Assembly: GCF_003574655.1 (NCBI RefSeq)
Contig: NZ_QNUM01000004.1
Span: forward strand, 1 to 64,000
Reading direction: 5' to 3'
Source of the DNA: Cohaesibacter haloalkalitolerans
Lineage (GTDB): Bacteria; Pseudomonadota; Alphaproteobacteria; Rhizobiales; Cohaesibacteraceae
DNA: 64,000 nt
Position 1 is the stretch's first letter. Each line of letters begins with the position of its first letter. Both the position numbers and the translations under genes were made by a program. Positions 1 to 64,000 of the stretch are shown one piece after another. Under the pieces are notes generated by a model that worked only from the letters and a program-made list of their open reading frames with translations, did no database searches and had not been told where the DNA came from.

Positions 1-570
1 CACCTTCGAGGATGACGGTCCATCCATCACCCGCAATGCCACCGCCGTCCCGACCCTGGTCACCGACGACAGCGCCCTGGCCTCCGGCAATCTGGATACC
101 GGCGCCGAGCAGACAACCGACAGCGCCTCCTTTGCGGCCCTGTTCGACAGCGTCTTTGGCGCCGATGGCGGCAAGGATGATGACGATGATGGCGTCGCCG
201 ACAGTGATGCCGTCCGCTATCAGATGGCCATCTCGACCTCCGCATCCGGTCTCGTCGACAGCCTCACAGGCGAAGCGGTCACCCTCAGCATCAATGCCGC
301 TGGGACCCTCATCACCGGCGCATCCGCAACCGGTGGCACCGTCTTCACCATCAGCCTCGATCCCGACACCGGCACCATAACCCAGACCCAGATCCGCGCC
401 GTCGAGCATGACGACCCGGCCGATCCGTCCGAGGCAACCGCACCATCCGTCCTCTCCGGCGTCTCCATCACATTGACCGCCACCGTCGAGGATGGCGATG
501 GCGATACCCAGTCGGCATCAACCGACATCGCAGCCGCCTTCACCTTCGAGGATGACGGTCCATCCATCAC
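1..570 (+). repeat. Direct repeat, 540-bp period, inside the giant repeat protein
   Basis: Bases 1-30 are identical to bases 541-570, giving one repeat unit of 540 bp (180 residues). Identity at the DNA level, third codon positions included, points to recent duplication or gene conversion among repeat units that extend upstream of the window. Confidence 0.85.
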
Positions 571-3007
571 GATCTCGCTCAACCAGCTGGCACCGCTTGC
601 CACTGACGAGTCGGTGGGCGAAGACGACGGTCTAGTCAACTTCGCGGCTCCTGACGATGAAGACGGGGAAACCGATCCGTTTGGCCTCCGTCCAACCATG
701 ATTGGCTATGCACTACTGGTCGCCAGTGCCATTACCACGTCCTCCAGCTATGGCGCTGACGGATCAGATGGCAATGCTCCGGACCTGACGCTGACCGCCT
801 CTGATGGCAGCGGCCTGAACGGGACGGCAACCGGCCTGACCGATTCGGCCACGGGCAGAGCCATTCATCTGTTCACAGAACTTGATGGCTCGATCACCGG
901 CCGCGTTGCGAACGGCGATGGCACAGCCAACGCATCGGGCGTGATTGCCTTCGTGGTCGGGTTCGACCTCTCCGGCAACATCGTTCTTGTGCAGTATAGC
1001 GCGCTCCATCACCCGGATTCTTCCAACCCGGATGACTTTGTTTCTCTGACAAACATCTTCGTAACGGCAAGCATCACTGATGGCGATGGTGACTCGGCTT
1101 CGTCAACCACCGCCAGCGCTCTTGACATCGTCTTTGAAGATGATGGCCCGGCAGCGATCCAGACAGAAAATGCCTACCTGCTCAACTCGTCTGGAGCGAC
1201 CTTCACAGGGGATCTCGATCTCGACGTCAACATTGACGACAATATCGGTCAGGATCAGCTCGGCTCTATCACCTTTGCATCGGGCATGAACGGTGCCAAC
1301 AGTGGCTTCACCTCGGGAGGGGCTCCGATCTACTACACGCTGATCAACGGGTCCCAGACGCTGATCGCCTACACCGGAGCAACGGTTCCGACCACAATCG
1401 CATCGGCTGGCGTGGTATTCTATGTCACGCTCAACACCGACGGAGCTTTGGCATCAGCCAGCGATACCTACAGCGTCACGATGGTGGGCACGGTCGATGG
1501 TGGCGCAACGGAGATTTCCTTCACGGACGGAGGATATGATCCTGCTGGCGGCAACCTCGACTGGAACGGTTTTGTTCCAACCGGCGATGTGCTCACAGTT
1601 CCGAAGAAAGCAGGAGACCCGCAACCGGTCGACAACAACAGCTCGGATCTACTGATCACACCGGTAGCAACCAATCCTGCGACCCCGAGCTACCCGTATT
1701 ATACGACCATCAACAACACCGCGAATGGCTTTGGCACCGGCGGTGGTGGCGGCGGTCAGAATATTGGCTCTGGCGAAGGCATCAGGCTTGATTTCGTCAC
1801 CGATCTGGTTGGCAATCCTGCCAGTACGGCCGGCGACTACACCACAACGACCAACCAGGATCATATGTATGACGGCCACTATGGTGTGAATGGTGCATTT
1901 GTTTCCTTCGGTTCCATCGGAACGTCGTCAACAGTTCGCTTCTACACAAAGATTGATGACGACAGCGATCTTCCTGCGGCCATAGGGACCTTTCCGACTG
2001 TTGGCGATGGTGCAAACGAGCCCATCCTGAGTATCACGGTCAGCCACATGACCAACAGTCTGACAACACCGCCGACCTACACCACGATGACATTCTATCG
2101 TTCGGGCGGGGATCTGACCGGTGTTCTGATCGGAACCCAGAGTTACGACATCACCTGGAATGGTGATGGCTCAGTTGATGTAGCCGGCTTGTCTTCTCCG
2201 TCGGTCAGCGGCACCTCCTATGGAGACAATGTCTCGATCAATACGGCAAGCAATTACAACAGTCTGGAAGTCCATTATGTTTCCGGGGACGCGTTCGTGC
2301 TGTCCGAATTCGGCGCCACGGCCATCGATCCCGGTGCAGCAGTCGACATCCAGCTGGATCTGAGCCTCACGGATTCTGATGGCGACATCTTCGATGGAAC
2401 ACTCAATCTGTCCATGTTGCCACCGGATCCATTGACCACAGCCAACTTTACGGCGAGTGCTTCGACCACATACATCCTCGGCACAGAACAGCACGCAATC
2501 GGTTCGTATTTCGACGACACGATCACGGGTAATGCCGGAGATAACGTGATCGCTGGACTCGACGGCATCGACACACTCTTCGGCTTGGCTGGGGATGATG
2601 TCCTTGATGGCGGATATGGCGATGACATACTCGACGGCGGTCTTGATGATGACCTTCTGATCGGCGGTGCCGGTGAAGACACGATGACTGGCGGTGACGG
2701 AGCCGATACCTTCGTTATCGACCTTGATAGTCTGGATGCGTCGATTACCGATCTCATCACCGACTACGACAAGGCCGAAGGGGATGTCGTGGATCTGTCT
2801 GCGGTACTGGAAGCGCTCGGCACGCCGCCAATTGACGCAGCCGGAGCCGACGCCGTGGTCGATCTTGCCTATGACGGCGGCAGCAATACGACTGCGGTCA
2901 TCGTCGACTACAATGGAACCGATGTGGAAGTCGCAACGCTGAATGATGCGCACGCGACGATCTCCATCCTCTTCAATGATACCGATGCTCCGACGGATGT
3001 TTCATAA
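1..3007 (+). CDS. Type I-secreted giant repeat protein (T1SS-143/VCBS-like, RTX), 3' part only
   Basis: The frame is open from base 2, so the true start lies upstream of the window. The visible 1,000 or so residues carry at least three repeat units that end in an F-x-x-EDDGP motif (near bases 5, 545 and 1135), typical of T1SS-143/VCBS-like cell-surface proteins, with Asp-rich D-G-D-G-D strings that probably bind calcium. The C-terminus has about five RTX nonapeptides (GGxGxDxLx type, about bases 2530-2710) and then a TFVIDLDS...DLITDY block typical of the type I secretion C-terminal target domain. The likely role is a secreted or surface-bound adhesin or biofilm matrix protein. A 14-bp stem hairpin follows the stop. 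Its own transporter is not visible. The PrtD/HlyD pair at 10-13 kb is a candidate, but it sits with a different substrate. The class is sure; the function is inferred. Confidence 0.9.
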   Translation, partial: TFEDDGPSITRNATAVPTLVTDDSALASGNLDTGAEQTTDSASFAALFDSVFGADGGKDDDDDGVADSDAVRYQMAISTSASGLVDSLTGEAVTLSINAAGTLITGASATGGTVFTISLDPDTGTITQTQIRAVEHDDPADPSEATAPSVLSGVSITLTATVEDGDGDTQSASTDIAAAFTFEDDGPSITISLNQLAPLATDESVGEDDGLVNFAAPDDEDGETDPFGLRPTMIGYALLVASAITTSSSYGADGSDGNAPDLTLTASDGSGLNGTATGLTDSATGRAIHLFTELDGSITGRVANGDGTANASGVIAFVVGFDLSGNIVLVQYSALHHPDSSNPDDFVSLTNIFVTASITDGDGDSASSTTASALDIVFEDDGPAAIQTENAYLLNSSGATFTGDLDLDVNIDDNIGQDQLGSITFASGMNGANSGFTSGGAPIYYTLINGSQTLIAYTGATVPTTIASAGVVFYVTLNTDGALASASDTYSVTMVGTVDGGATEISFTDGGYDPAGGNLDWNGFVPTGDVLTVPKKAGDPQPVDNNSSDLLITPVATNPATPSYPYYTTINNTANGFGTGGGGGGQNIGSGEGIRLDFVTDLVGNPASTAGDYTTTTNQDHMYDGHYGVNGAFVSFGSIGTSSTVRFYTKIDDDSDLPAAIGTFPTVGDGANEPILSITVSHMTNSLTTPPTYTTMTFYRSGGDLTGVLIGTQSYDITWNGDGSVDVAGLSSPSVSGTSYGDNVSINTASNYNSLEVHYVSGDAFVLSEFGATAIDPGAAVDIQLDLSLTDSDGDIFDGTLNLSMLPPDPLTTANFTASASTTYILGTEQHAIGSYFDDTITGNAGDNVIAGLDGIDTLFGLAGDDVLDGGYGDDILDGGLDDDLLIGGAGEDTMTGGDGADTFVIDLDSLDASITDLITDYDKAEGDVVDLSAVLEALGTPPIDAAGADAVVDLAYDGGSNTTAVIVDYNGTDVEVATLNDAHATISILFNDTDAPTDVS

Positions 3008-3043
3008 CTCCGCCAGCATCACCAAGGCCAAATAAGTGAGAAC

Positions 3044-3073
3044 GGGGAGGTTCCTGACATCAGGAACCTCCCC
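3044..3073 (+). terminator. Perfect 14-bp stem hairpin after the giant repeat gene
   Basis: A 14-nt arm (3044-3057), a 2-nt loop and an exact complementary arm (3060-3073) lie 37 bp after the stop codon. No T-run follows, so it could be a weak intrinsic terminator or an mRNA 3'-end stabiliser. Confidence 0.7.
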
Positions 3074-3236
3074 GATGCTGTATCTATGGGCCGCTACAAC
3101 ATTGGACATCTCCCCGGGGTCGCCCCATGGCATGGATCACCCGGCCGAAGCCGGGCGCATTCTGCTTGAAATCCATTACTCACCATCACCAAAACACCAC
3201 GTATTCTTCCGTATTTGACACACCAACACAGCTATG

Positions 3237-3254
3237 TGATTAATCGATTAATCT
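3237..3254 (+). promoter_or_regulatory. LacI-family operator upstream of the flavoprotein gene
   Basis: TGATTAATCGATTAATCT is a palindrome with a central CG, the usual layout of LacI/GalR operators. It lies 42 bp upstream of the chosen start of the flavoprotein gene. It matches a second site at 9938-9955, upstream of the TRAP transporter, at 16 of 18 positions. The LacI gene lies between the two targets. Confidence 0.82.
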
Positions 3255-3296
3255 GGCAAGATGAGCCAGTGCTGGAATCGAATGCAAGGAGCAGTC

Positions 3297-5402
3297 ATGC
3301 CTGATCGGAAATCCGCACCAAACGCCCCCCTCACCCCGCGGGTCCTTCAGGCGCTAACCCGCGTACCGATGCCGCGCGGATACCAAACCCGACAGGCAGA
3401 TCGAGTCGAAGATATCGATGGCTACAGAATGCCCGTCTTCCGCTGTCAGTCGCTGGTGCTGGGATCCGGAGCCGCAGGCCTGCGCACCGCCTGCGAGCTG
3501 AAACGCCGCGACCGCGATGTCATGGTGGCGACCGGTGGCATGTATATGGGCACATCGGCCTGTTCGGGCTCCGACAAGCAGACCATCCACACCGCCTCCA
3601 CTAGCCGCAATGGCGACAATTTCGAACAGCTCGCAAAGGATCTTGCCGCAGGGGGCTGCATGGACGAAGACATTGCCTATGTGGAGGCAGTCGGGTCCAT
3701 CAATGCCATGGCCGGGCTGCAGTATATGGGGCTGGATCTGCCCGAGGATCAGTTCGGCGCGATCCTGCGCTATCAGACAGACCATGACGACTATGGCCGC
3801 GCAACGAGCTGCGGGCCGCGAACATCCCGCCTGATGGTCAAGGTACTTCTGGAAGAGGCCATCCGCCTTGGCATCCCGTTCCTGACCAGCGCCACAGGGA
3901 TCAGAATTCTCACCGCAGGAACCGACGGGAACAGACACATCACCGGCCTCGTGGTCGCCACCAAAGACTTTGAACACAACCCCTTCGGACTTGCAGTGAT
4001 CGAATGTGACGAGCTGGTGATTGCCTCCGGCGCACCGGGCGAGATGTATCGCGACAGCGTTTATCCCAAGAAGTGCTTCGGTTCTCTGGGCATGGCCCTT
4101 GAAGCCGGGGTTGCGCTTTCCAACCTCACCGAGAGCCAGTTCGGCATCGGCTCCCCGAGAGAAACCTTTCCGTGGAACCTGTCTGGCACCTATGTTCAGG
4201 TCATGCCCCATGTCTTTTCCCGCGATGCAGCCGGACGCGAGCATAATTTCCTTTCCGATTACTACCGTACCACGCGGGAAATGGTCTCCAACGTCTTTCG
4301 CAAAGGCTATCAATGGCCGTTTCACGCAGGCCGCATGATGGACTTCGGCTCATCGCTGGTGGACATTGCCGTCCATCTGGAAATCAGGAAAGGCCGGGAG
4401 GTCTTTCTAGACTTCCTGCGCAATCCGTTGCCGGTGGAAGGGGGGGCGCCATTCAGCCTTGATGATCTGGATAACGATGTCCGGGCCTATCTGGAGAATA
4501 ACGATGCGTTGGCAGAGTTGCCCATCGACCGACTGGCGAGAATGAACCCTCTGGCAATCGAACTTTACCGCATGAACGGCATCGATCTGACCCGCGAGCC
4601 TCTCAGGATGGCCATCAACAACCAGCATATGAACGGCGGGATCGATATCGACCGCTGGGGTGCAACCAATCTTGATGGGGTCTACGCGGTTGGGGAAGCA
4701 GCAAGCAGCCACGGGGTCACCCGACCAGGTGGGTCGGCTCTGAATGCGGGTCAGGTGTTTGGCCTGCGGATCGCCAAACATGTGGCACACAGGCGCCGGT
4801 CTCATGCAGACACCATTGATCTTTCCGATGTCTCCGCCTTGTTCAGGGAACTGGAACAGGCAAAGGCGGGCTCCTTGTCCATCGCGGCTGTGAAACAGAC
4901 CATTCAGGCCCGGATGAGCGACAGCGCCGGTTTTGTGGTTGATGGCGCTGATGTGAAGGCAGCCTATGGCGAGGCGCTGGGCCTCATTGAAGCCATCCAG
5001 AGATCCGGCCTCCAGCTCAGAAGCGACAAAAGGGTGGCGGACTATTTTGTCTGGAAACAATTGGCCCTCACCTCGGCGGCGGTACTTGCCGCCCTTGATC
5101 ACTATATCGCCAATGGTGGCGGCAGTCGCGGCGCACGCGTCATCCGGGACCCGTCATCTCCCCTTGTCCCACAAATCAGCTCAGGAGCCCTCTCAGACTT
5201 CGCTTACCGCCCTGAACAGGACTGCGACAAGAACCGGAAGATCATTGTGACCTTCGACGGAAAAGTGCTTTCCTGCCAAGAACGCCCGATCCGCACGCGC
5301 GACGCCAGCCCCGTCTATTTCGAGAAGGGATGGGGCGCCTTCCTCAGGGAGGAAATATTCGAAACCCGGGACGACGACAGACAAATCGAACCCGCCATCT
5401 GA
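3297..5402 (+). CDS. FAD-dependent oxidoreductase, fumarate reductase/aspartate oxidase-like
   Basis: A 701-residue soluble flavoprotein. A Rossmann FAD motif (GSGAAG, about residues 56-61) and the following TGGMYMGTSACSGSDKQ region resemble the flavoprotein subunits of succinate dehydrogenase, fumarate reductase and L-aspartate oxidase. Near residues 472-490 the second FAD-contact block reads HGVTRPGGSALNAGQ, where the classic family has HGxNRLGGN. No signal peptide, haem motif or partner subunit is encoded nearby. The ATG at 3297 was chosen over the one at 3261 because AAGGAG lies 5 nt before it, and the upstream ATG would lie right beside the operator. The gene shares a LacI-type operator with dctPQM, so it probably oxidises or reduces the organic acid that the TRAP system imports. 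The substrate is unknown. Confidence 0.88.
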   Translation: MPDRKSAPNAPLTPRVLQALTRVPMPRGYQTRQADRVEDIDGYRMPVFRCQSLVLGSGAAGLRTACELKRRDRDVMVATGGMYMGTSACSGSDKQTIHTASTSRNGDNFEQLAKDLAAGGCMDEDIAYVEAVGSINAMAGLQYMGLDLPEDQFGAILRYQTDHDDYGRATSCGPRTSRLMVKVLLEEAIRLGIPFLTSATGIRILTAGTDGNRHITGLVVATKDFEHNPFGLAVIECDELVIASGAPGEMYRDSVYPKKCFGSLGMALEAGVALSNLTESQFGIGSPRETFPWNLSGTYVQVMPHVFSRDAAGREHNFLSDYYRTTREMVSNVFRKGYQWPFHAGRMMDFGSSLVDIAVHLEIRKGREVFLDFLRNPLPVEGGAPFSLDDLDNDVRAYLENNDALAELPIDRLARMNPLAIELYRMNGIDLTREPLRMAINNQHMNGGIDIDRWGATNLDGVYAVGEAASSHGVTRPGGSALNAGQVFGLRIAKHVAHRRRSHADTIDLSDVSALFRELEQAKAGSLSIAAVKQTIQARMSDSAGFVVDGADVKAAYGEALGLIEAIQRSGLQLRSDKRVADYFVWKQLALTSAAVLAALDHYIANGGGSRGARVIRDPSSPLVPQISSGALSDFAYRPEQDCDKNRKIIVTFDGKVLSCQERPIRTRDASPVYFEKGWGAFLREEIFETRDDDRQIEPAI

Positions 5403-5408
5403 CACCGG

Positions 5409-6434
5409 CTAGCCAGCAAAGGCAAATGTGGACTGCCGCTCGATCAGCTTCGGTTCCAGCCGAACGGTGCGGTGCTTGCCCGTGTCCCCGTTGATCCGCG
5501 AAATGATGAGCTCTGCTGCAATCTTGCCGACGGAACGGGAATAGGTCTCGACGCTCGTCAACGGAGGATTCCAGATGTTAGCCTCCGGCAGGTTGTCGCA
5601 TCCAATTAGCGAAAGGTCCTCGCCAATCACTCGCCCCCGGGACAGGAAGCCCGCAGTGGCCCCCATGGCAACGATGTCGTTGTGACAGAAAACGGCTGTA
5701 AAGGGCGCTTCGGTTTCGCTCAGTTCAACAGCAGCTTCGCGACCGAAATTACGACTTTGCGGCCCCTGCTTGACGACGATGGAGTGGTCTGGAATATCCG
5801 CCTTGTGCAGTGTATCCACGAACCCCTTGACGCGCAACCGACCGGTCGAGGAGCTTTCCAGACCACCGATCACGGCGAACTGCGAATGCGCATCCCTGAG
5901 AAACTGTTTTGCTGCCAGTTCGCCACAGCGGTAGTCATCAACGCCGACAAAATCAAAATCCGCATTCTCGATTTCACGGACAAAGGTGACAACCGGAATT
6001 TCGTGCGCGAAAGTTCGCTCCAGATCATCCACTTCCGTGTTGGCGCTTGGCGAGACGATGATTCCGGCCACCCCGTGTGCAATGACTTCGGCGAGCAGAG
6101 TGGATTGACGCTCCTTGTCTTCACCGATGTTGGCAATGATCGGCAAATATCCCTCATTGGACAGGGCCGCCTCGAAACTTGCCGAAAATTCGCCGTAGAA
6201 CGGGTTGGCAATATCCTGAACGAGAACACCTACCAGACGCGACCGGCCCGTGCGTAGCTTGGCTGCGGTATAATCGCGCACAAACCCCAGCTCTTCCATT
6301 GCCTGTTTCACCTTGACCCGGGTCATTTCAGACACGCGCCCAGTACCATTCATGGTATTGGAAACAGTAGCGGTGGAAACCCCCGCCCGCTTGGCAATAT
6401 CCGAGACTGTCACTTTCTGGCGATTCTTTGCCAT
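5409..6434 (-). CDS. LacI/GalR-family transcriptional regulator
   Basis: 341 residues. The N-terminal helix-turn-helix (TVSDIAKRAGVSTATVSNTM, about residues 9-28) and hinge are followed by a periplasmic-binding-protein-like effector domain (SRLVGVLVQDIANPFYGEF onward). It is convergent with the flavoprotein gene, ending 6 bp from it, and sits upstream of the TRAP genes on the same strand. Two near-identical palindromes, one before the flavoprotein and one before dctP, fit LacI-type recognition, so this is probably a local repressor released by the transported substrate. I see no copy of the palindrome before its own start. Confidence 0.93.
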   Translation of the reverse strand: MAKNRQKVTVSDIAKRAGVSTATVSNTMNGTGRVSEMTRVKVKQAMEELGFVRDYTAAKLRTGRSRLVGVLVQDIANPFYGEFSASFEAALSNEGYLPIIANIGEDKERQSTLLAEVIAHGVAGIIVSPSANTEVDDLERTFAHEIPVVTFVREIENADFDFVGVDDYRCGELAAKQFLRDAHSQFAVIGGLESSSTGRLRVKGFVDTLHKADIPDHSIVVKQGPQSRNFGREAAVELSETEAPFTAVFCHNDIVAMGATAGFLSRGRVIGEDLSLIGCDNLPEANIWNPPLTSVETYSRSVGKIAAELIISRINGDTGKHRTVRLEPKLIERQSTFAFAG

Positions 6435-6689
6435 GCTCTTCCTGTGTCTTCAAAGGTCAATGCAGACCGACCAAGCCGGATCCGCGCCCCTAGTCTCCAC
6501 CAAATCCTCAAAAGAGACCATCGGTATAGTGATGTGCTCTCAAAATTTCTCCCGTCAGGCAAGTAGATTCTTTTAACCAAAATCAGCAAGACAGGCCATT
6601 CTTACTCATTTTCCCGAATTTCCGCCGCCATCGGGGTTATCAAGCGCGCCCGTCCAGACCAGATCTACGAGATCGCCAGAAGCCGAAAA

Positions 6690-6720
6690 GGGTGCACGGG
6701 GCTCATCACCCCTTGCACCC
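6690..6720 (-). terminator. Hairpin between dctM and lacI
   Basis: GGGTGCA and GGGG on one arm pair with CCCC and TGCACCC on the other, with a 7-nt loop and single-nt bulges. No clear T-run. It probably helps separate the TRAP operon from lacI. Confidence 0.55.
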
Positions 6721-6792
6721 TACGCGGCGAGAACAACACCCGCCAGACCAAGGCGGAGCAGTTCCGCACAAAGCCAAATCAGATGGAGGCTC

Positions 6793-6823
6793 ATCGCGCC
6801 TGACATGACGGATCAGGCGCGAT
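6793..6823 (-). terminator. Hairpin just downstream of dctM
   Basis: A perfect 11-bp stem (ATCGCGCCTGA with TCAGGCGCGAT, 9-nt loop) begins 9 bp after the dctM stop. There is no strong T-run. Confidence 0.6.
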
Positions 6824-6831
6824 GGCAGCAA

Positions 6832-8139
6832 TCAGTTGATCAGCCCGAACATCCTCGGCAGGAAAAGGCTCAGCCATGGCACATAGGTGATGAACATCAG
6901 CGTGACGATCAGCACGGCACAGAAAGGCAGGATCGCCCGGATCACGCTTTCTATTTTCGCGCCGCTGACACTACAGCCAACGAACAGGGCCGTGCCAACC
7001 GGCGGCGTTGCAATCCCGATGCACAGGTTGAAGACGATCATCATGGCAAAGTGGATCGGATGCATGCCGAGCTGCACCGCAATCGGCATGAAAATCGGCG
7101 TGAAGATCAGCAGCGCCGGTGTCAGGTCCATGAACATCCCGATGACCAACAGGATGATGTTCATCATGATGAAAATGACGATCGGATTGTCAGAGACCGA
7201 CAGCATCCAGTCGCTGATCATGCCCGGCAGTCCGGTGAAGGCCATGGCCCATGACATGATCGAAGACGCTCCAACAAGGAACAGCATGATCCCGGTGATT
7301 TCTGCCGTCTCCTTGCAGATGGTCCACATGTCGGACAGGGACAACGACCGATAGCAAAGAGAGAGGCCGAAGGAATAGAGGACCGCGATGCACGCGCCTT
7401 CCGTTGCCGTGAAAACGCCGCCGATAATGCCACCGATCACCACGACGATGAGGCCAAGGCTCGGAATGGCCTGCCAGACCACCTGCAGGGCTACCTGCAA
7501 GCTCGGGCAGCTGTCGGCATGATTGCCATAGCCACGCTTGCGAGCAATGACATAGGCAACAATCATGCAGCTGAGGCCCATCAGGATGCCGGGAATGTAA
7601 CCCGCAACGAACAGGGCAGCCACCGAGGTGCCACCGCTGACGACCGAGAACACGATGAGCGAGTTGCTCGGCGGGATCAGCAGGCCCGAGGGACAGGAGG
7701 CGACATTCACTGCCGTCGCAAAGGACTTGTCATAGCCATCCTTCTCGAACTCCGGGGCAACGGTCTTGCCGACGGCAGCGGCTGCAGCCACCGCCGAGCC
7801 TGATACGGCACCAAACAGCATGTTTGACAGGATATTGACATGGGCGATGGAGCCCGGCATGTGCCCAACCATGAGCTTGGCGAAATTGACCAGTCTTGCA
7901 GCAATGCCGCCGGAATTCATGATGTTGCCGGCCAGTACGAAAAACGGGATCGCCAGCAGACTGAAACTGTCCACGCCAGTCACGAGCTTCTGCCCTGCGG
8001 TGACACTCGCCACCTGCACTGGCAGCACCATGAACATCACCAGCAGCGAAGACAGGGCGATGGCAACGGCAATGGGGACGCTAAGCGCGATCATCAAGGA
8101 AAAAAGACAAAGGAGCCAGGCTCCGACAGAGATATCCAT
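6832..8139 (-). CDS. dctM: TRAP transporter large permease (DctM family)
   Basis: 435 residues, the normal DctM length, with about 12 hydrophobic segments along the whole chain and the family's polar loops (for example FVLAGNIMNSGGIAARLVNF and GLLIPPSNSLIVFS). It is the ion-coupled channel subunit of a tripartite ATP-independent periplasmic transporter in the inner membrane. It lies 6 bp after dctQ and is the last gene of dctPQM. The operon is probably repressed by the adjacent LacI protein through the operator at 9938-9955. Confidence 0.95.
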   Translation of the reverse strand: MDISVGAWLLCLFSLMIALSVPIAVAIALSSLLVMFMVLPVQVASVTAGQKLVTGVDSFSLLAIPFFVLAGNIMNSGGIAARLVNFAKLMVGHMPGSIAHVNILSNMLFGAVSGSAVAAAAAVGKTVAPEFEKDGYDKSFATAVNVASCPSGLLIPPSNSLIVFSVVSGGTSVAALFVAGYIPGILMGLSCMIVAYVIARKRGYGNHADSCPSLQVALQVVWQAIPSLGLIVVVIGGIIGGVFTATEGACIAVLYSFGLSLCYRSLSLSDMWTICKETAEITGIMLFLVGASSIMSWAMAFTGLPGMISDWMLSVSDNPIVIFIMMNIILLVIGMFMDLTPALLIFTPIFMPIAVQLGMHPIHFAMMIVFNLCIGIATPPVGTALFVGCSVSGAKIESVIRAILPFCAVLIVTLMFITYVPWLSLFLPRMFGLIN

Positions 8140-8145
8140 GGCTGC

Positions 8146-8667
8146 TTATTTCTCCCCGGAAGACTTGGTGTTGAGGGCATCCGCGTCATTGTGCGGAAAG
8201 AGCAGATCGATGGTGTTGAGCACCACATAAATGCAGATCAGGAAGGCAGAGAGCGGCAGAATGCCATAGACATAGCCCATGGGAATGCGCAGCGCCGGAG
8301 AGATCTGGAACATGGTCCGCCCCATGAGTGCAATCCCGCCGTTGATCATTGCCAGATAGGCAAAGGCGACAACGAGAATGCCGATCACGATCTGCAAGGC
8401 GGCATGCATCTTCGGCGAGAGGCTATCCGATAGCAGCGTGATCGCCAGATGGCCGTTTTTGCCAAACAGGAATGACGCCCCCAACAGACCCAGCCAGATC
8501 ATCATGAAACGCGCAATCTCATCGGTGAATGTGCTCGGGTTGTTGAGTATGTATCGGCTGAAAACCTGCCATGATACGGCAGCTACGAGGAGTATGATGA
8601 TGACTCCACAAAAACTCAGTAGCAACTGATCAAGGCATGCTCTGAACTTTCTTAGGAACGCAAGCAT
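8146..8667 (-). CDS. dctQ: TRAP transporter small permease (DctQ family)
   Basis: 173 residues with four predicted membrane helices. The W-x-V-x-x-R-Y-I motif (SWQVFSRYILNNPSTFTDE) and the ARFMMIWLGLLGASF segment are typical of DctQ. It forms the membrane complex with DctM. It lies between dctP and dctM on the minus strand, about 94 bp after the dctP stop. Confidence 0.94.
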   Translation of the reverse strand: MLAFLRKFRACLDQLLLSFCGVIIILLVAAVSWQVFSRYILNNPSTFTDEIARFMMIWLGLLGASFLFGKNGHLAITLLSDSLSPKMHAALQIVIGILVVAFAYLAMINGGIALMGRTMFQISPALRIPMGYVYGILPLSAFLICIYVVLNTIDLLFPHNDADALNTKSSGEK

Positions 8668-8761
8668 TGGCCACCTTGTTTCTTACTTTTGTGAGATGTT
8701 CGGCGCCACTGACCACGCCTTGGGAAGACGATCTTGTCATTGGCGCCGGTTGGGTCAAAGA

Positions 8762-9724
8762 TCAGTGAAGGTCCTGAATGCGGCGGACATAATCGCCAAG
8801 CTTGGGATCGTTCAGAGCATCATCAATCATCGGTTTGACAGCCTCGCGGAAGGACGCCTTGTCGACGTCATAGAACTGAACGCCAATCTCCTTGGCTTTC
8901 TCGACATTGGCCGCTTCATTGGATGCCCACAACTCGATTTCCTTGTCGAGGGCTTCAAGAGAGGCATCACGCAGAATCCCCTGCTCTGCTTCGCTGAGAG
9001 AATCCCAGGTCGCTTCGGAAATCAGGATGATGTCAGGCGTCATGGTGTGCTCGTCCTTGGAGAAGTGTTTGGCCACTTCGGCGTGACGGGCCTCGACAAG
9101 GCTGGAGATGCTGTTTTCGGCGGCATCCATGATCCCCTGCTGCAGGCCGGTGTAAATCTCGGTCCACGGCATCGGCGTTGCGTTACCGCCCAGCAGTTCG
9201 ATCATGCGCATGGAGGTCTGGGATTCCGGTACGCGGATCTTCAGGCCTTTCAGATCTGCGGGGGTATAGAATGGCTTGTGACCATAGAAGCTGCGCGCAC
9301 CGGAATCGAGGAGCGAAAGGCCGATGAATCCCTTGCCCTTGCTTTCCTGCATCAGGTCCCATGCAACATCGCTGCGCATGAAGGCACGCTGGTGGTCGGT
9401 ATCGCGGAAGAGGAACGGCAAGCCCATGACCTTCAGGGTCGGTTCAAAGGATTCGGCCAGCGATCCATTGATCTTTGCCATATCCAGTGCACCATTGATG
9501 ACCTGCTCGGCCTGATCCCGCTCGGAACCGAGCTGGGCATTCGGAAAGATCTGAACGGTCAGCTCGCCGTTCGACTTCTCTTTGACGAGGTCGGCAAAGA
9601 CCTGCATCCCCTGGTGCTGGGCATTGTCCGTAGACATTGCATGGCCAAGCGTCAGGTTGCGGGCCTGAGCTGAAGTAAGGGCCACAAGGCTGGAGGCCAC
9701 AAAAGCCAGAATCAACTTGTTCAT
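8762..9724 (-). CDS. dctP: TRAP transporter substrate-binding protein (DctP family)
   Basis: 320 residues. A Sec signal peptide (about 1-21, ending at AQA) precedes a DctP fold. The block LKGLKIRVPESQTSMRMIELLGG contains the conserved Arg that grips the carboxylate of the ligand, so the substrate is very likely an organic acid. Its identity cannot be read from the sequence. Alginate-derived uronates are one guess because of the alginate genes next door, but the co-regulated gene is a flavoprotein, which would equally fit a dicarboxylate. It is the first gene of dctPQM. Confidence 0.94.
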   Translation of the reverse strand: MNKLILAFVASSLVALTSAQARNLTLGHAMSTDNAQHQGMQVFADLVKEKSNGELTVQIFPNAQLGSERDQAEQVINGALDMAKINGSLAESFEPTLKVMGLPFLFRDTDHQRAFMRSDVAWDLMQESKGKGFIGLSLLDSGARSFYGHKPFYTPADLKGLKIRVPESQTSMRMIELLGGNATPMPWTEIYTGLQQGIMDAAENSISSLVEARHAEVAKHFSKDEHTMTPDIILISEATWDSLSEAEQGILRDASLEALDKEIELWASNEAANVEKAKEIGVQFYDVDKASFREAVKPMIDDALNDPKLGDYVRRIQDLH

Positions 9725-10167
9725 TTTTCACTCCCGTTATCGCCATGTCCGTTCAGATTTCCCGAAGACCCAAGTTCGTTTCCTCTCATCCGGGGACATC
9801 GTGATCAGGCATATGGCTTAGAATTGTTTTTCCATGCGCGAATGACTGTTGGTTTGGCCGACCATCTTGTCAGAAAATGGAGAAAATCGCTTTCCCAATC
9901 GGCCAGATCAACCCGTGAAATCCGTTGCACATCCCTATGATTAAACGATTAATCAAAGAAATCGTAGATGTGGAAAATACCTATCCGCATATCCTTGGGG
10001 AAATTCCCTCAAAAACCCACCGCACAACAGACAGAGAACGCCCGAGATTTGCACGAAGGCAACCTTGGAAAATGCCGACACGTTCAGCATTCACACCAAC
10101 AAAAAGGACACAGGGGAAAATACGGGAAAGGAAGCAATCAAACGGGCAGTCCCTCGCCCAAACGGTC
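9725..10167. other. Intergenic region upstream of dctP
   Basis: 443 bp without a supported gene. It holds the LacI-type operator at 9938-9955, and so presumably the dctP promoter. The long 5' leader (over 200 bp from operator to start) shows no recognisable riboswitch. The half next to the hlyD stop shows no clear terminator. Confidence 0.6.
9938..9955 (-). promoter_or_regulatory. LacI-family operator upstream of dctPQM
   Basis: TGATTAAACGATTAATCA is palindromic with a central CG and matches the site at 3237-3254 at 16 of 18 bases. It lies 213 bp upstream of the dctP start, so the transcript is inferred to start close to it and carry a long leader. Confidence 0.82.
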
Positions 10168-11484
10168 TCAAGACCTGAAGGAACGTTGCATGCTCTTGGT
10201 GACCGGTTCAAACACCATCTGGAAAAATGTCCGGGAGCCCGTTTCCAGAAACGCCTCGACTGGCATGCCGGGGACCAGATCCGGCAGCCTTGTCGATTGT
10301 TCGGGCAACAGCTCCAGACGCACGACGAAATAGGGGCGCTGCGTGCGCTGGTTCATCCGCCTGTCCGGTGAAATGAAGACGACATGTCCGTCAGCCGCCG
10401 GAAATTCTGTTGGATCAAATGCACTCAGCGACAATCTGGCCTTCTGCCCCACCCTCACCTGATCGATGTCCGCGGGGCGCACCTCTACCTCGATCTGCAG
10501 GCGTTTCTGATCCGGCACAATTTCTACCAGTGGCTGATAGGCAGCGATGGCGCTGCCGATGGTGTTGACATGCAGCTTGTCGATGGTGCCGCTTGCTGGC
10601 GCTTCCAGAGCCACCCTGTCGACGACCTTCCGCGCCGCCTGCAACTCATTGGCCAGGGCCAGCTTTTCCGAGCGCAGCTCAGCCAATTCCCGCGACACAG
10701 CTTCATTGAACTGATCAACGAGCTGGTTCAGGCGCTGATCAATCTCCGACATCTGGATGGGCAGGGATTCCGTTTGCGTTTTCAGCTTCCGATAGTCGGT
10801 TTCGACCTCGGCGAACTCTTTCTGCGTGTTCTGGTAGGCCACCTTGCTGACGACCCCCTTCTTCATCAGGGTCTCTCGCATCTTCACCTGCTCTTGCAGG
10901 ATCTTGCGCCAGTCATCCAGCGCCTTGAGTTCGGCTTGGGACCCGGCAAGTTGCTGCTTGAGAATGGATTGCTGCTCCAACAGGACCGATCGCTCACGCT
11001 GCTTCAGGCGCTGGCGCGTGTTGAACTGCTTTTCCTGATCTTGCGCAAGCCGATTAAAGGAGGCAAAAGGCGTGGCTTGCTTCAGATTTTCAGGCAGACT
11101 GGCAATAGCGAAGTCCTCATGCCGCTCCTCGGCCTCAAGGCGCAGCTCCTTGATCGCGATATAGGCCATGCGCGTTTCAAGCTTGGCCAACTCGGCCTTC
11201 TTCTCGCTATCTTCGATGGTCAGCAGCAACTGCCCCTCTTCCACATGCTGGCCTTCCTCGACCGAAATGCTCCGCACCACGCCACCACGTTCATGGGCAA
11301 CCACCTGCGTACGCCCTTCTTTCGTGATCGTGCCCCTTGCGATCACTGCCCCCTCAAGAGGCGCATATCCCGCCCAGACACAGAACACACCAAAGAAGAG
11401 AAAGATCATCACGCCACCGACAACCTTCAGCGACCTGAAGGCACTAAGAGTCTGGATCTCCTTTTCATAGTCGATCACGCTCAT
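10168..11484 (-). CDS. Type I secretion periplasmic adaptor, HlyD/PrtE family
   Basis: 438 residues: a short cytoplasmic N-terminus, one membrane helix (about 23-43), a lipoyl-like half-motif (ARGTITKEGRTQVVAHERGG), a long coiled coil (about 95-280) and a C-terminal barrel. This is the usual HlyD/PrtE membrane-fusion architecture linking the inner-membrane ABC exporter to a TolC-type outer-membrane channel. It starts 3 bp after the ABC gene, so the two are translationally coupled. No TolC gene is in the operon, so a housekeeping TolC is probably used. The context indicates that it serves the PL7 lyase encoded first in the operon. Confidence 0.93.
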   Translation of the reverse strand: MSVIDYEKEIQTLSAFRSLKVVGGVMIFLFFGVFCVWAGYAPLEGAVIARGTITKEGRTQVVAHERGGVVRSISVEEGQHVEEGQLLLTIEDSEKKAELAKLETRMAYIAIKELRLEAEERHEDFAIASLPENLKQATPFASFNRLAQDQEKQFNTRQRLKQRERSVLLEQQSILKQQLAGSQAELKALDDWRKILQEQVKMRETLMKKGVVSKVAYQNTQKEFAEVETDYRKLKTQTESLPIQMSEIDQRLNQLVDQFNEAVSRELAELRSEKLALANELQAARKVVDRVALEAPASGTIDKLHVNTIGSAIAAYQPLVEIVPDQKRLQIEVEVRPADIDQVRVGQKARLSLSAFDPTEFPAADGHVVFISPDRRMNQRTQRPYFVVRLELLPEQSTRLPDLVPGMPVEAFLETGSRTFFQMVFEPVTKSMQRSFRS

Positions 11485-11487
11485 CGG

Positions 11488-13278
11488 TCAGCCTTGTTCC
11501 TTTCCGAATGGCAGGCTCCGGTCCGAACCGGATTGGCCTCCTGCCACCGTTTTGGATTTGTCCTCAATGGCTCTCGTCTTGCCGTCGGCTTCTCTTGGCA
11601 TCATCAGGGCTTCTCTGGGGCCGAAACGGACAACGGTTCCATTGTCCACGATCAGAACCTTGTCGGCAGAATTGACCAGATGCATGCGCTGGGTCACAAA
11701 AAGCACCGTTTTGCCGCCAGCGCGAGCATTCGCAATAGCAGCAACCAAAGCCCGTTCCCCCTCTTTGTCCAGATGGGCATCCGGTTCATCAAGAAGCAGG
11801 ATTTGCGGATCACCAAAGAAGGCCCGAGCCAGATTGATCCGCTGCTTCTGACCTCCGGACAAGTTGAAGGAAACCGTGTCCAGATTGGTGTTGTAGCCTT
11901 GGGGCAGGCTGCCGATAAACTCATGTGCTCCGGCATTGAGAGCGGCATTGACGATGTCTTTGTCACTGGCTTCTAGACTGAAGCGGGAAATATTCTCGGC
12001 CACCGTGCCATGGAAAAAATCACTTTCCTGCCCGGCATATCCGATTTCAGCGCCCAGCTGATCAGGGTCCCATTGCGCCAGTTCAAAGCCATCGATGGAA
12101 ACCTTGCCGACGCTGGGCCGGATGATCGAGGCCAGAACGCGCATCAGGGTGCTCTTGCCTGCCCCGCTGGAGCCGACGATGGCCACAACCTCTCCGGGGG
12201 CAACCTCAAAAGAGATACCCCTCAGCAAGGCCTTGTCGGCTGTGACGCCCGGGGGAACAAAGCTGACATTGTCACAACGCAGATAGCCCCGGATCTCCGG
12301 CAAAGTGAGGGGGGCAGGCGTGTTGCCTGTCTGATGTGTGCCCTTGAACCAGTTCCTGAGGCGACCATTGGCCACGCTCGCCGCCGTCATCTGTTTGTAA
12401 CTGCCGACGAATTGTTCAATCGGCAACAGGGCACGACCCGAGATGATGCTGGACGCAAAGATCAGACCAGCAGAAAGATGTTCGGACATGACCAGATAGG
12501 CCGAGCAGCCCAGTATCATGATCTGGATGGCCTGTCTGGCAAAGCGGACAAGGCCGAAGAAAATGCCGTTGACGACAGAGAGTTCGTTGGAAGAATAGAC
12601 CGCATCTACGATGTTGCGCTGCCAACGGTTCAATTGCGCGCTCCCCATCCCCATTGCGCAGACATCATCAAGATGGCGCAGGATTTCGGAGCTCTTCACC
12701 GAGGACTGCTTATACAGGCGTGATGTATTATACTGGTGCCTCCACGCCATCAGTTCATTGCCTAGGGCGAGCAGAAGCAGGATCAGCGCACCAAGACTGG
12801 CAACGGCGCCAATCCATGGATGAACGAAGAAAAGAATGGCCAGGAATATCGGCACGAATGGCAAGTCGAGAACGCTGAACACACCGCGCCCCGAGAGATA
12901 TTGCCGGACGGTCGTCACGTCATTGAGCAACGATGCCAGTCGGGTGCGATCAACTTCGCGGTTCTTGACCCCATGCTCGAGCAGAGCGGACTTCGTTCGC
13001 AGCTCGTAATGCACGCTCATCTTCTGGGCCACAGTGCGACGCAGGACCTCCAGAATGCTGAAAAGGGCTATGCAAAACAGGATCAAAAGAGTGAGATACA
13101 GCAGCGTATCCAGCCCATCGCTGGGCAGAACCCGATCATAGATCTGAGACAGATAGATCGGCATGGCCAGCAAGAGAAGGTTGGCTGCGATCGAGAAGAC
13201 CAGCAGCCAAACTCCGAAGCGAAGGACAATATCAACCCCGACCGGATTGTTTTCTGAAGCTGATATCGTCACAGTCAC
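11488..13278 (-). CDS. Type I secretion ABC transporter, permease/ATPase (PrtD family)
   Basis: 596 residues. The N-terminal transmembrane domain (about 15-300) has no C39 peptidase domain. The C-terminal nucleotide-binding domain has Walker A (GSSGAGKST), signature (LSGGQKQR) and Walker B (ILLLDEPDAHLD). PrtD-type exporters secrete RTX proteins with uncleaved C-terminal signals, which fits the RTX alginate lyase 27 bp upstream. The start codon is GTG, with a second in-frame GTG 6 bp on, so the exact start is uncertain by two codons. Confidence 0.93.
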   Translation of the reverse strand: MTVTISASENNPVGVDIVLRFGVWLLVFSIAANLLLLAMPIYLSQIYDRVLPSDGLDTLLYLTLLILFCIALFSILEVLRRTVAQKMSVHYELRTKSALLEHGVKNREVDRTRLASLLNDVTTVRQYLSGRGVFSVLDLPFVPIFLAILFFVHPWIGAVASLGALILLLLALGNELMAWRHQYNTSRLYKQSSVKSSEILRHLDDVCAMGMGSAQLNRWQRNIVDAVYSSNELSVVNGIFFGLVRFARQAIQIMILGCSAYLVMSEHLSAGLIFASSIISGRALLPIEQFVGSYKQMTAASVANGRLRNWFKGTHQTGNTPAPLTLPEIRGYLRCDNVSFVPPGVTADKALLRGISFEVAPGEVVAIVGSSGAGKSTLMRVLASIIRPSVGKVSIDGFELAQWDPDQLGAEIGYAGQESDFFHGTVAENISRFSLEASDKDIVNAALNAGAHEFIGSLPQGYNTNLDTVSFNLSGGQKQRINLARAFFGDPQILLLDEPDAHLDKEGERALVAAIANARAGGKTVLFVTQRMHLVNSADKVLIVDNGTVVRFGPREALMMPREADGKTRAIEDKSKTVAGGQSGSDRSLPFGKEQG

Positions 13279-13305
13279 CTACTTGTTTGTTGGCGTCTCT
13301 CTACA

Positions 13306-14928
13306 CTAGAGACTGAAGTCGCTCGCCATCAGATGGTCAGACGTTCTGATGTCGACTGCGAAATCAGCTACACCATCGCCATCTATGTCGCCCAAGATTG
13401 TCTGAATGCTGCCGTCCACTTCGGTGCGCAGTTCGCCTGCTTCTCCCGAAAAGGCGTCTTCGCCAATAAAGGAAAAGGCCTGATTGCCCGAAACGGTGCT
13501 GTTGGCATCGATGGCGCTGAGATCAACGATGTCACCTTCAGAGATATCGAAATCCTTGAACAGATCACGACCGCTCAGATCAACGGTGCTATCGTCAATG
13601 GATTCCAGAACGAACGTGTCAGCCCCGGACGAGCCAAGAATCGTGTCCGCCCCTTTTCCGCCAACCAGAACATCATCACCAGCATGGCCAAAGAGCCGGT
13701 CGTTGCCATCGCCACCCCAAAGACTGTCGTTCCCTGCACCACCGCGCAGATCGTCCTTGCCGGCCCCGCCATCAAGGATGTCATTACCCCCGTCGCCGAT
13801 GAGACGGTCGTTGCCATCATCGCCATGCAGAGCATCATTGCCAGCCCCGCCATAGAGCTTGTCAGCACCCTGACCACCATAAACGGCATCGTTGCCATCA
13901 TCACCGAACAGCCGGTCATCATCATTCCCGCCGTAGATGGTGTCATTCCCGGAACCGCCGAAGATCTTGTCGTCCCCATTGCCACCGAGCAGCGTGTCAT
14001 TTCCGTCTTCACCTATGATGCGATCGCGCCCATCAAGGCCCGAGATCTTGTCATCGCCACTTGTGCCATAGAGGCGATCATTGGCGTCATCTCCCGAGAT
14101 CACATTGAGATGGTCTTGCCCGTCTCCAGAGCCGCCTCCATCGTTACCATCCGGATTGGATGGGGTATCTCCACCACCAGCGACAGGGCCGACATCAACA
14201 AGCCCGTCATATCCCTGACCAGCGGTGTGGGAATAGTCCAGTCCATAAAAGGAAACCTGCCCCGTGCCCGAGCCCATGGCTTCATTGAGCTGCAGATAGC
14301 AGCCCGCCTTGAAGTTGAGCGGTTCGTTGGTCCAGTGATCGGTGATGGAGGTCTCCGAGGTATAGACATCCCCATCGGCATAGATGACCACTTTGATCTG
14401 GTCGCCATGAACCTCGATCTGATAGGAGAAATTCTCTCCCTTGCTGATGGACGGCTCGTTTCCGTCCGCGTTCGCAAACGTGAATTTCAGCGTCTTGTCA
14501 TCGGGACCACTGTGTTCGCTGTAATAGTAGACAGAGCCATTGTCCCAATAAAGACGCACGAGTTCGTCAACCGTTCCGCGAACCTGACCGATGACGATCT
14601 TGCCATCCTGGCCGTTATCCCAGACCGGAGCCTCATCAATGCGCAAGGTTGCGGTCATTGTGCCGCCCTCGCTCAGATACCAGGCGGCACTGTCATTGCC
14701 GTCTTTTTCGCGCAATTCGGTGCGGGCATAACGAGCGTTGCCAGTTGTGGCTCCGTCAACGCTCGCGGTCATCACCATGGCACCATCTTTGGCGTCATAG
14801 AAATATTCACTTTCATACCCATCCAGATTGCTTATGGTCTTGGCTCTTCCATCTGTGCCGCCATAGGCGTCAACGGGCAGGTTCAGTTTCCAGGCAGATA
14901 AGTCAAAATTGTCGGAATTCGTGGTCAT
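13306..14928 (-). CDS. Secreted PL7-family alginate lyase with RTX repeats; QVR in place of QIH/QVH
   Basis: 540 residues. Residues 1-235 form a polysaccharide lyase family 7 jelly-roll. It has the RTELR motif (69-73) and NFKAGCYLQ (205-213), which corresponds to the family's YFKAGxYxQ. The third hallmark, QIH/QVH, reads QVR (115-117), so the usual catalytic-site histidine is arginine (codon CGC at 14578-14580). Residues about 270-420 hold roughly 15 RTX nonapeptides for calcium binding, followed by a type I secretion C-terminal domain. There is no Sec signal, as expected for type I export by the two genes downstream. The likely role is extracellular cleavage or binding of the polymer made by the alg operon next door, or of brown-algal alginate. 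Activity is uncertain because of the H-to-R change. Confidence 0.9.
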   Translation of the reverse strand: MTTNSDNFDLSAWKLNLPVDAYGGTDGRAKTISNLDGYESEYFYDAKDGAMVMTASVDGATTGNARYARTELREKDGNDSAAWYLSEGGTMTATLRIDEAPVWDNGQDGKIVIGQVRGTVDELVRLYWDNGSVYYYSEHSGPDDKTLKFTFANADGNEPSISKGENFSYQIEVHGDQIKVVIYADGDVYTSETSITDHWTNEPLNFKAGCYLQLNEAMGSGTGQVSFYGLDYSHTAGQGYDGLVDVGPVAGGGDTPSNPDGNDGGGSGDGQDHLNVISGDDANDRLYGTSGDDKISGLDGRDRIIGEDGNDTLLGGNGDDKIFGGSGNDTIYGGNDDDRLFGDDGNDAVYGGQGADKLYGGAGNDALHGDDGNDRLIGDGGNDILDGGAGKDDLRGGAGNDSLWGGDGNDRLFGHAGDDVLVGGKGADTILGSSGADTFVLESIDDSTVDLSGRDLFKDFDISEGDIVDLSAIDANSTVSGNQAFSFIGEDAFSGEAGELRTEVDGSIQTILGDIDGDGVADFAVDIRTSDHLMASDFSL

Positions 14929-15247
14929 CGTCTTTCCTCAGCTCTTTCGTTTTTGACTGGCTCACACCATGTCAAAAAACCCAAGTTTTGGTCTGAAAAG
15001 CGATCTGGAATTCTTCGTATTCCCTTGGGAGATTTAGATAATTCCATCTAAAAAGATCAGAATCATCTAAAGAGACTCGCAATTCACTCACCAACTTGGA
15101 CGAAAGTATCGAAAGAATATGGTTAAAAAATTGTTAATCATCAATATAGTCCAATTTAATCCCCATGATTTAAATCAATAATTACGTGCACAAATTTTAG
15201 TCAGAATATTTTATATTTGTTTTGCCATATTTTTACTCAGTGAATAC
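14929..15247. other. AT-rich intergenic region upstream of the PL7 lyase operon
   Basis: 319 bp, strongly AT-rich against a GC-rich background, between the PL7 start and the stop of the last alg gene. It must hold the promoter of the lyase-secretion operon. It contains a TTAA-N7-TTAA sequence at 15123-15138. I see no clear terminator for the alg operon. Confidence 0.6.
15123..15138 (-). promoter_or_regulatory. Possible CtrA box upstream of the PL7 lyase operon
   Basis: TTAAAAAATTGTTAAT fits TTAA-N7-TTAA, the core of the CtrA consensus. It lies 194 bp upstream of the PL7 start in an AT-rich region, so chance occurrence is more likely here than at the other sites. Confidence 0.4.
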
Positions 15248-16534
15248 TTATTGTTCAACTCCTTCAATTTCAGACCCATCACTTTTGTCGCCGTGAAATC
15301 TCTGCGTCATGTTTCCTCCCAGTTTAGAGTTTGTCAGAGGCCTCAAATCATCGATTGTGGCATCCAGTTCCGGATCCTTTTCGAGCACCAGAAGCGGTTC
15401 AAGCCAGGCGATCTGATACTTCTTCTGTTCAAGAAGCCCGGACTTGACCGTTTGCTGTTTGTCTGTCTTTTCTTCCACAAGCTCCGGCTTTTCGATGGCG
15501 CGCAGCGAAAACCTCGCAGCCATGATCAGGCGATCCATGTAGGGTTGGGGATTGAGCTTGTTGACCTCTTTTAGCATGGCGGTTGCCGTGACCATCGGAG
15601 CGATAGCGTGCAGCTGATAGTGCAAGGCATATTTGCCGCGGCGCATTTCCATCGGTAGACTGCCATCCGGATCAATGGTATCAAGGATCACCCGGTGGCT
15701 TTCCAACCCCCAGTCGATGAAGCTCTCATTTTCAACGATGAGGCCGATCTGGATCAGGGCAAGTGCTGCCCATGCTCTCAGATTGCCCTTGCTTGCCATC
15801 GGAGGCCCATCGGTTTCCCAGAACTGGATGATGGCGTGCCCCAGTCCGGTCAACCACTGCTCAATCGTTTCTGTGCTTTGCAGATAGTCTTCCGGCACAG
15901 ATACAGGCACGGACACGGCGGCAGGTAGCGGTGCGGTTTCAGGTGAAGGCTCACCGTCTGTGACAACAGTCTCTTCCGTGGCGACTGCTGGCTCGACCTT
16001 TTTGGAAAACTGCAATCGACCAATGATTGCGGCGTCCGCTGTCGGCTCCTCAGCCGATTGGAGAATGAGGGATTTCAGTTGGGCGTAAGCAATCGCAATG
16101 CCCCCAACGCGCGAGGCATAGGACAGATTTGCTGTCAGGCTGTCGATTTCACTGAAGGAATCCGCTTCAGCCCAGTCATCAATTGCATCGATGGCACACC
16201 GGACAATGTCGCTTCGTTGCGATGGTGTGGTCCGCGCCTTGTCAGCCAGACTGGACAGGATCTGGACAAATCGATCCGAAGGGGCAAGCGCCTCGTTTAC
16301 AGCGGCATTTGCTTCTGCATCAATGTCCGAACGAGACTTGCTGTCGTCCTTGTAACGACTGCCATAGCTAAGAGAAATCGTGGCTTCAGGAAACTCGGGA
16401 CAGACAAATTTTTCCGTTTCAGCGTCAGGCGCATTCGACGCTGCCTGGGCAACAAGGCTTGTGAGCAGCAGTGGAGCTGCGAGCAATGACGCTCGCCCTC
16501 CCTTGCTGATTAACTCTTTCATGCACTGTACCAT
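15248..16534 (-). CDS. AlgL-like periplasmic protein (PL5 fold), catalytic histidine replaced
   Basis: 428 residues with a Sec signal (about 1-31). It follows AlgL of Pseudomonas along most of its length: CPEFPEATISLSYGSRY near the N-terminus, IEQWLTGLGHAII, FIDWGLESHRVI, and DGSLPMEMRRGKYALHY near 289-306. In AlgL the motif NNHxYWAAW carries the catalytic Asn-His. Here it reads GNLRAWAAL (250-258), with Leu252 in the His position; Tyr306 of ALHY is retained. A Pro/Ala-rich insert (about 160-222) is not in AlgL. In Pseudomonas AlgL clears stray polymer from the periplasm. This protein may instead bind polymer or have changed chemistry. It is the last gene of the alg operon, 7 bp after the Sel1 protein gene. 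The start is uncertain (ATG at 16534 or 16522). Confidence 0.8.
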   Translation of the reverse strand: MVQCMKELISKGGRASLLAAPLLLTSLVAQAASNAPDAETEKFVCPEFPEATISLSYGSRYKDDSKSRSDIDAEANAAVNEALAPSDRFVQILSSLADKARTTPSQRSDIVRCAIDAIDDWAEADSFSEIDSLTANLSYASRVGGIAIAYAQLKSLILQSAEEPTADAAIIGRLQFSKKVEPAVATEETVVTDGEPSPETAPLPAAVSVPVSVPEDYLQSTETIEQWLTGLGHAIIQFWETDGPPMASKGNLRAWAALALIQIGLIVENESFIDWGLESHRVILDTIDPDGSLPMEMRRGKYALHYQLHAIAPMVTATAMLKEVNKLNPQPYMDRLIMAARFSLRAIEKPELVEEKTDKQQTVKSGLLEQKKYQIAWLEPLLVLEKDPELDATIDDLRPLTNSKLGGNMTQRFHGDKSDGSEIEGVEQ

Positions 16535-16541
16535 GCTGGTT

Positions 16542-19346
16542 TCACTGCCCCTTGTTCTGGTTTTCAGAAAGCGCCAAAAGGGAAGCCGATGTCTTGTCCC
16601 CTGCTTCGGCTGCCGCGCGAAGCCACTTCTGCGCCAATTCCGCAGACGGCGTTACCCCGATGCCGAAAGCATAGTTCTGGGCCAGCATCGCCATGGCTTC
16701 GACGTCTCTCTGTTCTGCAGCCTGCTTCAGCCAGTTGCTTGCCTCTTCCAGACGACTGTCGTTTGGTTCGCCGCTTCTGAGGATCTTTGCCAGCTCACGC
16801 ATGGCAACCGGATTGCTTGCCTTTGCTGAAGAACGGTAAAGCTTCTCAAGGCTGTTGTTCTCAAGCACGGCTTCGCGGATGGGTTCCGGAGCCCGCTTCA
16901 CCCGGTTGGCTATGCCAAAGGAAAGGCTCGGCCGAGCGGTCTCGATGGCCTGATTGAAGAGATTGACTGCCAAGGTCGCGTTGTAGAACTCGCTTTCCGG
17001 ATCCGCGACCCAGTCAAGCAAGCGGATTGCGGCAACATTATCCTGTGCCTTGACGGCCTCCATATACAGGTCATAGGCCTTGGCGCGGGCTTCCTTGCTG
17101 TCCTGCTCGGCATAGAGGTCACCCAGCTTCACGCTTTGCCAGGGTTCCGAATGCAGGCGGCTGGCCACACCAAGCCAATGCTTGAAAACATCGGTATGCC
17201 CGTAGGTCTTGCGCAGGAACTCGACCATCTTGAAAGACGTATCGAAATCGCAGCCCATCTGCACAACGGACTTGTTGAACAAATCACGTTGCAGTTCCCC
17301 ATCGGTTTCGACCGACGCCAGGATCAACAGCGATTGAGCACTGGCACGCTTGGCAAGATTGTCGAGATTCTGCGCAACAAACGCCTTTGTCTCCATGCCA
17401 TGTGCTGTGCGCGCATCAAGGAACGCCTGCAGCAAGTCCTCGGGAATCTTGTCCGAACTGGTCAGGATCAGCTGCTGCGCCTCTTTCACCTTGCTGGCAT
17501 CGTCCGCCTGCTTCTCAAGGTAGATGCCAGCCAGTTTCAACTTGGCTGCATCGTCATTCTGCGCCACCAGATCTTGCAGATCGCCAAGGAAATGCCCTTT
17601 GTCTTCGGAAGTCGTTGCAGCCATATAAAGCCCGGCGACAAACGACGCTTCTCCCCCTTCAAACTGTTTGGCGAAGCCACGCCAGAAGCTGATTTTCTGC
17701 CTCAACAGATCGGCCTCAGCCGCATCCGAAGCTGCGTCGAGTTGGGCCGACATCAAGATGGCGTAGTTCTGCAGCGCCTTTGTCCGACCGTAGAGCGCGG
17801 TATTCTGTATCCGGCTTTGAATCGCCCTGCTTTGATCGCTTTCCCCGACGGCAGCAAGACGCAAACTGTCAAGTGTCACATCAAGACTGCTGTTGCCTGC
17901 GCCCTGTTCGGCCCGCTGCCAGAATCCTGCAATCTCCGCATCATTCTGCCTGCGGGAAAAGCAGCTATGCGCGCGCAAAAGAGCCGTAAGCGATGCGACC
18001 TTGCCGTCGGAAGAAATCGTTTCATTGAACAGATCAATGGCTCTTTCATAATTGGACGGATCGTCATTGTCATGCATCAGCAATCTACCAAGCTGATATT
18101 GCGATTCCGCATCACCTTTGCGGGCCCCTTTCTCAAAGTAGCCCTTCGCGGCGGTCATGCCCAACCACTTGCCCTTTTCTTCCAATTCTGCCTGCCCCAG
18201 TTTGGCAAAGACCCATCCGGGAGCATCATCCAGTTCGGAGAGTTTCAACAGGGCGTCCTTGAATTGTTTGGCTGCCTGAGGTGTCGTCCTGTGCTCCGAA
18301 TCCAGCAGTTGAACGAGGCGCAAATAGCCAAGGCGCGGATTCTTTCTGGCGATTTTCTGATAGATCGCCATGGCTTCTTTCTTGTTTTCATCGACGATTG
18401 CGCCGATTTCCAAAGCCCGTGCATACTCCAGCTGAGCGTTGAGAATGCCGCCATCCGATGCCTGCTTGAGGTATTTCACCAGATAGTCGTTGTTCTTGGT
18501 GATATATTCACTGGTCAGATGGTACTCGGCGGATTTCCATGCGGAGAAATCGTCGCCAAGATCCGCTCCGAACCGGTACCAGGCATCGCTCAACTCATAA
18601 TTCCGTTGCACGATATCGCCATTGGCATATTCGCGCGCCAACCGGACGGTCCTGTCGCAAATACTCGGGTTCAGCTTGCCCAGAATTGCACCAAAGGCAA
18701 GCGTCGCTGCAATATCGGGAGCGACGTCCCATCCCTCGATCTTTTCGCCGCCAGCCGTGCGCTGTGCCAGATACAGCATGGCATCAGGTTCGCCGTCGTA
18801 AGCGGCCTGTATCTTCAGTTCGATTGCCTTTGCGGGATCACTATTGGGGTGCATGCCTTGCAGATGCAGGTTGGCGAGATAGTTTTGCGCCTTGGCCGAC
18901 GAACCACTCACCTTCTCCAGCTGTTCAATCAGCTTCTGTTCCTTGATCTCCTGAAACTTGCCTGCTTGCATGTGCAGTTGAATGAGATCGACCAGATACC
19001 GCGCCTCGTCGTAGTAAGGGTCGGCAGCCTTTTGCAATTTCAACCCGGCAAGAATCTTGCTGTAGAAGGTTTTCGCATCGATATATTGCAACCGGACGAG
19101 CTCGCGGAAAGACTCCTCGGCCGAGCGCCCTTTGGGTAGAACCTTGCCATCCCAGTCTCGCCAGCTTTCGATGATCTGAGCATCCGGTCTCCTGGCTTCG
19201 CAAATCTTGCCAAGCTCGATTGTTGGCGGCGCAAAATGCACCGCCACGGGAACTGCCCGGGCGCTGGTGCTTGCCAGCAGCCCGATTGCCGTCCCGACAA
19301 TGATCCCGGGCAGCAATTTGCCCAAACCATATCCGGAGTTTCTCAT
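16542..19346 (-). CDS. Large Sel1/TPR-repeat periplasmic protein, AlgK-like
   Basis: 934 residues with a signal peptide ending near ARA-V (about residue 32) and no lipobox cysteine. The rest is built of Sel1-like helical repeats, for example AYDGEPDAMLYLAQ, GDAESQYQLGRLL and RDVEAMAMLAQNYAFGIG. In Pseudomonas the alg operon encodes AlgK, an outer-membrane lipoprotein of about 475 residues with Sel1 repeats that scaffolds the export complex with AlgE and AlgX. This protein is twice as long and is not predicted to be lipidated. No AlgE-like barrel is present in the operon, so it may organise a different exit route. It lies between algF and the AlgL-like gene. Confidence 0.8.
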   Translation of the reverse strand: MRNSGYGLGKLLPGIIVGTAIGLLASTSARAVPVAVHFAPPTIELGKICEARRPDAQIIESWRDWDGKVLPKGRSAEESFRELVRLQYIDAKTFYSKILAGLKLQKAADPYYDEARYLVDLIQLHMQAGKFQEIKEQKLIEQLEKVSGSSAKAQNYLANLHLQGMHPNSDPAKAIELKIQAAYDGEPDAMLYLAQRTAGGEKIEGWDVAPDIAATLAFGAILGKLNPSICDRTVRLAREYANGDIVQRNYELSDAWYRFGADLGDDFSAWKSAEYHLTSEYITKNNDYLVKYLKQASDGGILNAQLEYARALEIGAIVDENKKEAMAIYQKIARKNPRLGYLRLVQLLDSEHRTTPQAAKQFKDALLKLSELDDAPGWVFAKLGQAELEEKGKWLGMTAAKGYFEKGARKGDAESQYQLGRLLMHDNDDPSNYERAIDLFNETISSDGKVASLTALLRAHSCFSRRQNDAEIAGFWQRAEQGAGNSSLDVTLDSLRLAAVGESDQSRAIQSRIQNTALYGRTKALQNYAILMSAQLDAASDAAEADLLRQKISFWRGFAKQFEGGEASFVAGLYMAATTSEDKGHFLGDLQDLVAQNDDAAKLKLAGIYLEKQADDASKVKEAQQLILTSSDKIPEDLLQAFLDARTAHGMETKAFVAQNLDNLAKRASAQSLLILASVETDGELQRDLFNKSVVQMGCDFDTSFKMVEFLRKTYGHTDVFKHWLGVASRLHSEPWQSVKLGDLYAEQDSKEARAKAYDLYMEAVKAQDNVAAIRLLDWVADPESEFYNATLAVNLFNQAIETARPSLSFGIANRVKRAPEPIREAVLENNSLEKLYRSSAKASNPVAMRELAKILRSGEPNDSRLEEASNWLKQAAEQRDVEAMAMLAQNYAFGIGVTPSAELAQKWLRAAAEAGDKTSASLLALSENQNKGQ

Positions 19347-19368
19347 GGTAACGATCTCCTGTTTCCGG

Positions 19369-20001
19369 TTAGCGGGCTATTTCATTACGAACCGAGCGCA
19401 GCATGAATTGACCATCGCGACTTTCCGCAATGATCGATGTGCCGCTCCCACGCTCCAGCAGAACTTTTTGAACGGTTGCCTGCGCAGCCCCATTGGCCAT
19501 CGCCGAAAAGTCAAGCGTCAGAGGTGCCTTCAGCTGAACCGTTTGCGCATGCCCGGACGCCAGAGCCGAAACGGCATTGGCCTTTGCCTGCGGCACATAG
19601 AAATCAAGCGCCGTCACATCGGACATATTGTAAAAGCTCAGGCTGGCTTTGGCCGGATTGACGGCAATCTGGTCGTCAATCACCGACAGGTCGTCGGACT
19701 GGTTCAGAACGATGGTGTAGAACTTGCCCGGCTTGGCATCGACCGAGCCCTCCTTGTCGCCAATCGCGACATCAATGGTGCTCGGCGAGACGACGATGTA
19801 AGGAGAGACGCCATTCTCCAATTGCGGGAAAACCTTGCTGGCGATGCGCACTGCGGTCGTTTTGCCAACGAGAACTCTCACGAAAGAAGAATTCGGGTCG
19901 AGCGCCTTGCCATAAAGGCCCGTGTCATTTGCCTTTGCACCGCTGGCTGCAAGCACAATGGAGGTCATGAGGAAGAATGCGAAATGAAATGTCTTAAACA
20001 T
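19369..20001 (-). CDS. algF: AlgF-like periplasmic protein of polysaccharide O-acetylation
   Basis: 210 residues with a signal peptide (about 1-24). The segment DTGLYGKALDPNSSFVRVLVG resembles AlgF, which begins its mature part with LYGP...STFVRVYN, and the LNQSDDLSVIDD region also fits. AlgF works with AlgI, AlgJ and AlgX in alginate acetylation in the periplasm. The ATG at 20001 was chosen over the TTG at 20028 because AAAGGG lies 9 nt before it and the signal peptide then starts correctly. It follows algX closely, as in the Pseudomonas acetylation gene set. Confidence 0.85.
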   Translation of the reverse strand: MFKTFHFAFFLMTSIVLAASGAKANDTGLYGKALDPNSSFVRVLVGKTTAVRIASKVFPQLENGVSPYIVVSPSTIDVAIGDKEGSVDAKPGKFYTIVLNQSDDLSVIDDQIAVNPAKASLSFYNMSDVTALDFYVPQAKANAVSALASGHAQTVQLKAPLTLDFSAMANGAAQATVQKVLLERGSGTSIIAESRDGQFMLRSVRNEIAR

Positions 20002-20015
20002 GATCGTAGCCCTTT

Positions 20016-21335
20016 TCAGTATGAACAAAGTTGAAGTTCGCTCCCACCTTCGGGAGGTCGGTCAAAAATCAGCTTCAAGCTCGTGATTGGAGCCTGCTCA
20101 AGCGGTTGCAATGGAAAATAGAAACGGCCCGTCGCGCGCAGCCGGTCGCCACGCAGCATCGAGATTGTGCGGTGCTGACCGTTTGCCAATGCCGCATCGA
20201 CTTTCAAGTCACGGATTGTCTGGTCCGGGGTCTCAACCATCACCGCCTGATCGGGGGTGACCTCTACAGACGTGAGATCCACGACAAATTCATTCGGTTG
20301 ATCGTCAAGACCCTTTGCTTCCAGTGCCGGCTGGCAGGTCTGGGAAGCAGCGGCCAGCAGCTCGACCCATGGGGCCGGCCCATATTGGCCCAGATTGTTG
20401 TAGATCGGATTCTCCCAAATCAGAAACCGTGGCCGGTTTTCCTGAAACTCCCGGGAAGTCATGTAGGAGAGAATGGAGCCGAACTGGTTGCCGCCGGAGA
20501 TGGCATAGTTGGTGAGCGCCAATGAGCTGTACTGGCTGATAAAGCCGCCGAAATTGCCAGCCTCAGCGTTCGACATGCTGGTCCCCACCAGCGCAATCGG
20601 ATCTGTCGCCTCGGCACCGAAAAGGTCTAAACTGCCGGAGGACTGATCAGCCTTTGTGGTCTCATAGGCCATGCTTTCAACGGCTGGCAGCGAGTCTTTG
20701 CAGAAGCGTTGCAGATTGTTGCGCAACGTCGAGAAGGACACAATGCTCTCCAGTTCCCTGGTCTTGAACTTGGTCTTCTTTGCCGAGGCATATTCAGGCT
20801 GGGCCTTGATCACATCCGCAATTGCCTCAGCCGCCAGACGTGCCCCTTGTGCCGTCCAGTGAAAATCTGAACGGAAGAACAGGCCATCGTGAGACTTGGC
20901 AGCAATCATCGGGCTCTGCAGATCGGCAGCCACCACATTGGCCGCCCTCAACCGGTCCACAACGGTCTGATAACTCTGAACAGCAAGCTCTCGCGTGTAG
21001 CCATAGAGCGCTGCGGAATCGGGCAGGAACTCCGGCATGGCCTGACTTTTGGTCGGAACGGGCGCATAGATGAGGGTCGTGCCCTTGGCCTTGAGCATCT
21101 CCGACAACCGCGCGAGATTCTCGATGGTCTCGTCCGAGAAGCTGTGATGCATCCTCAGATCCGTGTAAATCCGGTAGAAATAGCCGGACTTCCCCTCAAT
21201 GGAACGGGGTTCCGCCATGTCTTCAAGATGTTTGCACCCAAAGGCCGAAACGGAAAGATCGCCTTTCGCCTCGGCATCTCCCGAAAAGAGGAAGGTGCAC
21301 ATACAGACTGCAAATAAAGGTTTCAAATCAATCAT
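20016..21335 (-). CDS. algX: AlgX-like alginate O-acetyltransferase
   Basis: 439 residues with a signal peptide (about 1-23). An SGNH-hydrolase-like domain carries the Asp/His motif RSDFHWTAQGA and the nucleophile block GTSMSNAEAGNFGGF, matching the Ser/Asp/His triad of AlgX. The C-terminal region (about 320-439, with cysteines near the end) corresponds to the AlgX carbohydrate-binding module. It transfers acetyl groups to the polymannuronate chain in the periplasm. All catalytic positions I can check are present. It sits downstream of the small Sel1 gene in the alg operon. Confidence 0.9.
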   Translation of the reverse strand: MIDLKPLFAVCMCTFLFSGDAEAKGDLSVSAFGCKHLEDMAEPRSIEGKSGYFYRIYTDLRMHHSFSDETIENLARLSEMLKAKGTTLIYAPVPTKSQAMPEFLPDSAALYGYTRELAVQSYQTVVDRLRAANVVAADLQSPMIAAKSHDGLFFRSDFHWTAQGARLAAEAIADVIKAQPEYASAKKTKFKTRELESIVSFSTLRNNLQRFCKDSLPAVESMAYETTKADQSSGSLDLFGAEATDPIALVGTSMSNAEAGNFGGFISQYSSLALTNYAISGGNQFGSILSYMTSREFQENRPRFLIWENPIYNNLGQYGPAPWVELLAAASQTCQPALEAKGLDDQPNEFVVDLTSVEVTPDQAVMVETPDQTIRDLKVDAALANGQHRTISMLRGDRLRATGRFYFPLQPLEQAPITSLKLIFDRPPEGGSELQLCSY

Positions 21336-21352
21336 GATGCAATACTCGTCTT

Positions 21353-22177
21353 TCAGGTTTCCTCGCCCAGATCTTGAGGCTGATTTATAAGGCGGCGCAT
21401 ATTCTTGGCCGCGGCACGAATGCCGAAATCCTCACTGCGATCTGCAACATCCAGATAGCGTTTCACTTCCTCTTTCTCGTTGGGCAGCAGGGGCTGATGG
21501 GAGGCGATGGACGCAGCCAGACGCAAAGCAATCCTGTCGTCATAAGCGGATGTATCAACCCGTTTCATCAGCTCCGTCGCAAGATCGGGTTTGGCACCAA
21601 AAGGCGAGCCAGATTGATAGAACTGGGCCAGTGCCAGCAGTGCCTTTTGATCGCCGCTTCTGGCTTGTCGCAAAAGCGCCTCTTCCAGATGCTTCAGCCT
21701 GCTGTCTGAGAATTCAACACTCTGGTTCTGCAGGATCTTGACCAGAGGCTGCACGGCATAGCTGCGCCCGTCGTATGCTGCGATGGACAGATAATGGGCA
21801 ACATCGGAGAGTATGTCGTTGCGCCCCATTCCCATCAGACGCTTGGCAAAGCGATAGGCTGCCAGTCCATCCCCGGTATCGGCAAGCTCGCGCAGATCCT
21901 TGTAGGAAACATGCTGTTTGCTCACCAGCCGCCTGCGGATTTGCTTCAGCCGATAGCCATCCAGATTCAAGGCCGATGACATCTGGATCCGTGAAGGCAG
22001 GATTTGTTGCCCGGCGCCAGCCGCTTCTTGCAACTGCGGCAGGTTAAGCGGACCTTGGTTCGCTGCGGTATCTTTTGGCAGACGCGCAGCATTGGTTGCA
22101 GCATTCGCAGCTTCAACGCTGGCAATCGCCACGATTGCAGACAGACATAGCACCGTCTTGAGCTTAGGAATGGCCAT
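21353..22177 (-). CDS. Small Sel1-like periplasmic repeat protein of the alg operon
   Basis: 274 residues with a signal peptide (about 1-26, ending NAA). The rest is alpha-helical with degenerate Sel1/TPR repeats (AAYRFAKRLMGMGRNDI, GDQKALLALAQFYQSGSPFG, IALRLAASIASHQPL). It overlaps the algJ stop by 14 bp and precedes algX. It has no counterpart in the Pseudomonas operon unless it and the 934-residue protein together do the job of AlgK. A role as scaffold for the acetylation or export complex is inferred from position only. Confidence 0.75.
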   Translation of the reverse strand: MAIPKLKTVLCLSAIVAIASVEAANAATNAARLPKDTAANQGPLNLPQLQEAAGAGQQILPSRIQMSSALNLDGYRLKQIRRRLVSKQHVSYKDLRELADTGDGLAAYRFAKRLMGMGRNDILSDVAHYLSIAAYDGRSYAVQPLVKILQNQSVEFSDSRLKHLEEALLRQARSGDQKALLALAQFYQSGSPFGAKPDLATELMKRVDTSAYDDRIALRLAASIASHQPLLPNEKEEVKRYLDVADRSEDFGIRAAAKNMRRLINQPQDLGEET

Positions 22178-23333
22178 TGCTCTGCTCCTTTGCCAACAGC
22201 TTCAGATCAACCGTTTTTGCCCCAACCGACGCTTCGCCATCTGACTGCGGCTTCGTATCCCAGATCCCCTTCTGTGCCAGATAGCGGGTCGGGAACTCCC
22301 AGATAACAACCTCGGGCGGGCTATCCCTCAGCACTTCGCCTTGCAGGAAGGCATACATCGGAGCCCCCGGCCCCTTTGCCTTTTCAGCAAGGTTCAGGAC
22401 ATCGGCTTTAAGATCCTTTTTGAGGAATTCGGCAAAAGACCAACGCGTATCTGCGCTGTAGCTTGTGCCAATGAGCACCACCGGAAAGCTTTCATCCGAG
22501 CCGAACAGATCAACCGCAGAATTATCGGCTACCTCTTCTTCGGCCCGCCAGATTCTGGTGTGTTCCTGATTGATACCGGCCAGCTCTCCATAGTCGCTTC
22601 CGGTCACAAAGTTGACGAGGTCACCCCAGAACGAGGTGTCTTCAGCGCTGAAAAGCTTGAAGGATTTGCTATCAATGTCCGCTGGCAGGATCATTTCCTG
22701 CTCAATGGCGGCCGCCACCTTTTCTGCCCCCAGCGGTGTCCAGTGAGTGTCGGTCTTGAAAAAGACCTGCCCTTCCGCCTTGGCAGACATCATGGTGCTG
22801 CGCGTATCGACAACCTCAATGCCCTGAGACTGCAGACGCGACACGAAATGGCGATACTGGCTGATGGCGTTCGACGTGTCCGAAATGCTCCCCAGATGCT
22901 CCGAATAGATGTCGGATTTCTGCGGCAAGGGAACAACGACAAGCTTGATGTTGCGGCTTCCAAGTTCATTTCTTACCGCAGCGATTTCGGCAACCGACCG
23001 ATCAATCAGCGGCTCGGAATTGATGTCTGGCCCGAACTCTTCCTCGGTGAAAAACCACTCGTCATCCCCGACGATCACGCCTTTCTTGCCGACACCGAGT
23101 GCCAGATAGCGGGCTGCGCCCAATAGGCCGACAGCAGGTGCCCTGTGCGGCAGACTGGTCTTGTAGATCTCTTCAAATTCCCGGGTCAGACCGCCTTCCA
23201 TGAGGCTCAGATCATCTGTGCCTTTCAGCCTGGTTTCGTCATTCAGAAACAGGCTCGCATTGGCATAGACGGCATACCCAATGAAAAGCGCCGGAGTCAG
23301 AAGACGAAAAGCATTTGCGATCTTTACAATCAT
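22164..23333 (-). CDS. algJ: AlgJ-like alginate O-acetyltransferase, membrane-anchored
   Basis: 389 residues. One N-terminal membrane anchor (about 11-29) is followed by an SGNH-like domain with the motif KTDTHWTPLGA and the serine block GTSYSADTRWSF. AlgJ passes acetyl groups from the membrane protein AlgI towards the polymer. It lies 9 bp after algI, the usual algI-algJ pairing. The catalytic motif is intact. AlgJ and AlgX are homologous. The anchor and the position next to algI argue for AlgJ, and the C-terminal module of the 20016-21335 gene argues for AlgX there. Confidence 0.88.
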   Translation of the reverse strand: MIVKIANAFRLLTPALFIGYAVYANASLFLNDETRLKGTDDLSLMEGGLTREFEEIYKTSLPHRAPAVGLLGAARYLALGVGKKGVIVGDDEWFFTEEEFGPDINSEPLIDRSVAEIAAVRNELGSRNIKLVVVPLPQKSDIYSEHLGSISDTSNAISQYRHFVSRLQSQGIEVVDTRSTMMSAKAEGQVFFKTDTHWTPLGAEKVAAAIEQEMILPADIDSKSFKLFSAEDTSFWGDLVNFVTGSDYGELAGINQEHTRIWRAEEEVADNSAVDLFGSDESFPVVLIGTSYSADTRWSFAEFLKKDLKADVLNLAEKAKGPGAPMYAFLQGEVLRDSPPEVVIWEFPTRYLAQKGIWDTKPQSDGEASVGAKTVDLKLLAKEQSNGHS

Positions 23334-23342
23334 ATCTTTCTC

Positions 23343-24815
23343 CTAGAACTGGAAGTAGAGGAAGGGTGAGAAGCTTTGTTCAGCCAGTTTTGCCACCGCA
23401 AGAACCAGCAACGCACTTGTGGCCAATGTCAGAGACATCGAGCGAATAGCGGGAAGCACGACAGTTTGGGACGTGCCCGGCAGGTCGCGGCCGACCATCA
23501 CGCCCCCTCCCGCCTCATCCTTGTCCGCAGAGCTGAACCAGCTCTGCAACTTGCCCTCGGATGCAGCAATCAGGGCACTGATGCAAAGGAAGATGAAAGC
23601 ATCCTGCGGAAGCCCAATGAGGAAGTCCGGGCGGATTGCAAAGCCATTGGCACCAACGAGACCGGCATAGATATCCATTGCAGCACTGACGGTTTCCGCG
23701 CGGAAAACGACCCAGCCGATCATGACGATCACAAAGGTAAGAGGCAGCGAGAACCAGACGCCATCGGCTTTCTTGACCCAGCCGGTCATGCGCTCAAGCG
23801 CCAGCCAACCACCGTGCCAGGCTCCCCAGATGACGAATGTCCAGCTGGCTCCATGCCACAGGCCTCCCAAGACCATCACGGTACAGAGGTTCAGATAGGT
23901 CCGGTAAACCGAGCCGCGGTTGCCCCCGAGCGGAATATAGAGATAGTCACGCAGCCAGACCGACAGCGAGATGTGCCACCGTCTCCAGAACTCGGTGATG
24001 GAACGGGAGATATAGGGGCGATTGAAATTCTCGATGAAACGGAAACCGATCATCATCCCCAACCCGATGGCCATATCGGAGTAGCCGGAGAAGTCAAAGT
24101 AAAGCTGCAACGTATAGGCAACGGCGCCCAGCAGCGCCTCGCCAAAGGTCGGATCGGCCGAAGAAAAGGCAGCATCGGCAATCGGGGCAATGCTGTCAGC
24201 CAGCAGGATTTTCTTGGCGAGCCCAATGGTGAAGCGGGTCATGCCATCTGTGAAGAGCCGCACACTGTGTTCACGATAGACGATCTGGTCCGCAAGGTCC
24301 TTGAAGCGCAGGATCGGGCCCGCGATCAACTGCGGGAACAAGGCAATGAAGGCGGCAAAATCGATGAAGCTTTTCGTCGCGGGCGCGTCGCCACGGCGAA
24401 TATCGACCAGATAGCTGATCGACTGGAAGATGTAGAAGGAAATACCGATTGGTAGGATAAGACGCCAGTGCACCCCCATCTCCTGCGCAGACGTGCCAGC
24501 AAGGGCCGCAAAGCTGTCGAGGAAGAAATTGAGGTATTTGAAGACGCCCAACACCAGCAGGCATCCGATCACACCGATCGAACAGAAAAGCTGCTTTCTG
24601 GCTTCACTGGTCGCAAGCTGGATCTTCAGGCCAAGTCCGTAGGTCCACAGAGTGACCAGGAAGAGCAAAAGGAGAAAATCGACCCGCCACCAGGCATAGA
24701 AGACATAGGACCCCAGCACGAGGGTCCAAGAGCGGAATCTGGCGGGCGTTATGTAATAAAACGCCAGAAACAGCGGCAAATACAAAAAAAGAAATTGTTC
24801 TGATGAAAATACCAT
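23343..24815 (-). CDS. algI: MBOAT-family alginate O-acetyltransferase AlgI
   Basis: 490 residues with 10 or more hydrophobic segments. It starts with the AlgI signature VFSSxxFLFxxLPxxL and contains PIGISFYIFQSISYLVDI, YFDFSGYSDMAIGLG, the EFWRRWHISLSVWLRDYLYIPLGG block and LGGLWHGASWTF, which carries the invariant MBOAT histidine. It moves acetyl groups across the inner membrane for polymer modification. It is in the same transcription unit as algJ. The C-terminus is slightly shorter than in Pseudomonas and includes a polar loop. Confidence 0.95.
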   Translation of the reverse strand: MVFSSEQFLFLYLPLFLAFYYITPARFRSWTLVLGSYVFYAWWRVDFLLLLFLVTLWTYGLGLKIQLATSEARKQLFCSIGVIGCLLVLGVFKYLNFFLDSFAALAGTSAQEMGVHWRLILPIGISFYIFQSISYLVDIRRGDAPATKSFIDFAAFIALFPQLIAGPILRFKDLADQIVYREHSVRLFTDGMTRFTIGLAKKILLADSIAPIADAAFSSADPTFGEALLGAVAYTLQLYFDFSGYSDMAIGLGMMIGFRFIENFNRPYISRSITEFWRRWHISLSVWLRDYLYIPLGGNRGSVYRTYLNLCTVMVLGGLWHGASWTFVIWGAWHGGWLALERMTGWVKKADGVWFSLPLTFVIVMIGWVVFRAETVSAAMDIYAGLVGANGFAIRPDFLIGLPQDAFIFLCISALIAASEGKLQSWFSSADKDEAGGGVMVGRDLPGTSQTVVLPAIRSMSLTLATSALLVLAVAKLAEQSFSPFLYFQF

Positions 24816-24823
24816 TTTGACAC

Positions 24824-26419
24824 CTAGAGCTTGCAGCTTTCCAGATTGAGAAGAACAAATTGGCGCCCCCCGCCCTCTCTGACAGCGGTTGCAGCAGAGC
24901 TGGAGGTCGTAAAGATGCCCGCAACACCTGTATCAAGCTTGCCTGCGCGGGCCAGATATTGCGGCAGATTGCGTTTCAGCTCGCCTGCGAAAAGAACCGG
25001 CAGTTGTCTGGAAAAATCATTTCCGGTCATTTCGAGCTTGGGTGAATGACGCGCCAGAACACCTGTCTGATTGTCAATAAAGCGGTTCTGTTTCAGCAAA
25101 TGGCGGTCATCTGTAGCAATGCCACCAACGATGGCGATGGCTGCCCCACCATTGCCAACAATCAGATTCTTCTGAAACTGCATTGCGAGGCTGTTGGTCG
25201 CTGCGATGCCACCCTTCCCATTCTGATAGATCGAGTTCCCGGAAATTTCCGAACAGGCCGCCCCCTCAAGCGCAATGCCATCCTGAGCATTGTCCAGTAG
25301 CAGATTGTCAGAGATTTGCGCCCTGGAGACACCGCCGGAGGCATAGATCCCGGCCCCCCGCCCACCCGAAATCACGTTGCCACTGATCATCAGATTTTTC
25401 GGATTATCGGTCAGATGCACACCGTGATGGCGGCTTCCTACAATGATGTTGTTGCGCAACTGTCCGCTTTCGACATTGCGAACGCGAATCGCGGAATCCT
25501 CGCTATTGATGATGAGATTGTTCCGGATATCGATCTGTTTCATGCCGATCATCTCGATGGAGCCAACATCGAGAATGCGGTTCGCAACCAGCCGCGTGCG
25601 GGTCTGAATCGGAAACAGCAGATTGGAAACCACGTCAATGCCGCGCATATAGGTGCGATCTCCAAAGCCAAGGTTCGAGAGCTTGCTGCCAACAATGTCC
25701 ATTCCCCCACCGAGGGCCGTCAGGATAAACGGTTTGAACTCCCCGATCCTGTTGCGCTGATTGCTGCCACTAAGCTGCGCCTTGACGATTGAGAGATTTC
25801 CGATATTGAGGACAAACACACCTTCACCGGTCGACAGAACCAGGGTTTCCCCGGCGTTGATCTGCAATTTTGCAGTCGACATGATGAAAAGGGGATAGTG
25901 CAAACTGTATTCACCATCGACCTTGCTCAGCGCTTCGGTATTGCCCGCCTTTTCAAGAGCAGAATGAATATCGTCCAGCGAGAAGGCCCCGCCCTGCAAG
26001 GTCAGGACAGGTTGGCCCGGTCTCGGATTGGCTTTGAGCAAATCGGGATGGTGCTTGTCGCCCATCTGCTTTTTGACCTGACCGAGCACAAGATCCAATG
26101 GAAGGAAGTCAAGACGTTGTTGTTGCTCGGTCTTCTTGCCGCCGACAACAGCGGGCGACGCCAGGTCTGCCTCCTCCAGGTGCCAGCTACCGGGCACCAG
26201 GGTCGGCACGATGTGCGACACTGCGTCTGACACCGCCTGCATATCCAGATCCGGCGCCAGAGCCAATTGTTGCTTGAGCCCGCGGACATCTGCCATAGGG
26301 TCGGGAAGTGCGCGCAAGACCTCCTGATCTGCGCGCGCACAGACCCCTTCCCCAGGCAACAGAACAGGAGCCGCGGCAGCCACAATGAAGGCCAATGTCC
26401 GGATCAGGCTGCGCATCAT
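24824..26419 (-). CDS. algG: AlgG-like right-handed beta-helix protein, DPHD motif absent
   Basis: 531 residues with a signal peptide. The central domain (about 190-470) is a right-handed parallel beta-helix with N-x-I-x-x-N-G-type rungs (ISGNVISGGRGAGIYASGG and similar), as in AlgG, the periplasmic mannuronan C5-epimerase. The family's catalytic DPHD motif is not present anywhere. The nearest equivalent, GSRHHGVHLTDNPKN (about 25397-25441), has the histidine in a different setting. By position (between algA and algI) and fold it is AlgG, but epimerase activity is doubtful. It may bind and protect the chain, a role also known for AlgG. It overlaps the algA stop by 4 bp. Confidence 0.82.
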   Translation of the reverse strand: MMRSLIRTLAFIVAAAAPVLLPGEGVCARADQEVLRALPDPMADVRGLKQQLALAPDLDMQAVSDAVSHIVPTLVPGSWHLEEADLASPAVVGGKKTEQQQRLDFLPLDLVLGQVKKQMGDKHHPDLLKANPRPGQPVLTLQGGAFSLDDIHSALEKAGNTEALSKVDGEYSLHYPLFIMSTAKLQINAGETLVLSTGEGVFVLNIGNLSIVKAQLSGSNQRNRIGEFKPFILTALGGGMDIVGSKLSNLGFGDRTYMRGIDVVSNLLFPIQTRTRLVANRILDVGSIEMIGMKQIDIRNNLIINSEDSAIRVRNVESGQLRNNIIVGSRHHGVHLTDNPKNLMISGNVISGGRGAGIYASGGVSRAQISDNLLLDNAQDGIALEGAACSEISGNSIYQNGKGGIAATNSLAMQFQKNLIVGNGGAAIAIVGGIATDDRHLLKQNRFIDNQTGVLARHSPKLEMTGNDFSRQLPVLFAGELKRNLPQYLARAGKLDTGVAGIFTTSSSAATAVREGGGRQFVLLNLESCKL

Positions 26420-27855
26420 GCAACCTCTTCGGCGCGGACGTCGACGTCGAGAACAGCGGACGGCTGATAGTCGAGAACTTCCTGCCTCTCGACCTTATAC
26501 TGGATCTCGACGATGACAGCTGTCTCACTTCCGGTGTTGCGGAAAGTTGCCTCTTCCCCTTCCTTGACTTCAACAACATCGCCGGGCCTGAATTGGCTGA
26601 GGCCGGCCTTGTTGGTAAAGACCCCCTGCCCCTCGGAGAAGGTCAGCAGGCGGTGATAATGCGCCATTTCATCGAAATGCAACGTGCGGCCAGGCTCGAT
26701 CCTCAGCATGGTCAGGTTGAAACTCTCGCCCGATTGCATCTTGATGACCTGTCCCCACGGCAGCGTCTTGGAGGCATGGGCGACCACTTCGTTGCGGCCG
26801 TCCTGTTCCAGTGTCGAAATGATGGACTTCACCTTCTGACTATGATCATGGGTGGTAACCAGAAGGGCGTCATCCGTGTCGACAATGACAAGATCTTCAA
26901 TGCCAAGCACCGCGATCAGACGGTTTTGCGAGCCGCGAATATAGGAATCCTTGGAGTCGATGCAGACGACATCCCCGGAGACATAGTTGCCCTGCTCGTC
27001 CTTTTCGCTCACTGCATGGAATGCCTTCCAGGCGCCAACATCGTTCCAGTCGATATCGGTTGGTGCAAGAATGGTCCGATCCGTCTTCTCGAAGACGATG
27101 GCTTCGGTCGGTCCGCTCACCGCTCTGGCGAAGTCCTCGCCAGCCAGCTCGAGGCGATCCGGGAAATATTCCGCATTGGAATATGCCGCCATCACCTGCT
27201 CAAAGGACTCCGGATCATGCCTGCGGTACTCTTCCATGATCACATCGGCACGGAACATACTGATCCCCGATGCCCAATAGGCATTGCGGTCGATCATCAT
27301 CTGTTCGGCGATTTCAAACGGCGGTTTCTCGACAAAGCGCGAAACCTTTTGTGCAAAGGCCACCTCTTCATGCGGGCCGCCATCGATGATATAGCCGTAA
27401 CCGGTTTCCGGATAGCGTGGCTCGATGCCGAACAGGGTAATCTTGCCATTATGAGCTGCCGGTATCATGCGTTTGAGCGCCCTGTTGAGGTCGCCCTTGA
27501 TGATGTGGTCTGACGGCAAGACAGCCATCACGGCATCCGGGTCCCGAAGGGAAAGGTGGATGGCTGCGGCAAGCACCGCAGGCCCGGTATTTCGGCCAAG
27601 CGGCTCGGCAATGATCGTCGCATTGACGTCAATCTCGTTCAGCTGCTGCTTCACCACGCCAAGATGCGATCTGTTCACACTGACAATGGGTTCTTCAAAG
27701 CCGTCTGCAACATGTCTGGCGACGGTGGCCTGAAAGAAGGTGGTGTCTTCAGACCCGCTAATTGGCTGAAACTGTTTTGGGTTATTGGAGCGCGAAAGAG
27801 GCCAAAGGCGCGTCCCCACTCCGCCACACAACACCAATGGATAGATGCCAACCAT
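26416..27855 (-). CDS. algA: Mannose-1-phosphate guanylyltransferase (AlgA/ManC family), isomerase domain degenerate
   Basis: 479 residues. The N-terminal nucleotidyltransferase has GGVGTRLWPLSR (11-22) and FVEKP and makes GDP-mannose from mannose-1-phosphate and GTP. The C-terminal cupin normally carries the type II phosphomannose isomerase metal motif QxHxHRxEHW. The matching region (about 388-405, EPGRTLHFDEMAHYHRLL) lacks the paired His-x-His and the EHW. The isomerase half is therefore probably inactive, and fructose-6-phosphate to mannose-6-phosphate conversion must come from elsewhere. The ATG at 27855 was chosen over the TTG at 27873 because AAGGA lies 8 nt upstream and the family starts just before the GG-x-GTRLWP motif. 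Confidence 0.9.
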   Translation of the reverse strand: MVGIYPLVLCGGVGTRLWPLSRSNNPKQFQPISGSEDTTFFQATVARHVADGFEEPIVSVNRSHLGVVKQQLNEIDVNATIIAEPLGRNTGPAVLAAAIHLSLRDPDAVMAVLPSDHIIKGDLNRALKRMIPAAHNGKITLFGIEPRYPETGYGYIIDGGPHEEVAFAQKVSRFVEKPPFEIAEQMMIDRNAYWASGISMFRADVIMEEYRRHDPESFEQVMAAYSNAEYFPDRLELAGEDFARAVSGPTEAIVFEKTDRTILAPTDIDWNDVGAWKAFHAVSEKDEQGNYVSGDVVCIDSKDSYIRGSQNRLIAVLGIEDLVIVDTDDALLVTTHDHSQKVKSIISTLEQDGRNEVVAHASKTLPWGQVIKMQSGESFNLTMLRIEPGRTLHFDEMAHYHRLLTFSEGQGVFTNKAGLSQFRPGDVVEVKEGEEATFRNTGSETAVIVEIQYKVERQEVLDYQPSAVLDVDVRAEEVA

Positions 27856-27938
27856 TTTTCTCATCCTTATCAATTAAAATGCACAATGTTCGGTCTTTAG
27901 CCCCGCTTGCGACGGTTGGGGCTCCACTTCACTCAGGC

Positions 27939-29048
27939 TCAGAGAACCTGTTTCTTGTACTCATTGAATAAACTCATGAAGGAGACATACCGGCTGTCCT
28001 TGATACGAAGCTTGACCGGCCCCCCCGTGTCATCCAGCGTCAAAAGCCCCTCTGGCGCTGTGAATGTGGCGCGCGTTGCAGTCTGGCCGGAAACGGGAGG
28101 TTTGATGTCTTTGGTCTGCAGGTTGATGGTTCTGCCATCGGCCAGCGTTGCTTCTGCAACACCGCCAAACATCAGCATCTCGGCTTCCTTGTCAGGCAGA
28201 ATGGCCGAAACCTGGATGCCGCTGTCATTGCCCGGGATGTAGGCCAGGTCGTCATCTTTCGCCACGACAGCACCCACCACACTCGACTTCGCCATTGTCA
28301 GGGTACAGTCGCAGGGGTTGACCACGGTCAGTTGACGACCATCTGCCCCCTGAATGGCGATGAGCGGTTCTTCCAGTCCGGCTTGCGGATTGACATAGAC
28401 GATCTGCCCATCGGCTCCGGACCTGATGACCGCGCCGCTTGGCATGACCTTGCCCAGCTTTGGCACGTCCCTGACGAGCAAGCGGTTCTGAACCAGAGAA
28501 CCTGCAAACACCACAAGCCCAACAGTGGCAGCACCAACAAAGGCGGCCCCCACAACCGACTTGAAGCGCTGAACAAAAGACTTTTCGCTGTTTACATCAC
28601 CGGCTGACGCCTTTTTCACCTTGTCTGCGGTGACGCTCAATACATCATTGATGCCAACGACTTCACCCGCGATATAAGCATTCAGGATATAGCGCAGACG
28701 GGGCAGATGAGGCCCGGTCGGATTGAGGAAATCAAGCCGATAACGCCCAGTGATGTCGTCGACACATACCATGACGACCTCGATCGCCATCGTCACCTGA
28801 AACCCATCAAACGGAACGCGGAATGTCGCTGGCTTGATGACCTGACCATAGTCGCGCGAAGCAAGCCCCTTGACATAGGCGTTGACCAGCGAAATGCCAT
28901 TGCCTTCATATTGCCGCCCTTCGATGACGACCGAAAATGGCATCTGCAGCATGGCCTGCTCGCTGACATGATCATCGGAAAGGGATACCCCATCCAGAGA
29001 TTCATAAGGTTCGTGGTCAGTCCGTTTTGTATGATCGTCTATATGCAT
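27939..29048 (-). CDS. alg44: Alg44-like polymerisation protein with degenerate PilZ domain
   Basis: 369 residues. The N-terminal PilZ-like domain (about 25-135) is followed by one membrane helix (about 165-190) and a membrane-fusion-like periplasmic region with the family's PCDC motif. The stretch YILNAYIAGEVVGINDVLS closely resembles the end of the Pseudomonas Alg44 PilZ domain. However, the c-di-GMP contacts RxxxR and DxSxxG are missing: the region reads SEQAMLQMP (29-37) and GISLVNAYVKG (51-61). In Pseudomonas Alg44 must bind c-di-GMP for alginate to be made, so control here is likely different. The ATG at 29048 was preferred over the TTG at 29063. Confidence 0.85.
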   Translation of the reverse strand: MHIDDHTKRTDHEPYESLDGVSLSDDHVSEQAMLQMPFSVVIEGRQYEGNGISLVNAYVKGLASRDYGQVIKPATFRVPFDGFQVTMAIEVVMVCVDDITGRYRLDFLNPTGPHLPRLRYILNAYIAGEVVGINDVLSVTADKVKKASAGDVNSEKSFVQRFKSVVGAAFVGAATVGLVVFAGSLVQNRLLVRDVPKLGKVMPSGAVIRSGADGQIVYVNPQAGLEEPLIAIQGADGRQLTVVNPCDCTLTMAKSSVVGAVVAKDDDLAYIPGNDSGIQVSAILPDKEAEMLMFGGVAEATLADGRTINLQTKDIKPPVSGQTATRATFTAPEGLLTLDDTGGPVKLRIKDSRYVSFMSLFNEYKKQVL

Positions 29049-29064
29049 GGCAATAATTCCCAAT

Positions 29065-30534
29065 TCAAACGAGGCCGGTGATCCAGGAAACTCCCAGCGC
29101 CAACCAGCAGAAGGTCAGCCCCTGAAGAAACCAGGAAAATGAATTTGATTTCATAAATTGAGTTCGAACAGCGCGTGTCGTGTTCTGATGCGTTGTGTTC
29201 TGGCGCGTCCATTTTTGCTTATCGAGCCGAAACAGGATGTAGCTCTTGACCAGCGCGCCAAATGTTTGACTGAAATAGAGCAGGAACGGATAGGTGATCG
29301 GAAACCCGCCCTCCCGGAACGAGGAAATCAGCAGGCAAAACAGGTATCTGGTGAGCATGACCCATGCGAGATAAAGCAACAGCACGAGCGGATCGACCAG
29401 AATGGCAGCCAGAAGCAACCCCAGGGGGCCAGCTAGGGTCGTCCACATGGACAGGCGCTGATCGAGGATGGACCACCAGGTAAACAGCCCGATGCGCCTC
29501 GGCCCGAGAGACAGGGCCCGACCGTTGGTTCTGAGCATATTACCGAACCAGCGCGTCATCAGGGTGATCGCCGAGTCAAAGAAACCGTCCCGAGGCTGGG
29601 TTTCAATGGAGAGCGTCTTCACATCCGGAAGATAGCCCATCTTGTAACCATTGCGCAGCAACCAGTACCAGGTGGACTTGTCGTCACCGGTGAGGAAATT
29701 CACCCGCCCCAGACGCCAGTGGTCGATATGGTCGCTTTGCACCGCCTCGATGAATTCCGCGTTGGTTGCCAGATCGGCCCGAAAGACAGACATCCGACCG
29801 GTCAGCGTCAGAACCCGCTCGCTGATGCCCATGGAACACATCATCATTTGACGTTGAGCAAACCGAAGATTGAACCAGTCCCGGAACAGTCGCCCACCCG
29901 TGGCTTCCGACGTTTCATCCGTCGTCATGGCGCCATAGCTGGGATCGAGGAAGTAGGGCGCTGACCGATCAACCACATCGACCGGAACGCAGCTGTCTCC
30001 ATCGACGAAGATGACGATGTCGTTACGCGAAGGGTAGTGTTTGGCGATGGTCCTCAAAGAGGTAGCCAGAGCATCGCGCTTTCCGGTCCCTTCAATCCTG
30101 TCGAAAATCAGCTGCACACGGCTCATATCGAGAGGCATGGAGGCAAAGGCACTCTTGATCAGACGGACATCCGAAGCATCTACAACAGACGCCACGATGG
30201 TTGCCCCGCCCTTGGAGTGCGCCGCAGCGGCAAAGATCGAGCGATAGACACGGGCTGAAATTTCTGGCGCAATCTTGAAAGTTGTCGTCAGAAAAAAGGC
30301 GTGAGCCCGTGTGGGTTTGGCAAAATAGCGTTCCTCGGCGACCTTTCGCCGCCGTGGAAACACAACGCGTTTGTACCAGAAGGCACGAAGGAAGTTCGTT
30401 GCGGCCCAACTATACCGCCAGGCTCCGATGATCCCGAGGACAACGACCGCGCCAGAAGCATTGGTGCTGACTTCCATTGGCACGGCCAGAGCCAGGATCA
30501 ACATTACCGATATATATGCAATGTGAGCCAGCAT
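29065..30534 (-). CDS. alg8: Alg8-like polymannuronate synthase (glycosyltransferase family 2)
   Basis: 489 residues. N-terminal membrane helices are followed by a GT2 domain with VDGDS, the acceptor/catalytic block TGDDKSTW and a product-site-like RWFGNMLR, and then C-terminal helices. It polymerises GDP-mannuronate and pushes the chain across the inner membrane with Alg44. All GT2 motifs I can check are intact. The start at 30534 was chosen because GAGG lies 8 nt before this ATG and it follows the algD stop by 10 bp. The ATG at 30564 lacks a ribosome site and would overlap algD. Confidence 0.93.
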   Translation of the reverse strand: MLAHIAYISVMLILALAVPMEVSTNASGAVVVLGIIGAWRYSWAATNFLRAFWYKRVVFPRRRKVAEERYFAKPTRAHAFFLTTTFKIAPEISARVYRSIFAAAAHSKGGATIVASVVDASDVRLIKSAFASMPLDMSRVQLIFDRIEGTGKRDALATSLRTIAKHYPSRNDIVIFVDGDSCVPVDVVDRSAPYFLDPSYGAMTTDETSEATGGRLFRDWFNLRFAQRQMMMCSMGISERVLTLTGRMSVFRADLATNAEFIEAVQSDHIDHWRLGRVNFLTGDDKSTWYWLLRNGYKMGYLPDVKTLSIETQPRDGFFDSAITLMTRWFGNMLRTNGRALSLGPRRIGLFTWWSILDQRLSMWTTLAGPLGLLLAAILVDPLVLLLYLAWVMLTRYLFCLLISSFREGGFPITYPFLLYFSQTFGALVKSYILFRLDKQKWTRQNTTHQNTTRAVRTQFMKSNSFSWFLQGLTFCWLALGVSWITGLV

Positions 30535-30544
30535 CGTCTCATCC

Positions 30545-31864
30545 TCACCAGCAAATGCCTTCATAATTGCCGTTGGACTTCACCTTGTTATCAAGGCGAG
30601 CCAGATCGACCATTGGCACTCTTGAGGCTGCCCTGGACAGAGGCTCGACGACTTCGGAGTATTTGTTGCCCACCAGCAGAATGTCGGACTGGTCGATCAG
30701 GACATCAATCGAGCTGACCAGCCTTGCTTCCAGATTTTCGACATAGTCATTGCCGCGACCAGCGCCACTCATCGCCTCGTCATAGGCTTCCTGGACATAT
30801 GGATCGTAGATCTTCAGGTCATACCCCTTCTTGATCAACCGATCGGCCAGCGCAGCCAGAGGACTTTCTCTCAGGTCATCAGTACCGGCCTTGAAACTGA
30901 TCCCGACCATGCCGATCGAGCGGCCCACCAGATTGTCGACAAGATGTTCGGCCCGCCGGATCTGGGCCTCATTCGCGGAAAGAGCGACATCAAGCATGGG
31001 CGATGGGACGTTGTTGGATCGTGCCAGGAAGCGCAGGGCACGCAGATCCTTCGGCAAACAGGAGCCGCCAAAAGCAAAGCCGGGGCGCATGAAGTAAGGC
31101 GACATGTTGACTTTCATGTCCGAACACAGAACACGCATGACCTCTTGCCCGTCGAGCCCCACGGCCTTGGCGATATTGCCAATCTCGTTTGCAAAGGTGA
31201 TCTTGACCGCACGCCAGCAGTTGCTGGTGTATTTGATCATTTCCGCAGTGCGCAGGCTCACAGTGCTGATTTCGCAGTTCAACTGGCCATTGATCTCGGT
31301 AAGAATGTCGTTGGTCTGCTGATCAAGCGCACCAAAGACGATGAGGCCGGGATCGTAATAGTCTTCAATTGCGGTGCTTTCTCGCAGGAATTCCGGGAAA
31401 TAGCCTACGCCGAACTCTTCGCCCGCCGTCAATCCGGAAGACGCTTCCAGAGCAGGAATACAGGACTTCTCCATCGACCCCGGGACAATCGTCGAGCGCA
31501 CGACAACTGAGTGGAATGTATCCTTCAAGGCAAGCGCGCTGCCGATGGCAGTGCAAACGCTCAACACATAGTCGAGCCCGACGGACCCATCCGGTGCGCT
31601 GGGAGTTCCGACACATATGAAGGATGCATCCGTTTCCAGCACCGCCTTGCGGGCATCTGTCGTTGCAGACAGCCGACCACTTGCCACACCCGCAGCGATA
31701 AGCTCTTGCAGCCCATTCTCTACAATCGGCGTTTTTCCGGCGTTGATCGAGTCGACTTTGCTTACGTCGACATCCGCGGCAATGACAGTATGACCGTCTC
31801 TTGCAAGACAAGCTGCGGCTACCGTTCCAACATATCCAATACCAAAGATGCTAATTCTGGCCAC
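30545..31864 (-). CDS. algD: GDP-mannose 6-dehydrogenase
   Basis: 439 residues. The N-terminal dinucleotide motif is GIGYVG. The catalytic cysteine lies in FAFGGSCLPKD (about residue 269; Cys268 in Pseudomonas AlgD), and SFKAGTDDLRESP follows. The protein ends in EGICW, the same as Pseudomonas AlgD. It oxidises GDP-mannose to GDP-mannuronate, the committed step and polymer precursor. It is the first gene of the operon. The GTG at 31864 is the best start: AGG lies 6 nt before it and the protein then begins MARISIFG, like AlgD. The ATG at 31876 is possible but has no ribosome site. Confidence 0.94.
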   Translation of the reverse strand: MARISIFGIGYVGTVAAACLARDGHTVIAADVDVSKVDSINAGKTPIVENGLQELIAAGVASGRLSATTDARKAVLETDASFICVGTPSAPDGSVGLDYVLSVCTAIGSALALKDTFHSVVVRSTIVPGSMEKSCIPALEASSGLTAGEEFGVGYFPEFLRESTAIEDYYDPGLIVFGALDQQTNDILTEINGQLNCEISTVSLRTAEMIKYTSNCWRAVKITFANEIGNIAKAVGLDGQEVMRVLCSDMKVNMSPYFMRPGFAFGGSCLPKDLRALRFLARSNNVPSPMLDVALSANEAQIRRAEHLVDNLVGRSIGMVGISFKAGTDDLRESPLAALADRLIKKGYDLKIYDPYVQEAYDEAMSGAGRGNDYVENLEARLVSSIDVLIDQSDILLVGNKYSEVVEPLSRAASRVPMVDLARLDNKVKSNGNYEGICW

Positions 31865-32557
31865 GACAAACCTCATGTTTTGATAGTATTAATTTTTATC
31901 CGATGGCATAAATGCTCTCCCGGAAAGTCATGTCTGTTTCCCGGGCGCTTTAGGCCGAGCCCCTAAATGGGCAAATTTTATGCAAACATTAATCTTCCCT
32001 TAACGATTAGCGCCGGTACATAAAAATACCTAGTCAGAATAAATGGAACTCCTGTAGGGAAAATCCTTTCTCACGTCTTTTCAAACAGTTAACGGATAAT
32101 GTCGAGATAGGTGAAATTCAACATCGCCACAAGCGACACTTCCTCGATCAGTGAGAGATTAAAAAATAGGCAGCGATTTTGGGGGAAGATATATATCAGA
32201 TTGCTTCAAACTGACTAAGACGCCAATTTCAGTGACTTAGAATGATTTTTCACAGATCGCAGTATTTAACATGCTGCTTTTGATTTACATCATTATTGCT
32301 AATAATAAAGTCTTGACAATCAGATATTTAATTCTTGAAGTTGGTTGAAAATTCAATTAATTTCCAGTTCGATTATCGAGAGATCGGCATCAATCCTTGG
32401 AAAGAAGGAAGAGAAAATATCTTACTTTCGTCTTTTCCGGACAGCCATTTTGATCAATTTGCCAACCTCACCTTATTTTGTGCGCTCTGCTTATTTAGTT
32501 TTTTTCAATATTATTTTTGTACAAGGAAGCGAGTCACAACACGAGAGGAACCTGGCT
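31865..32557. other. AT-rich regulatory region between the alg operon and the 60-residue gene
   Basis: About 690 bp, clearly more AT-rich than its surroundings, between the algD start and a divergent small gene. It holds an exact CtrA-type box at 31989-32004 and a TTGACA at about 32313. Reading frames here (from 32335 and 32345) continue into the small gene but have no ribosome site at their starts. I see no RNA gene. Confidence 0.6.
31989..32004 (-). promoter_or_regulatory. CtrA-type box upstream of algD
   Basis: TTAATCTTCCCTTAAC matches TTAA-N7-TTAAC, the full consensus of the alphaproteobacterial cell-cycle regulator CtrA. It lies about 125 bp upstream of the algD start, in the only promoter region of the 12-gene operon. 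The match is exact. Binding is inferred. Confidence 0.6.
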
Positions 32558-32740
32558 ATGGATTCGAAGGCTTTGGTGAAGAGACTGTCCGATACCCTGA
32601 TCGAGCTTGATGGCAAGTCCATCAATCTGGACACGCTCAAAGAGCTGGTCAAAATGGACGCTCAGGAGCTTCTGGCCGAGGACCGCCCAACCAACGTCAT
32701 CCCCCTGTCCATCGCTCGCATCAAGCAGCAGGTCGCTTGA
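32558..32740 (+). CDS. Small protein of unknown function (60 residues)
   Basis: The ATG at 32558 is preceded by GAGAGGA at 8 nt spacing. The product is an acidic, mostly helical 60-residue protein (starting MDSKALVKRLSDTLIELDG, ending IARIKQQVA) with no cysteine, membrane segment or known motif. It is divergent from the alg operon and lies just before the LuxR-type regulator, which is convergent with it. A role in alg regulation is only suggested by position. The upstream in-frame ATGs lack ribosome sites, so the short form is preferred. Confidence 0.65.
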   Translation: MDSKALVKRLSDTLIELDGKSINLDTLKELVKMDAQELLAEDRPTNVIPLSIARIKQQVA

Positions 32741-32993
32741 AAGCGGCACCGCTATAATGCCGCGTCATCGGTAAAGTTGACGGCTTCCCGAGTACCTCCC
32801 TCAGCCACAATTGGTGTGCAGGAGAGCGCAACAACTCTTCCCGACCCGCAACAAATGCAGCCCTCCCGTGACCGGAGACGCTGCCACCGGCATCGGGATC
32901 AGCCCTGAAGTGCATTGAAATCATGTATTGGACGCTGCCGGGATCGTTCTTCCGGCAATATGGCAGGCGCGATAACTCGCCCGCACGATCTGG

Positions 32994-33680
32994 CTATGAG
33001 TCGAACCATCCGTTGGTAACGGCATAACGTACGATGGACGCCCTGTCTGTCAGTTGCAATTTGTTCATTGCACGGTTCTTGTAGGTCTCGATGGTCTTGA
33101 TGCTCAAATTCAGATTGGCAGCAATTTCCTTTGAGTAGTGCCCGAGAGCGACCTGATGCAGAACCGTCTTTTCTCTTTCACTCAAGATGCTCATTTCAAT
33201 CTGATCGTCGTCATCGCCATCGCAGTCGGCATTCGTCAGACGCGCCTGTTCGTTTGACCGCATGGAAATATTGGGGTCGATATAATTCCCGCCATTGGCA
33301 ACAATTGAAATCGCATTGACGAAGTTCTGGGAGGTGACCGCCCTGCTAAGAAAAGCATAGTTGACCCCGCGTTCTCTGAACATCTGACAGAACTTTTCAT
33401 CTGCATCCAGAAAGACAAACGGCACATTGACATCGAAGCGGCTCAACTGATCTACGAGCACTTCCCCTTCTTCGATATTCTTGATCTTCACCATGACGAT
33501 ATCCGGGTGCAGACTCAGGGCCTGTTCGACAGATGGCCCATTGGTTTCATCCATTGTTCTGACAACAACAAAATCTGTTCCGTTTAAAAGAGCTTTAGCC
33601 CCCTCGAATATCAGTGGCTCGGCGTTAATATAAGCCAGACGCTTCTTGCGTTTTGCATCAAAATTCAAATTCTCAATCAT
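32994..33680 (-). CDS. LuxR-type transcriptional regulator with pseudo-receiver domain
   Basis: 228 residues. The C-terminal LuxR/FixJ helix-turn-helix is canonical (LSEREKTVLHQVALGHYSKE then LNLSIKTIETYKNRAMNKL, about 165-215). The N-terminal half has the layout of a response-regulator receiver, but the phosphoacceptor Asp is Lys65 (PDIVMVKI) and the acidic pair after strand 1 reads Asn-Ala (YINAEP). It therefore cannot be phosphorylated in the usual way and probably responds to protein or ligand contacts. Its nearest large target is the exopolysaccharide operon about 1 kb away, so it is a candidate regulator of it. No sensor kinase gene is nearby. Confidence 0.88.
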   Translation of the reverse strand: MIENLNFDAKRKKRLAYINAEPLIFEGAKALLNGTDFVVVRTMDETNGPSVEQALSLHPDIVMVKIKNIEEGEVLVDQLSRFDVNVPFVFLDADEKFCQMFRERGVNYAFLSRAVTSQNFVNAISIVANGGNYIDPNISMRSNEQARLTNADCDGDDDDQIEMSILSEREKTVLHQVALGHYSKEIAANLNLSIKTIETYKNRAMNKLQLTDRASIVRYAVTNGWFDS

Positions 33681-34499
<819 letters not shown>

Positions 34500-34590
34500 C
34501 CAAATTCAGTTTGTGACACCAACCTTCGGAAAACCGTGAGATCTTCCGTTCAGCACATTTCAAGACTGTTCCTTGAAATATCTTCAGAGG

Positions 34591-34668
<78 letters not shown>

Positions 34669-34833
34669 TCACTGAAGTGTCATCTTTATAGAAGGCTTTC
34701 CGAATTATGGAAGCCCAAATTCGGGTTTTCCCCTCTTTTAAAATGCTCCAGCTTTTGAAAAGCTTGCACAGAAATAAAAAAGAGGGAAAAATTCGCGTCC
34801 GCATTTTTGGACAGAAACCGGATTTCTGCGGTT

Positions 34834-35316
34834 TCAGCCCTTGTCACGCAACAAACGGGCTTTGTCGCGCTGCCAATCCCGAGTTTTGGCATCCTGACGC
34901 TTGTCGTAGTTTTTCTTGCCGCGCGCGACCGCAACAGCCAGTTTGGCGATGCCCTTGTCATTGAAATAGAGCTTGAGCGGCACGATGGTCATGCCATCGC
35001 GCTGGACCGCTTGACTCATCTTGGCGATTTCGCGCTTGTGCAACAGCAACTTGCGCGGACGGCGCGGATCATGGTTGAACCGGTTGCCCTGATCATATTC
35101 CGGTATGTTGGCATTGATCAGGACAATTTCGCCGTTTTCGTCAGACGCATAGGATTCGGCAATAGTCGCCTTGCCGGTACGCAGGGACTTCACCTCCGTA
35201 CCGGTCAGAAGCAATCCTGCTTCGACAACTTCACCGAATTCATAATCGTGTCGCGCCTTCCGATTCTCCGCGACAACGCGGTTGTTCGGATCGCTTTTCT
35301 TTTTCTTCTGTGCCAT
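34834..35316 (-). CDS. smpB: SsrA-binding protein SmpB
   Basis: 160 residues with the SmpB OB-fold: [18 protein letters not shown] at the N-terminus, [17 protein letters not shown], the [16 protein letters not shown] block and the basic C-terminal tail ([19 protein letters not shown]). It brings tmRNA to stalled ribosomes. The ATG at 35316 gives the usual MAQKKKK start. It lies just downstream of dapA, a common order in Rhizobiales. The tmRNA gene itself is not in the window. Confidence 0.97.
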
Positions 35317-35335
35317 GACACAAGAGATAAGCAAT

Positions 35336-36211
35336 TTAGATCAGACCTGCAACCTTCATTGCAGCGTCGATTTCAGCTTTTACCGGCTCAGTAGCAGCCA
35401 TCAGCGGCAAACGAACGCTATTTTCGATCTTGCCTAGGCGGGACAGCCCATATTTGGCCCCCGCCGGGTTTGGCTGAAGGAACATCGCCCGGTGCAGCGG
35501 CGACAAGAGGTCGTGCAGCTCCAGCGCCTTGTCCCACTCCCCGTTCATGCAGGCGGTCTGGAACTGGCTGCAGAGCTTTGGGGCAACGTTAGCGGTAACA
35601 GAAATGCAGCCGTGCCCGCCCTGGGCGTTGAAACCGAGCGCGGTTGCATCTTCGCCGGAAAGCTGGATGAAGTCCTTGCCCATGGCCAGACGCTGACGGG
35701 TAACACGCACCAGATCGCCGGTGGCATCCTTGAGGCCAACGATGTTCGGGCAATCCTCATAAAGGCGCGCCATGGTTTCGACGCTCATGTCGACCACCGA
35801 ACGCGGCGGAATATTGTAGATGACGAGCGGAATGGAAATCGCCGAAGCCACTGCCTTGAAATGCTCATAGAGGCCGTTCTGACATGGCTTGTTGTAGTAA
35901 GGTGTCACGACCAGCACACCGTCGGCCCCGGCCTTTTCGGCGAACTGGGCAAGATCGATGGCTTCCAGTGTAGAATTGGAACCGGCGCCCGCCAGAACCG
36001 GAACGCGTTTGTTGGCAACCTTGACGCAGGACTCAACGACCTTCTTGTGTTCGTCATGACTGAGTGTGGGGGATTCACCGGTCGTTCCAACCGGGACAAG
36101 CCCATGAGTGCCTTCGTTGATCTGCCAGTCCACAAAAGACTCAAAGGCCTTGTAGTCCACGCCGCCCTCATTGAAAGGAGTTATGAGTGCAGTGCAAGAT
36201 CCTTTGAACAT
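35336..36211 (-). CDS. dapA: 4-hydroxy-tetrahydrodipicolinate synthase
   Basis: 291 residues, the usual length. [16 protein letters not shown], the [11 protein letters not shown] block with the catalytic Tyr, and the Schiff-base lysine in GLKDATGD are all present. It condenses pyruvate and aspartate semialdehyde in lysine/diaminopimelate synthesis. The ATG at 36211 was chosen over 36265 because GAGGA lies 7 nt before it. Confidence 0.97.
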
Positions 36212-36535
36212 GTCCGTTTCCTCATCTTTTCCATGCCTTGCGCATGGTATTTTCGTTATTTTCAAAAATTAATCCGGCATTTTGCTGGAATGCTATTGTT
36301 TTCCGACAATTTGCCGGAAATTGCGGCCCATAACACCACGTTTCATCAAAAGATGCAATGTTTCTGTCATTTCATCCCCATCGACCTGCAAAACAGGTCT
36401 GCAACCGAGATAAGCCCTCGCCGATCAGACCTTCCCGATGCCCATCACATTGCTGTGATAAGCTTATGAATTCGAAAAGAGAGCCGGTTCTAAGGAATTT
36501 CTTCACCATAATTTTGCAACAATAATGTCTTCTTC
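36212..36535. other. Divergent intergenic region dapA / lytic transglycosylase
   Basis: 324 bp holding the two divergent promoters. I see no clear operator, riboswitch or RNA gene. Confidence 0.5.
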
Positions 36536-38896
36536 ATGAAAAGCCGGTTTTTACTCACATTTTCAGACGATATGATTAGAGCACCCTTCAAATCCGCCAT
36601 CGCAAGCCTCTGCCTTCTGGCAACGACAAGTCTGGTCGTCGCCCAGACGCTTCCGCAAACCGTCCCCGTGCCGAGGGCTCGCCCCGCATCAGGACCAATG
36701 GCGGCACCAACAGTTTCAACGCCGACACCCGCCCCTGTTTCTCTTGTCCCGGAGCGACTGCCCGAGCCAGCCCAGACAGCCAATGAGACCGCAGGGGCCA
36801 ACGCCGGGACAGCCACCGAAGCGGGCACAGACACCGCCATGCTGCCGGCCGATCTCACCGTTCTACCCAAGAACCGGACAGACCCGATGGTGCCGGTTGC
36901 GACCGTGGGATCCGGCGCGACATTGCAACCGCCCAAAGCGGCTCCAACTGCGCAAAGTGCAGCAAGCGCCCTGCCTGCGGTTGAACGCCACGACAACGGC
37001 ATCAGCGCTGAACGTGGCTCCCTCAAAGAGGCGTTGACCGCCCTCGACAAGAACGACCAGAAAACTGCGCTCGCCATTCAAAAAGGCATGAAGCCCTCCC
37101 TTGACAGGACCTTGCTGACCTACATTCTGATCATCGGCGGTTATCATGATCTGCCTGCAAGCGAGATCAAGGCCTTCTACGAGCAGAAAACGGGGTGGCC
37201 GAGCCGCGACCTGACCAAACGCCGCATTGAAGAAGCCGTTGCCCGCGAAACCAGCTCCGGTGCCGAAATGGTGCGGGCATTCGGCAACAGCATCCCGGAA
37301 TCGACCACGGCAGCCATCGAGCTGGCCATTTCACAGGCGATGGTCGGCAACAAGGCACAGGCCGCCAGATTGATCAGTCCGATCTGGCGCGAACAGGCTC
37401 TGAATGACGATATAGAGAGCAAGATCCGCTCCAGTCTTGGCAGCGTCCTGACCAACGCCGACCACTATTACCGGGCAAGCTACCTGCTCTACAGGGAGCG
37501 GGCCAATGGGGCCTTGCGCCTCAAAGGCTATTTGACGGATGCGCAGATGAAGGTCGTCAATGCCCGGGTTGCCGTCATCCGCGGCGACCGCAATGCCGCC
37601 TCCCTGCTCAACGCGGTTCCCAGTTCGCTCCGCAACGATCCGGGCTATATCTTCTCCAAGATTCAGTATCTTCGCCGCGCCAACAAGGAAACCGAGGCAG
37701 CAGACCTGCTGCTCAAGGCACCGCTTGATGAAGACCGCCTCATCAACCATGATGTCTGGTGGGACGAAAGACGATTGCTCGCCCGCATGATGCTCAACAA
37801 TGGCGACGCCAAACGTGCCTACAGGATTGCGGCGCGCCATTCAGCTGAATCCGGGGTCGATTTCTCGGAAGCGGAATTCCACGCAGGCTTCTTTGCCCTG
37901 CGCTATCTCAACGACCACAAGACCGCCGCCGTGCATTTCGAAAACAGCTGGAAACGGGCAACCCGTCGGCAGGACAAGGCCCGTGGCCTCTATTGGCAGG
38001 GCCGCGCCTGGGAAGCGGCAGGAGATCGGGCAGGAGCGGCAAAATTCTATCAGGCCGCCGCCAATCCAACCGTCTATTACGGCCAGTTGGCCCTTGAAGA
38101 GCTGGGCGTCAAGCATCTCAATCTGCGCACGCCGCCCGCAGCCGGTCAAGCTCAGAAGAGCCGGTTTGAACGGCGCGAGCTGGTGCAGGCCATCAAGCGG
38201 CTGAAAGCCATCGGGCAGGAAGAAAGAGCCGGCCCGATCTTCCGCCATCTTGCCAACACGCTTGACGATCCATCGGAAATCGAGCTCGCGCACAAGCTCG
38301 CCCAGAGCTATGACCTGCACCAGAACGCGGTCCAGATCGGGCAGCTCGCGCTCAACCGCGGCTTGCCGGTGGACAAGCTCGCCTTCCCGCTGCATGCCCT
38401 GCCAAGAGGTGTCAACACCAACGGCCTCGACATTGCGCTGATCTATGCCTTGACCAAGCAGGAGAGCGTGTTCAACGTCAAGGCCCGCAGCCACGCCAAT
38501 GCGCTTGGCCTAATGCAGATGCTGCCCGCCACCGCAAAGAGTACGGCCCGCAAGCTCGGCGTCTCCTATTCCCAGTCGCGCATCACCAGCGATCCCAAAT
38601 ACGCGGTCCTTTTGGGCAGTGCCTTCCTCAAGGAAAACCTCGAGCGCTTTGGTGGTTCCTACATTCTCACCTTTGCGGCCTACAACGCCGGACCGGGACG
38701 ACCACCGGAATGGATCGAACGCTTCGGCGACCCGCGCACCAACGACGTCAGCGCCATCGACTGGGTTGAGCGGATCCCCTTCTCGGAAACCCGCAACTAT
38801 GTCATGAAGCTGATCGAGAACTTGCAGGTCTATGAATCGCGCATCCACAATGAGACGCTCGATATCAGCAAGGACCTCAAGCGCGGTCAGCCATAA
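36536..38896 (+). CDS. Soluble lytic murein transglycosylase (Slt family)
   Basis: 786 residues with an N-terminal signal-like segment (about 20-37) and a Pro/Ala/Thr-rich linker to about residue 145. A long helical-repeat superhelix follows (about 160-600), with the SLT catalytic domain at about 625-780. The catalytic Glu is in LTKQESVFN (about 643), followed by ANALGLMQMLPATA and FAAYNAGPGRP. It cleaves peptidoglycan in the periplasm to give anhydromuropeptides. The start is uncertain: ATG at 36536 or 36572, neither with a good ribosome site. Confidence 0.93.
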   Translation: MKSRFLLTFSDDMIRAPFKSAIASLCLLATTSLVVAQTLPQTVPVPRARPASGPMAAPTVSTPTPAPVSLVPERLPEPAQTANETAGANAGTATEAGTDTAMLPADLTVLPKNRTDPMVPVATVGSGATLQPPKAAPTAQSAASALPAVERHDNGISAERGSLKEALTALDKNDQKTALAIQKGMKPSLDRTLLTYILIIGGYHDLPASEIKAFYEQKTGWPSRDLTKRRIEEAVARETSSGAEMVRAFGNSIPESTTAAIELAISQAMVGNKAQAARLISPIWREQALNDDIESKIRSSLGSVLTNADHYYRASYLLYRERANGALRLKGYLTDAQMKVVNARVAVIRGDRNAASLLNAVPSSLRNDPGYIFSKIQYLRRANKETEAADLLLKAPLDEDRLINHDVWWDERRLLARMMLNNGDAKRAYRIAARHSAESGVDFSEAEFHAGFFALRYLNDHKTAAVHFENSWKRATRRQDKARGLYWQGRAWEAAGDRAGAAKFYQAAANPTVYYGQLALEELGVKHLNLRTPPAAGQAQKSRFERRELVQAIKRLKAIGQEERAGPIFRHLANTLDDPSEIELAHKLAQSYDLHQNAVQIGQLALNRGLPVDKLAFPLHALPRGVNTNGLDIALIYALTKQESVFNVKARSHANALGLMQMLPATAKSTARKLGVSYSQSRITSDPKYAVLLGSAFLKENLERFGGSYILTFAAYNAGPGRPPEWIERFGDPRTNDVSAIDWVERIPFSETRNYVMKLIENLQVYESRIHNETLDISKDLKRGQP

Positions 38897-39013
38897 GCAG
38901 GGGGGCTTAGAACACCCCTTGGCGAAGCGGCCAAGAGACTGTAAGTATTAACATTAGGCTCGCCAAGACACGGCTGGCCCAAGGCTTGCAGTGTCCTGTC
39001 CGGGAATTTTGCC

Positions 39014-40027
39014 ATGCAACAGATCGTCAGACGCTTCGAAGTGACCACCAGTGATGGCCTGACCCTGCGCGGGGAAGCCTTTGGCGACCACACTGAGAGA
39101 GGATTGCCTGTTGTCTGCCTGCCGGGGCTGGCGCGCACCAGCCGCGATTTCCATCAGCTCGCCGAGCGCCTGTCGACCGATCCGGAGCATCCGCGCCTTG
39201 TGCTGACACTCAACAGTCGCGGCCGCGGCCCTTCGGATTATGTCAAGGATCCCCGCAACTACGACGTGATGACCGAGGCCCGCGATGTGATTGATACGCT
39301 TGCCGCAGCCGGTCTGCCGGAAGCGGCTTTTATCGGCACCTCGCGCGGCGGCCTGCTGATGCTGGCCATCGCCGCCATGCGCCCCACGCTCATCGCGGCA
39401 GCCATCTTCAACGACATCGGCCCGGTAATCGATGCCATGGGCATCGCACGCATCAAGACCTACCTCACCCGCTCCGAACCGGTTCGCACCTGGGATGATG
39501 CCGTCGAATTCGTCAAGACAGCAAACGCCCACCATTTCACCACCCTGTCGGAACGGGATTGGGAGAGGGTGGCCCAGATGACATTCCGAGACGAGAATGG
39601 CCTGCCCGTCGGTGACTTCGATCCCTATATCATCAAGGCCCTTGAAGGCGTTGACGTCAGCGAGACCACGATCAATCTCTGGCCCCAGTTTCTCGCCCTC
39701 TCCCATTGCCCGACACTTGTCCTGCGCGGCGACCTCTCGGACATTCTCCCCCTGTCCGTTGCAAGAGAAATGACCAGACGCCATCCCGATTGCGAGCTGG
39801 TGGAGATAAAGGGCCATGGCCACGCACCGCTGATGATTTTTGACGAGGTCAACGACCCCATTGCCGCTTTTCTCGCGAGAGTCGATGCAAAGCGGACCGC
39901 CGACGCGCCGAAAGCCTCCCCGGAGTGGCTGCCAAAAGGCGAGATCGTCTATCTTGATGATGTCGCCCGACAGGTCGAACGTAACAAGGCGCAGCTCGAG
40001 GCAACCCTTTCTGGCCAGCCGATCTGA
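39014..40027 (+). CDS. Alpha/beta hydrolase
   Basis: 337 residues. An alpha/beta-hydrolase fold with oxyanion region CLPGLARTSRDF, nucleophile elbow GTSRGG (about 110-115), an acid near LRGDLSDIL and the catalytic His in KGHGHAP. No signal peptide, so cytoplasmic. The C-terminal 45 residues extend beyond the fold. The substrate is unknown. It stands alone between slt and the thiamine riboswitch. Confidence 0.9.
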   Translation: MQQIVRRFEVTTSDGLTLRGEAFGDHTERGLPVVCLPGLARTSRDFHQLAERLSTDPEHPRLVLTLNSRGRGPSDYVKDPRNYDVMTEARDVIDTLAAAGLPEAAFIGTSRGGLLMLAIAAMRPTLIAAAIFNDIGPVIDAMGIARIKTYLTRSEPVRTWDDAVEFVKTANAHHFTTLSERDWERVAQMTFRDENGLPVGDFDPYIIKALEGVDVSETTINLWPQFLALSHCPTLVLRGDLSDILPLSVAREMTRRHPDCELVEIKGHGHAPLMIFDEVNDPIAAFLARVDAKRTADAPKASPEWLPKGEIVYLDDVARQVERNKAQLEATLSGQPI

Positions 40028-40134
40028 GTATGCGACCACGCCCGGGTCTCGGCACCACCCGATGCCAGGGACTGTTCAACGGATATCGACCAATTGTGAT
40101 TGAATTCCAGGATTGTTGCCACTAGTATGACGCC

Positions 40135-40222
40135 CGTCCCGGGGTGCCTGTTACCAGGCTGAGATGCACGAGGTGCGAACCCGTCGAACCTGATCCGGAT
40201 CACACCGGCGGAGGAAGCGACG
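40135..40222 (+). ncRNA. TPP riboswitch (thi box)
   Basis: The conserved elements occur in order: GGGGTGCC (40141-40148), CTGAGA (40159-40164), ACCTGATCCGGAT (40188-40200) and a GGCGGAGGAAG-like 3' element. CGTC at 40135 pairs with GACG at 40219-40222 to close P1. It lies 150 bp upstream of thiB and should lower expression of the thiamine importer when thiamine pyrophosphate is plentiful. Confidence 0.95.
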
Positions 40223-40375
40223 AAGCTTGGGTCAAAACCAGCCTTCTTCCACTCTACCCAATCCGGTCAATAGCGAGAGCATGCCCGTCTGCCGTGGCTC
40301 GGCAGCGCCACGCTCTAACCATACCAGCATGGCGCCTGCATTTGCCAGCAGAGCGCGATCCTTTGGAGGAATGAT

Positions 40376-41401
40376 ATGAAAGCATTGACCCTTGCTCTTC
40401 TGGCCACAACCGGCATGGCCATCGTCGCCAGCCTCGCCTCAACACCGTCCGCTTTTGCTGCAGACAAACCTACCCTGACCGTCTATGCCTATGACTCCTT
40501 CAACACCGAATGGGGCCCCGGTCCGGCCATCAAGGAAGGCTTCGAGAAAACCTGCGACTGCGTGGTTGAATATGTCGCGCCGGGCGACGCCACCGAAACC
40601 TTCAACCGCCTGCGCCTTGAGGGCTCGTCGTCAAAGGCCGACGTGCTGCTCGGCCTTGACTCCAACCTTGTCGCCGATGCCGACAAGAGCGGCCTGTTCG
40701 AGCCCAACAGCATCGCAGTTGACGGTCTCAAATTGCCCGTTGTCTGGAACAGCAGCACCTATGTTCCCTTCGACTGGGGCTATTTTGCCTTTGTCTATGA
40801 CAGCGACAAGGTAAAGACCGTTCCAACCAGTTTTGAAGAACTTGTCAATGCCCCTGACGACCTCAAGATCGTCATTGAAGACCCTCGCTCCTCAACCCCG
40901 GGTCTGGGCCTGCTTCTCTGGGTCAAGAACCTCTATGGCGAACGGGCTGACGAAATCTGGCAGAAACTAAGCCCGCGCATCGTGACTGTCACCAAGGGCT
41001 GGTCCGAGGCCTATGGCATGTTCCTTGAGGGGCAGGCCGACATGGTGCTGAGCTACACCACCTCCCCGGCCTACCACATCGAAGCCGAAAACAAGACCAA
41101 CTACAAGGCCGCCCTGTTCAGCGAAGGCCACTACATGCAGGTGGAACTGGCCGCTGTCACCAAGTCCAGCCAGAACAAGGCACTGGCCAACCAGTTCCTG
41201 AGCTATCTCATCGGCCCGGAGGCGCAGAAGATTATCCCGACAACCAACTGGATGTATCCGGTGGCCCTGCCCGATGCCGACTGGCCCGCCTCCTTCAAGG
41301 ATCTCGCGCGACCGGGCAAGGCACTGCTGTTCGACACCGGCAAAGTGTCCAATATCCGCAAGGTCGCCCTTGACGAGTGGCTCGGCGCCCTCAGCAAATA
41401 G
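40376..41401 (+). CDS. thiB: Thiamine ABC transporter substrate-binding protein
   Basis: 341 residues with a Sec signal (about 1-29, ending AFAA). It has ThiB hallmarks: LTVYAYDSFNTEWGPGPAIK at the mature N-terminus, ADVLLGLDSNL, VPFDWGYFAFVYD and TNWMYPVALP near the end. It captures thiamine in the periplasm for ThiP/ThiQ. AGGA lies 8 nt before the start. The gene is preceded by a TPP riboswitch, and its stop codon overlaps an upstream possible start of thiP. Confidence 0.95.
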   Translation: MKALTLALLATTGMAIVASLASTPSAFAADKPTLTVYAYDSFNTEWGPGPAIKEGFEKTCDCVVEYVAPGDATETFNRLRLEGSSSKADVLLGLDSNLVADADKSGLFEPNSIAVDGLKLPVVWNSSTYVPFDWGYFAFVYDSDKVKTVPTSFEELVNAPDDLKIVIEDPRSSTPGLGLLLWVKNLYGERADEIWQKLSPRIVTVTKGWSEAYGMFLEGQADMVLSYTTSPAYHIEAENKTNYKAALFSEGHYMQVELAAVTKSSQNKALANQFLSYLIGPEAQKIIPTTNWMYPVALPDADWPASFKDLARPGKALLFDTGKVSNIRKVALDEWLGALSK

Positions 41402-41463
41402 TGACAGACAGCCTGCCCGTTCCGGGCGGGCAGAACCTATCGACAGGGACGAGGGATCATCCG

Positions 41464-43086
41464 GTGCTCAAACTGGCCAGACGACAGCTATTCGCCTTTG
41501 GCATTCCGGCCGCATTCGCCTTTCTGGCACCGCTCATCCTCGTCCTTGCCAGTCTGGCCGCACTCTGGTCGATGGCCGTCCCCGACACAGGGGGCGATGC
41601 TGCGGGCGGCGGCTTTCCGTTCGCTGTTCTTGATGACATCTATGTCCGCCGCGCCATCAGCTTCACGCTCATGCAGGCTGCCCTGTCGGCGATCCTATCG
41701 ACGCTTCTGGCCCTGCCCCTTGCCCGGGCATTGGCCAGCCGGGACTTCTTCGGCAAGACCGCAATCCTGTCGCTGTTTGGCGCACCCTTCATCCTGCCGG
41801 TCATCGTCGCCATCCTTGGCCTGTTGGCGGTCTGGGGCAAGACCGGGCCAGTGCACGGGCTCGTCACCGGCCTCGGCTACGGCGACTTTTCCATCTATGG
41901 TCTTTCCGGCATTCTGCTGGCCCATGTGTTCTTCAATCTGCCGCTGGCTTGCCGCATCCTGTTGCAGGGCTGGCTGGCCATTCCCCCCGAACAATGGCGC
42001 CTTGCTACCCAGCTCGGCATGGGATCCGGGGCCATCGCCCGCCACATCGAATGGCCCATGCTGAAGGAAAGACTACCCGGCGTCTTTGCCATTGTCTTCC
42101 TTCTCTGCGCCACCAGCTTCACGGTCGTGCTCGCCCTTGGCGGAGGCCCCAAGGCAACGACCATCGAACTGGCGATTTATCAGGCCATCCGCTATGACTT
42201 CGACCTGCAACGGGCGGCCCTTCTGGCCTTCCTGCAAATCCTGCTCTGTGCCGGACTGGCCCTTGTTTCCCGGCTGATCGCTCGCGACCATGACACCGGC
42301 GACAGCCTCGGCGGCGCTGTGCCGCGCGGTGACCGGTCCTCCCGTCTGGCGCGCTCCTTCGACGGTGCGGTCATCACCCTCGCCCTCATCTTTCTGGCGC
42401 TGCCACTGCTCGCGGCCTTCATCCGCGGTATGCAAGGGCTCCTTGCCTATGATCTGGAAATCTCGGCCCTGCTGCCCGCGACGGCACGCTCGATCGCGGT
42501 CGCGCTCGGCTCCTGTGCTGTCATGGGGCTGATCAGCCTGCCGTTGGCCCAATTGTCCATCCACCTCAAGGGCAAGACCAAACGACTGGTGGAACTACCG
42601 GGCTTTGCCATCATGGTAGCCCCGCCGATTGCATTGGGTGCAGGCCTGTTCATCCTGCTCAATCAGCACATCCCCATCGACAGACTGGCCCTGCCTCTCA
42701 CTGCCCTGCTCAACGGGCTGCAGGCGGTTCCCTTCGCGCTCATCCTGATCGGCCCGGCCATGGGGCAGATCAAGCGCGACCATGGCCGCCAAATTCAACA
42801 GTTGGGCATGTCCCGCAGCACCGCTATTCGCCTTGTCCACTGGCCGCTGATGCGCAAGCCGATTGGCCTCAGCCTCGGCATAACAGCTGCCCTCTCCATC
42901 GGCGATCTGGGCGTAATTGCGCTGTTCGGCTCGCCAACTGCTCCGACGCTTCCGCTCTATCTCTATCAGCAAATGGGAGCCTACCGCATGGATCAGGCCT
43001 ATGGCTCAGGCCTCCTGTTGACGGCGGTTGCCTTCGCTTTCTTCCTGCTCTTCGACAAAGGACTGGCTGGCCGTGATCAGACTTGA
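41464..43086 (+). CDS. thiP: Thiamine ABC transporter permease
   Basis: 540 residues with about 12 membrane segments in two halves, each with the EAA-type loop that docks on the ATPase (QLGMGSGAIARHIEWP and QLGMSRSTAIRLVHWP). The block LLAHVFFNLPLACRILLQ and LALGGGPKATTIELAIYQAI is close to E. coli ThiP. The GTG at 41464 was chosen because GAGGG lies 10 nt before it and the protein then starts like ThiP. The longer frame from 41377 would overlap thiB. Confidence 0.94.
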   Translation: MLKLARRQLFAFGIPAAFAFLAPLILVLASLAALWSMAVPDTGGDAAGGGFPFAVLDDIYVRRAISFTLMQAALSAILSTLLALPLARALASRDFFGKTAILSLFGAPFILPVIVAILGLLAVWGKTGPVHGLVTGLGYGDFSIYGLSGILLAHVFFNLPLACRILLQGWLAIPPEQWRLATQLGMGSGAIARHIEWPMLKERLPGVFAIVFLLCATSFTVVLALGGGPKATTIELAIYQAIRYDFDLQRAALLAFLQILLCAGLALVSRLIARDHDTGDSLGGAVPRGDRSSRLARSFDGAVITLALIFLALPLLAAFIRGMQGLLAYDLEISALLPATARSIAVALGSCAVMGLISLPLAQLSIHLKGKTKRLVELPGFAIMVAPPIALGAGLFILLNQHIPIDRLALPLTALLNGLQAVPFALILIGPAMGQIKRDHGRQIQQLGMSRSTAIRLVHWPLMRKPIGLSLGITAALSIGDLGVIALFGSPTAPTLPLYLYQQMGAYRMDQAYGSGLLLTAVAFAFFLLFDKGLAGRDQT

Positions 43087-43765
43087 CCATCTCTTCATCG
43101 CACTCGATGACTGGCAAATGACCATCAGCCTGGAGGTTGCGGCGGGCAGCTTCTGCGCCCTCATCGGCCCGTCCGGCGCGGGCAAGAGCACCATCCTCAA
43201 TGCCATTGCCGGTTTTCTGCCCCATGGCGGTGGCCAGCTGTTCATCGATGGCCGGGACATGGCCCCCCTCGCCCCGGCAGACCGCCCGGTGTCGATGCTG
43301 TTTCAGGAGCATAACCTGTTCAACCACATGACGGTGGAACAGAATGTCGGGCTGGGCGTCGACCCATCCCTGAAGCTTGGCAAGACGGAATGGCTACGGG
43401 TGGAAGAGGCTCTGGCGCAGGTGGGCCTCGACGGCATGGGCAAGCGTCTGCCACGGGCACTTTCGGGCGGCCAGCGCCAGCGGGCGAGCCTTGCCCGCGC
43501 CATCCTGCGCAAGCGGCCCGTATTGCTGCTGGACGAACCGTTCGCAGCCCTCGGCCCCGCCCTGCGCAAGGGCATGTTGCAGCTGGTGCGAGATCTGGCC
43601 GCTCAGAACGGCCAGACCATCATCATGGTCACCCATCACCCCGATGACGCAAGACTTGCCGCTGACCAGGTCGCGCTGGTACAGGACGGGACCATCGCAC
43701 AGGTTGGTAAGGCGGACGCCTTTTTTGCCAACCCGTCCGATGCCTTGAAGGCCTATCTGGGCTAG
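43073..43765 (+). CDS. thiQ: Thiamine ABC transporter ATP-binding protein
   Basis: 230 residues. Walker A GPSGAGKST, Q-loop FQEHNLFNHMTVEQN, signature LSGGQRQR and Walker B VLLLDEPFAALG are all intact. Length and the RPVSMLFQE block fit ThiQ. It powers thiamine uptake through ThiP. The GTG at 43073 overlaps the thiP end by 14 bp with AAAGGA upstream, so translation is coupled. Last gene of thiBPQ. Confidence 0.94.
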   Translation: MIRLDHLFIALDDWQMTISLEVAAGSFCALIGPSGAGKSTILNAIAGFLPHGGGQLFIDGRDMAPLAPADRPVSMLFQEHNLFNHMTVEQNVGLGVDPSLKLGKTEWLRVEEALAQVGLDGMGKRLPRALSGGQRQRASLARAILRKRPVLLLDEPFAALGPALRKGMLQLVRDLAAQNGQTIIMVTHHPDDARLAADQVALVQDGTIAQVGKADAFFANPSDALKAYLG

Positions 43766-43780
43766 AAAGCGCAACGGCCC

Positions 43781-44104
43781 TCAGGCAACGATTGTCAGAT
43801 CGTCAATCACCTCGAAGCATTCGAGCACCGGGGGACCGGCATAGTCAACGGTCTGCTCGCTCTTGGGCCTGCCATGCGAGGAGCGGAACTGCGGCGACTT
43901 TGTCCAGTCCACGAAGACCTCCTTGTCGCGCCACAGGGCATGCGAGGCAAACAGCACATAGCCGTCCTTCTCCTCGCCCTTCAGCAGATCAAAGCGGACA
44001 AAACCGTCCCGCTCCAACAGCTTGCTTTCACGCGACCGCCAGATCTCCTCAAAGGCAGCCTCAGAGCCTACTTTGACGCGGAACCTGTTCATTACCAGAT
44101 ACAT
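43781..44104 (-). CDS. IsdG/HmuQ-like antibiotic-biosynthesis-monooxygenase-fold protein
   Basis: 107 residues, the usual length of one ABM/IsdG ferredoxin-like domain. Asn6 (MYLVMNRFRV), a Trp in FVDWTKSPQF and a His in RSSHGR match the Asn/Trp/His set of IsdG-type haem-degrading monooxygenases. It could break down haem to release iron, as HmuQ/HmuD do in rhizobia. The role is inferred because no haem-uptake genes are nearby. It is convergent with thiQ. Confidence 0.8.
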   Translation of the reverse strand: MYLVMNRFRVKVGSEAAFEEIWRSRESKLLERDGFVRFDLLKGEEKDGYVLFASHALWRDKEVFVDWTKSPQFRSSHGRPKSEQTVDYAGPPVLECFEVIDDLTIVA

Positions 44105-44213
44105 TCAGAACTCCCGTTGCTTTCAATCATACGGGAAAAACCATAGGCGCAAGCAAGGGGTAGCAGCAAGTTACAGTGCGTTCATTTAACATTACGGTTC
44201 CGCAATAGGGTAC

Positions 44214-44245
44214 GAAAAAACCCGCCAGAAGGCTCCTGGCGGGTT
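44214..44245 (-). terminator. Intrinsic terminator of the dpp operon
   Basis: A 10-bp stem (AACCCGCCAG with CTGGCGGGTT, 7-nt loop) followed on the minus strand by a run of T, 24 bp after the dppF stop. Confidence 0.92.
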
Positions 44246-44269
44246 AAAATTCCAAATATGAAAGCAGGA

Positions 44270-45115
44270 TCAGGCAGTTGCCTTGCCTGCCAACACGCGT
44301 TCACGAATGGACTCGATGCTGGTCTTCGGCGTCGCAGCCAACAGCGTCCTTGTATATTCATGCCGCGGATTGGAGAAGATCTCGTCCCGCGTACCACTCT
44401 CCACGATCTCGCCAAAATACATCACCATCACCCGATCGGCGAAATATTTCACAACGCTGAGATCGTGCGAGATGAAGAGATAGGAAAGATTGAACTCTTC
44501 CTGCAAGTCTTTGAGCAAGTTGAGGATCTGGGCCTGAATGGACAGATCGAGCGCCGACACCGGTTCATCAAGCACCAGCATGCGCGGATTGAGCATCAGG
44601 GCGCGGCCAATGGCGATGCGCTGACGCTGACCACCCGAAAACATGTGCGGATAGCGGCCGAAATGCTCTTTCTTCAGCCCCACCTTGAGCAACATATCCA
44701 TCGCCTTCTGGCGCCGTTCCTCGGACGACATCTCCGGATTGTTGATCTTGAGCGGCTCTTCCAGCACGGCCCCGACCTTCTGGCGTGGGTTGAGCGAGCC
44801 ATAGGGGTTCTGGAACACGATCTGGATGCGGCGGCGCAATTCTGCCGACACCTTCTTCTTGGCGATATTCACCGGATTGCCCCTGATCAGCAACTCGCCA
44901 GAGGTCTGGGCGTCGATGAGCGTCAGGATGCGGGCAAGGGTTGACTTGCCACAGCCGGATTCGCCAACCAGCGCCAGGGTTTCACCGCGGAAGAGATCGA
45001 AATCGATGCCCTTCAGCGCATGCACCGTCTCGGGTTTGCCAAACAGGCCGCCCGGGGTCACATAATCCCGGGTGATCCCGCGTACGCTGAGAATTACTTC
45101 CTTGTTGTCACTCAT
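44270..45115 (-). CDS. dppF: Dipeptide ABC transporter ATP-binding protein DppF
   Basis: 281 residues. Walker A GESGCGKST, Q-loop IVFQNPYGSLNPR, signature FSGGQRQR, Walker B MLVLDEPVSALD, and the oligopeptide-type C-terminal extension (HEYTRTLLAA). It pairs with DppD to power peptide import. The start overlaps the dppD stop by 4 bp (ATGA). Confidence 0.94.
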   Translation of the reverse strand: MSDNKEVILSVRGITRDYVTPGGLFGKPETVHALKGIDFDLFRGETLALVGESGCGKSTLARILTLIDAQTSGELLIRGNPVNIAKKKVSAELRRRIQIVFQNPYGSLNPRQKVGAVLEEPLKINNPEMSSEERRQKAMDMLLKVGLKKEHFGRYPHMFSGGQRQRIAIGRALMLNPRMLVLDEPVSALDLSIQAQILNLLKDLQEEFNLSYLFISHDLSVVKYFADRVMVMYFGEIVESGTRDEIFSNPRHEYTRTLLAATPKTSIESIRERVLAGKATA

Positions 45116-45966
45116 AGCGCGGCACCGTCCTCTTTGCTGTAAGCTGATGCAAAATCGCTCACCGTCGGCAGGCGATCCCCTTCGGCGCGCTCCGGCAGGG
45201 CCGACAGCAGCGCTCTGGTGTAAGGATGCTTGGGAGCCTCGAACAGCTCAAGGACGCCCGCTTCTTCCATCTGCTCGCCGTTATACTGAACGACCACCCG
45301 GTCGGCAGTTTCCGCAACCACGCCCATGTCATGGGTGATCATGATGAGGCCCATCTGGCGCTCGGCCTGAATACGCATCAACAGGTCCAGAATCTGCTTC
45401 TGGATGGTCACATCCAGTGCCGTCGTCGGCTCGTCTGCGATCAGCAGCTTGGGCTGACAGGCAATGGCCATGGCGATCATCACGCGCTGGCACTGACCGC
45501 CCGACATCTGGTGCGGGAAGCTCGTCAGGCGTTTCTCTGGCATTGGAATGCCAACTGCCTGCAGCAGTTCGATGGTCCGCTGGCGGACCGCCTTGCCAGT
45601 AAGGCCAAGATGCGTCTTCAACACTTCGCCGATCTGGAAGCCGACCGTAAAACACGGATTGAGACTGGCGATCGGCTCCTGAAAGATCATCGAAATGTCC
45701 TTGCCGATCACCTTGCGCCGTTCTCTGGAGGACAGGATCTTGAGATCCCGCCCGTCAAAGGTCATCACGTCGGCGTTGACCGTGGCGGTCTTGGGCAACA
45801 GGCCCATGGTCGCCAGCATGGCAACCGACTTGCCCGAACCGGACTCGCCCACAATCGCCAGAACTTCGCCCTTCTCGACCGTATAGTCGACCCCCTTGAG
45901 AGCCCGGAAAGGCCCCATGGCGGTATCGAATTCAACGGTCAGATTTCTGATTTCCAACAGACTCAT
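45112..45966 (-). CDS. dppD: Dipeptide ABC transporter ATP-binding protein DppD
   Basis: 284 residues. Walker A GESGSGKS, Q-loop MIFQEPIASLNP, signature MSGGQCQR (Cys in place of the usual Gln/Lys) and Walker B LLIADEPTTALD. The Opp/Dpp C-terminal motif HPYTRALLSALP is present. It lies 13 bp after dppC. Confidence 0.94.
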   Translation of the reverse strand: MSLLEIRNLTVEFDTAMGPFRALKGVDYTVEKGEVLAIVGESGSGKSVAMLATMGLLPKTATVNADVMTFDGRDLKILSSRERRKVIGKDISMIFQEPIASLNPCFTVGFQIGEVLKTHLGLTGKAVRQRTIELLQAVGIPMPEKRLTSFPHQMSGGQCQRVMIAMAIACQPKLLIADEPTTALDVTIQKQILDLLMRIQAERQMGLIMITHDMGVVAETADRVVVQYNGEQMEEAGVLELFEAPKHPYTRALLSALPERAEGDRLPTVSDFASAYSKEDGAAL

Positions 45967-45979
45967 ATTGCAAATCTCC

Positions 45980-46882
45980 CTATGACCGTTTCAGTTTCGG
46001 ATCCAGCGCATCGCGCAGGCCGTCACCAATGAGGTTGATCGCCAGCACGGTGATCAGGATCGACACGCCGGGGAAGGTCACGACCCACCAGGCCCGGAGG
46101 ATGAACTCGCGGGCCTCGGCCAGCATCGTGCCCCATTCCGGGGTCGGCGGCTGGGCGCCCATGCCAAGGAAGCCAAGCGCGGCAGCGTCGAGAATGGCGT
46201 TGGAAAAGGACAATGTCGCCTGAACGATCAGTGGCGCAGTACAGTTCGGCAGAATCGTCAGGAACATCAGCCGCAGCGGACCGGCTCCGGCAACCCGGGC
46301 AGCCACCACATATTCCCGTTCCCGCTCGGCCATCACCGCCGCGCGCGTCAGGCGCACAAAGTGGGGCTGCAGAACGATGGCAATGGAAATCATCGCATTG
46401 ACCAGCCCCGGCCCGAGCACAGCCACCAGCACGAGCGCCAGCAGCAGGGACGGAAAGGCCAGAATGATGTCCATGATGCGCATGATCGTGGTGTCGACCT
46501 TGCCGCCATAATAGCCGGCAATCAGCCCCAGCACGATCCCTCCGGTCAGGGCGATGACCACAACGATCACGCCGACGAACAGCGACAGGCGCGAGCCCAT
46601 GATCAGGCGGGACAGGATATCGCGACCCACGGCGTCGGTACCCAGAAGGAAGGAGCTGTTGCCCCCGTCAACCCAGGCCGGTGGCAGCAGAAAGGCTTCA
46701 CGATACTGCATGTTGGCATCATGTGGTGCGATGTATGGCGCAAAGAATGCGATCAGCACCAGTGTCAGAAACACGAACAGCCCGATCACCGCCCCGCGGT
46801 TGACGCTGAAGTAGAACCAGAATTCCTTCAGAACCGCCTTTGTGGACTGGCGGGAGACAGTTTCGATTGTGTTATCAGTCAT
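45980..46882 (-). CDS. dppC: Dipeptide ABC transporter permease DppC
   Basis: 300 residues with six membrane segments. The N-terminal OppC-type helix precedes LLGTDAVGRDILSRLIMGSRLSL, and the EAA loop reads YVVAARVAGAGPLRLMFLTILP. Inner-membrane half of the peptide channel with DppB. Confidence 0.95.
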   Translation of the reverse strand: MTDNTIETVSRQSTKAVLKEFWFYFSVNRGAVIGLFVFLTLVLIAFFAPYIAPHDANMQYREAFLLPPAWVDGGNSSFLLGTDAVGRDILSRLIMGSRLSLFVGVIVVVIALTGGIVLGLIAGYYGGKVDTTIMRIMDIILAFPSLLLALVLVAVLGPGLVNAMISIAIVLQPHFVRLTRAAVMAEREREYVVAARVAGAGPLRLMFLTILPNCTAPLIVQATLSFSNAILDAAALGFLGMGAQPPTPEWGTMLAEAREFILRAWWVVTFPGVSILITVLAINLIGDGLRDALDPKLKRS

Positions 46883-46894
46883 TTCCCTCTCCCT

Positions 46895-47902
46895 TTATCT
46901 GTGCCGAATGCGTGGGTTGATCAAGCCATAAAGCAGATCGACAACCAGGTTGACGACCATAACCAGCATGGCAATCATCAGAAGCCCACCTTGCACGACC
47001 TGATAGTCGCGGCGGGAAATACTGTCGACCATCCACTTGCCGATCCCCGGCCAGGAGAAGATGGTCTCGGTGAGAATGGCCCCTGCCATCAGCACACCGA
47101 CCTGCAGGCCGATGGTCGTCACCACCGGAATGAGCGCGTTGCGCAAGGCATGCATCCCGACGATCCGCAGCTTGGACAGCCCCTTGGCCTGAGCCGTTCG
47201 CACATAATCCTCGCCAAGCACTTCCAGCATGGCAGACCGGGTCTGACGGGCAATCACGGCCATCGGAATGGTCGCCAGCACGATGGACGGCAGGATAAGG
47301 TGGGAGATGGTGGAACCGAAGGCTCCGCTCTGATCAGACAACAGTGAGTCGATCAGCATGAAACCGGTCACCGGTTCAAAGAAATACATCACCGAAATCC
47401 GGCCCGAAACCGGCGTCCACTGCAACCATCCTGAAAAGACGATAATGGCCAGCAGGGCCCACCAGAAGATTGGCATGGAATAGCCGATGAGCGCACCGGT
47501 CATGACCGAATGGTCAAAGAACGACCCGCGCTTGACGGCGGCGATCACGCCAGCCGGGATGCCGACAAGAACGGCGATGATGATGGCAACGAAAGACAAT
47601 TCAAGTGTCGCCGGAAACAGGGAGAAGAACTCGTCCCAGACCGGCCGACGGGTCACCATCGACATGCCGAATTCACCATGGAACAGACCCATGAGATAAT
47701 TCAGATATTGGATGATCACCGGCTTGTCGAAACCGAAGGAATGCTGCAGTTCTGCATAGCGCTCGGCGGAAATCCCGCGTTCGCCAGCAAGCAGCAGAAT
47801 TGGGTCACCCGGCAAAAGCCGAATGAAGAAAAACGCAACAAGCGTCACGCCGATAAAGGTCGGAATAAGCATCCCAACTCGGCGCATGATAAAACCAAAC
47901 AT
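46895..47902 (-). CDS. dppB: Dipeptide ABC transporter permease DppB
   Basis: 336 residues with six membrane segments. It aligns with E. coli DppB from its start (MFGFIMRRVGMLIPTFIGVT), through LLPGDP, GYSMPIFWW and TPVSGR, to the end LLYGLINPRIRHR. The longer frame from 48082 runs through the dppA-dppB spacer hairpin and is not used. It lies 12 bp before dppC. Confidence 0.95.
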   Translation of the reverse strand: MFGFIMRRVGMLIPTFIGVTLVAFFFIRLLPGDPILLLAGERGISAERYAELQHSFGFDKPVIIQYLNYLMGLFHGEFGMSMVTRRPVWDEFFSLFPATLELSFVAIIIAVLVGIPAGVIAAVKRGSFFDHSVMTGALIGYSMPIFWWALLAIIVFSGWLQWTPVSGRISVMYFFEPVTGFMLIDSLLSDQSGAFGSTISHLILPSIVLATIPMAVIARQTRSAMLEVLGEDYVRTAQAKGLSKLRIVGMHALRNALIPVVTTIGLQVGVLMAGAILTETIFSWPGIGKWMVDSISRRDYQVVQGGLLMIAMLVMVVNLVVDLLYGLINPRIRHR

Positions 47903-48091
47903 AGATATTGCCAGCCCGGTTGAGAGAAGGTCTTTCGCCCTTCCCTGTCTGTGTAGCAGCCCTCTTGCACATCTCTTTTTCTGTATTCGCACGAACAAAG
48001 TGCCGCGCTTTTCTGTCGAGAGGCAAGTCTTCAGGCCATCTTTTAGCGGAACAATCCCGAATATTCCATAGGCCTGATACAAAAAGAGTGA

Positions 48092-48109
48092 AGGCGGGAA
48101 ATCCCGCCT
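48092..48109 (-). terminator. Attenuating hairpin between dppA and dppB
   Basis: An 8-bp stem (AGGCGGGA with TCCCGCCT) with a 2-nt loop, 15 bp after the dppA stop and 190 bp before dppB, followed on the minus strand by TCACTCTTTTT. Such partial terminators or stabilising stems commonly keep the binding protein more abundant than the permeases. Confidence 0.7.
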
Positions 48110-48124
48110 CCACCTGATACCGGA

Positions 48125-49717
48125 TTATTTGTCGATATCCACACCGTAGAAGATGTGGCCGCCAAACGGATCAATCTTGTAGTTCTGGACCTTGCTGCTG
48201 ATCGGCATGAAGACAACCGAGTGGGCAATGGTAGCCCAAGGTGCTTCGCGCTTGAAGACAACCTGGGCTTCTTCATAGAGCTTGGTGCGTTCGGCAACAT
48301 CGGTGGTCTGCTTTGCCTTGACCAGCAGATCGTCGAATTCCTTGTTGCACCATCTTGCACGGTTGGAACCGGATTTCACGGCATCACAGCCAAGCAACAC
48401 ATACAGGAAGTTGTCCGGATCGCCGTTATCGCCGGTCCAGCCCATCAAGAGCGTTTCGTGTTCGCCCGTACCGGACCGTTTCAGATATTCGCCCCATTCG
48501 TAGGAAACGATTTCAGCATCCACACCAACTGCCTTCCAGTCAGCCTGAATCATTTCGGCCATACGACGGGCATTCGGGTTGTAAGGACGCTGAACCGGCA
48601 TGGCCCAGATGTTGGTTTTCATGTCGGTGACGCCAGCTTCGGCAAGCAGCTTCTTGGCAGCTTCCGGATCATAGGCATCGTCAACGACCTTGTCGTTATA
48701 GGACCACATGGTCGGCGGGATCGGGTTCTTGGCAACCTGACCGGCGCCCTGGAAGACTGCGTCCAGAATGGCATTCTTGTTGATTGCCATATTCAGAGCT
48801 TTACGAACGCGAACGTCCTTGAACTTGTCGTTCTCGTTGTTGTAAGCGAGGTAACCAACGTTCAGACCAGCCTGTTCCATCATGTTGATGTTCGGATCGG
48901 CCTTCATGGATTCGATGTCGGCCGGGTTCGGATAAGGCATGACGTCGCATTCGCCAGCTTTCAGCTTCTGATAACGGACAGAGGCATCAGGCGTGATGGC
49001 AAAGATCAGATCGTCGATAGCAGCCTTGCCACCCCAGTAGTCGGCAAAAGCCTTGAAGCGGATGACGGCATCTTTCTGGTAGGCGACGAGCTGGAAAGGA
49101 CCAGTGCCGACCGGGTTCTGGTCGAACATGTCGAGATTGCCGGTCTTTTCAACCTGAGCAGCATATTCGGCAGAAGCGATGGAAGCGAAGTCCATGGCCA
49201 TGTTGGCGATGAAGGGAGCTTCAACCTGGCTCAGAACAAACTTGACGGTATAATCATCAACCTTGACGATATCCTTGATCAGGCTGTCCATGGACATGCC
49301 GCCGAAATATTCGTAGGTGCCGCCGGAAACCTTGTTGAACGGATGGTTCGGATCTTTCTGACGCATGAAGGAGAAGATCACGTCATCGGCGTTGAAATCG
49401 CGGCTCGGAGTAAAATCTTTGGTCGTGTGGAATTTCACGCCCTTGCGCAGATGGAAGGTATATTCCAGACCATCTTCGGAAACATCCCAGCTTTCTGCCA
49501 GTCCAGGAACAACATTCGTGCTGCCACGTTCAAACTCGACGAGTTTGTTAAAAATGGTGTGCGAAGACGCGTCAAAGGTCGTGCCTGACGTGTAAAGCGC
49601 CGGAGTAAAGCCTTCCGGGCTACCTTCAGAGCAGTAGACCAGTGTCTTCGCCTGAGCTGTCGTAGACAACACGGCAGCAAGAGCGGTAGCAGCCAAAGCC
49701 TTGGTAAGCAGCTTCAT
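48125..49717 (-). CDS. dppA: Dipeptide ABC transporter substrate-binding protein DppA
   Basis: 530 residues with a signal peptide (about 1-23, ending AQA). Mature start KTLVYCSEGSPEGFTPALYTSG and GLAESWDVSEDGLEYTFHLRKGVKFH are standard DppA. It binds dipeptides in the periplasm. The ATG at 49717 was chosen over the frame's first codon at 49894 because AGAGGG lies 9 nt before it and it gives a proper signal peptide. First gene of dppABCDF. Confidence 0.95.
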   Translation of the reverse strand: MKLLTKALAATALAAVLSTTAQAKTLVYCSEGSPEGFTPALYTSGTTFDASSHTIFNKLVEFERGSTNVVPGLAESWDVSEDGLEYTFHLRKGVKFHTTKDFTPSRDFNADDVIFSFMRQKDPNHPFNKVSGGTYEYFGGMSMDSLIKDIVKVDDYTVKFVLSQVEAPFIANMAMDFASIASAEYAAQVEKTGNLDMFDQNPVGTGPFQLVAYQKDAVIRFKAFADYWGGKAAIDDLIFAITPDASVRYQKLKAGECDVMPYPNPADIESMKADPNINMMEQAGLNVGYLAYNNENDKFKDVRVRKALNMAINKNAILDAVFQGAGQVAKNPIPPTMWSYNDKVVDDAYDPEAAKKLLAEAGVTDMKTNIWAMPVQRPYNPNARRMAEMIQADWKAVGVDAEIVSYEWGEYLKRSGTGEHETLLMGWTGDNGDPDNFLYVLLGCDAVKSGSNRARWCNKEFDDLLVKAKQTTDVAERTKLYEEAQVVFKREAPWATIAHSVVFMPISSKVQNYKIDPFGGHIFYGVDIDK

Positions 49718-50050
49718 TGTTTGAATCCCTCTCATAATTTTTTCATTAAAAGGTGCTGGCAAAAAGAAGTGTGTCTCGCCTAACGACGGACACATCTCAT
49801 CTAGCCTGACGTCTGCAGTGCCTGTCAGGAGCCCCCCTGTGGCTGCAGCAAACAGCACACGCAAAAGTCGAATACAAACTGAAGAGAAAAGCAATCACTT
49901 ATTGAAAATTATTCACCTCATTTGGAACAAAATAATCAAATTGATGTGAAATGCAGAAATAAATTTTCCAAAGCAAGCGCTGAGCTTTATAGTTTTGATT
50001 ATTGGCGACCTGGATCATTGTAACTTTTGCCAAGACACTTGATCGTCTAT
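49718..50050. other. Intergenic region upstream of dppA
   Basis: 333 bp including the dppA promoter. AT-rich from 49880 to 49970. No recognisable operator, RNA or gene. Confidence 0.5.
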
Positions 50051-50641
50051 TCAAGCTTCAGGCCTGGCATTGATCCTTGATAGCAAAAACTGCGAAAGCA
50101 TAAGAAGCCGCGGGCAGCGAATGGCTCCCTGTCCCAGCCAAGTCTTCAGATCATCGACGGATACTTCAACGACTTCAATATCTTCGTCTTCATCCTGCTG
50201 ACGATCCTCCGGATGCTGCTGACCAGACTGATAGCTTGCCAGAAACAGATTGGCCTTTTCCACCATCCGGGCGGGGTTGATGAAAACCTGCGCCACCTGT
50301 TCCAGTGTGCCAAGCGTCACCCCAAGCTCCTCGGCCGCCTCCCGCCGACAGGCTTCCTCGACCGATCCGTCAGATGCCTCGATCCCGCCCGCGCAGGCCT
50401 CCAGGATCATGCCCTTGTCGCGCAGAAAGATCGCCGTCCGCATCTGCCTGACCAACAGAACCGTCCGCGTCCCGGCATCATAGGGAAGGACGGCAATCGA
50501 ATCCCGATCCGACCAGACCGGCTCGGAAATGACATGCTCGCGCCCATCCCCATGCACCGTACGCACCGTTGTCTGATCAATGGTCCCCTTGTCGAGGGTC
50601 AAAATGGTTTCCCGCGAAAGCAGTTCGTGTCGATCAAGCAT
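50051..50641 (-). CDS. Nudix hydrolase, YffH/AdpP-like nucleoside-diphosphate-sugar pyrophosphatase
   Basis: 196 residues with an intact Nudix box (GGIEASDGSVEEACRREAAEELGV, about 90-112). The N-terminal strand region (TVRTVHGDGREHVISEPVWSDRDSIAVLPYD) is of the ADP-ribose/GDP-mannose pyrophosphatase subgroup. The substrate could be ADP-ribose or a nucleotide sugar such as GDP-mannose; I cannot decide between them. The ATG at 50641 was chosen because GGAG lies 8 nt before it. The upstream neighbour cutA ends 71 bp before it. Confidence 0.9.
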   Translation of the reverse strand: MLDRHELLSRETILTLDKGTIDQTTVRTVHGDGREHVISEPVWSDRDSIAVLPYDAGTRTVLLVRQMRTAIFLRDKGMILEACAGGIEASDGSVEEACRREAAEELGVTLGTLEQVAQVFINPARMVEKANLFLASYQSGQQHPEDRQQDEDEDIEVVEVSVDDLKTWLGQGAIRCPRLLMLSQFLLSRINARPEA

Positions 50642-50711
50642 GCAATTCTCCAATTCAATCGTTCCTGACAATAAATAATGACAAAGGTCATGCACCCGCT
50701 GGCGCAATCTT

Positions 50712-51074
50712 TCAAGGCAAAGGCTCCCTCCGGGTGTCATCATCACCCGTTGACGTCGTCTCTGTCCGCACCCAGTTCAGGAAGCCGGGCAGCCCGTCAG
50801 ACACCGGCAAGGCGACCAGTGCAGGCTCCTCATAGGGATGCAGCGACTGATAAAGCCGCGCCACCTCATCCCAGACGCCATGTCGGCTCTTGGCTATCAG
50901 GACAACCTCGCTGCATTCCTCCAGTTGACCCTGCCATTGAAAGAGCGCAGTCATCCCCGGCAGGATGTTGACGCAGGCGACCAGTTTCGCCTCAAGCAGG
51001 GAACGGCCAATGGCGCGCGCCGTTTCCCCATCGGGACAAGTCCCATACAGCAACAGGATTTCATCATTTTTCAT
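50712..51074 (-). CDS. cutA: CutA-family divalent-cation tolerance protein
   Basis: 120 residues, a typical ferredoxin-like CutA trimer subunit: CPDGETARAIGRSLLEAKLVACVNILPGM, FQWQGQLEE, SRHGVWDEV and the HPYEEPALVALPV block. Role in metal tolerance or as a small signalling-type protein. The ATG at 51074 was chosen because AGGAGG lies 9 nt upstream. Confidence 0.93.
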   Translation of the reverse strand: MKNDEILLLYGTCPDGETARAIGRSLLEAKLVACVNILPGMTALFQWQGQLEECSEVVLIAKSRHGVWDEVARLYQSLHPYEEPALVALPVSDGLPGFLNWVRTETTSTGDDDTRREPLP

Positions 51075-51280
51075 GTTTGCCATCCTCCTCTCGTCATTGG
51101 AAATCATCTACATTCGTGCTACTCCACTAAAGCATAATGCGTCCAGTACTACGGGAAGTGGACAAAGACTATAGAAATCGACGGTCCTGACCGATGCTCC
51201 GGCTGAGGAAGCAGGAAAGCAATTTTGATCCCGCAACTGTCGGGAAGCCGCGCAGGCGGCGAACACAACGGACAGAGCAA

Positions 51281-52054
51281 ATGTCACGCCCCTTTCAGAA
51301 AATAGCCTTCATTTCCAGCGGAACCGAAGAGTCGCTGGAGGCGAAAGAACGGCTGACCCACATTTACGGCTCCGTCCCTTCCGAGCAGGCCGACGTCATT
51401 GTTGCCCTCGGCGGCGACGGCCTGATGTTGCAGACCCTGCACGGCAACATGAACAGCCAGATCCCGATCTATGGCATGAATTGCGGCTCGATCGGCTTTC
51501 TGATGAACGAATATTCCGAAGATGGCCTGCTTGATCGGCTCGACAATTCCGAGATTTCCGAGATCCGCCCGCTCATCATGCGTGCCCTTACCGCGGATGG
51601 CTCCGTGCATGAAGGCATGGCCATCAACGAAATATCCGTGTTCCGGCAAACCGCACAGGCAGCCAAGATGGAAATCCGCATCGACGGCAAGGTCCGCATG
51701 GAAGAGTTGATCTGCGATGGCGCTCTGGTGGCAACCCCGGTTGGCAGCACCGCCTATAACCTGTCTGTGCACGGGCCTATCCTGCCCATCGATTCGCCTC
51801 TTCTGGCGCTGACCCCCATCAGCCCGTTCCGTCCTCGCCACTGGCGCGGCGCCCTTTTGCCCAACACCGCAAAGGTCAAGCTGATCGTCAAGGAACCAAA
51901 GAAGCGCCCGCTGAGTGCAGTGGCCGACCATGCGGAAATCCGTTCGGTGCTGGAAGTCGAGATCACCGAGAGCCGCGAGAAATCCTGCAAGATCATGTTC
52001 GACCCGGAACATGGCTGGGCCGAGCGCATCCTCACCGAACAGTTCCGCTACTGA
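51281..52054 (+). CDS. nadK: NAD kinase
   Basis: 257 residues. The GGDG motif ([14 protein letters not shown]), [13 protein letters not shown], the NE motif (AINEISVF) and [22 protein letters not shown] are all present. It phosphorylates NAD to NADP. The ATG at 51281 gives a protein starting like other alphaproteobacterial short NadK. The frame from 51194 has no support. Confidence 0.95.
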
Positions 52055-52106
52055 CCCCAAACTGGCCGTGCCCCATTCGCCGCAATCAGTTATTGGCACA
52101 GGTTGA

Positions 52107-52138
52107 GCCCCTGCTCTGTGCCCCTGCTCTGTGCCCCT
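52107..52138. repeat. Short tandem repeat downstream of nadK
   Basis: A 13-bp unit (GCCCCTGCTCTGT) occurs twice in direct tandem (52107-52119 and 52120-52132), followed by a partial third copy. It lies in a 270-bp intergenic region with no other feature. Confidence 0.8.
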
Positions 52139-52323
52139 CCCCCGCCCCGGCTGCGCATAGCGGTAACATGGCAAAGCTCTGTTTGATGTCCATTCAGCCC
52201 TGAAACAGCCGCTTTTTGGAGGAAATCCTTCATTAACTGTCTATCGTTATAGTAAATTCGATTTTCCCCGGCTTTGACCAAGCGCGTGTAAAATCAGAGA
52301 ATCGACAGACAGGGCCTAACAAG

Positions 52324-52842
52324 ATGATTAAGGTTGACCTCTCACAATTGCGTTTTCTGATTGTGGAAGACAACGCCCATATGCGACGTGTCGTGCGCAC
52401 GCTCATCAACAGCTTCGGGGCTAGAGAAGTAACCGAGGCGGAGGATGGCGCTGCCGGTCTTGAGCTGTTTCAGACCAATTCGCCAGATATCGTGATCACC
52501 GACTGGTTCATGCCCATCTTCTCCGGCATAGAACTGACACGCATGATGCGCCATCCCGAAACATCTGCCAATCCGACCGTTCCGATAATCATGTTGACAG
52601 GACATTCGGAAAAAAGAAAAGTGATGGAAGCACGCGATGCCGGCGTGACGGAATTCCTCTGCAAGCCGATTTCCGCCAATGCCCTGTATGCCCGTGTCGC
52701 AAACTGTGTTGTCAACCCGCGTTATTTTGTGAAAGCGGGAGGGTTTTTCGGACCTGATCGCAGGCGTTTTTCGAACCCTTCCTACAAGGGAGCCGAACGC
52801 CGCTCATCCGAAGCTTCTTCTGCCCAAAAAATGGCGGGTTGA
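52324..52842 (+). CDS. CheY-like response regulator with C-terminal tail
   Basis: 172 residues. A complete receiver domain (about 8-130): acidic pair Glu15-Asp16, phosphoacceptor Asp60 (IVITDWFMP), Thr in MLTGHS and Lys in FLCKPIS. A basic tail follows (GPDRRRF, YKGAERR). It has no output domain, so it acts by protein contact. The next gene, 55 bp on, encodes a histidine-phosphotransfer-like protein, and the pair looks like part of a phosphorelay. The kinase is not nearby. Confidence 0.93.
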   Translation: MIKVDLSQLRFLIVEDNAHMRRVVRTLINSFGAREVTEAEDGAAGLELFQTNSPDIVITDWFMPIFSGIELTRMMRHPETSANPTVPIIMLTGHSEKRKVMEARDAGVTEFLCKPISANALYARVANCVVNPRYFVKAGGFFGPDRRRFSNPSYKGAERRSSEASSAQKMAG

Positions 52843-52897
52843 GCATTTATACCCCTTTGCATTCCGACAAGAGACCTGAACCCGAAGGACAAATCCT

Positions 52898-53401
52898 ATG
52901 GCCGACTATGAGATCATCAAGCCCAAAGTCGACTTGAGAAAGAAGATCAAGATTCTGCCGAACAGCAGCGGCTTTGATCCGGTTGCCAAGGCTGAACAGG
53001 CCATGGAACGCCTGTCCCTCAATTTTGGCAACTGGATGCGCGACGAAATCGCCAAGCTCCAGTATTCCTGGGAACAGGCCGAAAAGGCTGGTCTGTCGGA
53101 AGAGAATATGGACAAGCTCTTTCGCTCCTGCCACGACATCAGGGGGCAGGCCTACACCATGGGCTTCCCGCTTGCAGGTCTGATTGCCGGTTCCATGTGC
53201 GACCTGATCGAGAACATCCCGAGCCCGGACAAGTTGCCCGTCGAGCTGCTGCGCAAGCATGTGCAGGCCATTACTGCCGTGGTCAAGGAAGATGCACGCG
53301 AAGAGGACAACGCGATCGGCAAACAGCTGGCCGAGGAACTGAGCGTGCTGGCCGCAGACTATATTGCCCAACACACCGACCCATCGGAAAACGAAGGCTG
53401 A
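52898..53401 (+). CDS. Histidine-phosphotransfer (Hpt)-like protein
   Basis: 167 residues, all helical. The helix LFRSCHDIRGQAYTMGFPLAG carries His79 in an H-x-x-R-G setting, as in the HxxKG site of Hpt domains. It would pass phosphate between a hybrid kinase and receivers, possibly the CheY-like protein 55 bp upstream. Unlike ChpT it has no ATPase-like half. ATG at 52898 with AGGACAAAT before it. Confidence 0.85.
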   Translation: MADYEIIKPKVDLRKKIKILPNSSGFDPVAKAEQAMERLSLNFGNWMRDEIAKLQYSWEQAEKAGLSEENMDKLFRSCHDIRGQAYTMGFPLAGLIAGSMCDLIENIPSPDKLPVELLRKHVQAITAVVKEDAREEDNAIGKQLAEELSVLAADYIAQHTDPSENEG

Positions 53402-53557
53402 CCATCCCACAGGATTGGCCAGCCCCTGCTTGATGCCAGCATCTTTTGTCAGCTCAGAAGATGCTCGCCCTGCCCGCGTTCAACTGCAGGGACAAACCCG
53501 CCCCATCTCATCCAGCATCGATTTTTACATTGAAAGACACCTGTGTCCGACGATCAC

Positions 53558-54712
53558 TCAGGCCGCGGAAATCTGCTTGTAGCGAGCCGTCAGCGCCCGC
53601 GCCTCATCGCGCGCTATCTGGGTTGCAAAGCGCCGCAGCAGGGCCAGAAGGTCATCCAGCTCATCCTCGGCATAGTCGTTATAATCGCTGAGAATGCGCT
53701 CGACCATCGCCCGCCCGAAGCGGCTCGCCGTCACATTGCTATCCATGCTGCCCTGTAGTTCACGGTAGGAGTCCAGCGCCGACAGAATGACCGGAGCAAC
53801 CCGCTCGGAAATTCCGGCCTTCTTGCACAGTGTCAACACCAGCGCCTCCGACGGATCGGCGACGCATGCCCGTATCCGTTTTTCGCTGAGGTCGGTCAGA
53901 CTGACCAGAGCCTTGACGAACATCTCGACATTACCCATGCACAGAGCCCGAATCAGCAGATCGGCCGTCAGCTGACCTGAAAGCCGCAGATGCTCCACCA
54001 GAGCCTCCAATTCGTCGCCATGGGCACAACAGGACGCCAGATCGATGGTTGCCTTGTCACAGGCATCCTTGACCAGAGACGTGCGCCGTTCGGAACTGAC
54101 GAAGGACTGCACCAGATTCAATTGCTGCAGGGCATCGCCGAGCTGCACGATCAGCATCTGACGAATGTCGATCGGAAGGCCATCAAGCGACAGCAGCATG
54201 TTGCGCACGGCAGGCCTCTGGCCAAACCGTTCGGCAAGACGACGCAGACTGAAGACAGCAATCTGAGCGCCCGGATTTTCCAGCATCACACAGCAGGCAT
54301 CAGCTTCGGCAACTTCGGACATGGCAGCGCACAGCGCCGGGCTGACCGAAGGGCGCGACGCGACGGCACACTGGATGGCAAGGCCACGATCGGCCACCAG
54401 ATCCACCAGCTCTGAATCGAGCAGAACCGGCGAACAGGCAATGACCGGCATGGCCACGCTGTCGATATCCTGCACCAGTGATAAAACAACCTGACGGGGA
54501 GCATAGGGAGACTGCCGGAGAGCCTGCGCCAATGCTTCCCTTACCACGGGAGCCGGATCGTCAAGGAGAATGGTCAGAGCCGTTTCAGCCGCCGCCTTTT
54601 CGTCTTTATCAAGCGGTGAATAGAGGTAGGCCCGCGCAAGAGCGCTCGTCGCTTCGGCGCGACGGTCAACAGGCGCGGTCTCTATCCAAGAGAGAAACTT
54701 CGCTACGATCAT
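53558..54712 (-). CDS. DUF2336-family protein
   Basis: 384 residues, mostly helical with HEAT-like repeats (LLDDPAPVVREALAQALRQSPYAPRQV and later units), typical of the alphaproteobacterial DUF2336 family. No signal peptide. Function unknown; HEAT repeats suggest protein binding. It is convergent with the Hpt gene. The ATG at 54712 is preferred over the one at 54733. A degenerate CtrA-like sequence (TTAA-N7-TTCA) lies about 120 bp upstream. Confidence 0.85.
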   Translation of the reverse strand: MIVAKFLSWIETAPVDRRAEATSALARAYLYSPLDKDEKAAAETALTILLDDPAPVVREALAQALRQSPYAPRQVVLSLVQDIDSVAMPVIACSPVLLDSELVDLVADRGLAIQCAVASRPSVSPALCAAMSEVAEADACCVMLENPGAQIAVFSLRRLAERFGQRPAVRNMLLSLDGLPIDIRQMLIVQLGDALQQLNLVQSFVSSERRTSLVKDACDKATIDLASCCAHGDELEALVEHLRLSGQLTADLLIRALCMGNVEMFVKALVSLTDLSEKRIRACVADPSEALVLTLCKKAGISERVAPVILSALDSYRELQGSMDSNVTASRFGRAMVERILSDYNDYAEDELDDLLALLRRFATQIARDEARALTARYKQISAA

Positions 54713-54898
54713 TACAACTCGTCCCCGCTCCATCAGGCCACTTCTAGAGCGGTCCTTTCAGAGCCAAAACATGCACTACAAAAACGGGAGCAACAGCCCC
54801 CATACGCTTGCAGTCATTCTGGACCAGCAACTGTTAACGATCAGTTCACCATAAATGGAAAAGTGGTTGGGGGCCATCGACGGAGCACGCCGGAGTGA

Positions 54899-56287
54899 TC
54901 AGCTCTTGTCGCGCGAGGTAAAAACGTCACCGTTGAGAAAGGCACTCAGATCCATTGCTCCTGCGCGTTTGATCGCAGAGGCCGTCGGACGCTCGGAACG
55001 GGTCAGATCCAGCGGCACACTGGTGGGTGCGGCAGAAGTCGTGGAGGCCAGGGACCCAGATTGCAGCCTGTCTTGAGACCTGCTCTGAGGCTTATCCTGC
55101 GGCATGGCACCGTTGAGGCTGTTGACATAGACATCCGCCGTTGTCGGCTTGCGCCGCGGCAACGGCATATCAGACGCAGAGGCATCACTTGCAGAAACAG
55201 CGGCAACCTCATCTGTGCCCTGATTGACATAGCGGCTGGCCAGCACGCCGCCATCCGATTCATTGACAGCACGCTCCCCGTCATCCCCTGTCACATAACG
55301 CGATGCGCGCGCCACCGCAGACACGGAACTCTCCGGCATGTAGCTCAGGCCATAGCGGGAGGGCAGCGCTCGCTGCAATGGCTGCGAGAAGAAGGATTCA
55401 AGGGATTCCTGACTGTCGCTGACCACAGGCGCGCTCGCCTCGGTCTGCTGCAACTGCACCACATGGTGCGTCTGCATGGCCGGCGTTTCAGGGCTGCGGG
55501 TCAGCTGCGCCTGCCTGGTTGATTCCTTGGCGCTGAACAGATTGCCCAGCCCAAGCATATCCAACAGCCCCTTCTTCTTCGTCGAAGCAGGTTCAGACGA
55601 TGCCGTGGAAACCAGATTGTCATACACCTCGGACACGCTTCTGGCGTTGCCCTGGCGGTCATAGAAGATGTTGCGATTGGCCTCAGCCTGAGCAGGAAAC
55701 ACCGCTGCAGCTGTCGTGTCCGGCGCCTTCTCGGCAAGTGTGATGAGCTTGCCACTGCCTTGTGCGCCGAGGAAATGCGCCGCATACAATTCACCCTGCG
55801 ACGGCGTCCGGTTGAGTTGTTCGCTCAGTTGCTCACGGTTGCTCTGGGCATAGGCACCAGCCATCAGGGCGGCGACCTTGGGGTCGTTGCGCATATCCAG
55901 AATCTGCTGCCGCATTTCCGGATCCCGAACATAATATCTGTCACCGGATTGAGAGATCTGGGAAGCCACATTGCCCAGGCCAAGTTCGGGCCCGGACTGT
56001 TTCATGGTCTCAAGCCACGTCTGCTCGACAAACTGGAACAGGCCAGACGCAGAAGACGTGGGCGCCTTGGCCGAGGCGTTGAAGTTGCTCTCGCGCTTGG
56101 CCGTATTCAGAAGAAACTCGAAGTCAGTACCAGTCGTCCGGCTCGCCTCTTCAAAGGCGGCCTGAAATCTGATCGAATTGTTGAACGAAACAGAGCTGGC
56201 CAAGGGGTTCTCCAAGAAAGCGTTTAACGTGCCCAAAGTGCACTTGGGTGCGATCCCATCGAACGCACCGGATTTGTACAGACTCAC
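54899..56287 (-). CDS. SLT-domain (lytic transglycosylase-like) protein
   Basis: 462 residues. The N-terminal half has the goose-lysozyme/SLT catalytic motif TAKRESNF (Glu about 68), ASGLFQFVEQTW and AAHFLGAQGSGKL (about 40-190). The C-terminal half is long, Ser/Ala-rich and probably disordered. No signal peptide is visible, as in some flagellar or type III-associated transglycosylases. The start appears to be GTG at 56287 without a clear ribosome site. Two exact CtrA-type boxes lie just upstream, suggesting cell-cycle or motility control. Confidence 0.85.
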   Translation of the reverse strand: MSLYKSGAFDGIAPKCTLGTLNAFLENPLASSVSFNNSIRFQAAFEEASRTTGTDFEFLLNTAKRESNFNASAKAPTSSASGLFQFVEQTWLETMKQSGPELGLGNVASQISQSGDRYYVRDPEMRQQILDMRNDPKVAALMAGAYAQSNREQLSEQLNRTPSQGELYAAHFLGAQGSGKLITLAEKAPDTTAAAVFPAQAEANRNIFYDRQGNARSVSEVYDNLVSTASSEPASTKKKGLLDMLGLGNLFSAKESTRQAQLTRSPETPAMQTHHVVQLQQTEASAPVVSDSQESLESFFSQPLQRALPSRYGLSYMPESSVSAVARASRYVTGDDGERAVNESDGGVLASRYVNQGTDEVAAVSASDASASDMPLPRRKPTTADVYVNSLNGAMPQDKPQSRSQDRLQSGSLASTTSAAPTSVPLDLTRSERPTASAIKRAGAMDLSAFLNGDVFTSRDKS

Positions 56288-56291
56288 ACCG

Positions 56292-56307
56292 TTAAAACTT
56301 GTTTAAC
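56292..56307 (-). promoter_or_regulatory. CtrA-type box upstream of the SLT gene (1)
   Basis: TTAAAACTTGTTTAAC matches the full TTAA-N7-TTAAC consensus. It lies only 5 bp upstream of the annotated GTG start, which suggests either repression or a start further downstream. Confidence 0.6.
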
Positions 56308-56325
56308 CATTGTTTTCTGAAATGG

Positions 56326-56341
56326 TTAACAGACTGTTAAT
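56326..56341 (-). promoter_or_regulatory. CtrA-type box upstream of the SLT gene (2)
   Basis: TTAACAGACTGTTAAT matches TTAA-N7-TTAA. It lies 34 bp from the first box, about three helical turns, on the same face of the DNA. Confidence 0.55.
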
Positions 56342-56551
56342 ATATAAATCGAGAAGTAAACACGAGGCGAGAATGCCCACGCTTATCGGATGACCTGGCT
56401 CTCGTGGACCGTACAGAAAGCTACGACCACCACGCGCATTCCCCCTGGCGATCGTCCATCCCAAGGGTCCTCCAATTGCCTGACCAGCTCACCCACCATC
56501 AAATCAAGATTTTAAATTATCCTTTTATTTCAACATAATAAGAAGGAAACC

Positions 56552-56635
56552 TGAATCAATTTACAAGCAACATGAATCATTATCGCAAGTCATTGAATCA
56601 CTTTCTCAAGAAGATGAATCAGTTTCTCAGCAAAG
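56552..56635 (+). repeat. Four 21-bp direct repeats (iteron-like), each with TGAATCA
   Basis: TGAATCA starts at 56552, 56573, 56594 and 56615, an exact 21-bp period (two helical turns). The units share a looser TGAATCAnTTTCTCAAG consensus. Each holds one GAATC, a GANTC methylation site of CcrM. The spacing suggests a cooperative binding array. Related copies lie at 58714, 58753 (inverted) and 58802. Confidence 0.85.
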
Positions 56636-56943
56636 CCGACCAAATCCCCCGCAAGGATTCCCTGCGCCCCATCGTCACCAACACTGTCTATTGCCCGACA
56701 AATCCCCGAATGCATTCAGACATTGATCCGCAGTGCCACTGATTCCCTTTGGTGCAGCTCGCAAAGTGACAGGGCAGCCCCCCGGAGCCGGATGCGTCTT
56801 TTTATCAGCCCGCGCCCTCAAATAACCACGGTTTTTGGATTTGCTATCGGGCAATCAAATGCTACACAAAGCGAAGGCTGAGCTTGAGACTCACCTCACA
56901 TCCGATGATATTGGCGCTACGCAAGGACAGATCTGTGGACTCC

Positions 56944-58158
56944 ATGAAACAAACCGGTCAAACGCTTCCGCACAGGCTCTTGCAGGCCCTTCGCGTCTCC
57001 CTGTTTGTCGCCTTTGGCGCGCTCTGTCTGAACGGCGCCATGGCTCAGGGAACACAGGCCCCTCTCAATCTTGGGACCATCATCGAGAAGAGCAACAACG
57101 AGCGTCCGGTCTACCTCAAGCTGCCAGAGACCGTCCCGGTACCAGCCTCAAACCCGATCAAGAGCGAAGCGGCGGAAGCCGGGCAAGCAACCCCACAGCC
57201 CGGCACAGAGGCCGCAGCAGCAGCCCCTCAGGAAACCACTGCACCGACCGATGCGCTGGAGCCGACAAGCCCCAGCAGCGTCGAGGTTGACGCCGAGGCC
57301 GAAACCCCACTGACAGCTGGCGCCGCAGAGACTGCAGAAGCCCTTGCCGCCAGACAGGAGCCGGAAAAGCCAAAGATAGAACCCGGCGGCATCGCCCGCC
57401 TTGAGTTGACGGCCCTGCTCTCTGACGATGAGCAGATCCTTCAGCGAGGCATCAACTGGCGTATCTTCAGCGACGAAAAGGATGCCGAAGGCCACCTGCC
57501 GATGCTGAACAATGTCGAGGGCGGCCCGCTGGAGGTCGACCTTCAGCCGGGCAGCTACATTGTCTACGCAGGCTATGGCTATGCCAACCTGACCAAGCGC
57601 GTCATCCTGCCCAAGGCAGGCGACTATCGCGAGAGCTTCAACCTCCACGCCGGAGCCATGCGCCTCAACGCCGTGGCCGCAGGCGACATTCCGCTCGACA
57701 GCAACATCCTGAAATTCGACATCTACACCGGTGAAGATGCCGACACCGGTGCGCACACGCTGCTGATCAAGAATGTCAAACCCGACCATGTCGTCAAGCT
57801 CAGTCAGGGCGTCTACCATGTGGTCTCGAACTACGGATCAGCCAATGCCAAGGTCCGCGGCGATGTCGAGATCACCGAAGGCAAGCTGATCAACGTGACG
57901 ATGATCCACAATGCCGCCAAGGTAACCCTGCGCCTTGTCTCGGAACCGGGGGGCGAAGCTCTGGCCAACACCATCTGGACCGTGTTCACCCCCGGCGGTG
58001 ATGTGGTCAAACGCGCCATCGGCGCCTTCCCGACGCTGGCGCTGGCCGCCGGTGATTACACAGCCATCGCCAAGCAGGGCAACGAGGTCTATAATCGCGA
58101 TTTCTCGGTCAGCCCCGGCCTCAATCGCGATATCGAGGTTCTGGCCACCGCCCAGTAG
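56944..58158 (+). CDS. Exported protein of unknown function
   Basis: 404 residues. A signal peptide (about 1-35, ending AMAQ) precedes an Ala/Pro/Glu-rich linker (about 60-140) and a beta-rich C-terminal region (about 145-404) with repeated immunoglobulin- or transthyretin-like units (LQPGSYIVYAGYGYANLTKRV, KLSQGVYHVVSNYG, LALAAGDYTAIAKQGNEVYN). It is probably a periplasmic or envelope protein. I do not recognise a function. The ATG at 56944 gives the proper signal peptide; the frame opens at 56884. It is followed 48 bp later by another uncharacterised gene, probably co-transcribed. Confidence 0.82.
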   Translation: MKQTGQTLPHRLLQALRVSLFVAFGALCLNGAMAQGTQAPLNLGTIIEKSNNERPVYLKLPETVPVPASNPIKSEAAEAGQATPQPGTEAAAAAPQETTAPTDALEPTSPSSVEVDAEAETPLTAGAAETAEALAARQEPEKPKIEPGGIARLELTALLSDDEQILQRGINWRIFSDEKDAEGHLPMLNNVEGGPLEVDLQPGSYIVYAGYGYANLTKRVILPKAGDYRESFNLHAGAMRLNAVAAGDIPLDSNILKFDIYTGEDADTGAHTLLIKNVKPDHVVKLSQGVYHVVSNYGSANAKVRGDVEITEGKLINVTMIHNAAKVTLRLVSEPGGEALANTIWTVFTPGGDVVKRAIGAFPTLALAAGDYTAIAKQGNEVYNRDFSVSPGLNRDIEVLATAQ

Positions 58159-58206
58159 GATTGCCCTCTTATATACGCCAGCCCTGCAACAAAGGACTGC
58201 CCTACC

Positions 58207-58716
58207 ATGAGCGCACCGACAGAAGACGACAGCAAGCCAATCATTGCCGCCCTGCCCGAGCAGGAAACCCGATGGGAGACCATCCGCCATCGTCTCCGTG
58301 CACTTCTTCGGTCAGAGCCACCCTACGATCCGACCACACCGCCCGGCCCGCCACCGGGTGAGCCAGCAGGAGAGGAAAGCTTTCTGACCAGCCTGTCGTT
58401 TGACGCACAGTTTGACGGTCTGGATGTCACCTGCCGCTTCCAGTATCACTATGACCCGGCCTGCTGCCTCACCGTGCTGATCTACACAGAGGAAGGCTAC
58501 AGTCTCTATTCGTTTGAGACACGCGCCTACAGCTTCCGGCACGCCCTCGCCCATGTCGCCCAATCCAACCGGCACATGCGCATCGCCATCCCCGTGGCAG
58601 GCCTGCACCCGCGAGCCAAATGGCTCACGAAGGAAAGAGCCTGCGACACGGTCTCCCTGCCCGGCATGCCGGACATTCACCCGCTGACCCTTGTTACCGA
58701 CCAGCAAAGGCCATGA
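58207..58716 (+). CDS. Uncharacterised protein
   Basis: 169 residues with no signal peptide or membrane helix. A Pro/Gly-rich stretch (about 38-60) precedes a compact domain with FDGLDVTCRFQYHYDPACCLTVLIY and a C-terminal HPLTLVTDQQRP. No recognisable motif. It probably forms an operon with the exported-protein gene 48 bp upstream. It ends inside the first copy of the downstream TGAATCA repeats. Confidence 0.75.
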   Translation: MSAPTEDDSKPIIAALPEQETRWETIRHRLRALLRSEPPYDPTTPPGPPPGEPAGEESFLTSLSFDAQFDGLDVTCRFQYHYDPACCLTVLIYTEEGYSLYSFETRAYSFRHALAHVAQSNRHMRIAIPVAGLHPRAKWLTKERACDTVSLPGMPDIHPLTLVTDQQRP

Positions 58717-58815
58717 ATCACTTTCTCACCCAACAAGAGAAAGCCCCTGAAATGATTCAAGGAATCCACACAGCTTAAAGTGATGGAACACGCCCGTTTC
58801 CTGAATCACTTTGTG
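58714..58815. repeat. Second cluster of TGAATCA-TTTC repeats
   Basis: TGAATCACTTTCTCA at 58714 is identical over 15 bases to the third unit of the array at 56594. An inverted copy (TGATTCA, 58753-58759, with TTTCA on its 3' side in that orientation) and a third copy (58802-58812) follow. The two clusters bracket the two-gene unit 56944-58716. Confidence 0.7.
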
Positions 58816-58859
58816 AAGAGACCCTCCAGCCGCATGTCTCCCGACAGGCTGCAGGCAAC

Positions 58860-58891
58860 AAAAAAGGCGGCACCGTCATCCGGCACCGCCT
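58860..58891 (-). terminator. Intrinsic terminator of thrS
   Basis: An interrupted GC-rich stem (GGCGG...CCG with CGG...CCGCC) followed on the minus strand by a run of six T, about 25 bp after the thrS stop. Confidence 0.85.
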
Positions 58892-58916
58892 CTTTCAATC
58901 CTGCTCCAGAAGCCGC

Positions 58917-60872
58917 CTATTCGGCAGCCTCGATCTTGTCGGCTTCCATGGCACGACGCAGGTCCGGAGCAATGGCCTCATCAACCAGCGAAGCGATCGC
59001 ATCGACAAGCGACATGGAGACCTGATTGTTGGATCCGAGACGACGGATGGAAACCCCGTTCTCCTCGGCTTCCTTCTTGCCAACAACAAGCAGCGCCGGA
59101 ACCTTGGCCAGCGAATGCTCGCGGACCTTGTAGTTGATCTTCTCGTTCCTCAGGTCGGTCTCGACATTGAGGCCAGCCTTGGTCAGCTGCGCAGCCACGT
59201 CACGGGCATAGTCGTCCGCTTCCGACGTGATGGTCGCGACGACCACCTGCAGCGGCGCAAGCCACAGCGGGAAGTGACCGGCATAATGCTCGATCAGAAT
59301 GCCGGTGAAGCGTTCCAGCGAACCGAACAGGGCGCGGTGGATCATCACCGGATGCACCTTGTTGCCATCAGTATCGATGAAGAAGGCACCAAGGCGACCC
59401 GGCAGGTTGAGGTCCACCTGAACCGTACCGCACTGCCAGTCACGACCAATGGCGTCACGCAGCACATATTCGAGTTTCGGGCCGTAGAAGGCACCCTCAC
59501 CCGGGTTCAGCGTCCATTCCTGACCGGCAGCATCAATGGCCGTCTTCAGAGCGTTTTCAGCTGCATCCCAGACCGCATCCGAACCAACGCGCTTTTCAGG
59601 GCGGTCAGAGAATTTGACGCGGATGTCGGTGAAGCCGAAGTCATGATAGATCGACATGATCTGCTGATGCAGGTCGACACAGACCTCGGTGATCTGGTCT
59701 TCGCCACAGAAGATATGGGCATCATCCTGCGTGAACGACCGCACACGCATCATGCCGTGCAGAGCACCCGACGGCTCATAGCGATGAACCTTGCCGAACT
59801 CGGCCAGCTTCAATGGCAGGTCGCGGTAGGACTTGAGACCGTTCTTGAAGATCTGGACATGGCCCGGGCAGTTCATCGGCTTGCAGCAGAAGATCCGCTC
59901 GTCCGGGGTCTGGGTGGTGAACATGTTCTCACCGAATTTCTCCCAGTGACCGGACTGTTCCCACAGGGTGCGTTCCATCATGTCAGGGCTGTTGACTTCC
60001 TTGTAGCCCCAGCTCCTCTGACGACGGCGCATGTAGGTGATCAGGTTCTGGAACAGGGTCCAGCCCTTGTCATGCCAGAACACGGACCCCGGAGCCTCTT
60101 CCTGGAAATGGAACAGGTCCATTTCACGGCCGAGCTTGCGGTGATCGCGTTTTTCCGCTTCTTCCAGACGGGTCAGATGATCTTTCAGATCCTGCTCCGA
60201 TGCCCATGCGGTGCCATAGATGCGGCTCAGCATGGCATTGTTGGAATCACCGCGCCAATAGGCACCGGCAACCTTCATCAGCTTGAAGGCCTTGCCGATC
60301 TGGCCGGTCGAAGCCATGTGCGGGCCACGACACAGATCAAGCCAGTTGCCCTGACGATAGATCTTGACGTCTTCCCCTTCAGGGATCGCGTCGACCAGTT
60401 CTACCTTGTAGCTTTCCCCCTTGTCGGAGAAATGCTTCTTGGCAACATCCCGGCTCCACACTTCCTTGGTGAAGGGTGCGTTGCGATCGATGATCTCAGC
60501 CATCTTCTTTTCGATCAGGGCAAGATCTTCGGTCGTGAAGGGTTCATTGCGTGCAAAGTCGTAATAGAATCCATTGTCGATGACCGGCCCGATGGTGACC
60601 TGGGTGCCGGGGAACAATTCCTGCACGGCTTCAGCCATCACATGGGCAGCATCGTGGCGGATCAATTCCAGCGCAGCTTCATCGGTGCGCGTCACGATTT
60701 CGATTTTGGCATCGCTGGAGATCGGATCGGCCAGATCGGCCAATTCGCCATTCAGCTTCACAGCCACGGCTTTTTTTGCCAGAGATTTGGAAATGCCCTG
60801 CGCGACGTCGACGCCACGAACGCCATCGTCAAATGCACGAACAGATCCATCAGGGAAAGTCAGATTGACCAT
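58917..60872 (-). CDS. thrS: Threonine-tRNA ligase
   Basis: 651 residues. N-terminal TGS domain, editing domain ([19 protein letters not shown]), class II catalytic core ([41 protein letters not shown] in short blocks, with the zinc-binding Cys/His residues) and an anticodon-binding C-terminus. AGGAG lies 6 nt before the ATG. No T-box or leader is seen. Confidence 0.98.
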
Positions 60873-60989
60873 TGTAGTCTCCTGCTCAACTCCTGCCTAC
60901 AACGCAGGTAAGCTGTCGGGTTCAGAAACCCTTAGGTTTGTCTTAGGTACGAAATGTAAAACTGGTCCGTCGAGGCCGGCGAGAATACA

Positions 60990-61298
60990 TCATTTACGTT
61001 TATCCAGACGTGTCTCCGGATCGATGTGATCGCCGCCCCAAAGGCCATAGGTCCATGGTTTATACCAGCGCGCGCCTTGAGGCAACTGTCGAGGCACAGG
61101 ATCAAAGCCGCTATGCCCGAATGGATGACAGCGCAGGATGCGTGCAAGCCCCATCCAGCCCCCGGCCCAGAAGCCGAACCGGCCGATGGCCTCCTCCGTA
61201 TAGCGCGAACAGGTCGGCTGATAGCGACAGGCCCGCCCGATGAAGGGAGACAGGAAAATCTGGTAGAGCTTGATGAGCCCGATGGCGAGATATTTCAT
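60990..61298 (-). CDS. yidD: Membrane protein insertion efficiency factor YidD
   Basis: 102 residues with the YidD signature: [30 protein letters not shown] and [15 protein letters not shown]. Assists YidC-dependent membrane insertion. The start overlaps the stop of the NifU-like gene by 4 bp. Confidence 0.96.
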
Positions 61299-61726
61299 GC
61301 TTCCGGTTCGATCTGCTCGAACGCATCGACGATGGCATCAAACACCAGTAGCGTGGAGGCATGACGCGCCGGATAGTTTCTGACCGGCTCGAGATACTGC
61401 AGGTCTTGCCATTTTCCGGCAGGAGGAGCCCCCTCCTCCTTGAGCATGGCCCGCATGGTTTCGCGCAGCTGCCGCAACTCGGCAAGGTCCGAACCGATGA
61501 TCTGGCGCCCGACGACAGAGGACGCAGCCTGCCCCAAGGCACAGGCATTGACCGTCTGGCCATAGTCACTGACCTTGCCATCCGTCACCACCAGATCGAC
61601 CTCAATGGTCGAACCGCACAGTTTGCTGTGTGCTCTGGCCGACGCCTGCGGCTGCTCCAGCCGTTGAAGGCGAGCGATATTTCCTGCGAATTCCAAAATC
61701 TTCTGATTATAAATATCGTCCAGCAT
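61295..61726 (-). CDS. NifU/IscU-like iron-sulfur cluster scaffold homologue
   Basis: 143 residues. The IscU/NifU N-terminal fold starts with [17 protein letters not shown]. Two of the three cluster cysteines are present (SKLCGSTI and [10 protein letters not shown]). The third position ([12 protein letters not shown]), where IscU has Cys, lacks it. This divergent form next to yidD, folE and hisI is common in Rhizobiales. It may carry or sense Fe-S rather than build clusters. The ATG at 61726 was chosen because it matches the fold start. Confidence 0.88.
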
Positions 61727-61977
61727 GGAAATTCTCTCTTGTGCCCTGACTTGCGATCCAATACTCGCATTTACCCCTATAATGCCTATATAGGAAGAAA
61801 AACAAGGAATGCAGGTTCGATTCCTTGGAAATCGTTGACAGGGAAGGTTATAGTGTAACATAACCCACCTAATATGATTTCCTGCTGACAAATTGGAAAA
61901 AAAGTGCATGATGGCGCCACCGAAGGATCAGGTTCGATCGCAATCATGCTCCGTTATGAAAGGCGCACAGGTCTGTC

Positions 61978-62697
61978 ATGGATATGATTGTCGACCCCAG
62001 CAATTCCGCTGGCGAAAAGGCTGAAGAGGGGCAGGATACCGCCTTGAAAAACAACAACAACAACCAAACACAGCTGCAAGCAGTGGCCACATCCGGCGAT
62101 CAGGCAGACGATTGGGCGCTGGTCAAGCGACCATCCCGCCATGAAGCCGAAGAGGCCGTGCGCACGCTGATCAAATGGATCGGCGACGACCCGGATCGTG
62201 AAGGCCTGCTCGATACGCCAAAGCGTGTCGTCAAAGCCTACGAAGAGCTTTACCGCGGCTATCGCGAAGATCCGACCGCCCCCCTCGCCCGCACCTTCGA
62301 AGAGGTGAATGGCTATGAGGACATGGTGCTGCTGCGTGATGTCGAATTCTTCTCAGCCTGCGAACACCACATGGTTCCCTTCGTTGGCAAGGCCCATATT
62401 GCCTACTATCCGTCCAACGGCGTGGTCGGCCTGTCAAAGCTCGCACGCGTGGTCGACACCTTTGCCCGCCGCCTGCAGACTCAGGAAAGCTTCACGGCGC
62501 AGGTCATTGATACCATCGAGGCCACCCTTGCCCCTCGCGGCATTGCACTTCTGGTGGAAGCCGAACATATGTGCATGACTATGCGCGGGGTCCGCAAGCG
62601 CGGCGCCAATACCGTGACCATGCGCTTTACCGGCGTATTCCAGGAAGATTTCGAGAAGCAGAACCGCTTCCTCAATCTGGTGGGTGAGAGCCGCTGA
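61978..62697 (+). CDS. folE: GTP cyclohydrolase I (FolE type)
   Basis: 239 residues. The catalytic domain has the zinc site [25 protein letters not shown], and the conserved [18 protein letters not shown]. The N-terminal 45 residues are an Asn/Gln-rich extension without known function. It makes dihydroneopterin triphosphate for folate. Divergent from the NifU-like gene across a 250-bp promoter region. Confidence 0.97.
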
Positions 62698-62759
62698 TTG
62701 CGGCACCCCATTCAGCATTGCCCTCCCCGAGAACCCATTCAGCACATGAGGCCCCGGCC

Positions 62760-63212
62760 ATGCCCGTCATCTTTTCGGATCAACAGGGAAAAAGCCATGA
62801 CGAGATCGAACTGGGGCAGGACTTCCTGCCCAAATTCGATGACAAGGGCCTCATTGCCTGCATCGTGACCGACGCCGATAGCGGCGATGTGGTGATGTTC
62901 GCCTATATGAACGCCGAAAGCCTCGGCCTCACATTGCAGACCCGCGAGGCCCATTATTGGAGCCGCTCGCGCAAGGAGCTGTGGCACAAGGGGGCAACAA
63001 GCGGCAACATTCAGGATGTCATCGAACTGAGAACCGACTGCGATCAGGATGCAATCTGGATCAAGGTGCGCACCCGCGGCGCCACAGCCAACTGCCATCA
63101 GGGTTACAAATCATGCTTCTATCGCGCAGCCACACTTGAAGGCGACAAGGCCACGCTGTCCTTCAGGGAAGACAAGCCGCTGTTTGACCCCAAGGAAGTC
63201 TATAAGAAATAG
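62760..63212 (+). CDS. hisI: Phosphoribosyl-AMP cyclohydrolase
   Basis: 150 residues. The PRA-CH signature VVMFAYMNAESL, HYWSRSRKELWHKG, DCDQDAIW and the NCHQGYKSCFYR zinc/Mg block are present. Third step of histidine synthesis. No HisE domain is fused, as usual in Alphaproteobacteria. The ATG at 62760 was chosen because GAGG lies 8 nt before it. Confidence 0.97.
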   Translation: MPVIFSDQQGKSHDEIELGQDFLPKFDDKGLIACIVTDADSGDVVMFAYMNAESLGLTLQTREAHYWSRSRKELWHKGATSGNIQDVIELRTDCDQDAIWIKVRTRGATANCHQGYKSCFYRAATLEGDKATLSFREDKPLFDPKEVYKK

Positions 63213-63267
63213 CCGGGCGGGACAGCCCCCTGTGCTTGCCGAACAGTCGCAAAAGCCACAAAACGAA

Positions 63268-63288
63268 ACGGGCGGCAGAACCGCCCGT
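63268..63288 (+). terminator. Hairpin downstream of hisI
   Basis: A perfect 8-bp GC-rich stem (ACGGGCGG with CCGCCCGT, 5-nt loop) 56 bp after the hisI stop, without a strong T-run. It could serve both convergent genes. Confidence 0.7.
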
Positions 63289-63368
63289 CTGTAACGGAAC
63301 ACGCAGCAAAACCCGCCCGCTGCGTGATACGACGAAAGAGCAGATCAACACTGCCCTTGCCCGAAGTC

Positions 63369-63797
63369 CTAGCCAGCCGCGATATAGGCACGCATGTCTT
63401 CGGCCTCGCGTTCGGTTTCCTCGATACGGAACTTCACCACGTCACCAATCGACACCAGCCCGGCAATCTTCCTGCCCTTGACAACCGGCATGTGACGGAA
63501 ACGGCCCGTAGTCATGCGCGACATGACCGACACGATGGTTTCATCCTCGGTGCAGGTCATCACATCCTTGGTCATGAACTCGCTGGCAGGCCGAAGCAAA
63601 GCCGAACCGCCGTGATTGCTGAGAGCACGCACGATATCGCGCTCCGAGAGAATGCCGCACAGTTTCTCGCCCTCGGCAACAAGAATGGCACCCACGCCCT
63701 TGTCACGCAGCATCTTGACCACCTCGACCAGTGTGGTGGCGGGATCGGTCTTGAATACGTCTCGTCCCTTTTGATTGAGTATGGTGGCAATCGTCAT
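63369..63797 (-). CDS. CBS-domain protein
   Basis: 142 residues made of two CBS repeats (about 8-65 and 75-135), with VGAILVAEGEKLCGILSERD and HMPVVKGRKIAGLVSIGDVV. CBS pairs usually bind AMP, ATP or S-adenosylmethionine and act as sensors. No attached enzyme domain. The ATG at 63797 was chosen over 63830 because GAGGGAG lies about 10 nt upstream. Confidence 0.93.
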   Translation of the reverse strand: MTIATILNQKGRDVFKTDPATTLVEVVKMLRDKGVGAILVAEGEKLCGILSERDIVRALSNHGGSALLRPASEFMTKDVMTCTEDETIVSVMSRMTTGRFRHMPVVKGRKIAGLVSIGDVVKFRIEETEREAEDMRAYIAAG

Positions 63798-64000
63798 TAA
63801 ACGGGTCTCCCTCTTGACAGGTTGGCTCAAAGCACGCTTTGCGCCTCATGTGCCGCTGGGCTCAGAGCAAGTGCGTGTCTTTGAACCTTAAAGTGTGCGA
63901 CATGTTGAACCGCCTGACAAGCGCAACAGGCCCCAAACTTAAGCATAACTACGGGGTAGCTCCGTCTTACTCTTCACGCACGCCCGCCTCTTTAAACCCG

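Follow-up and report, generated by a model that had tools for sequence, protein, structure and literature searches.

The window, a 64,000-nucleotide stretch of Cohaesibacter haloalkalitolerans DNA analysed as a whole, carries twelve minus-strand genes packed tightly between 15248 and 31876 (Table 1), confirming the single operon proposed in a first-pass annotation. The operon probably makes an alginate-type, O-acetylated polymannuronate free of guluronate, the chain passing through enzymes retired from catalysis and kept as scaffold. Its gene content is alginate-like, catalytic and regulatory residues are lost from several retained proteins across one alphaproteobacterial clade, AlgX in that clade loses its His and Ser together with algI, algJ and algF, and neither an AlgE nor an epimerase was recognised. 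As AlgG lacks its known active-site residues yet is kept, natural makers of guluronate-free alginate are predicted. A fuller reading, to which we give about an even chance, makes the clade the first natural source predicted for such alginate, mostly acetylated mannuronan but bare in two branches, with AlgG and locally AlgX as conserved pseudoenzymes of a periplasmic conduit to the surface, synthesis independent of c-di-GMP, an exit other than AlgE, and an AlgL whose histidine has moved to suit a stiff polymer.

Table 1. Genes of the operon and its flanks in the window
Feature	Coordinates	Strand	Basis
luxR-type regulator gene, receiver-like N-terminus, upstream of algD	32994..33680	-	Pfam GerE, E 2.5e-16
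algD, GDP-mannose 6-dehydrogenase	30545..31876	-	1mfz, E 6.6e-135
alg8, mannuronan synthase (GT2)	29065..30564	-	Pfam GT2; invariant columns of Alg8 alignment
alg44, co-polymerase, PilZ-like domain without RxxxR and DxSxxG	27939..29063	-	weak match to 4rt0
algA, GDP-mannose pyrophosphorylase, isomerase cupin motif lost	26416..27873	-	TIGR01479, 371.6 bits (cut-off 372.95)
algG-like beta-helix protein, predicted pseudo-epimerase	24824..26419	-	AlphaFold fold match to 4ozz/4nk6; without DxHD
algI, MBOAT acetyl transporter	23343..24815	-	Pfam MBOAT, E 7e-28; GLWHGASW kept
algJ, SGNH acetyltransferase-like	22164..23333	-	PF16822, E 4.8e-67; TDTHW/GTSYS kept
small protein	21353..22177	-	no Pfam match; conserved in derived operons
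algX, terminal acetyltransferase, intact triad	20016..21335	-	PF16822, E 2.3e-53; SDFHW/GTSMS
algF	19369..20028	-	PF11182, E 6.9e-12
algK-like Sel1-repeat protein, 934 aa	16542..19346	-	Pfam Sel1; NF038194 AlgK weak, E 0.00096
algL-like PL5 protein, NLRAW signature	15248..16534	-	PF05426, E 1.2e-19
PL7 alginate-lyase domain and RTX repeats, QIH to QVR	13306..14928	-	PF08787, E 2.9e-45; RTX
ABC transporter, presumed type I secretion	11488..13278	-	Pfam ABC_tran and ABC_membrane
presumed HlyD-type membrane fusion protein	10168..11484	-	named from position and appearance; ORF adjoins ABC gene

The operon encodes both the GDP-mannose dehydrogenase and the Alg8-type synthase expected of bacterial alginate biosynthesis, with their key motifs intact as first annotated. 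The best PDB match of AlgD is GDP-mannose dehydrogenase 1mfz, its active-site stretch GGSCLPKD aligns unchanged, and assignment as a UDP-glucose dehydrogenase was rejected, the best such PDB match having an E value of 6.8e-73 against 6.6e-135 for 1mfz. The precursor should therefore be GDP-mannuronate, which AlgA and AlgD together would provide. Alg8 has the invariant columns common to ten aligned Alg8 proteins; it has no PDB match at E 0.001. Pfam identifies the nucleotidyl transferase of AlgA and places its isomerase cupin below cut-off. The isomerase motif had been reported as lost, and it is absent from all 50 derived loci scored; its treatment as a meaningful degeneration does not stand, as the motif is also missing in 9 of 20 canonical loci and a second, intact type II AlgA/ManC with SHHHRSEHW lies on another contig of the same genome (C11), in which no type I isomerase was found. 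Given this intact copy the loss is immaterial, and a metabolic constraint from it was rejected.

Epimerase function appears to have been lost from AlgG while the protein was kept. The AlgG-like protein is a beta-helix by Pfam, and its AlphaFold model (pLDDT 85.3) has AlgG structures 4ozz and 4nk6 as best PDB folds (TM 0.77 by target). Because homology to Pseudomonas AlgG is distant, column assignment rests on alignment and model together. In the window the protein has neither DPHD, as already noted in the first annotation and now upheld by alignment with both structures, nor Arg345, an epimerase active-site residue alongside it. DxHD is found in 0 of 51 derived loci and 32 of 32 canonical ones, a contrast that is partly circular because the labels derived and canonical were set from AlgG and Alg44. 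Arg occupies the Arg345 column in four other derived proteins of the 51 (L090, L094, L097 and L126), never in an SRE context. The polar residues conserved in at least 90% of the 51, namely an Asn, Cys389, Asp468 and Gln472, all lie off the canonical site.

A replacement epimerase was not detected in the window genome. A search with profile NF038177 found no further AlgG there, and the DNA pattern Y[GA]xDPH[DE], which does not cover the DAHD, DTHD and DLHD forms of canonical Microvirga copies, was absent from it and from all six genus genomes with the operon. Across 48 derived-operon genomes the pattern had no match in 45, the remaining three carrying a second AlgG with DPHD, and it was present in 8 of 8 chosen controls; eleven of its 12 matches fall in AlgG-type frames that have DPHD, the other being a weak match with DPHE. 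The loss is not decay, as the word degenerate had implied: four within-genus pairs give dN/dS values of about 0.09-0.17 for algG and algL, indicating purifying selection, and none of the 14 genes tested reaches 0.17 in any pair, algG and algL being among the faster evolving. AlgG is predicted to be a retained pseudoenzyme in the conduit scaffold. In part of a 2015 review, mutants of alginate-producing bacteria without AlgK, AlgX or AlgG are described as yielding unsaturated oligomers rather than alginate (PMC4444821). Counting against the scaffold role, AlgK did not co-precipitate with AlgG from Pseudomonas aeruginosa in the portion of a study available (PMC9734138).

On the lyase side the site is, by its sequence, remodelled and not simply dead. 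The model of the AlgL-like protein (pLDDT 86.2) has the PL5 fold, matching AlgL 4ozv at TM 0.83 by target, with the lyase Smlt1473, titled multi-functional, as its top match. Alignments were checked against 4ozv, and the mutated residues of 4ozw (H202A) and 7sa8 (K66A) line up. The His202 position is Leu in 50 of 50 rows with the NLR signature, one of which (L142) repeats the L096 gene, and His in the 35 other rows; with labels set independently of AlgL, the histidine is present in 0 of 20 derived and 32 of 32 canonical loci. The absence of the NNHxYW histidine had thus been read correctly, but the description as a degenerate lyase missed that Arg249 and the acid/base Tyr256 are conserved in all 50 derived rows and that new near-invariant residues, with the signature NLRAW, have appeared. 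Moreover, the Tyr259 position is His in 47 of 49 derived rows (His309 in the window, three residues past acid/base Tyr306). The positions of His202 and Arg249 are Leu252 and Arg299 in the window. The protein may accordingly be an active lyase with a relocated histidine and no loss on this side, to which we give slightly less than an even chance. The retained fold, Arg and Tyr agree with such a lyase, as does the wild-type-like behaviour in vivo of P. aeruginosa H202A, in contrast to R249A and Y256F, whereas the same H202A enzyme had no detectable activity in vitro, according to the sections available of that study (PMC8829089). The likely job of the AlgL-like protein, which keeps the PL5 fold and has its Tyr and Arg within a remodelled site, is to remove or hold stray polymer.

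The acetylation genes tell a parallel story. In the window AlgI, AlgJ and AlgX keep their key motifs, as first annotated, and AlgF is present. Two lineages of the clade dropped algI, algJ and algF from the operon and kept an AlgX lacking the His and Ser (15 of 15). Cypionkella psychrotolerans is an example of the acetylating type and Marinovum algicola of the one without acetylation. Among derived loci, omitting four of the 55 that are cut before algX, the AlgX motifs occur in 35 of 36 with algJ, the odd one being at a contig cut, and in 0 of 15 without it. Where acetylation was later dropped, the catalytic residues of AlgX would likewise have been lost, twice. In one relative (G013) the algJ reading frame is split.

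Alg44 has also diverged. RxxxR and DxSxxG had been reported missing, and each is in fact found in 0 of 54 derived loci, the window included, against 37 of 37 canonical ones, labels here being partly circular as for AlgG. Alg44 has no credible Pfam family, and 4rt0, the PilZ structure of Alg44, is a weak match to its PilZ region (E 0.044); judged by motifs, c-di-GMP binding by this domain may be lost. Just upstream, in the same orientation, is a LuxR-type regulator gene, shared by 27 of the 32 acetylating derived loci that have room for it and by 0 of 33 canonical loci. Together these support the different control suggested at first pass, with the neighbouring LuxR-type regulator probably having taken over from c-di-GMP allostery.

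The losses are, on the sequences compared, a trait of a lineage and not decay within one genome. Fifty-five related alphaproteobacterial loci, including Rhizobiaceae, Devosiaceae, Martelella and many Rhodobacterales, form one clade on the tree of Alg8 (support 100/100, all 200 bootstrap trees), a marker that carries none of the lost traits; the distinct alphaproteobacterial system first suggested is therefore well founded. The survey of related genomes proposed at that time found the same losses in every clade locus where the site is readable, so they are not due to chance. A quick tree has all 102 rows, whereas 7 that are far or uncertain were dropped from the careful tree; of the 23 other genomes matched by Alg8, 8 did not enter the locus sample. 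The tree and the AlgL, AlgA and AlgX counts are free of the label circularity. Within the genus, all six members carrying the operon share one order of 16 genes, and their AlgG proteins can be as little as 34% identical.

Immediately downstream are the genes for an RTX-PL7 protein and its exporter, overlooked at first and syntenic with the operon in all six genus loci. Taking R(T/S)ELR, Q(I/V)H and KAGxY as the PL7 lyase motifs, the window copy keeps RTELR and KAGCY and has QVR for QIH; QVR or QLR occurs in 6 of 6 genus copies, and the His is kept in 7 of 7 copies adjoining canonical loci. In 13 further derived loci (L203, with no room, and L212, with 100 useless bases, left out) our models found no PL7-RTX or HlyD gene beyond algL; the only matches there were to ABC genes, generic ones of 28-170 bits in five loci. 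A link to the whole lineage was therefore rejected, and these genes look like an addition of the genus. The AlgE porin (PF13372) was found in none of 18 genus genomes, the window genome included; the same search was strongly positive in the Pseudomonas-like genomes G134, G264 and G130. With no AlgE or other outer-membrane exit found, the export route is incomplete. PDB matches listed for the AlgK-like protein are all Sel1-repeat structures. The gene for the small protein, whose earlier name sel1 is unsupported by any Pfam match, follows algJ (or algG) and precedes algX in derived loci.

Guluronate could still be present through an unrecognised epimerase, either an AlgG-like protein with a shifted active site or a secreted enzyme, but we consider this unlikely. 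Besides AlgG, Azotobacter has seven secreted epimerases and brown algae have a large epimerase family, according to parts of two papers (PMC4432689 and PMC4444821, respectively), and RTX proteins adjoin four derived loci (L070, L074, L079 and L086), two with a sub-threshold beta-helix match; PDB chain matches of the L086 protein are confined to its RTX part. The RTX neighbours L118 and L128 were not called epimerases, having no DPH motif. Against a hidden epimerase are the off-site position of the conserved polar residues of AlgG, the empty profile and pattern searches in the window genome, and a search with the L128 module as protein query, run without a positive control, that matched 0 of 18 genus genomes.

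It is a little less likely still that the backbone is not mannuronan, the synthase now making a different uronate polymer and the modifying enzymes having been lost with the change of substrate. The new NLRAW signature with its His at the Tyr259 position, and the multi-functional Smlt1473 as top fold match, would fit such a change; however, AlgD groups with GDP-mannose dehydrogenase, the operon encodes a GDP-mannose pyrophosphorylase, Alg8 has the canonical invariant columns, and the genus encodes a PL7 alginate-lyase domain next door. That the operon is decaying and makes nothing is very improbable: the faster evolution of algG and algL and the split algJ of G013 point that way, but they are set against the low dN/dS of every gene tested and a gene order conserved despite the divergence of AlgG.

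For guluronate-free polymannuronate, our preferred reading, Alg8 and Alg44 would polymerise mannuronate and move the chain through the inner membrane, AlgI, AlgJ, AlgF and AlgX would add acetyl groups, and guidance across the periplasm would fall to AlgG, AlgX and the large AlgK-like protein. The ancestor of the lineage would have lost the AlgG epimerase centre and the Alg44 c-di-GMP motifs while keeping both proteins as conduit parts. The relevant part of the 2015 review states that no mannuronan-producing organism had been identified in nature, with chain stiffness suggested as the reason (PMC4444821); the derived clade gives a direct test of that missing producer and a natural experiment in which what AlgG and AlgX do structurally is set apart from their catalysis. 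If the reading is correct, wild strains could supply guluronate-free alginate, an alginate synthase without c-di-GMP motifs would be available for comparison with Alg8/Alg44, and an outer-membrane exit would be there to find. Among the open-licence literature matches listed, judged by titles and abstract starts, no description of this operon variant was found, and the available part of PMC7892980 did not yield the composition of Yangia EPS.

The Pseudomonas and Azotobacter operon, ordered algD-8-44-KEGXLIJFA, shares with the window GDP-mannuronate supply, Alg8/Alg44, acetylation by AlgI/J/F/X, and homologues of AlgG, AlgK and AlgL. The window differs in its gene order, in an AlgG without DxHD, an Alg44 without RxxxR and DxSxxG, an AlgL with NLRAW, no AlgE found, an extra small protein before AlgX and an AlgK-like protein of 934 aa, where the NCBIfam AlgK model has 448 positions. 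Nearest on the Alg8 tree are canonical alphaproteobacterial operons (24 rows; Microvirga, Rhizobium mesoamericanum, R. wuzhouense, Labrenzia alba), which likewise have a long AlgK-like protein and no AlgE match in 10 of 10 genomes tested but retain DxHD, the Alg44 motifs and, in rows with AlgL, its histidine; algI/algJ were seen near alg8 in one of the 24 (L119). In their survey, Bundalovic-Torma et al. (2020; PMC7112194) note atypical alginate operons, some without outer-membrane or modification genes, and alg44 and algX as falling into many clusters; the part of that paper available describes genes that were lost or rearranged, not genes kept after their catalytic residues had gone. A cluster type from genomes outside the class (G264b, G260) also has an AlgG-like protein without DxHD; unlike the window, it keeps NNHDYW in AlgL, both RxxxR and DxSxxG in Alg44, and the isomerase motif of AlgA, and its Alg8 lies apart from the derived clade, on a branch with rows presumed to be Pseudomonas-like.

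The twelve-gene operon proposed in the first-pass annotation is present, its genes tightly spaced in the order algD, alg8, alg44, algA, algG, algI, algJ, a small gene, algX, algF, an algK-like gene (product of 934 residues) and an algL-like gene. Profile searches agree with all of the names except that of the small gene between algJ and algX, which had been called sel1 and had no family match. The AlgD is much nearer a solved GDP-mannose dehydrogenase than any UDP-glucose dehydrogenase. An ABC exporter gene and an HlyD-looking gene, together with a gene for an RTX-PL7 protein, adjoin the downstream end. Neither these three nor the LuxR-type regulator gene upstream appear in the first-pass annotation of the operon.

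Features of the window and RTX proteins adjoining related operons
Feature	Coordinates	Strand	Remark
Alginate-like operon	15248-31876	minus	algD to algL-like
LuxR-type regulator gene	32994-33680		upstream of operon
PL7 alginate-lyase domain + RTX repeats	13306-14928		directly downstream of operon
Long frame	224-3007		left edge of window; C-terminal stretch resembling RTX repeats (by eye)
RTX protein, L070	5037-7445		adjoins Rhodobacterales derived operon
RTX protein, L074	5282-7363		adjoins Rhodobacterales derived operon
RTX protein, L079	5645-8053		adjoins Rhodobacterales derived operon
RTX protein, L086	4168-6993		adjoins Rhodobacterales derived operon

Of 81 genomes searched, six encode an AlgG-like protein, each of them one of the 18 from the window's genus. 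The five relatives have an identical order of 16 genes, LuxR through HlyD, and every loss is common even to the strongly diverged G007 (AlgG 34%, AlgD 82%). Across four pairwise comparisons dN/dS was below 0.17 in all 14 genes, algG and algL being highest. The conserved order, the losses common to G007 and the low dN/dS together show that the operon is maintained. In one of the five relatives, G013 (L012), algJ is interrupted (two tblastn pieces; best frame 286 aa vs 389), either a strain variant or a sequencing error. PL7 lyases carry Q(I/V)H; the RTX-PL7 protein reads QVR there (QLR in G007) in 6/6 genus copies, while the His is kept in 7/7 PL7 copies near canonical loci; its lyase activity may be weakened or re-tuned in this protein.

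Alg8 was searched across the phylum (matches in 24 of 398 genomes), 16 places being taken from 15 of the other 23 positive genomes. A scan of named genomes confirmed at least 585 places, of which the best 80 were used, a sample biased toward near relatives. The resulting 102 loci, six from the genus included, were read at alignment columns and labelled as derived (55), canonical (39) or neither (eight). DxHD occurs in 0/51 derived AlgG, the window's included, vs 32/32 canonical, and RxxxR and DxSxxG of Alg44 each in 0/54 vs 37/37, counts that are partly circular since the labels were drawn from these two proteins. The Alg8 tree is not: in 95 rows the 55 derived loci group together as a single clade (support 100/100; 200/200 bootstrap trees), which a quick tree of 102 rows also recovered. 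The AlgA isomerase motif is found in 0/50 derived vs 11/20 canonical loci and AlgL His202, of which the labels are independent, in 0/20 vs 32/32. The losses noticed in the window thus recur across relatives, and the suggestion of a distinct alphaproteobacterial system is borne out by the clade. One genome, Rhizobiales bacterium AFS098815, encodes both a derived and a canonical operon (L073, L123), which would make both polymers comparable within one strain.

The predicted model of the AlgG-like protein (pLDDT 85.3) best matches AlgG crystal structures (TM 0.77-0.79 by target), which indicates that it retains the AlgG fold. Among polar residues of the derived AlgG proteins, just Asn, one Cys, Asp468 and Gln472 reach a conservation of 90% or more. 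Arg occupies the Arg345 column in 4/51, none in an SRE context, and a free motif search of the 51 frames gave one DLHD, at another place in the L077 frame, and nothing in the remaining 50. Genome-wide, the DNA pattern Y[GA]xDPH[DE], which is blind to DAHD, DTHD and DLHD forms, was unmatched in 45 of 48 derived-operon genomes, including the window genome and five operon-bearing relatives, and matched once in each of 8/8 chosen canonical controls. The three remaining derived genomes each hold a second AlgG-type frame with DPHD; of 12 matches overall, 11 fall within AlgG-type frames reading DPHD, and the twelfth (L195) within a weak match reading DPHE. In the window genome NF038177 found only the operon's AlgG-like gene, in two pieces at no more than 17 bits (cut-off 700). 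Two loci of another alginate cluster type, L048 (G264b) and L051 (G260), have an AlgG-like protein without DxHD yet intact AlgL, Alg44 and AlgA motifs, apparently a separate epimerase loss. The beta-helix match of the L070 and L086 RTX proteins was below threshold.

AlgX motifs are kept in 35 of 36 loci with algJ, the other (L080) having a cut contig; four more loci that end at contig cuts lie outside the AlgX counts. Loci without algI, algJ and algF form two separate Alg8-tree groups, Martelella and a Rhodobacterales clade, and still encode AlgX, with His and Ser both replaced in 15/15. Genome-wide, AlgF was absent from 13 of these 15 genomes; the exceptions are G480, which holds a second, acetylating cluster, and G517. 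In P. aeruginosa, AlgX D174, H176 and S269 are needed for acetylation, according to the excerpted text of PMC4148444. On two occasions AlgX was retained after its chemistry had gone, and this is the best evidence in the analysis that these proteins have a structural duty. Reviews, as excerpted, place AlgG, AlgX and AlgK in a chain-shielding conduit (PMC4444821), and an excerpt of one study reports that an AlgK-AlgG contact was not found (PMC9734138).

The AlgL-like protein has a PL5 fold (model pLDDT 86.2; TM 0.83 by target to AlgL) and was present in 28/28 genomes searched with acetylating derived operons, 12.3-14.4 kb downstream of alg8 from coordinates (14.0 kb in the window). With rows split by NLR itself, 50 derived rows (one duplicate) all have Leu at His202, which the 35 other rows keep; Lys66 is Arg in 49/50 and Tyr259 is His in 47/49, and Arg249 and Tyr256 are each kept in 50/50. 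All 30 added loci read NLR[A/Q]W. For P. aeruginosa AlgL, the available text of PMC8829089 proposes Tyr256 as acid/base and Arg249 as neutraliser, and reports that H202A has no in vitro activity yet wild-type behaviour in vivo, while R249A and Y256F are not tolerated. By these results and the retention of Arg249 and Tyr256, the site is remodelled under constraint, so calling the lyase degenerate was right as to His202 but too strong overall.

The c-di-GMP motifs of PilZ domains are RxxxR and DxSxxG (PMC8461298, as excerpted). By counts, their loss from Alg44 is accompanied by a gene of the LuxR type immediately upstream of algD, found in 27 of the 32 acetylating derived loci with room, 1/14 other derived loci and 0/33 canonical loci. 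The receiver-like domain of the window's regulator reads MVK where many relatives have DP, presumably the phospho-acceptor Asp position of most response regulators.

AlgE (PF13372) was found in none of the 18 genus genomes and in 8 of 34 others. Four of the eight lie outside the class (strong matches in three, a weak one in G260), three are alphaproteobacterial MAGs, and the last is the genome of L077 (weak, partial). Among the 34, it was not found in 17/18 derived or 10/10 canonical Rhizobiales/Defluviimonas genomes (G477 in both groups). Absence of the pore is thus not particular to the derived clade but common to it and its canonical relatives.

The operon would encode a mannuronan synthase-and-acetylation machine in which the epimerase AlgG may have turned into a structural part. 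The matches listed in open-licence literature held no description of this variant, and a 2015 review states that no natural producer of mannuronan had been identified (PMC4444821). Compared with bacterial alginate synthesis, the derived system works alike but departs from it in its epimerase, its c-di-GMP motifs and AlgE.
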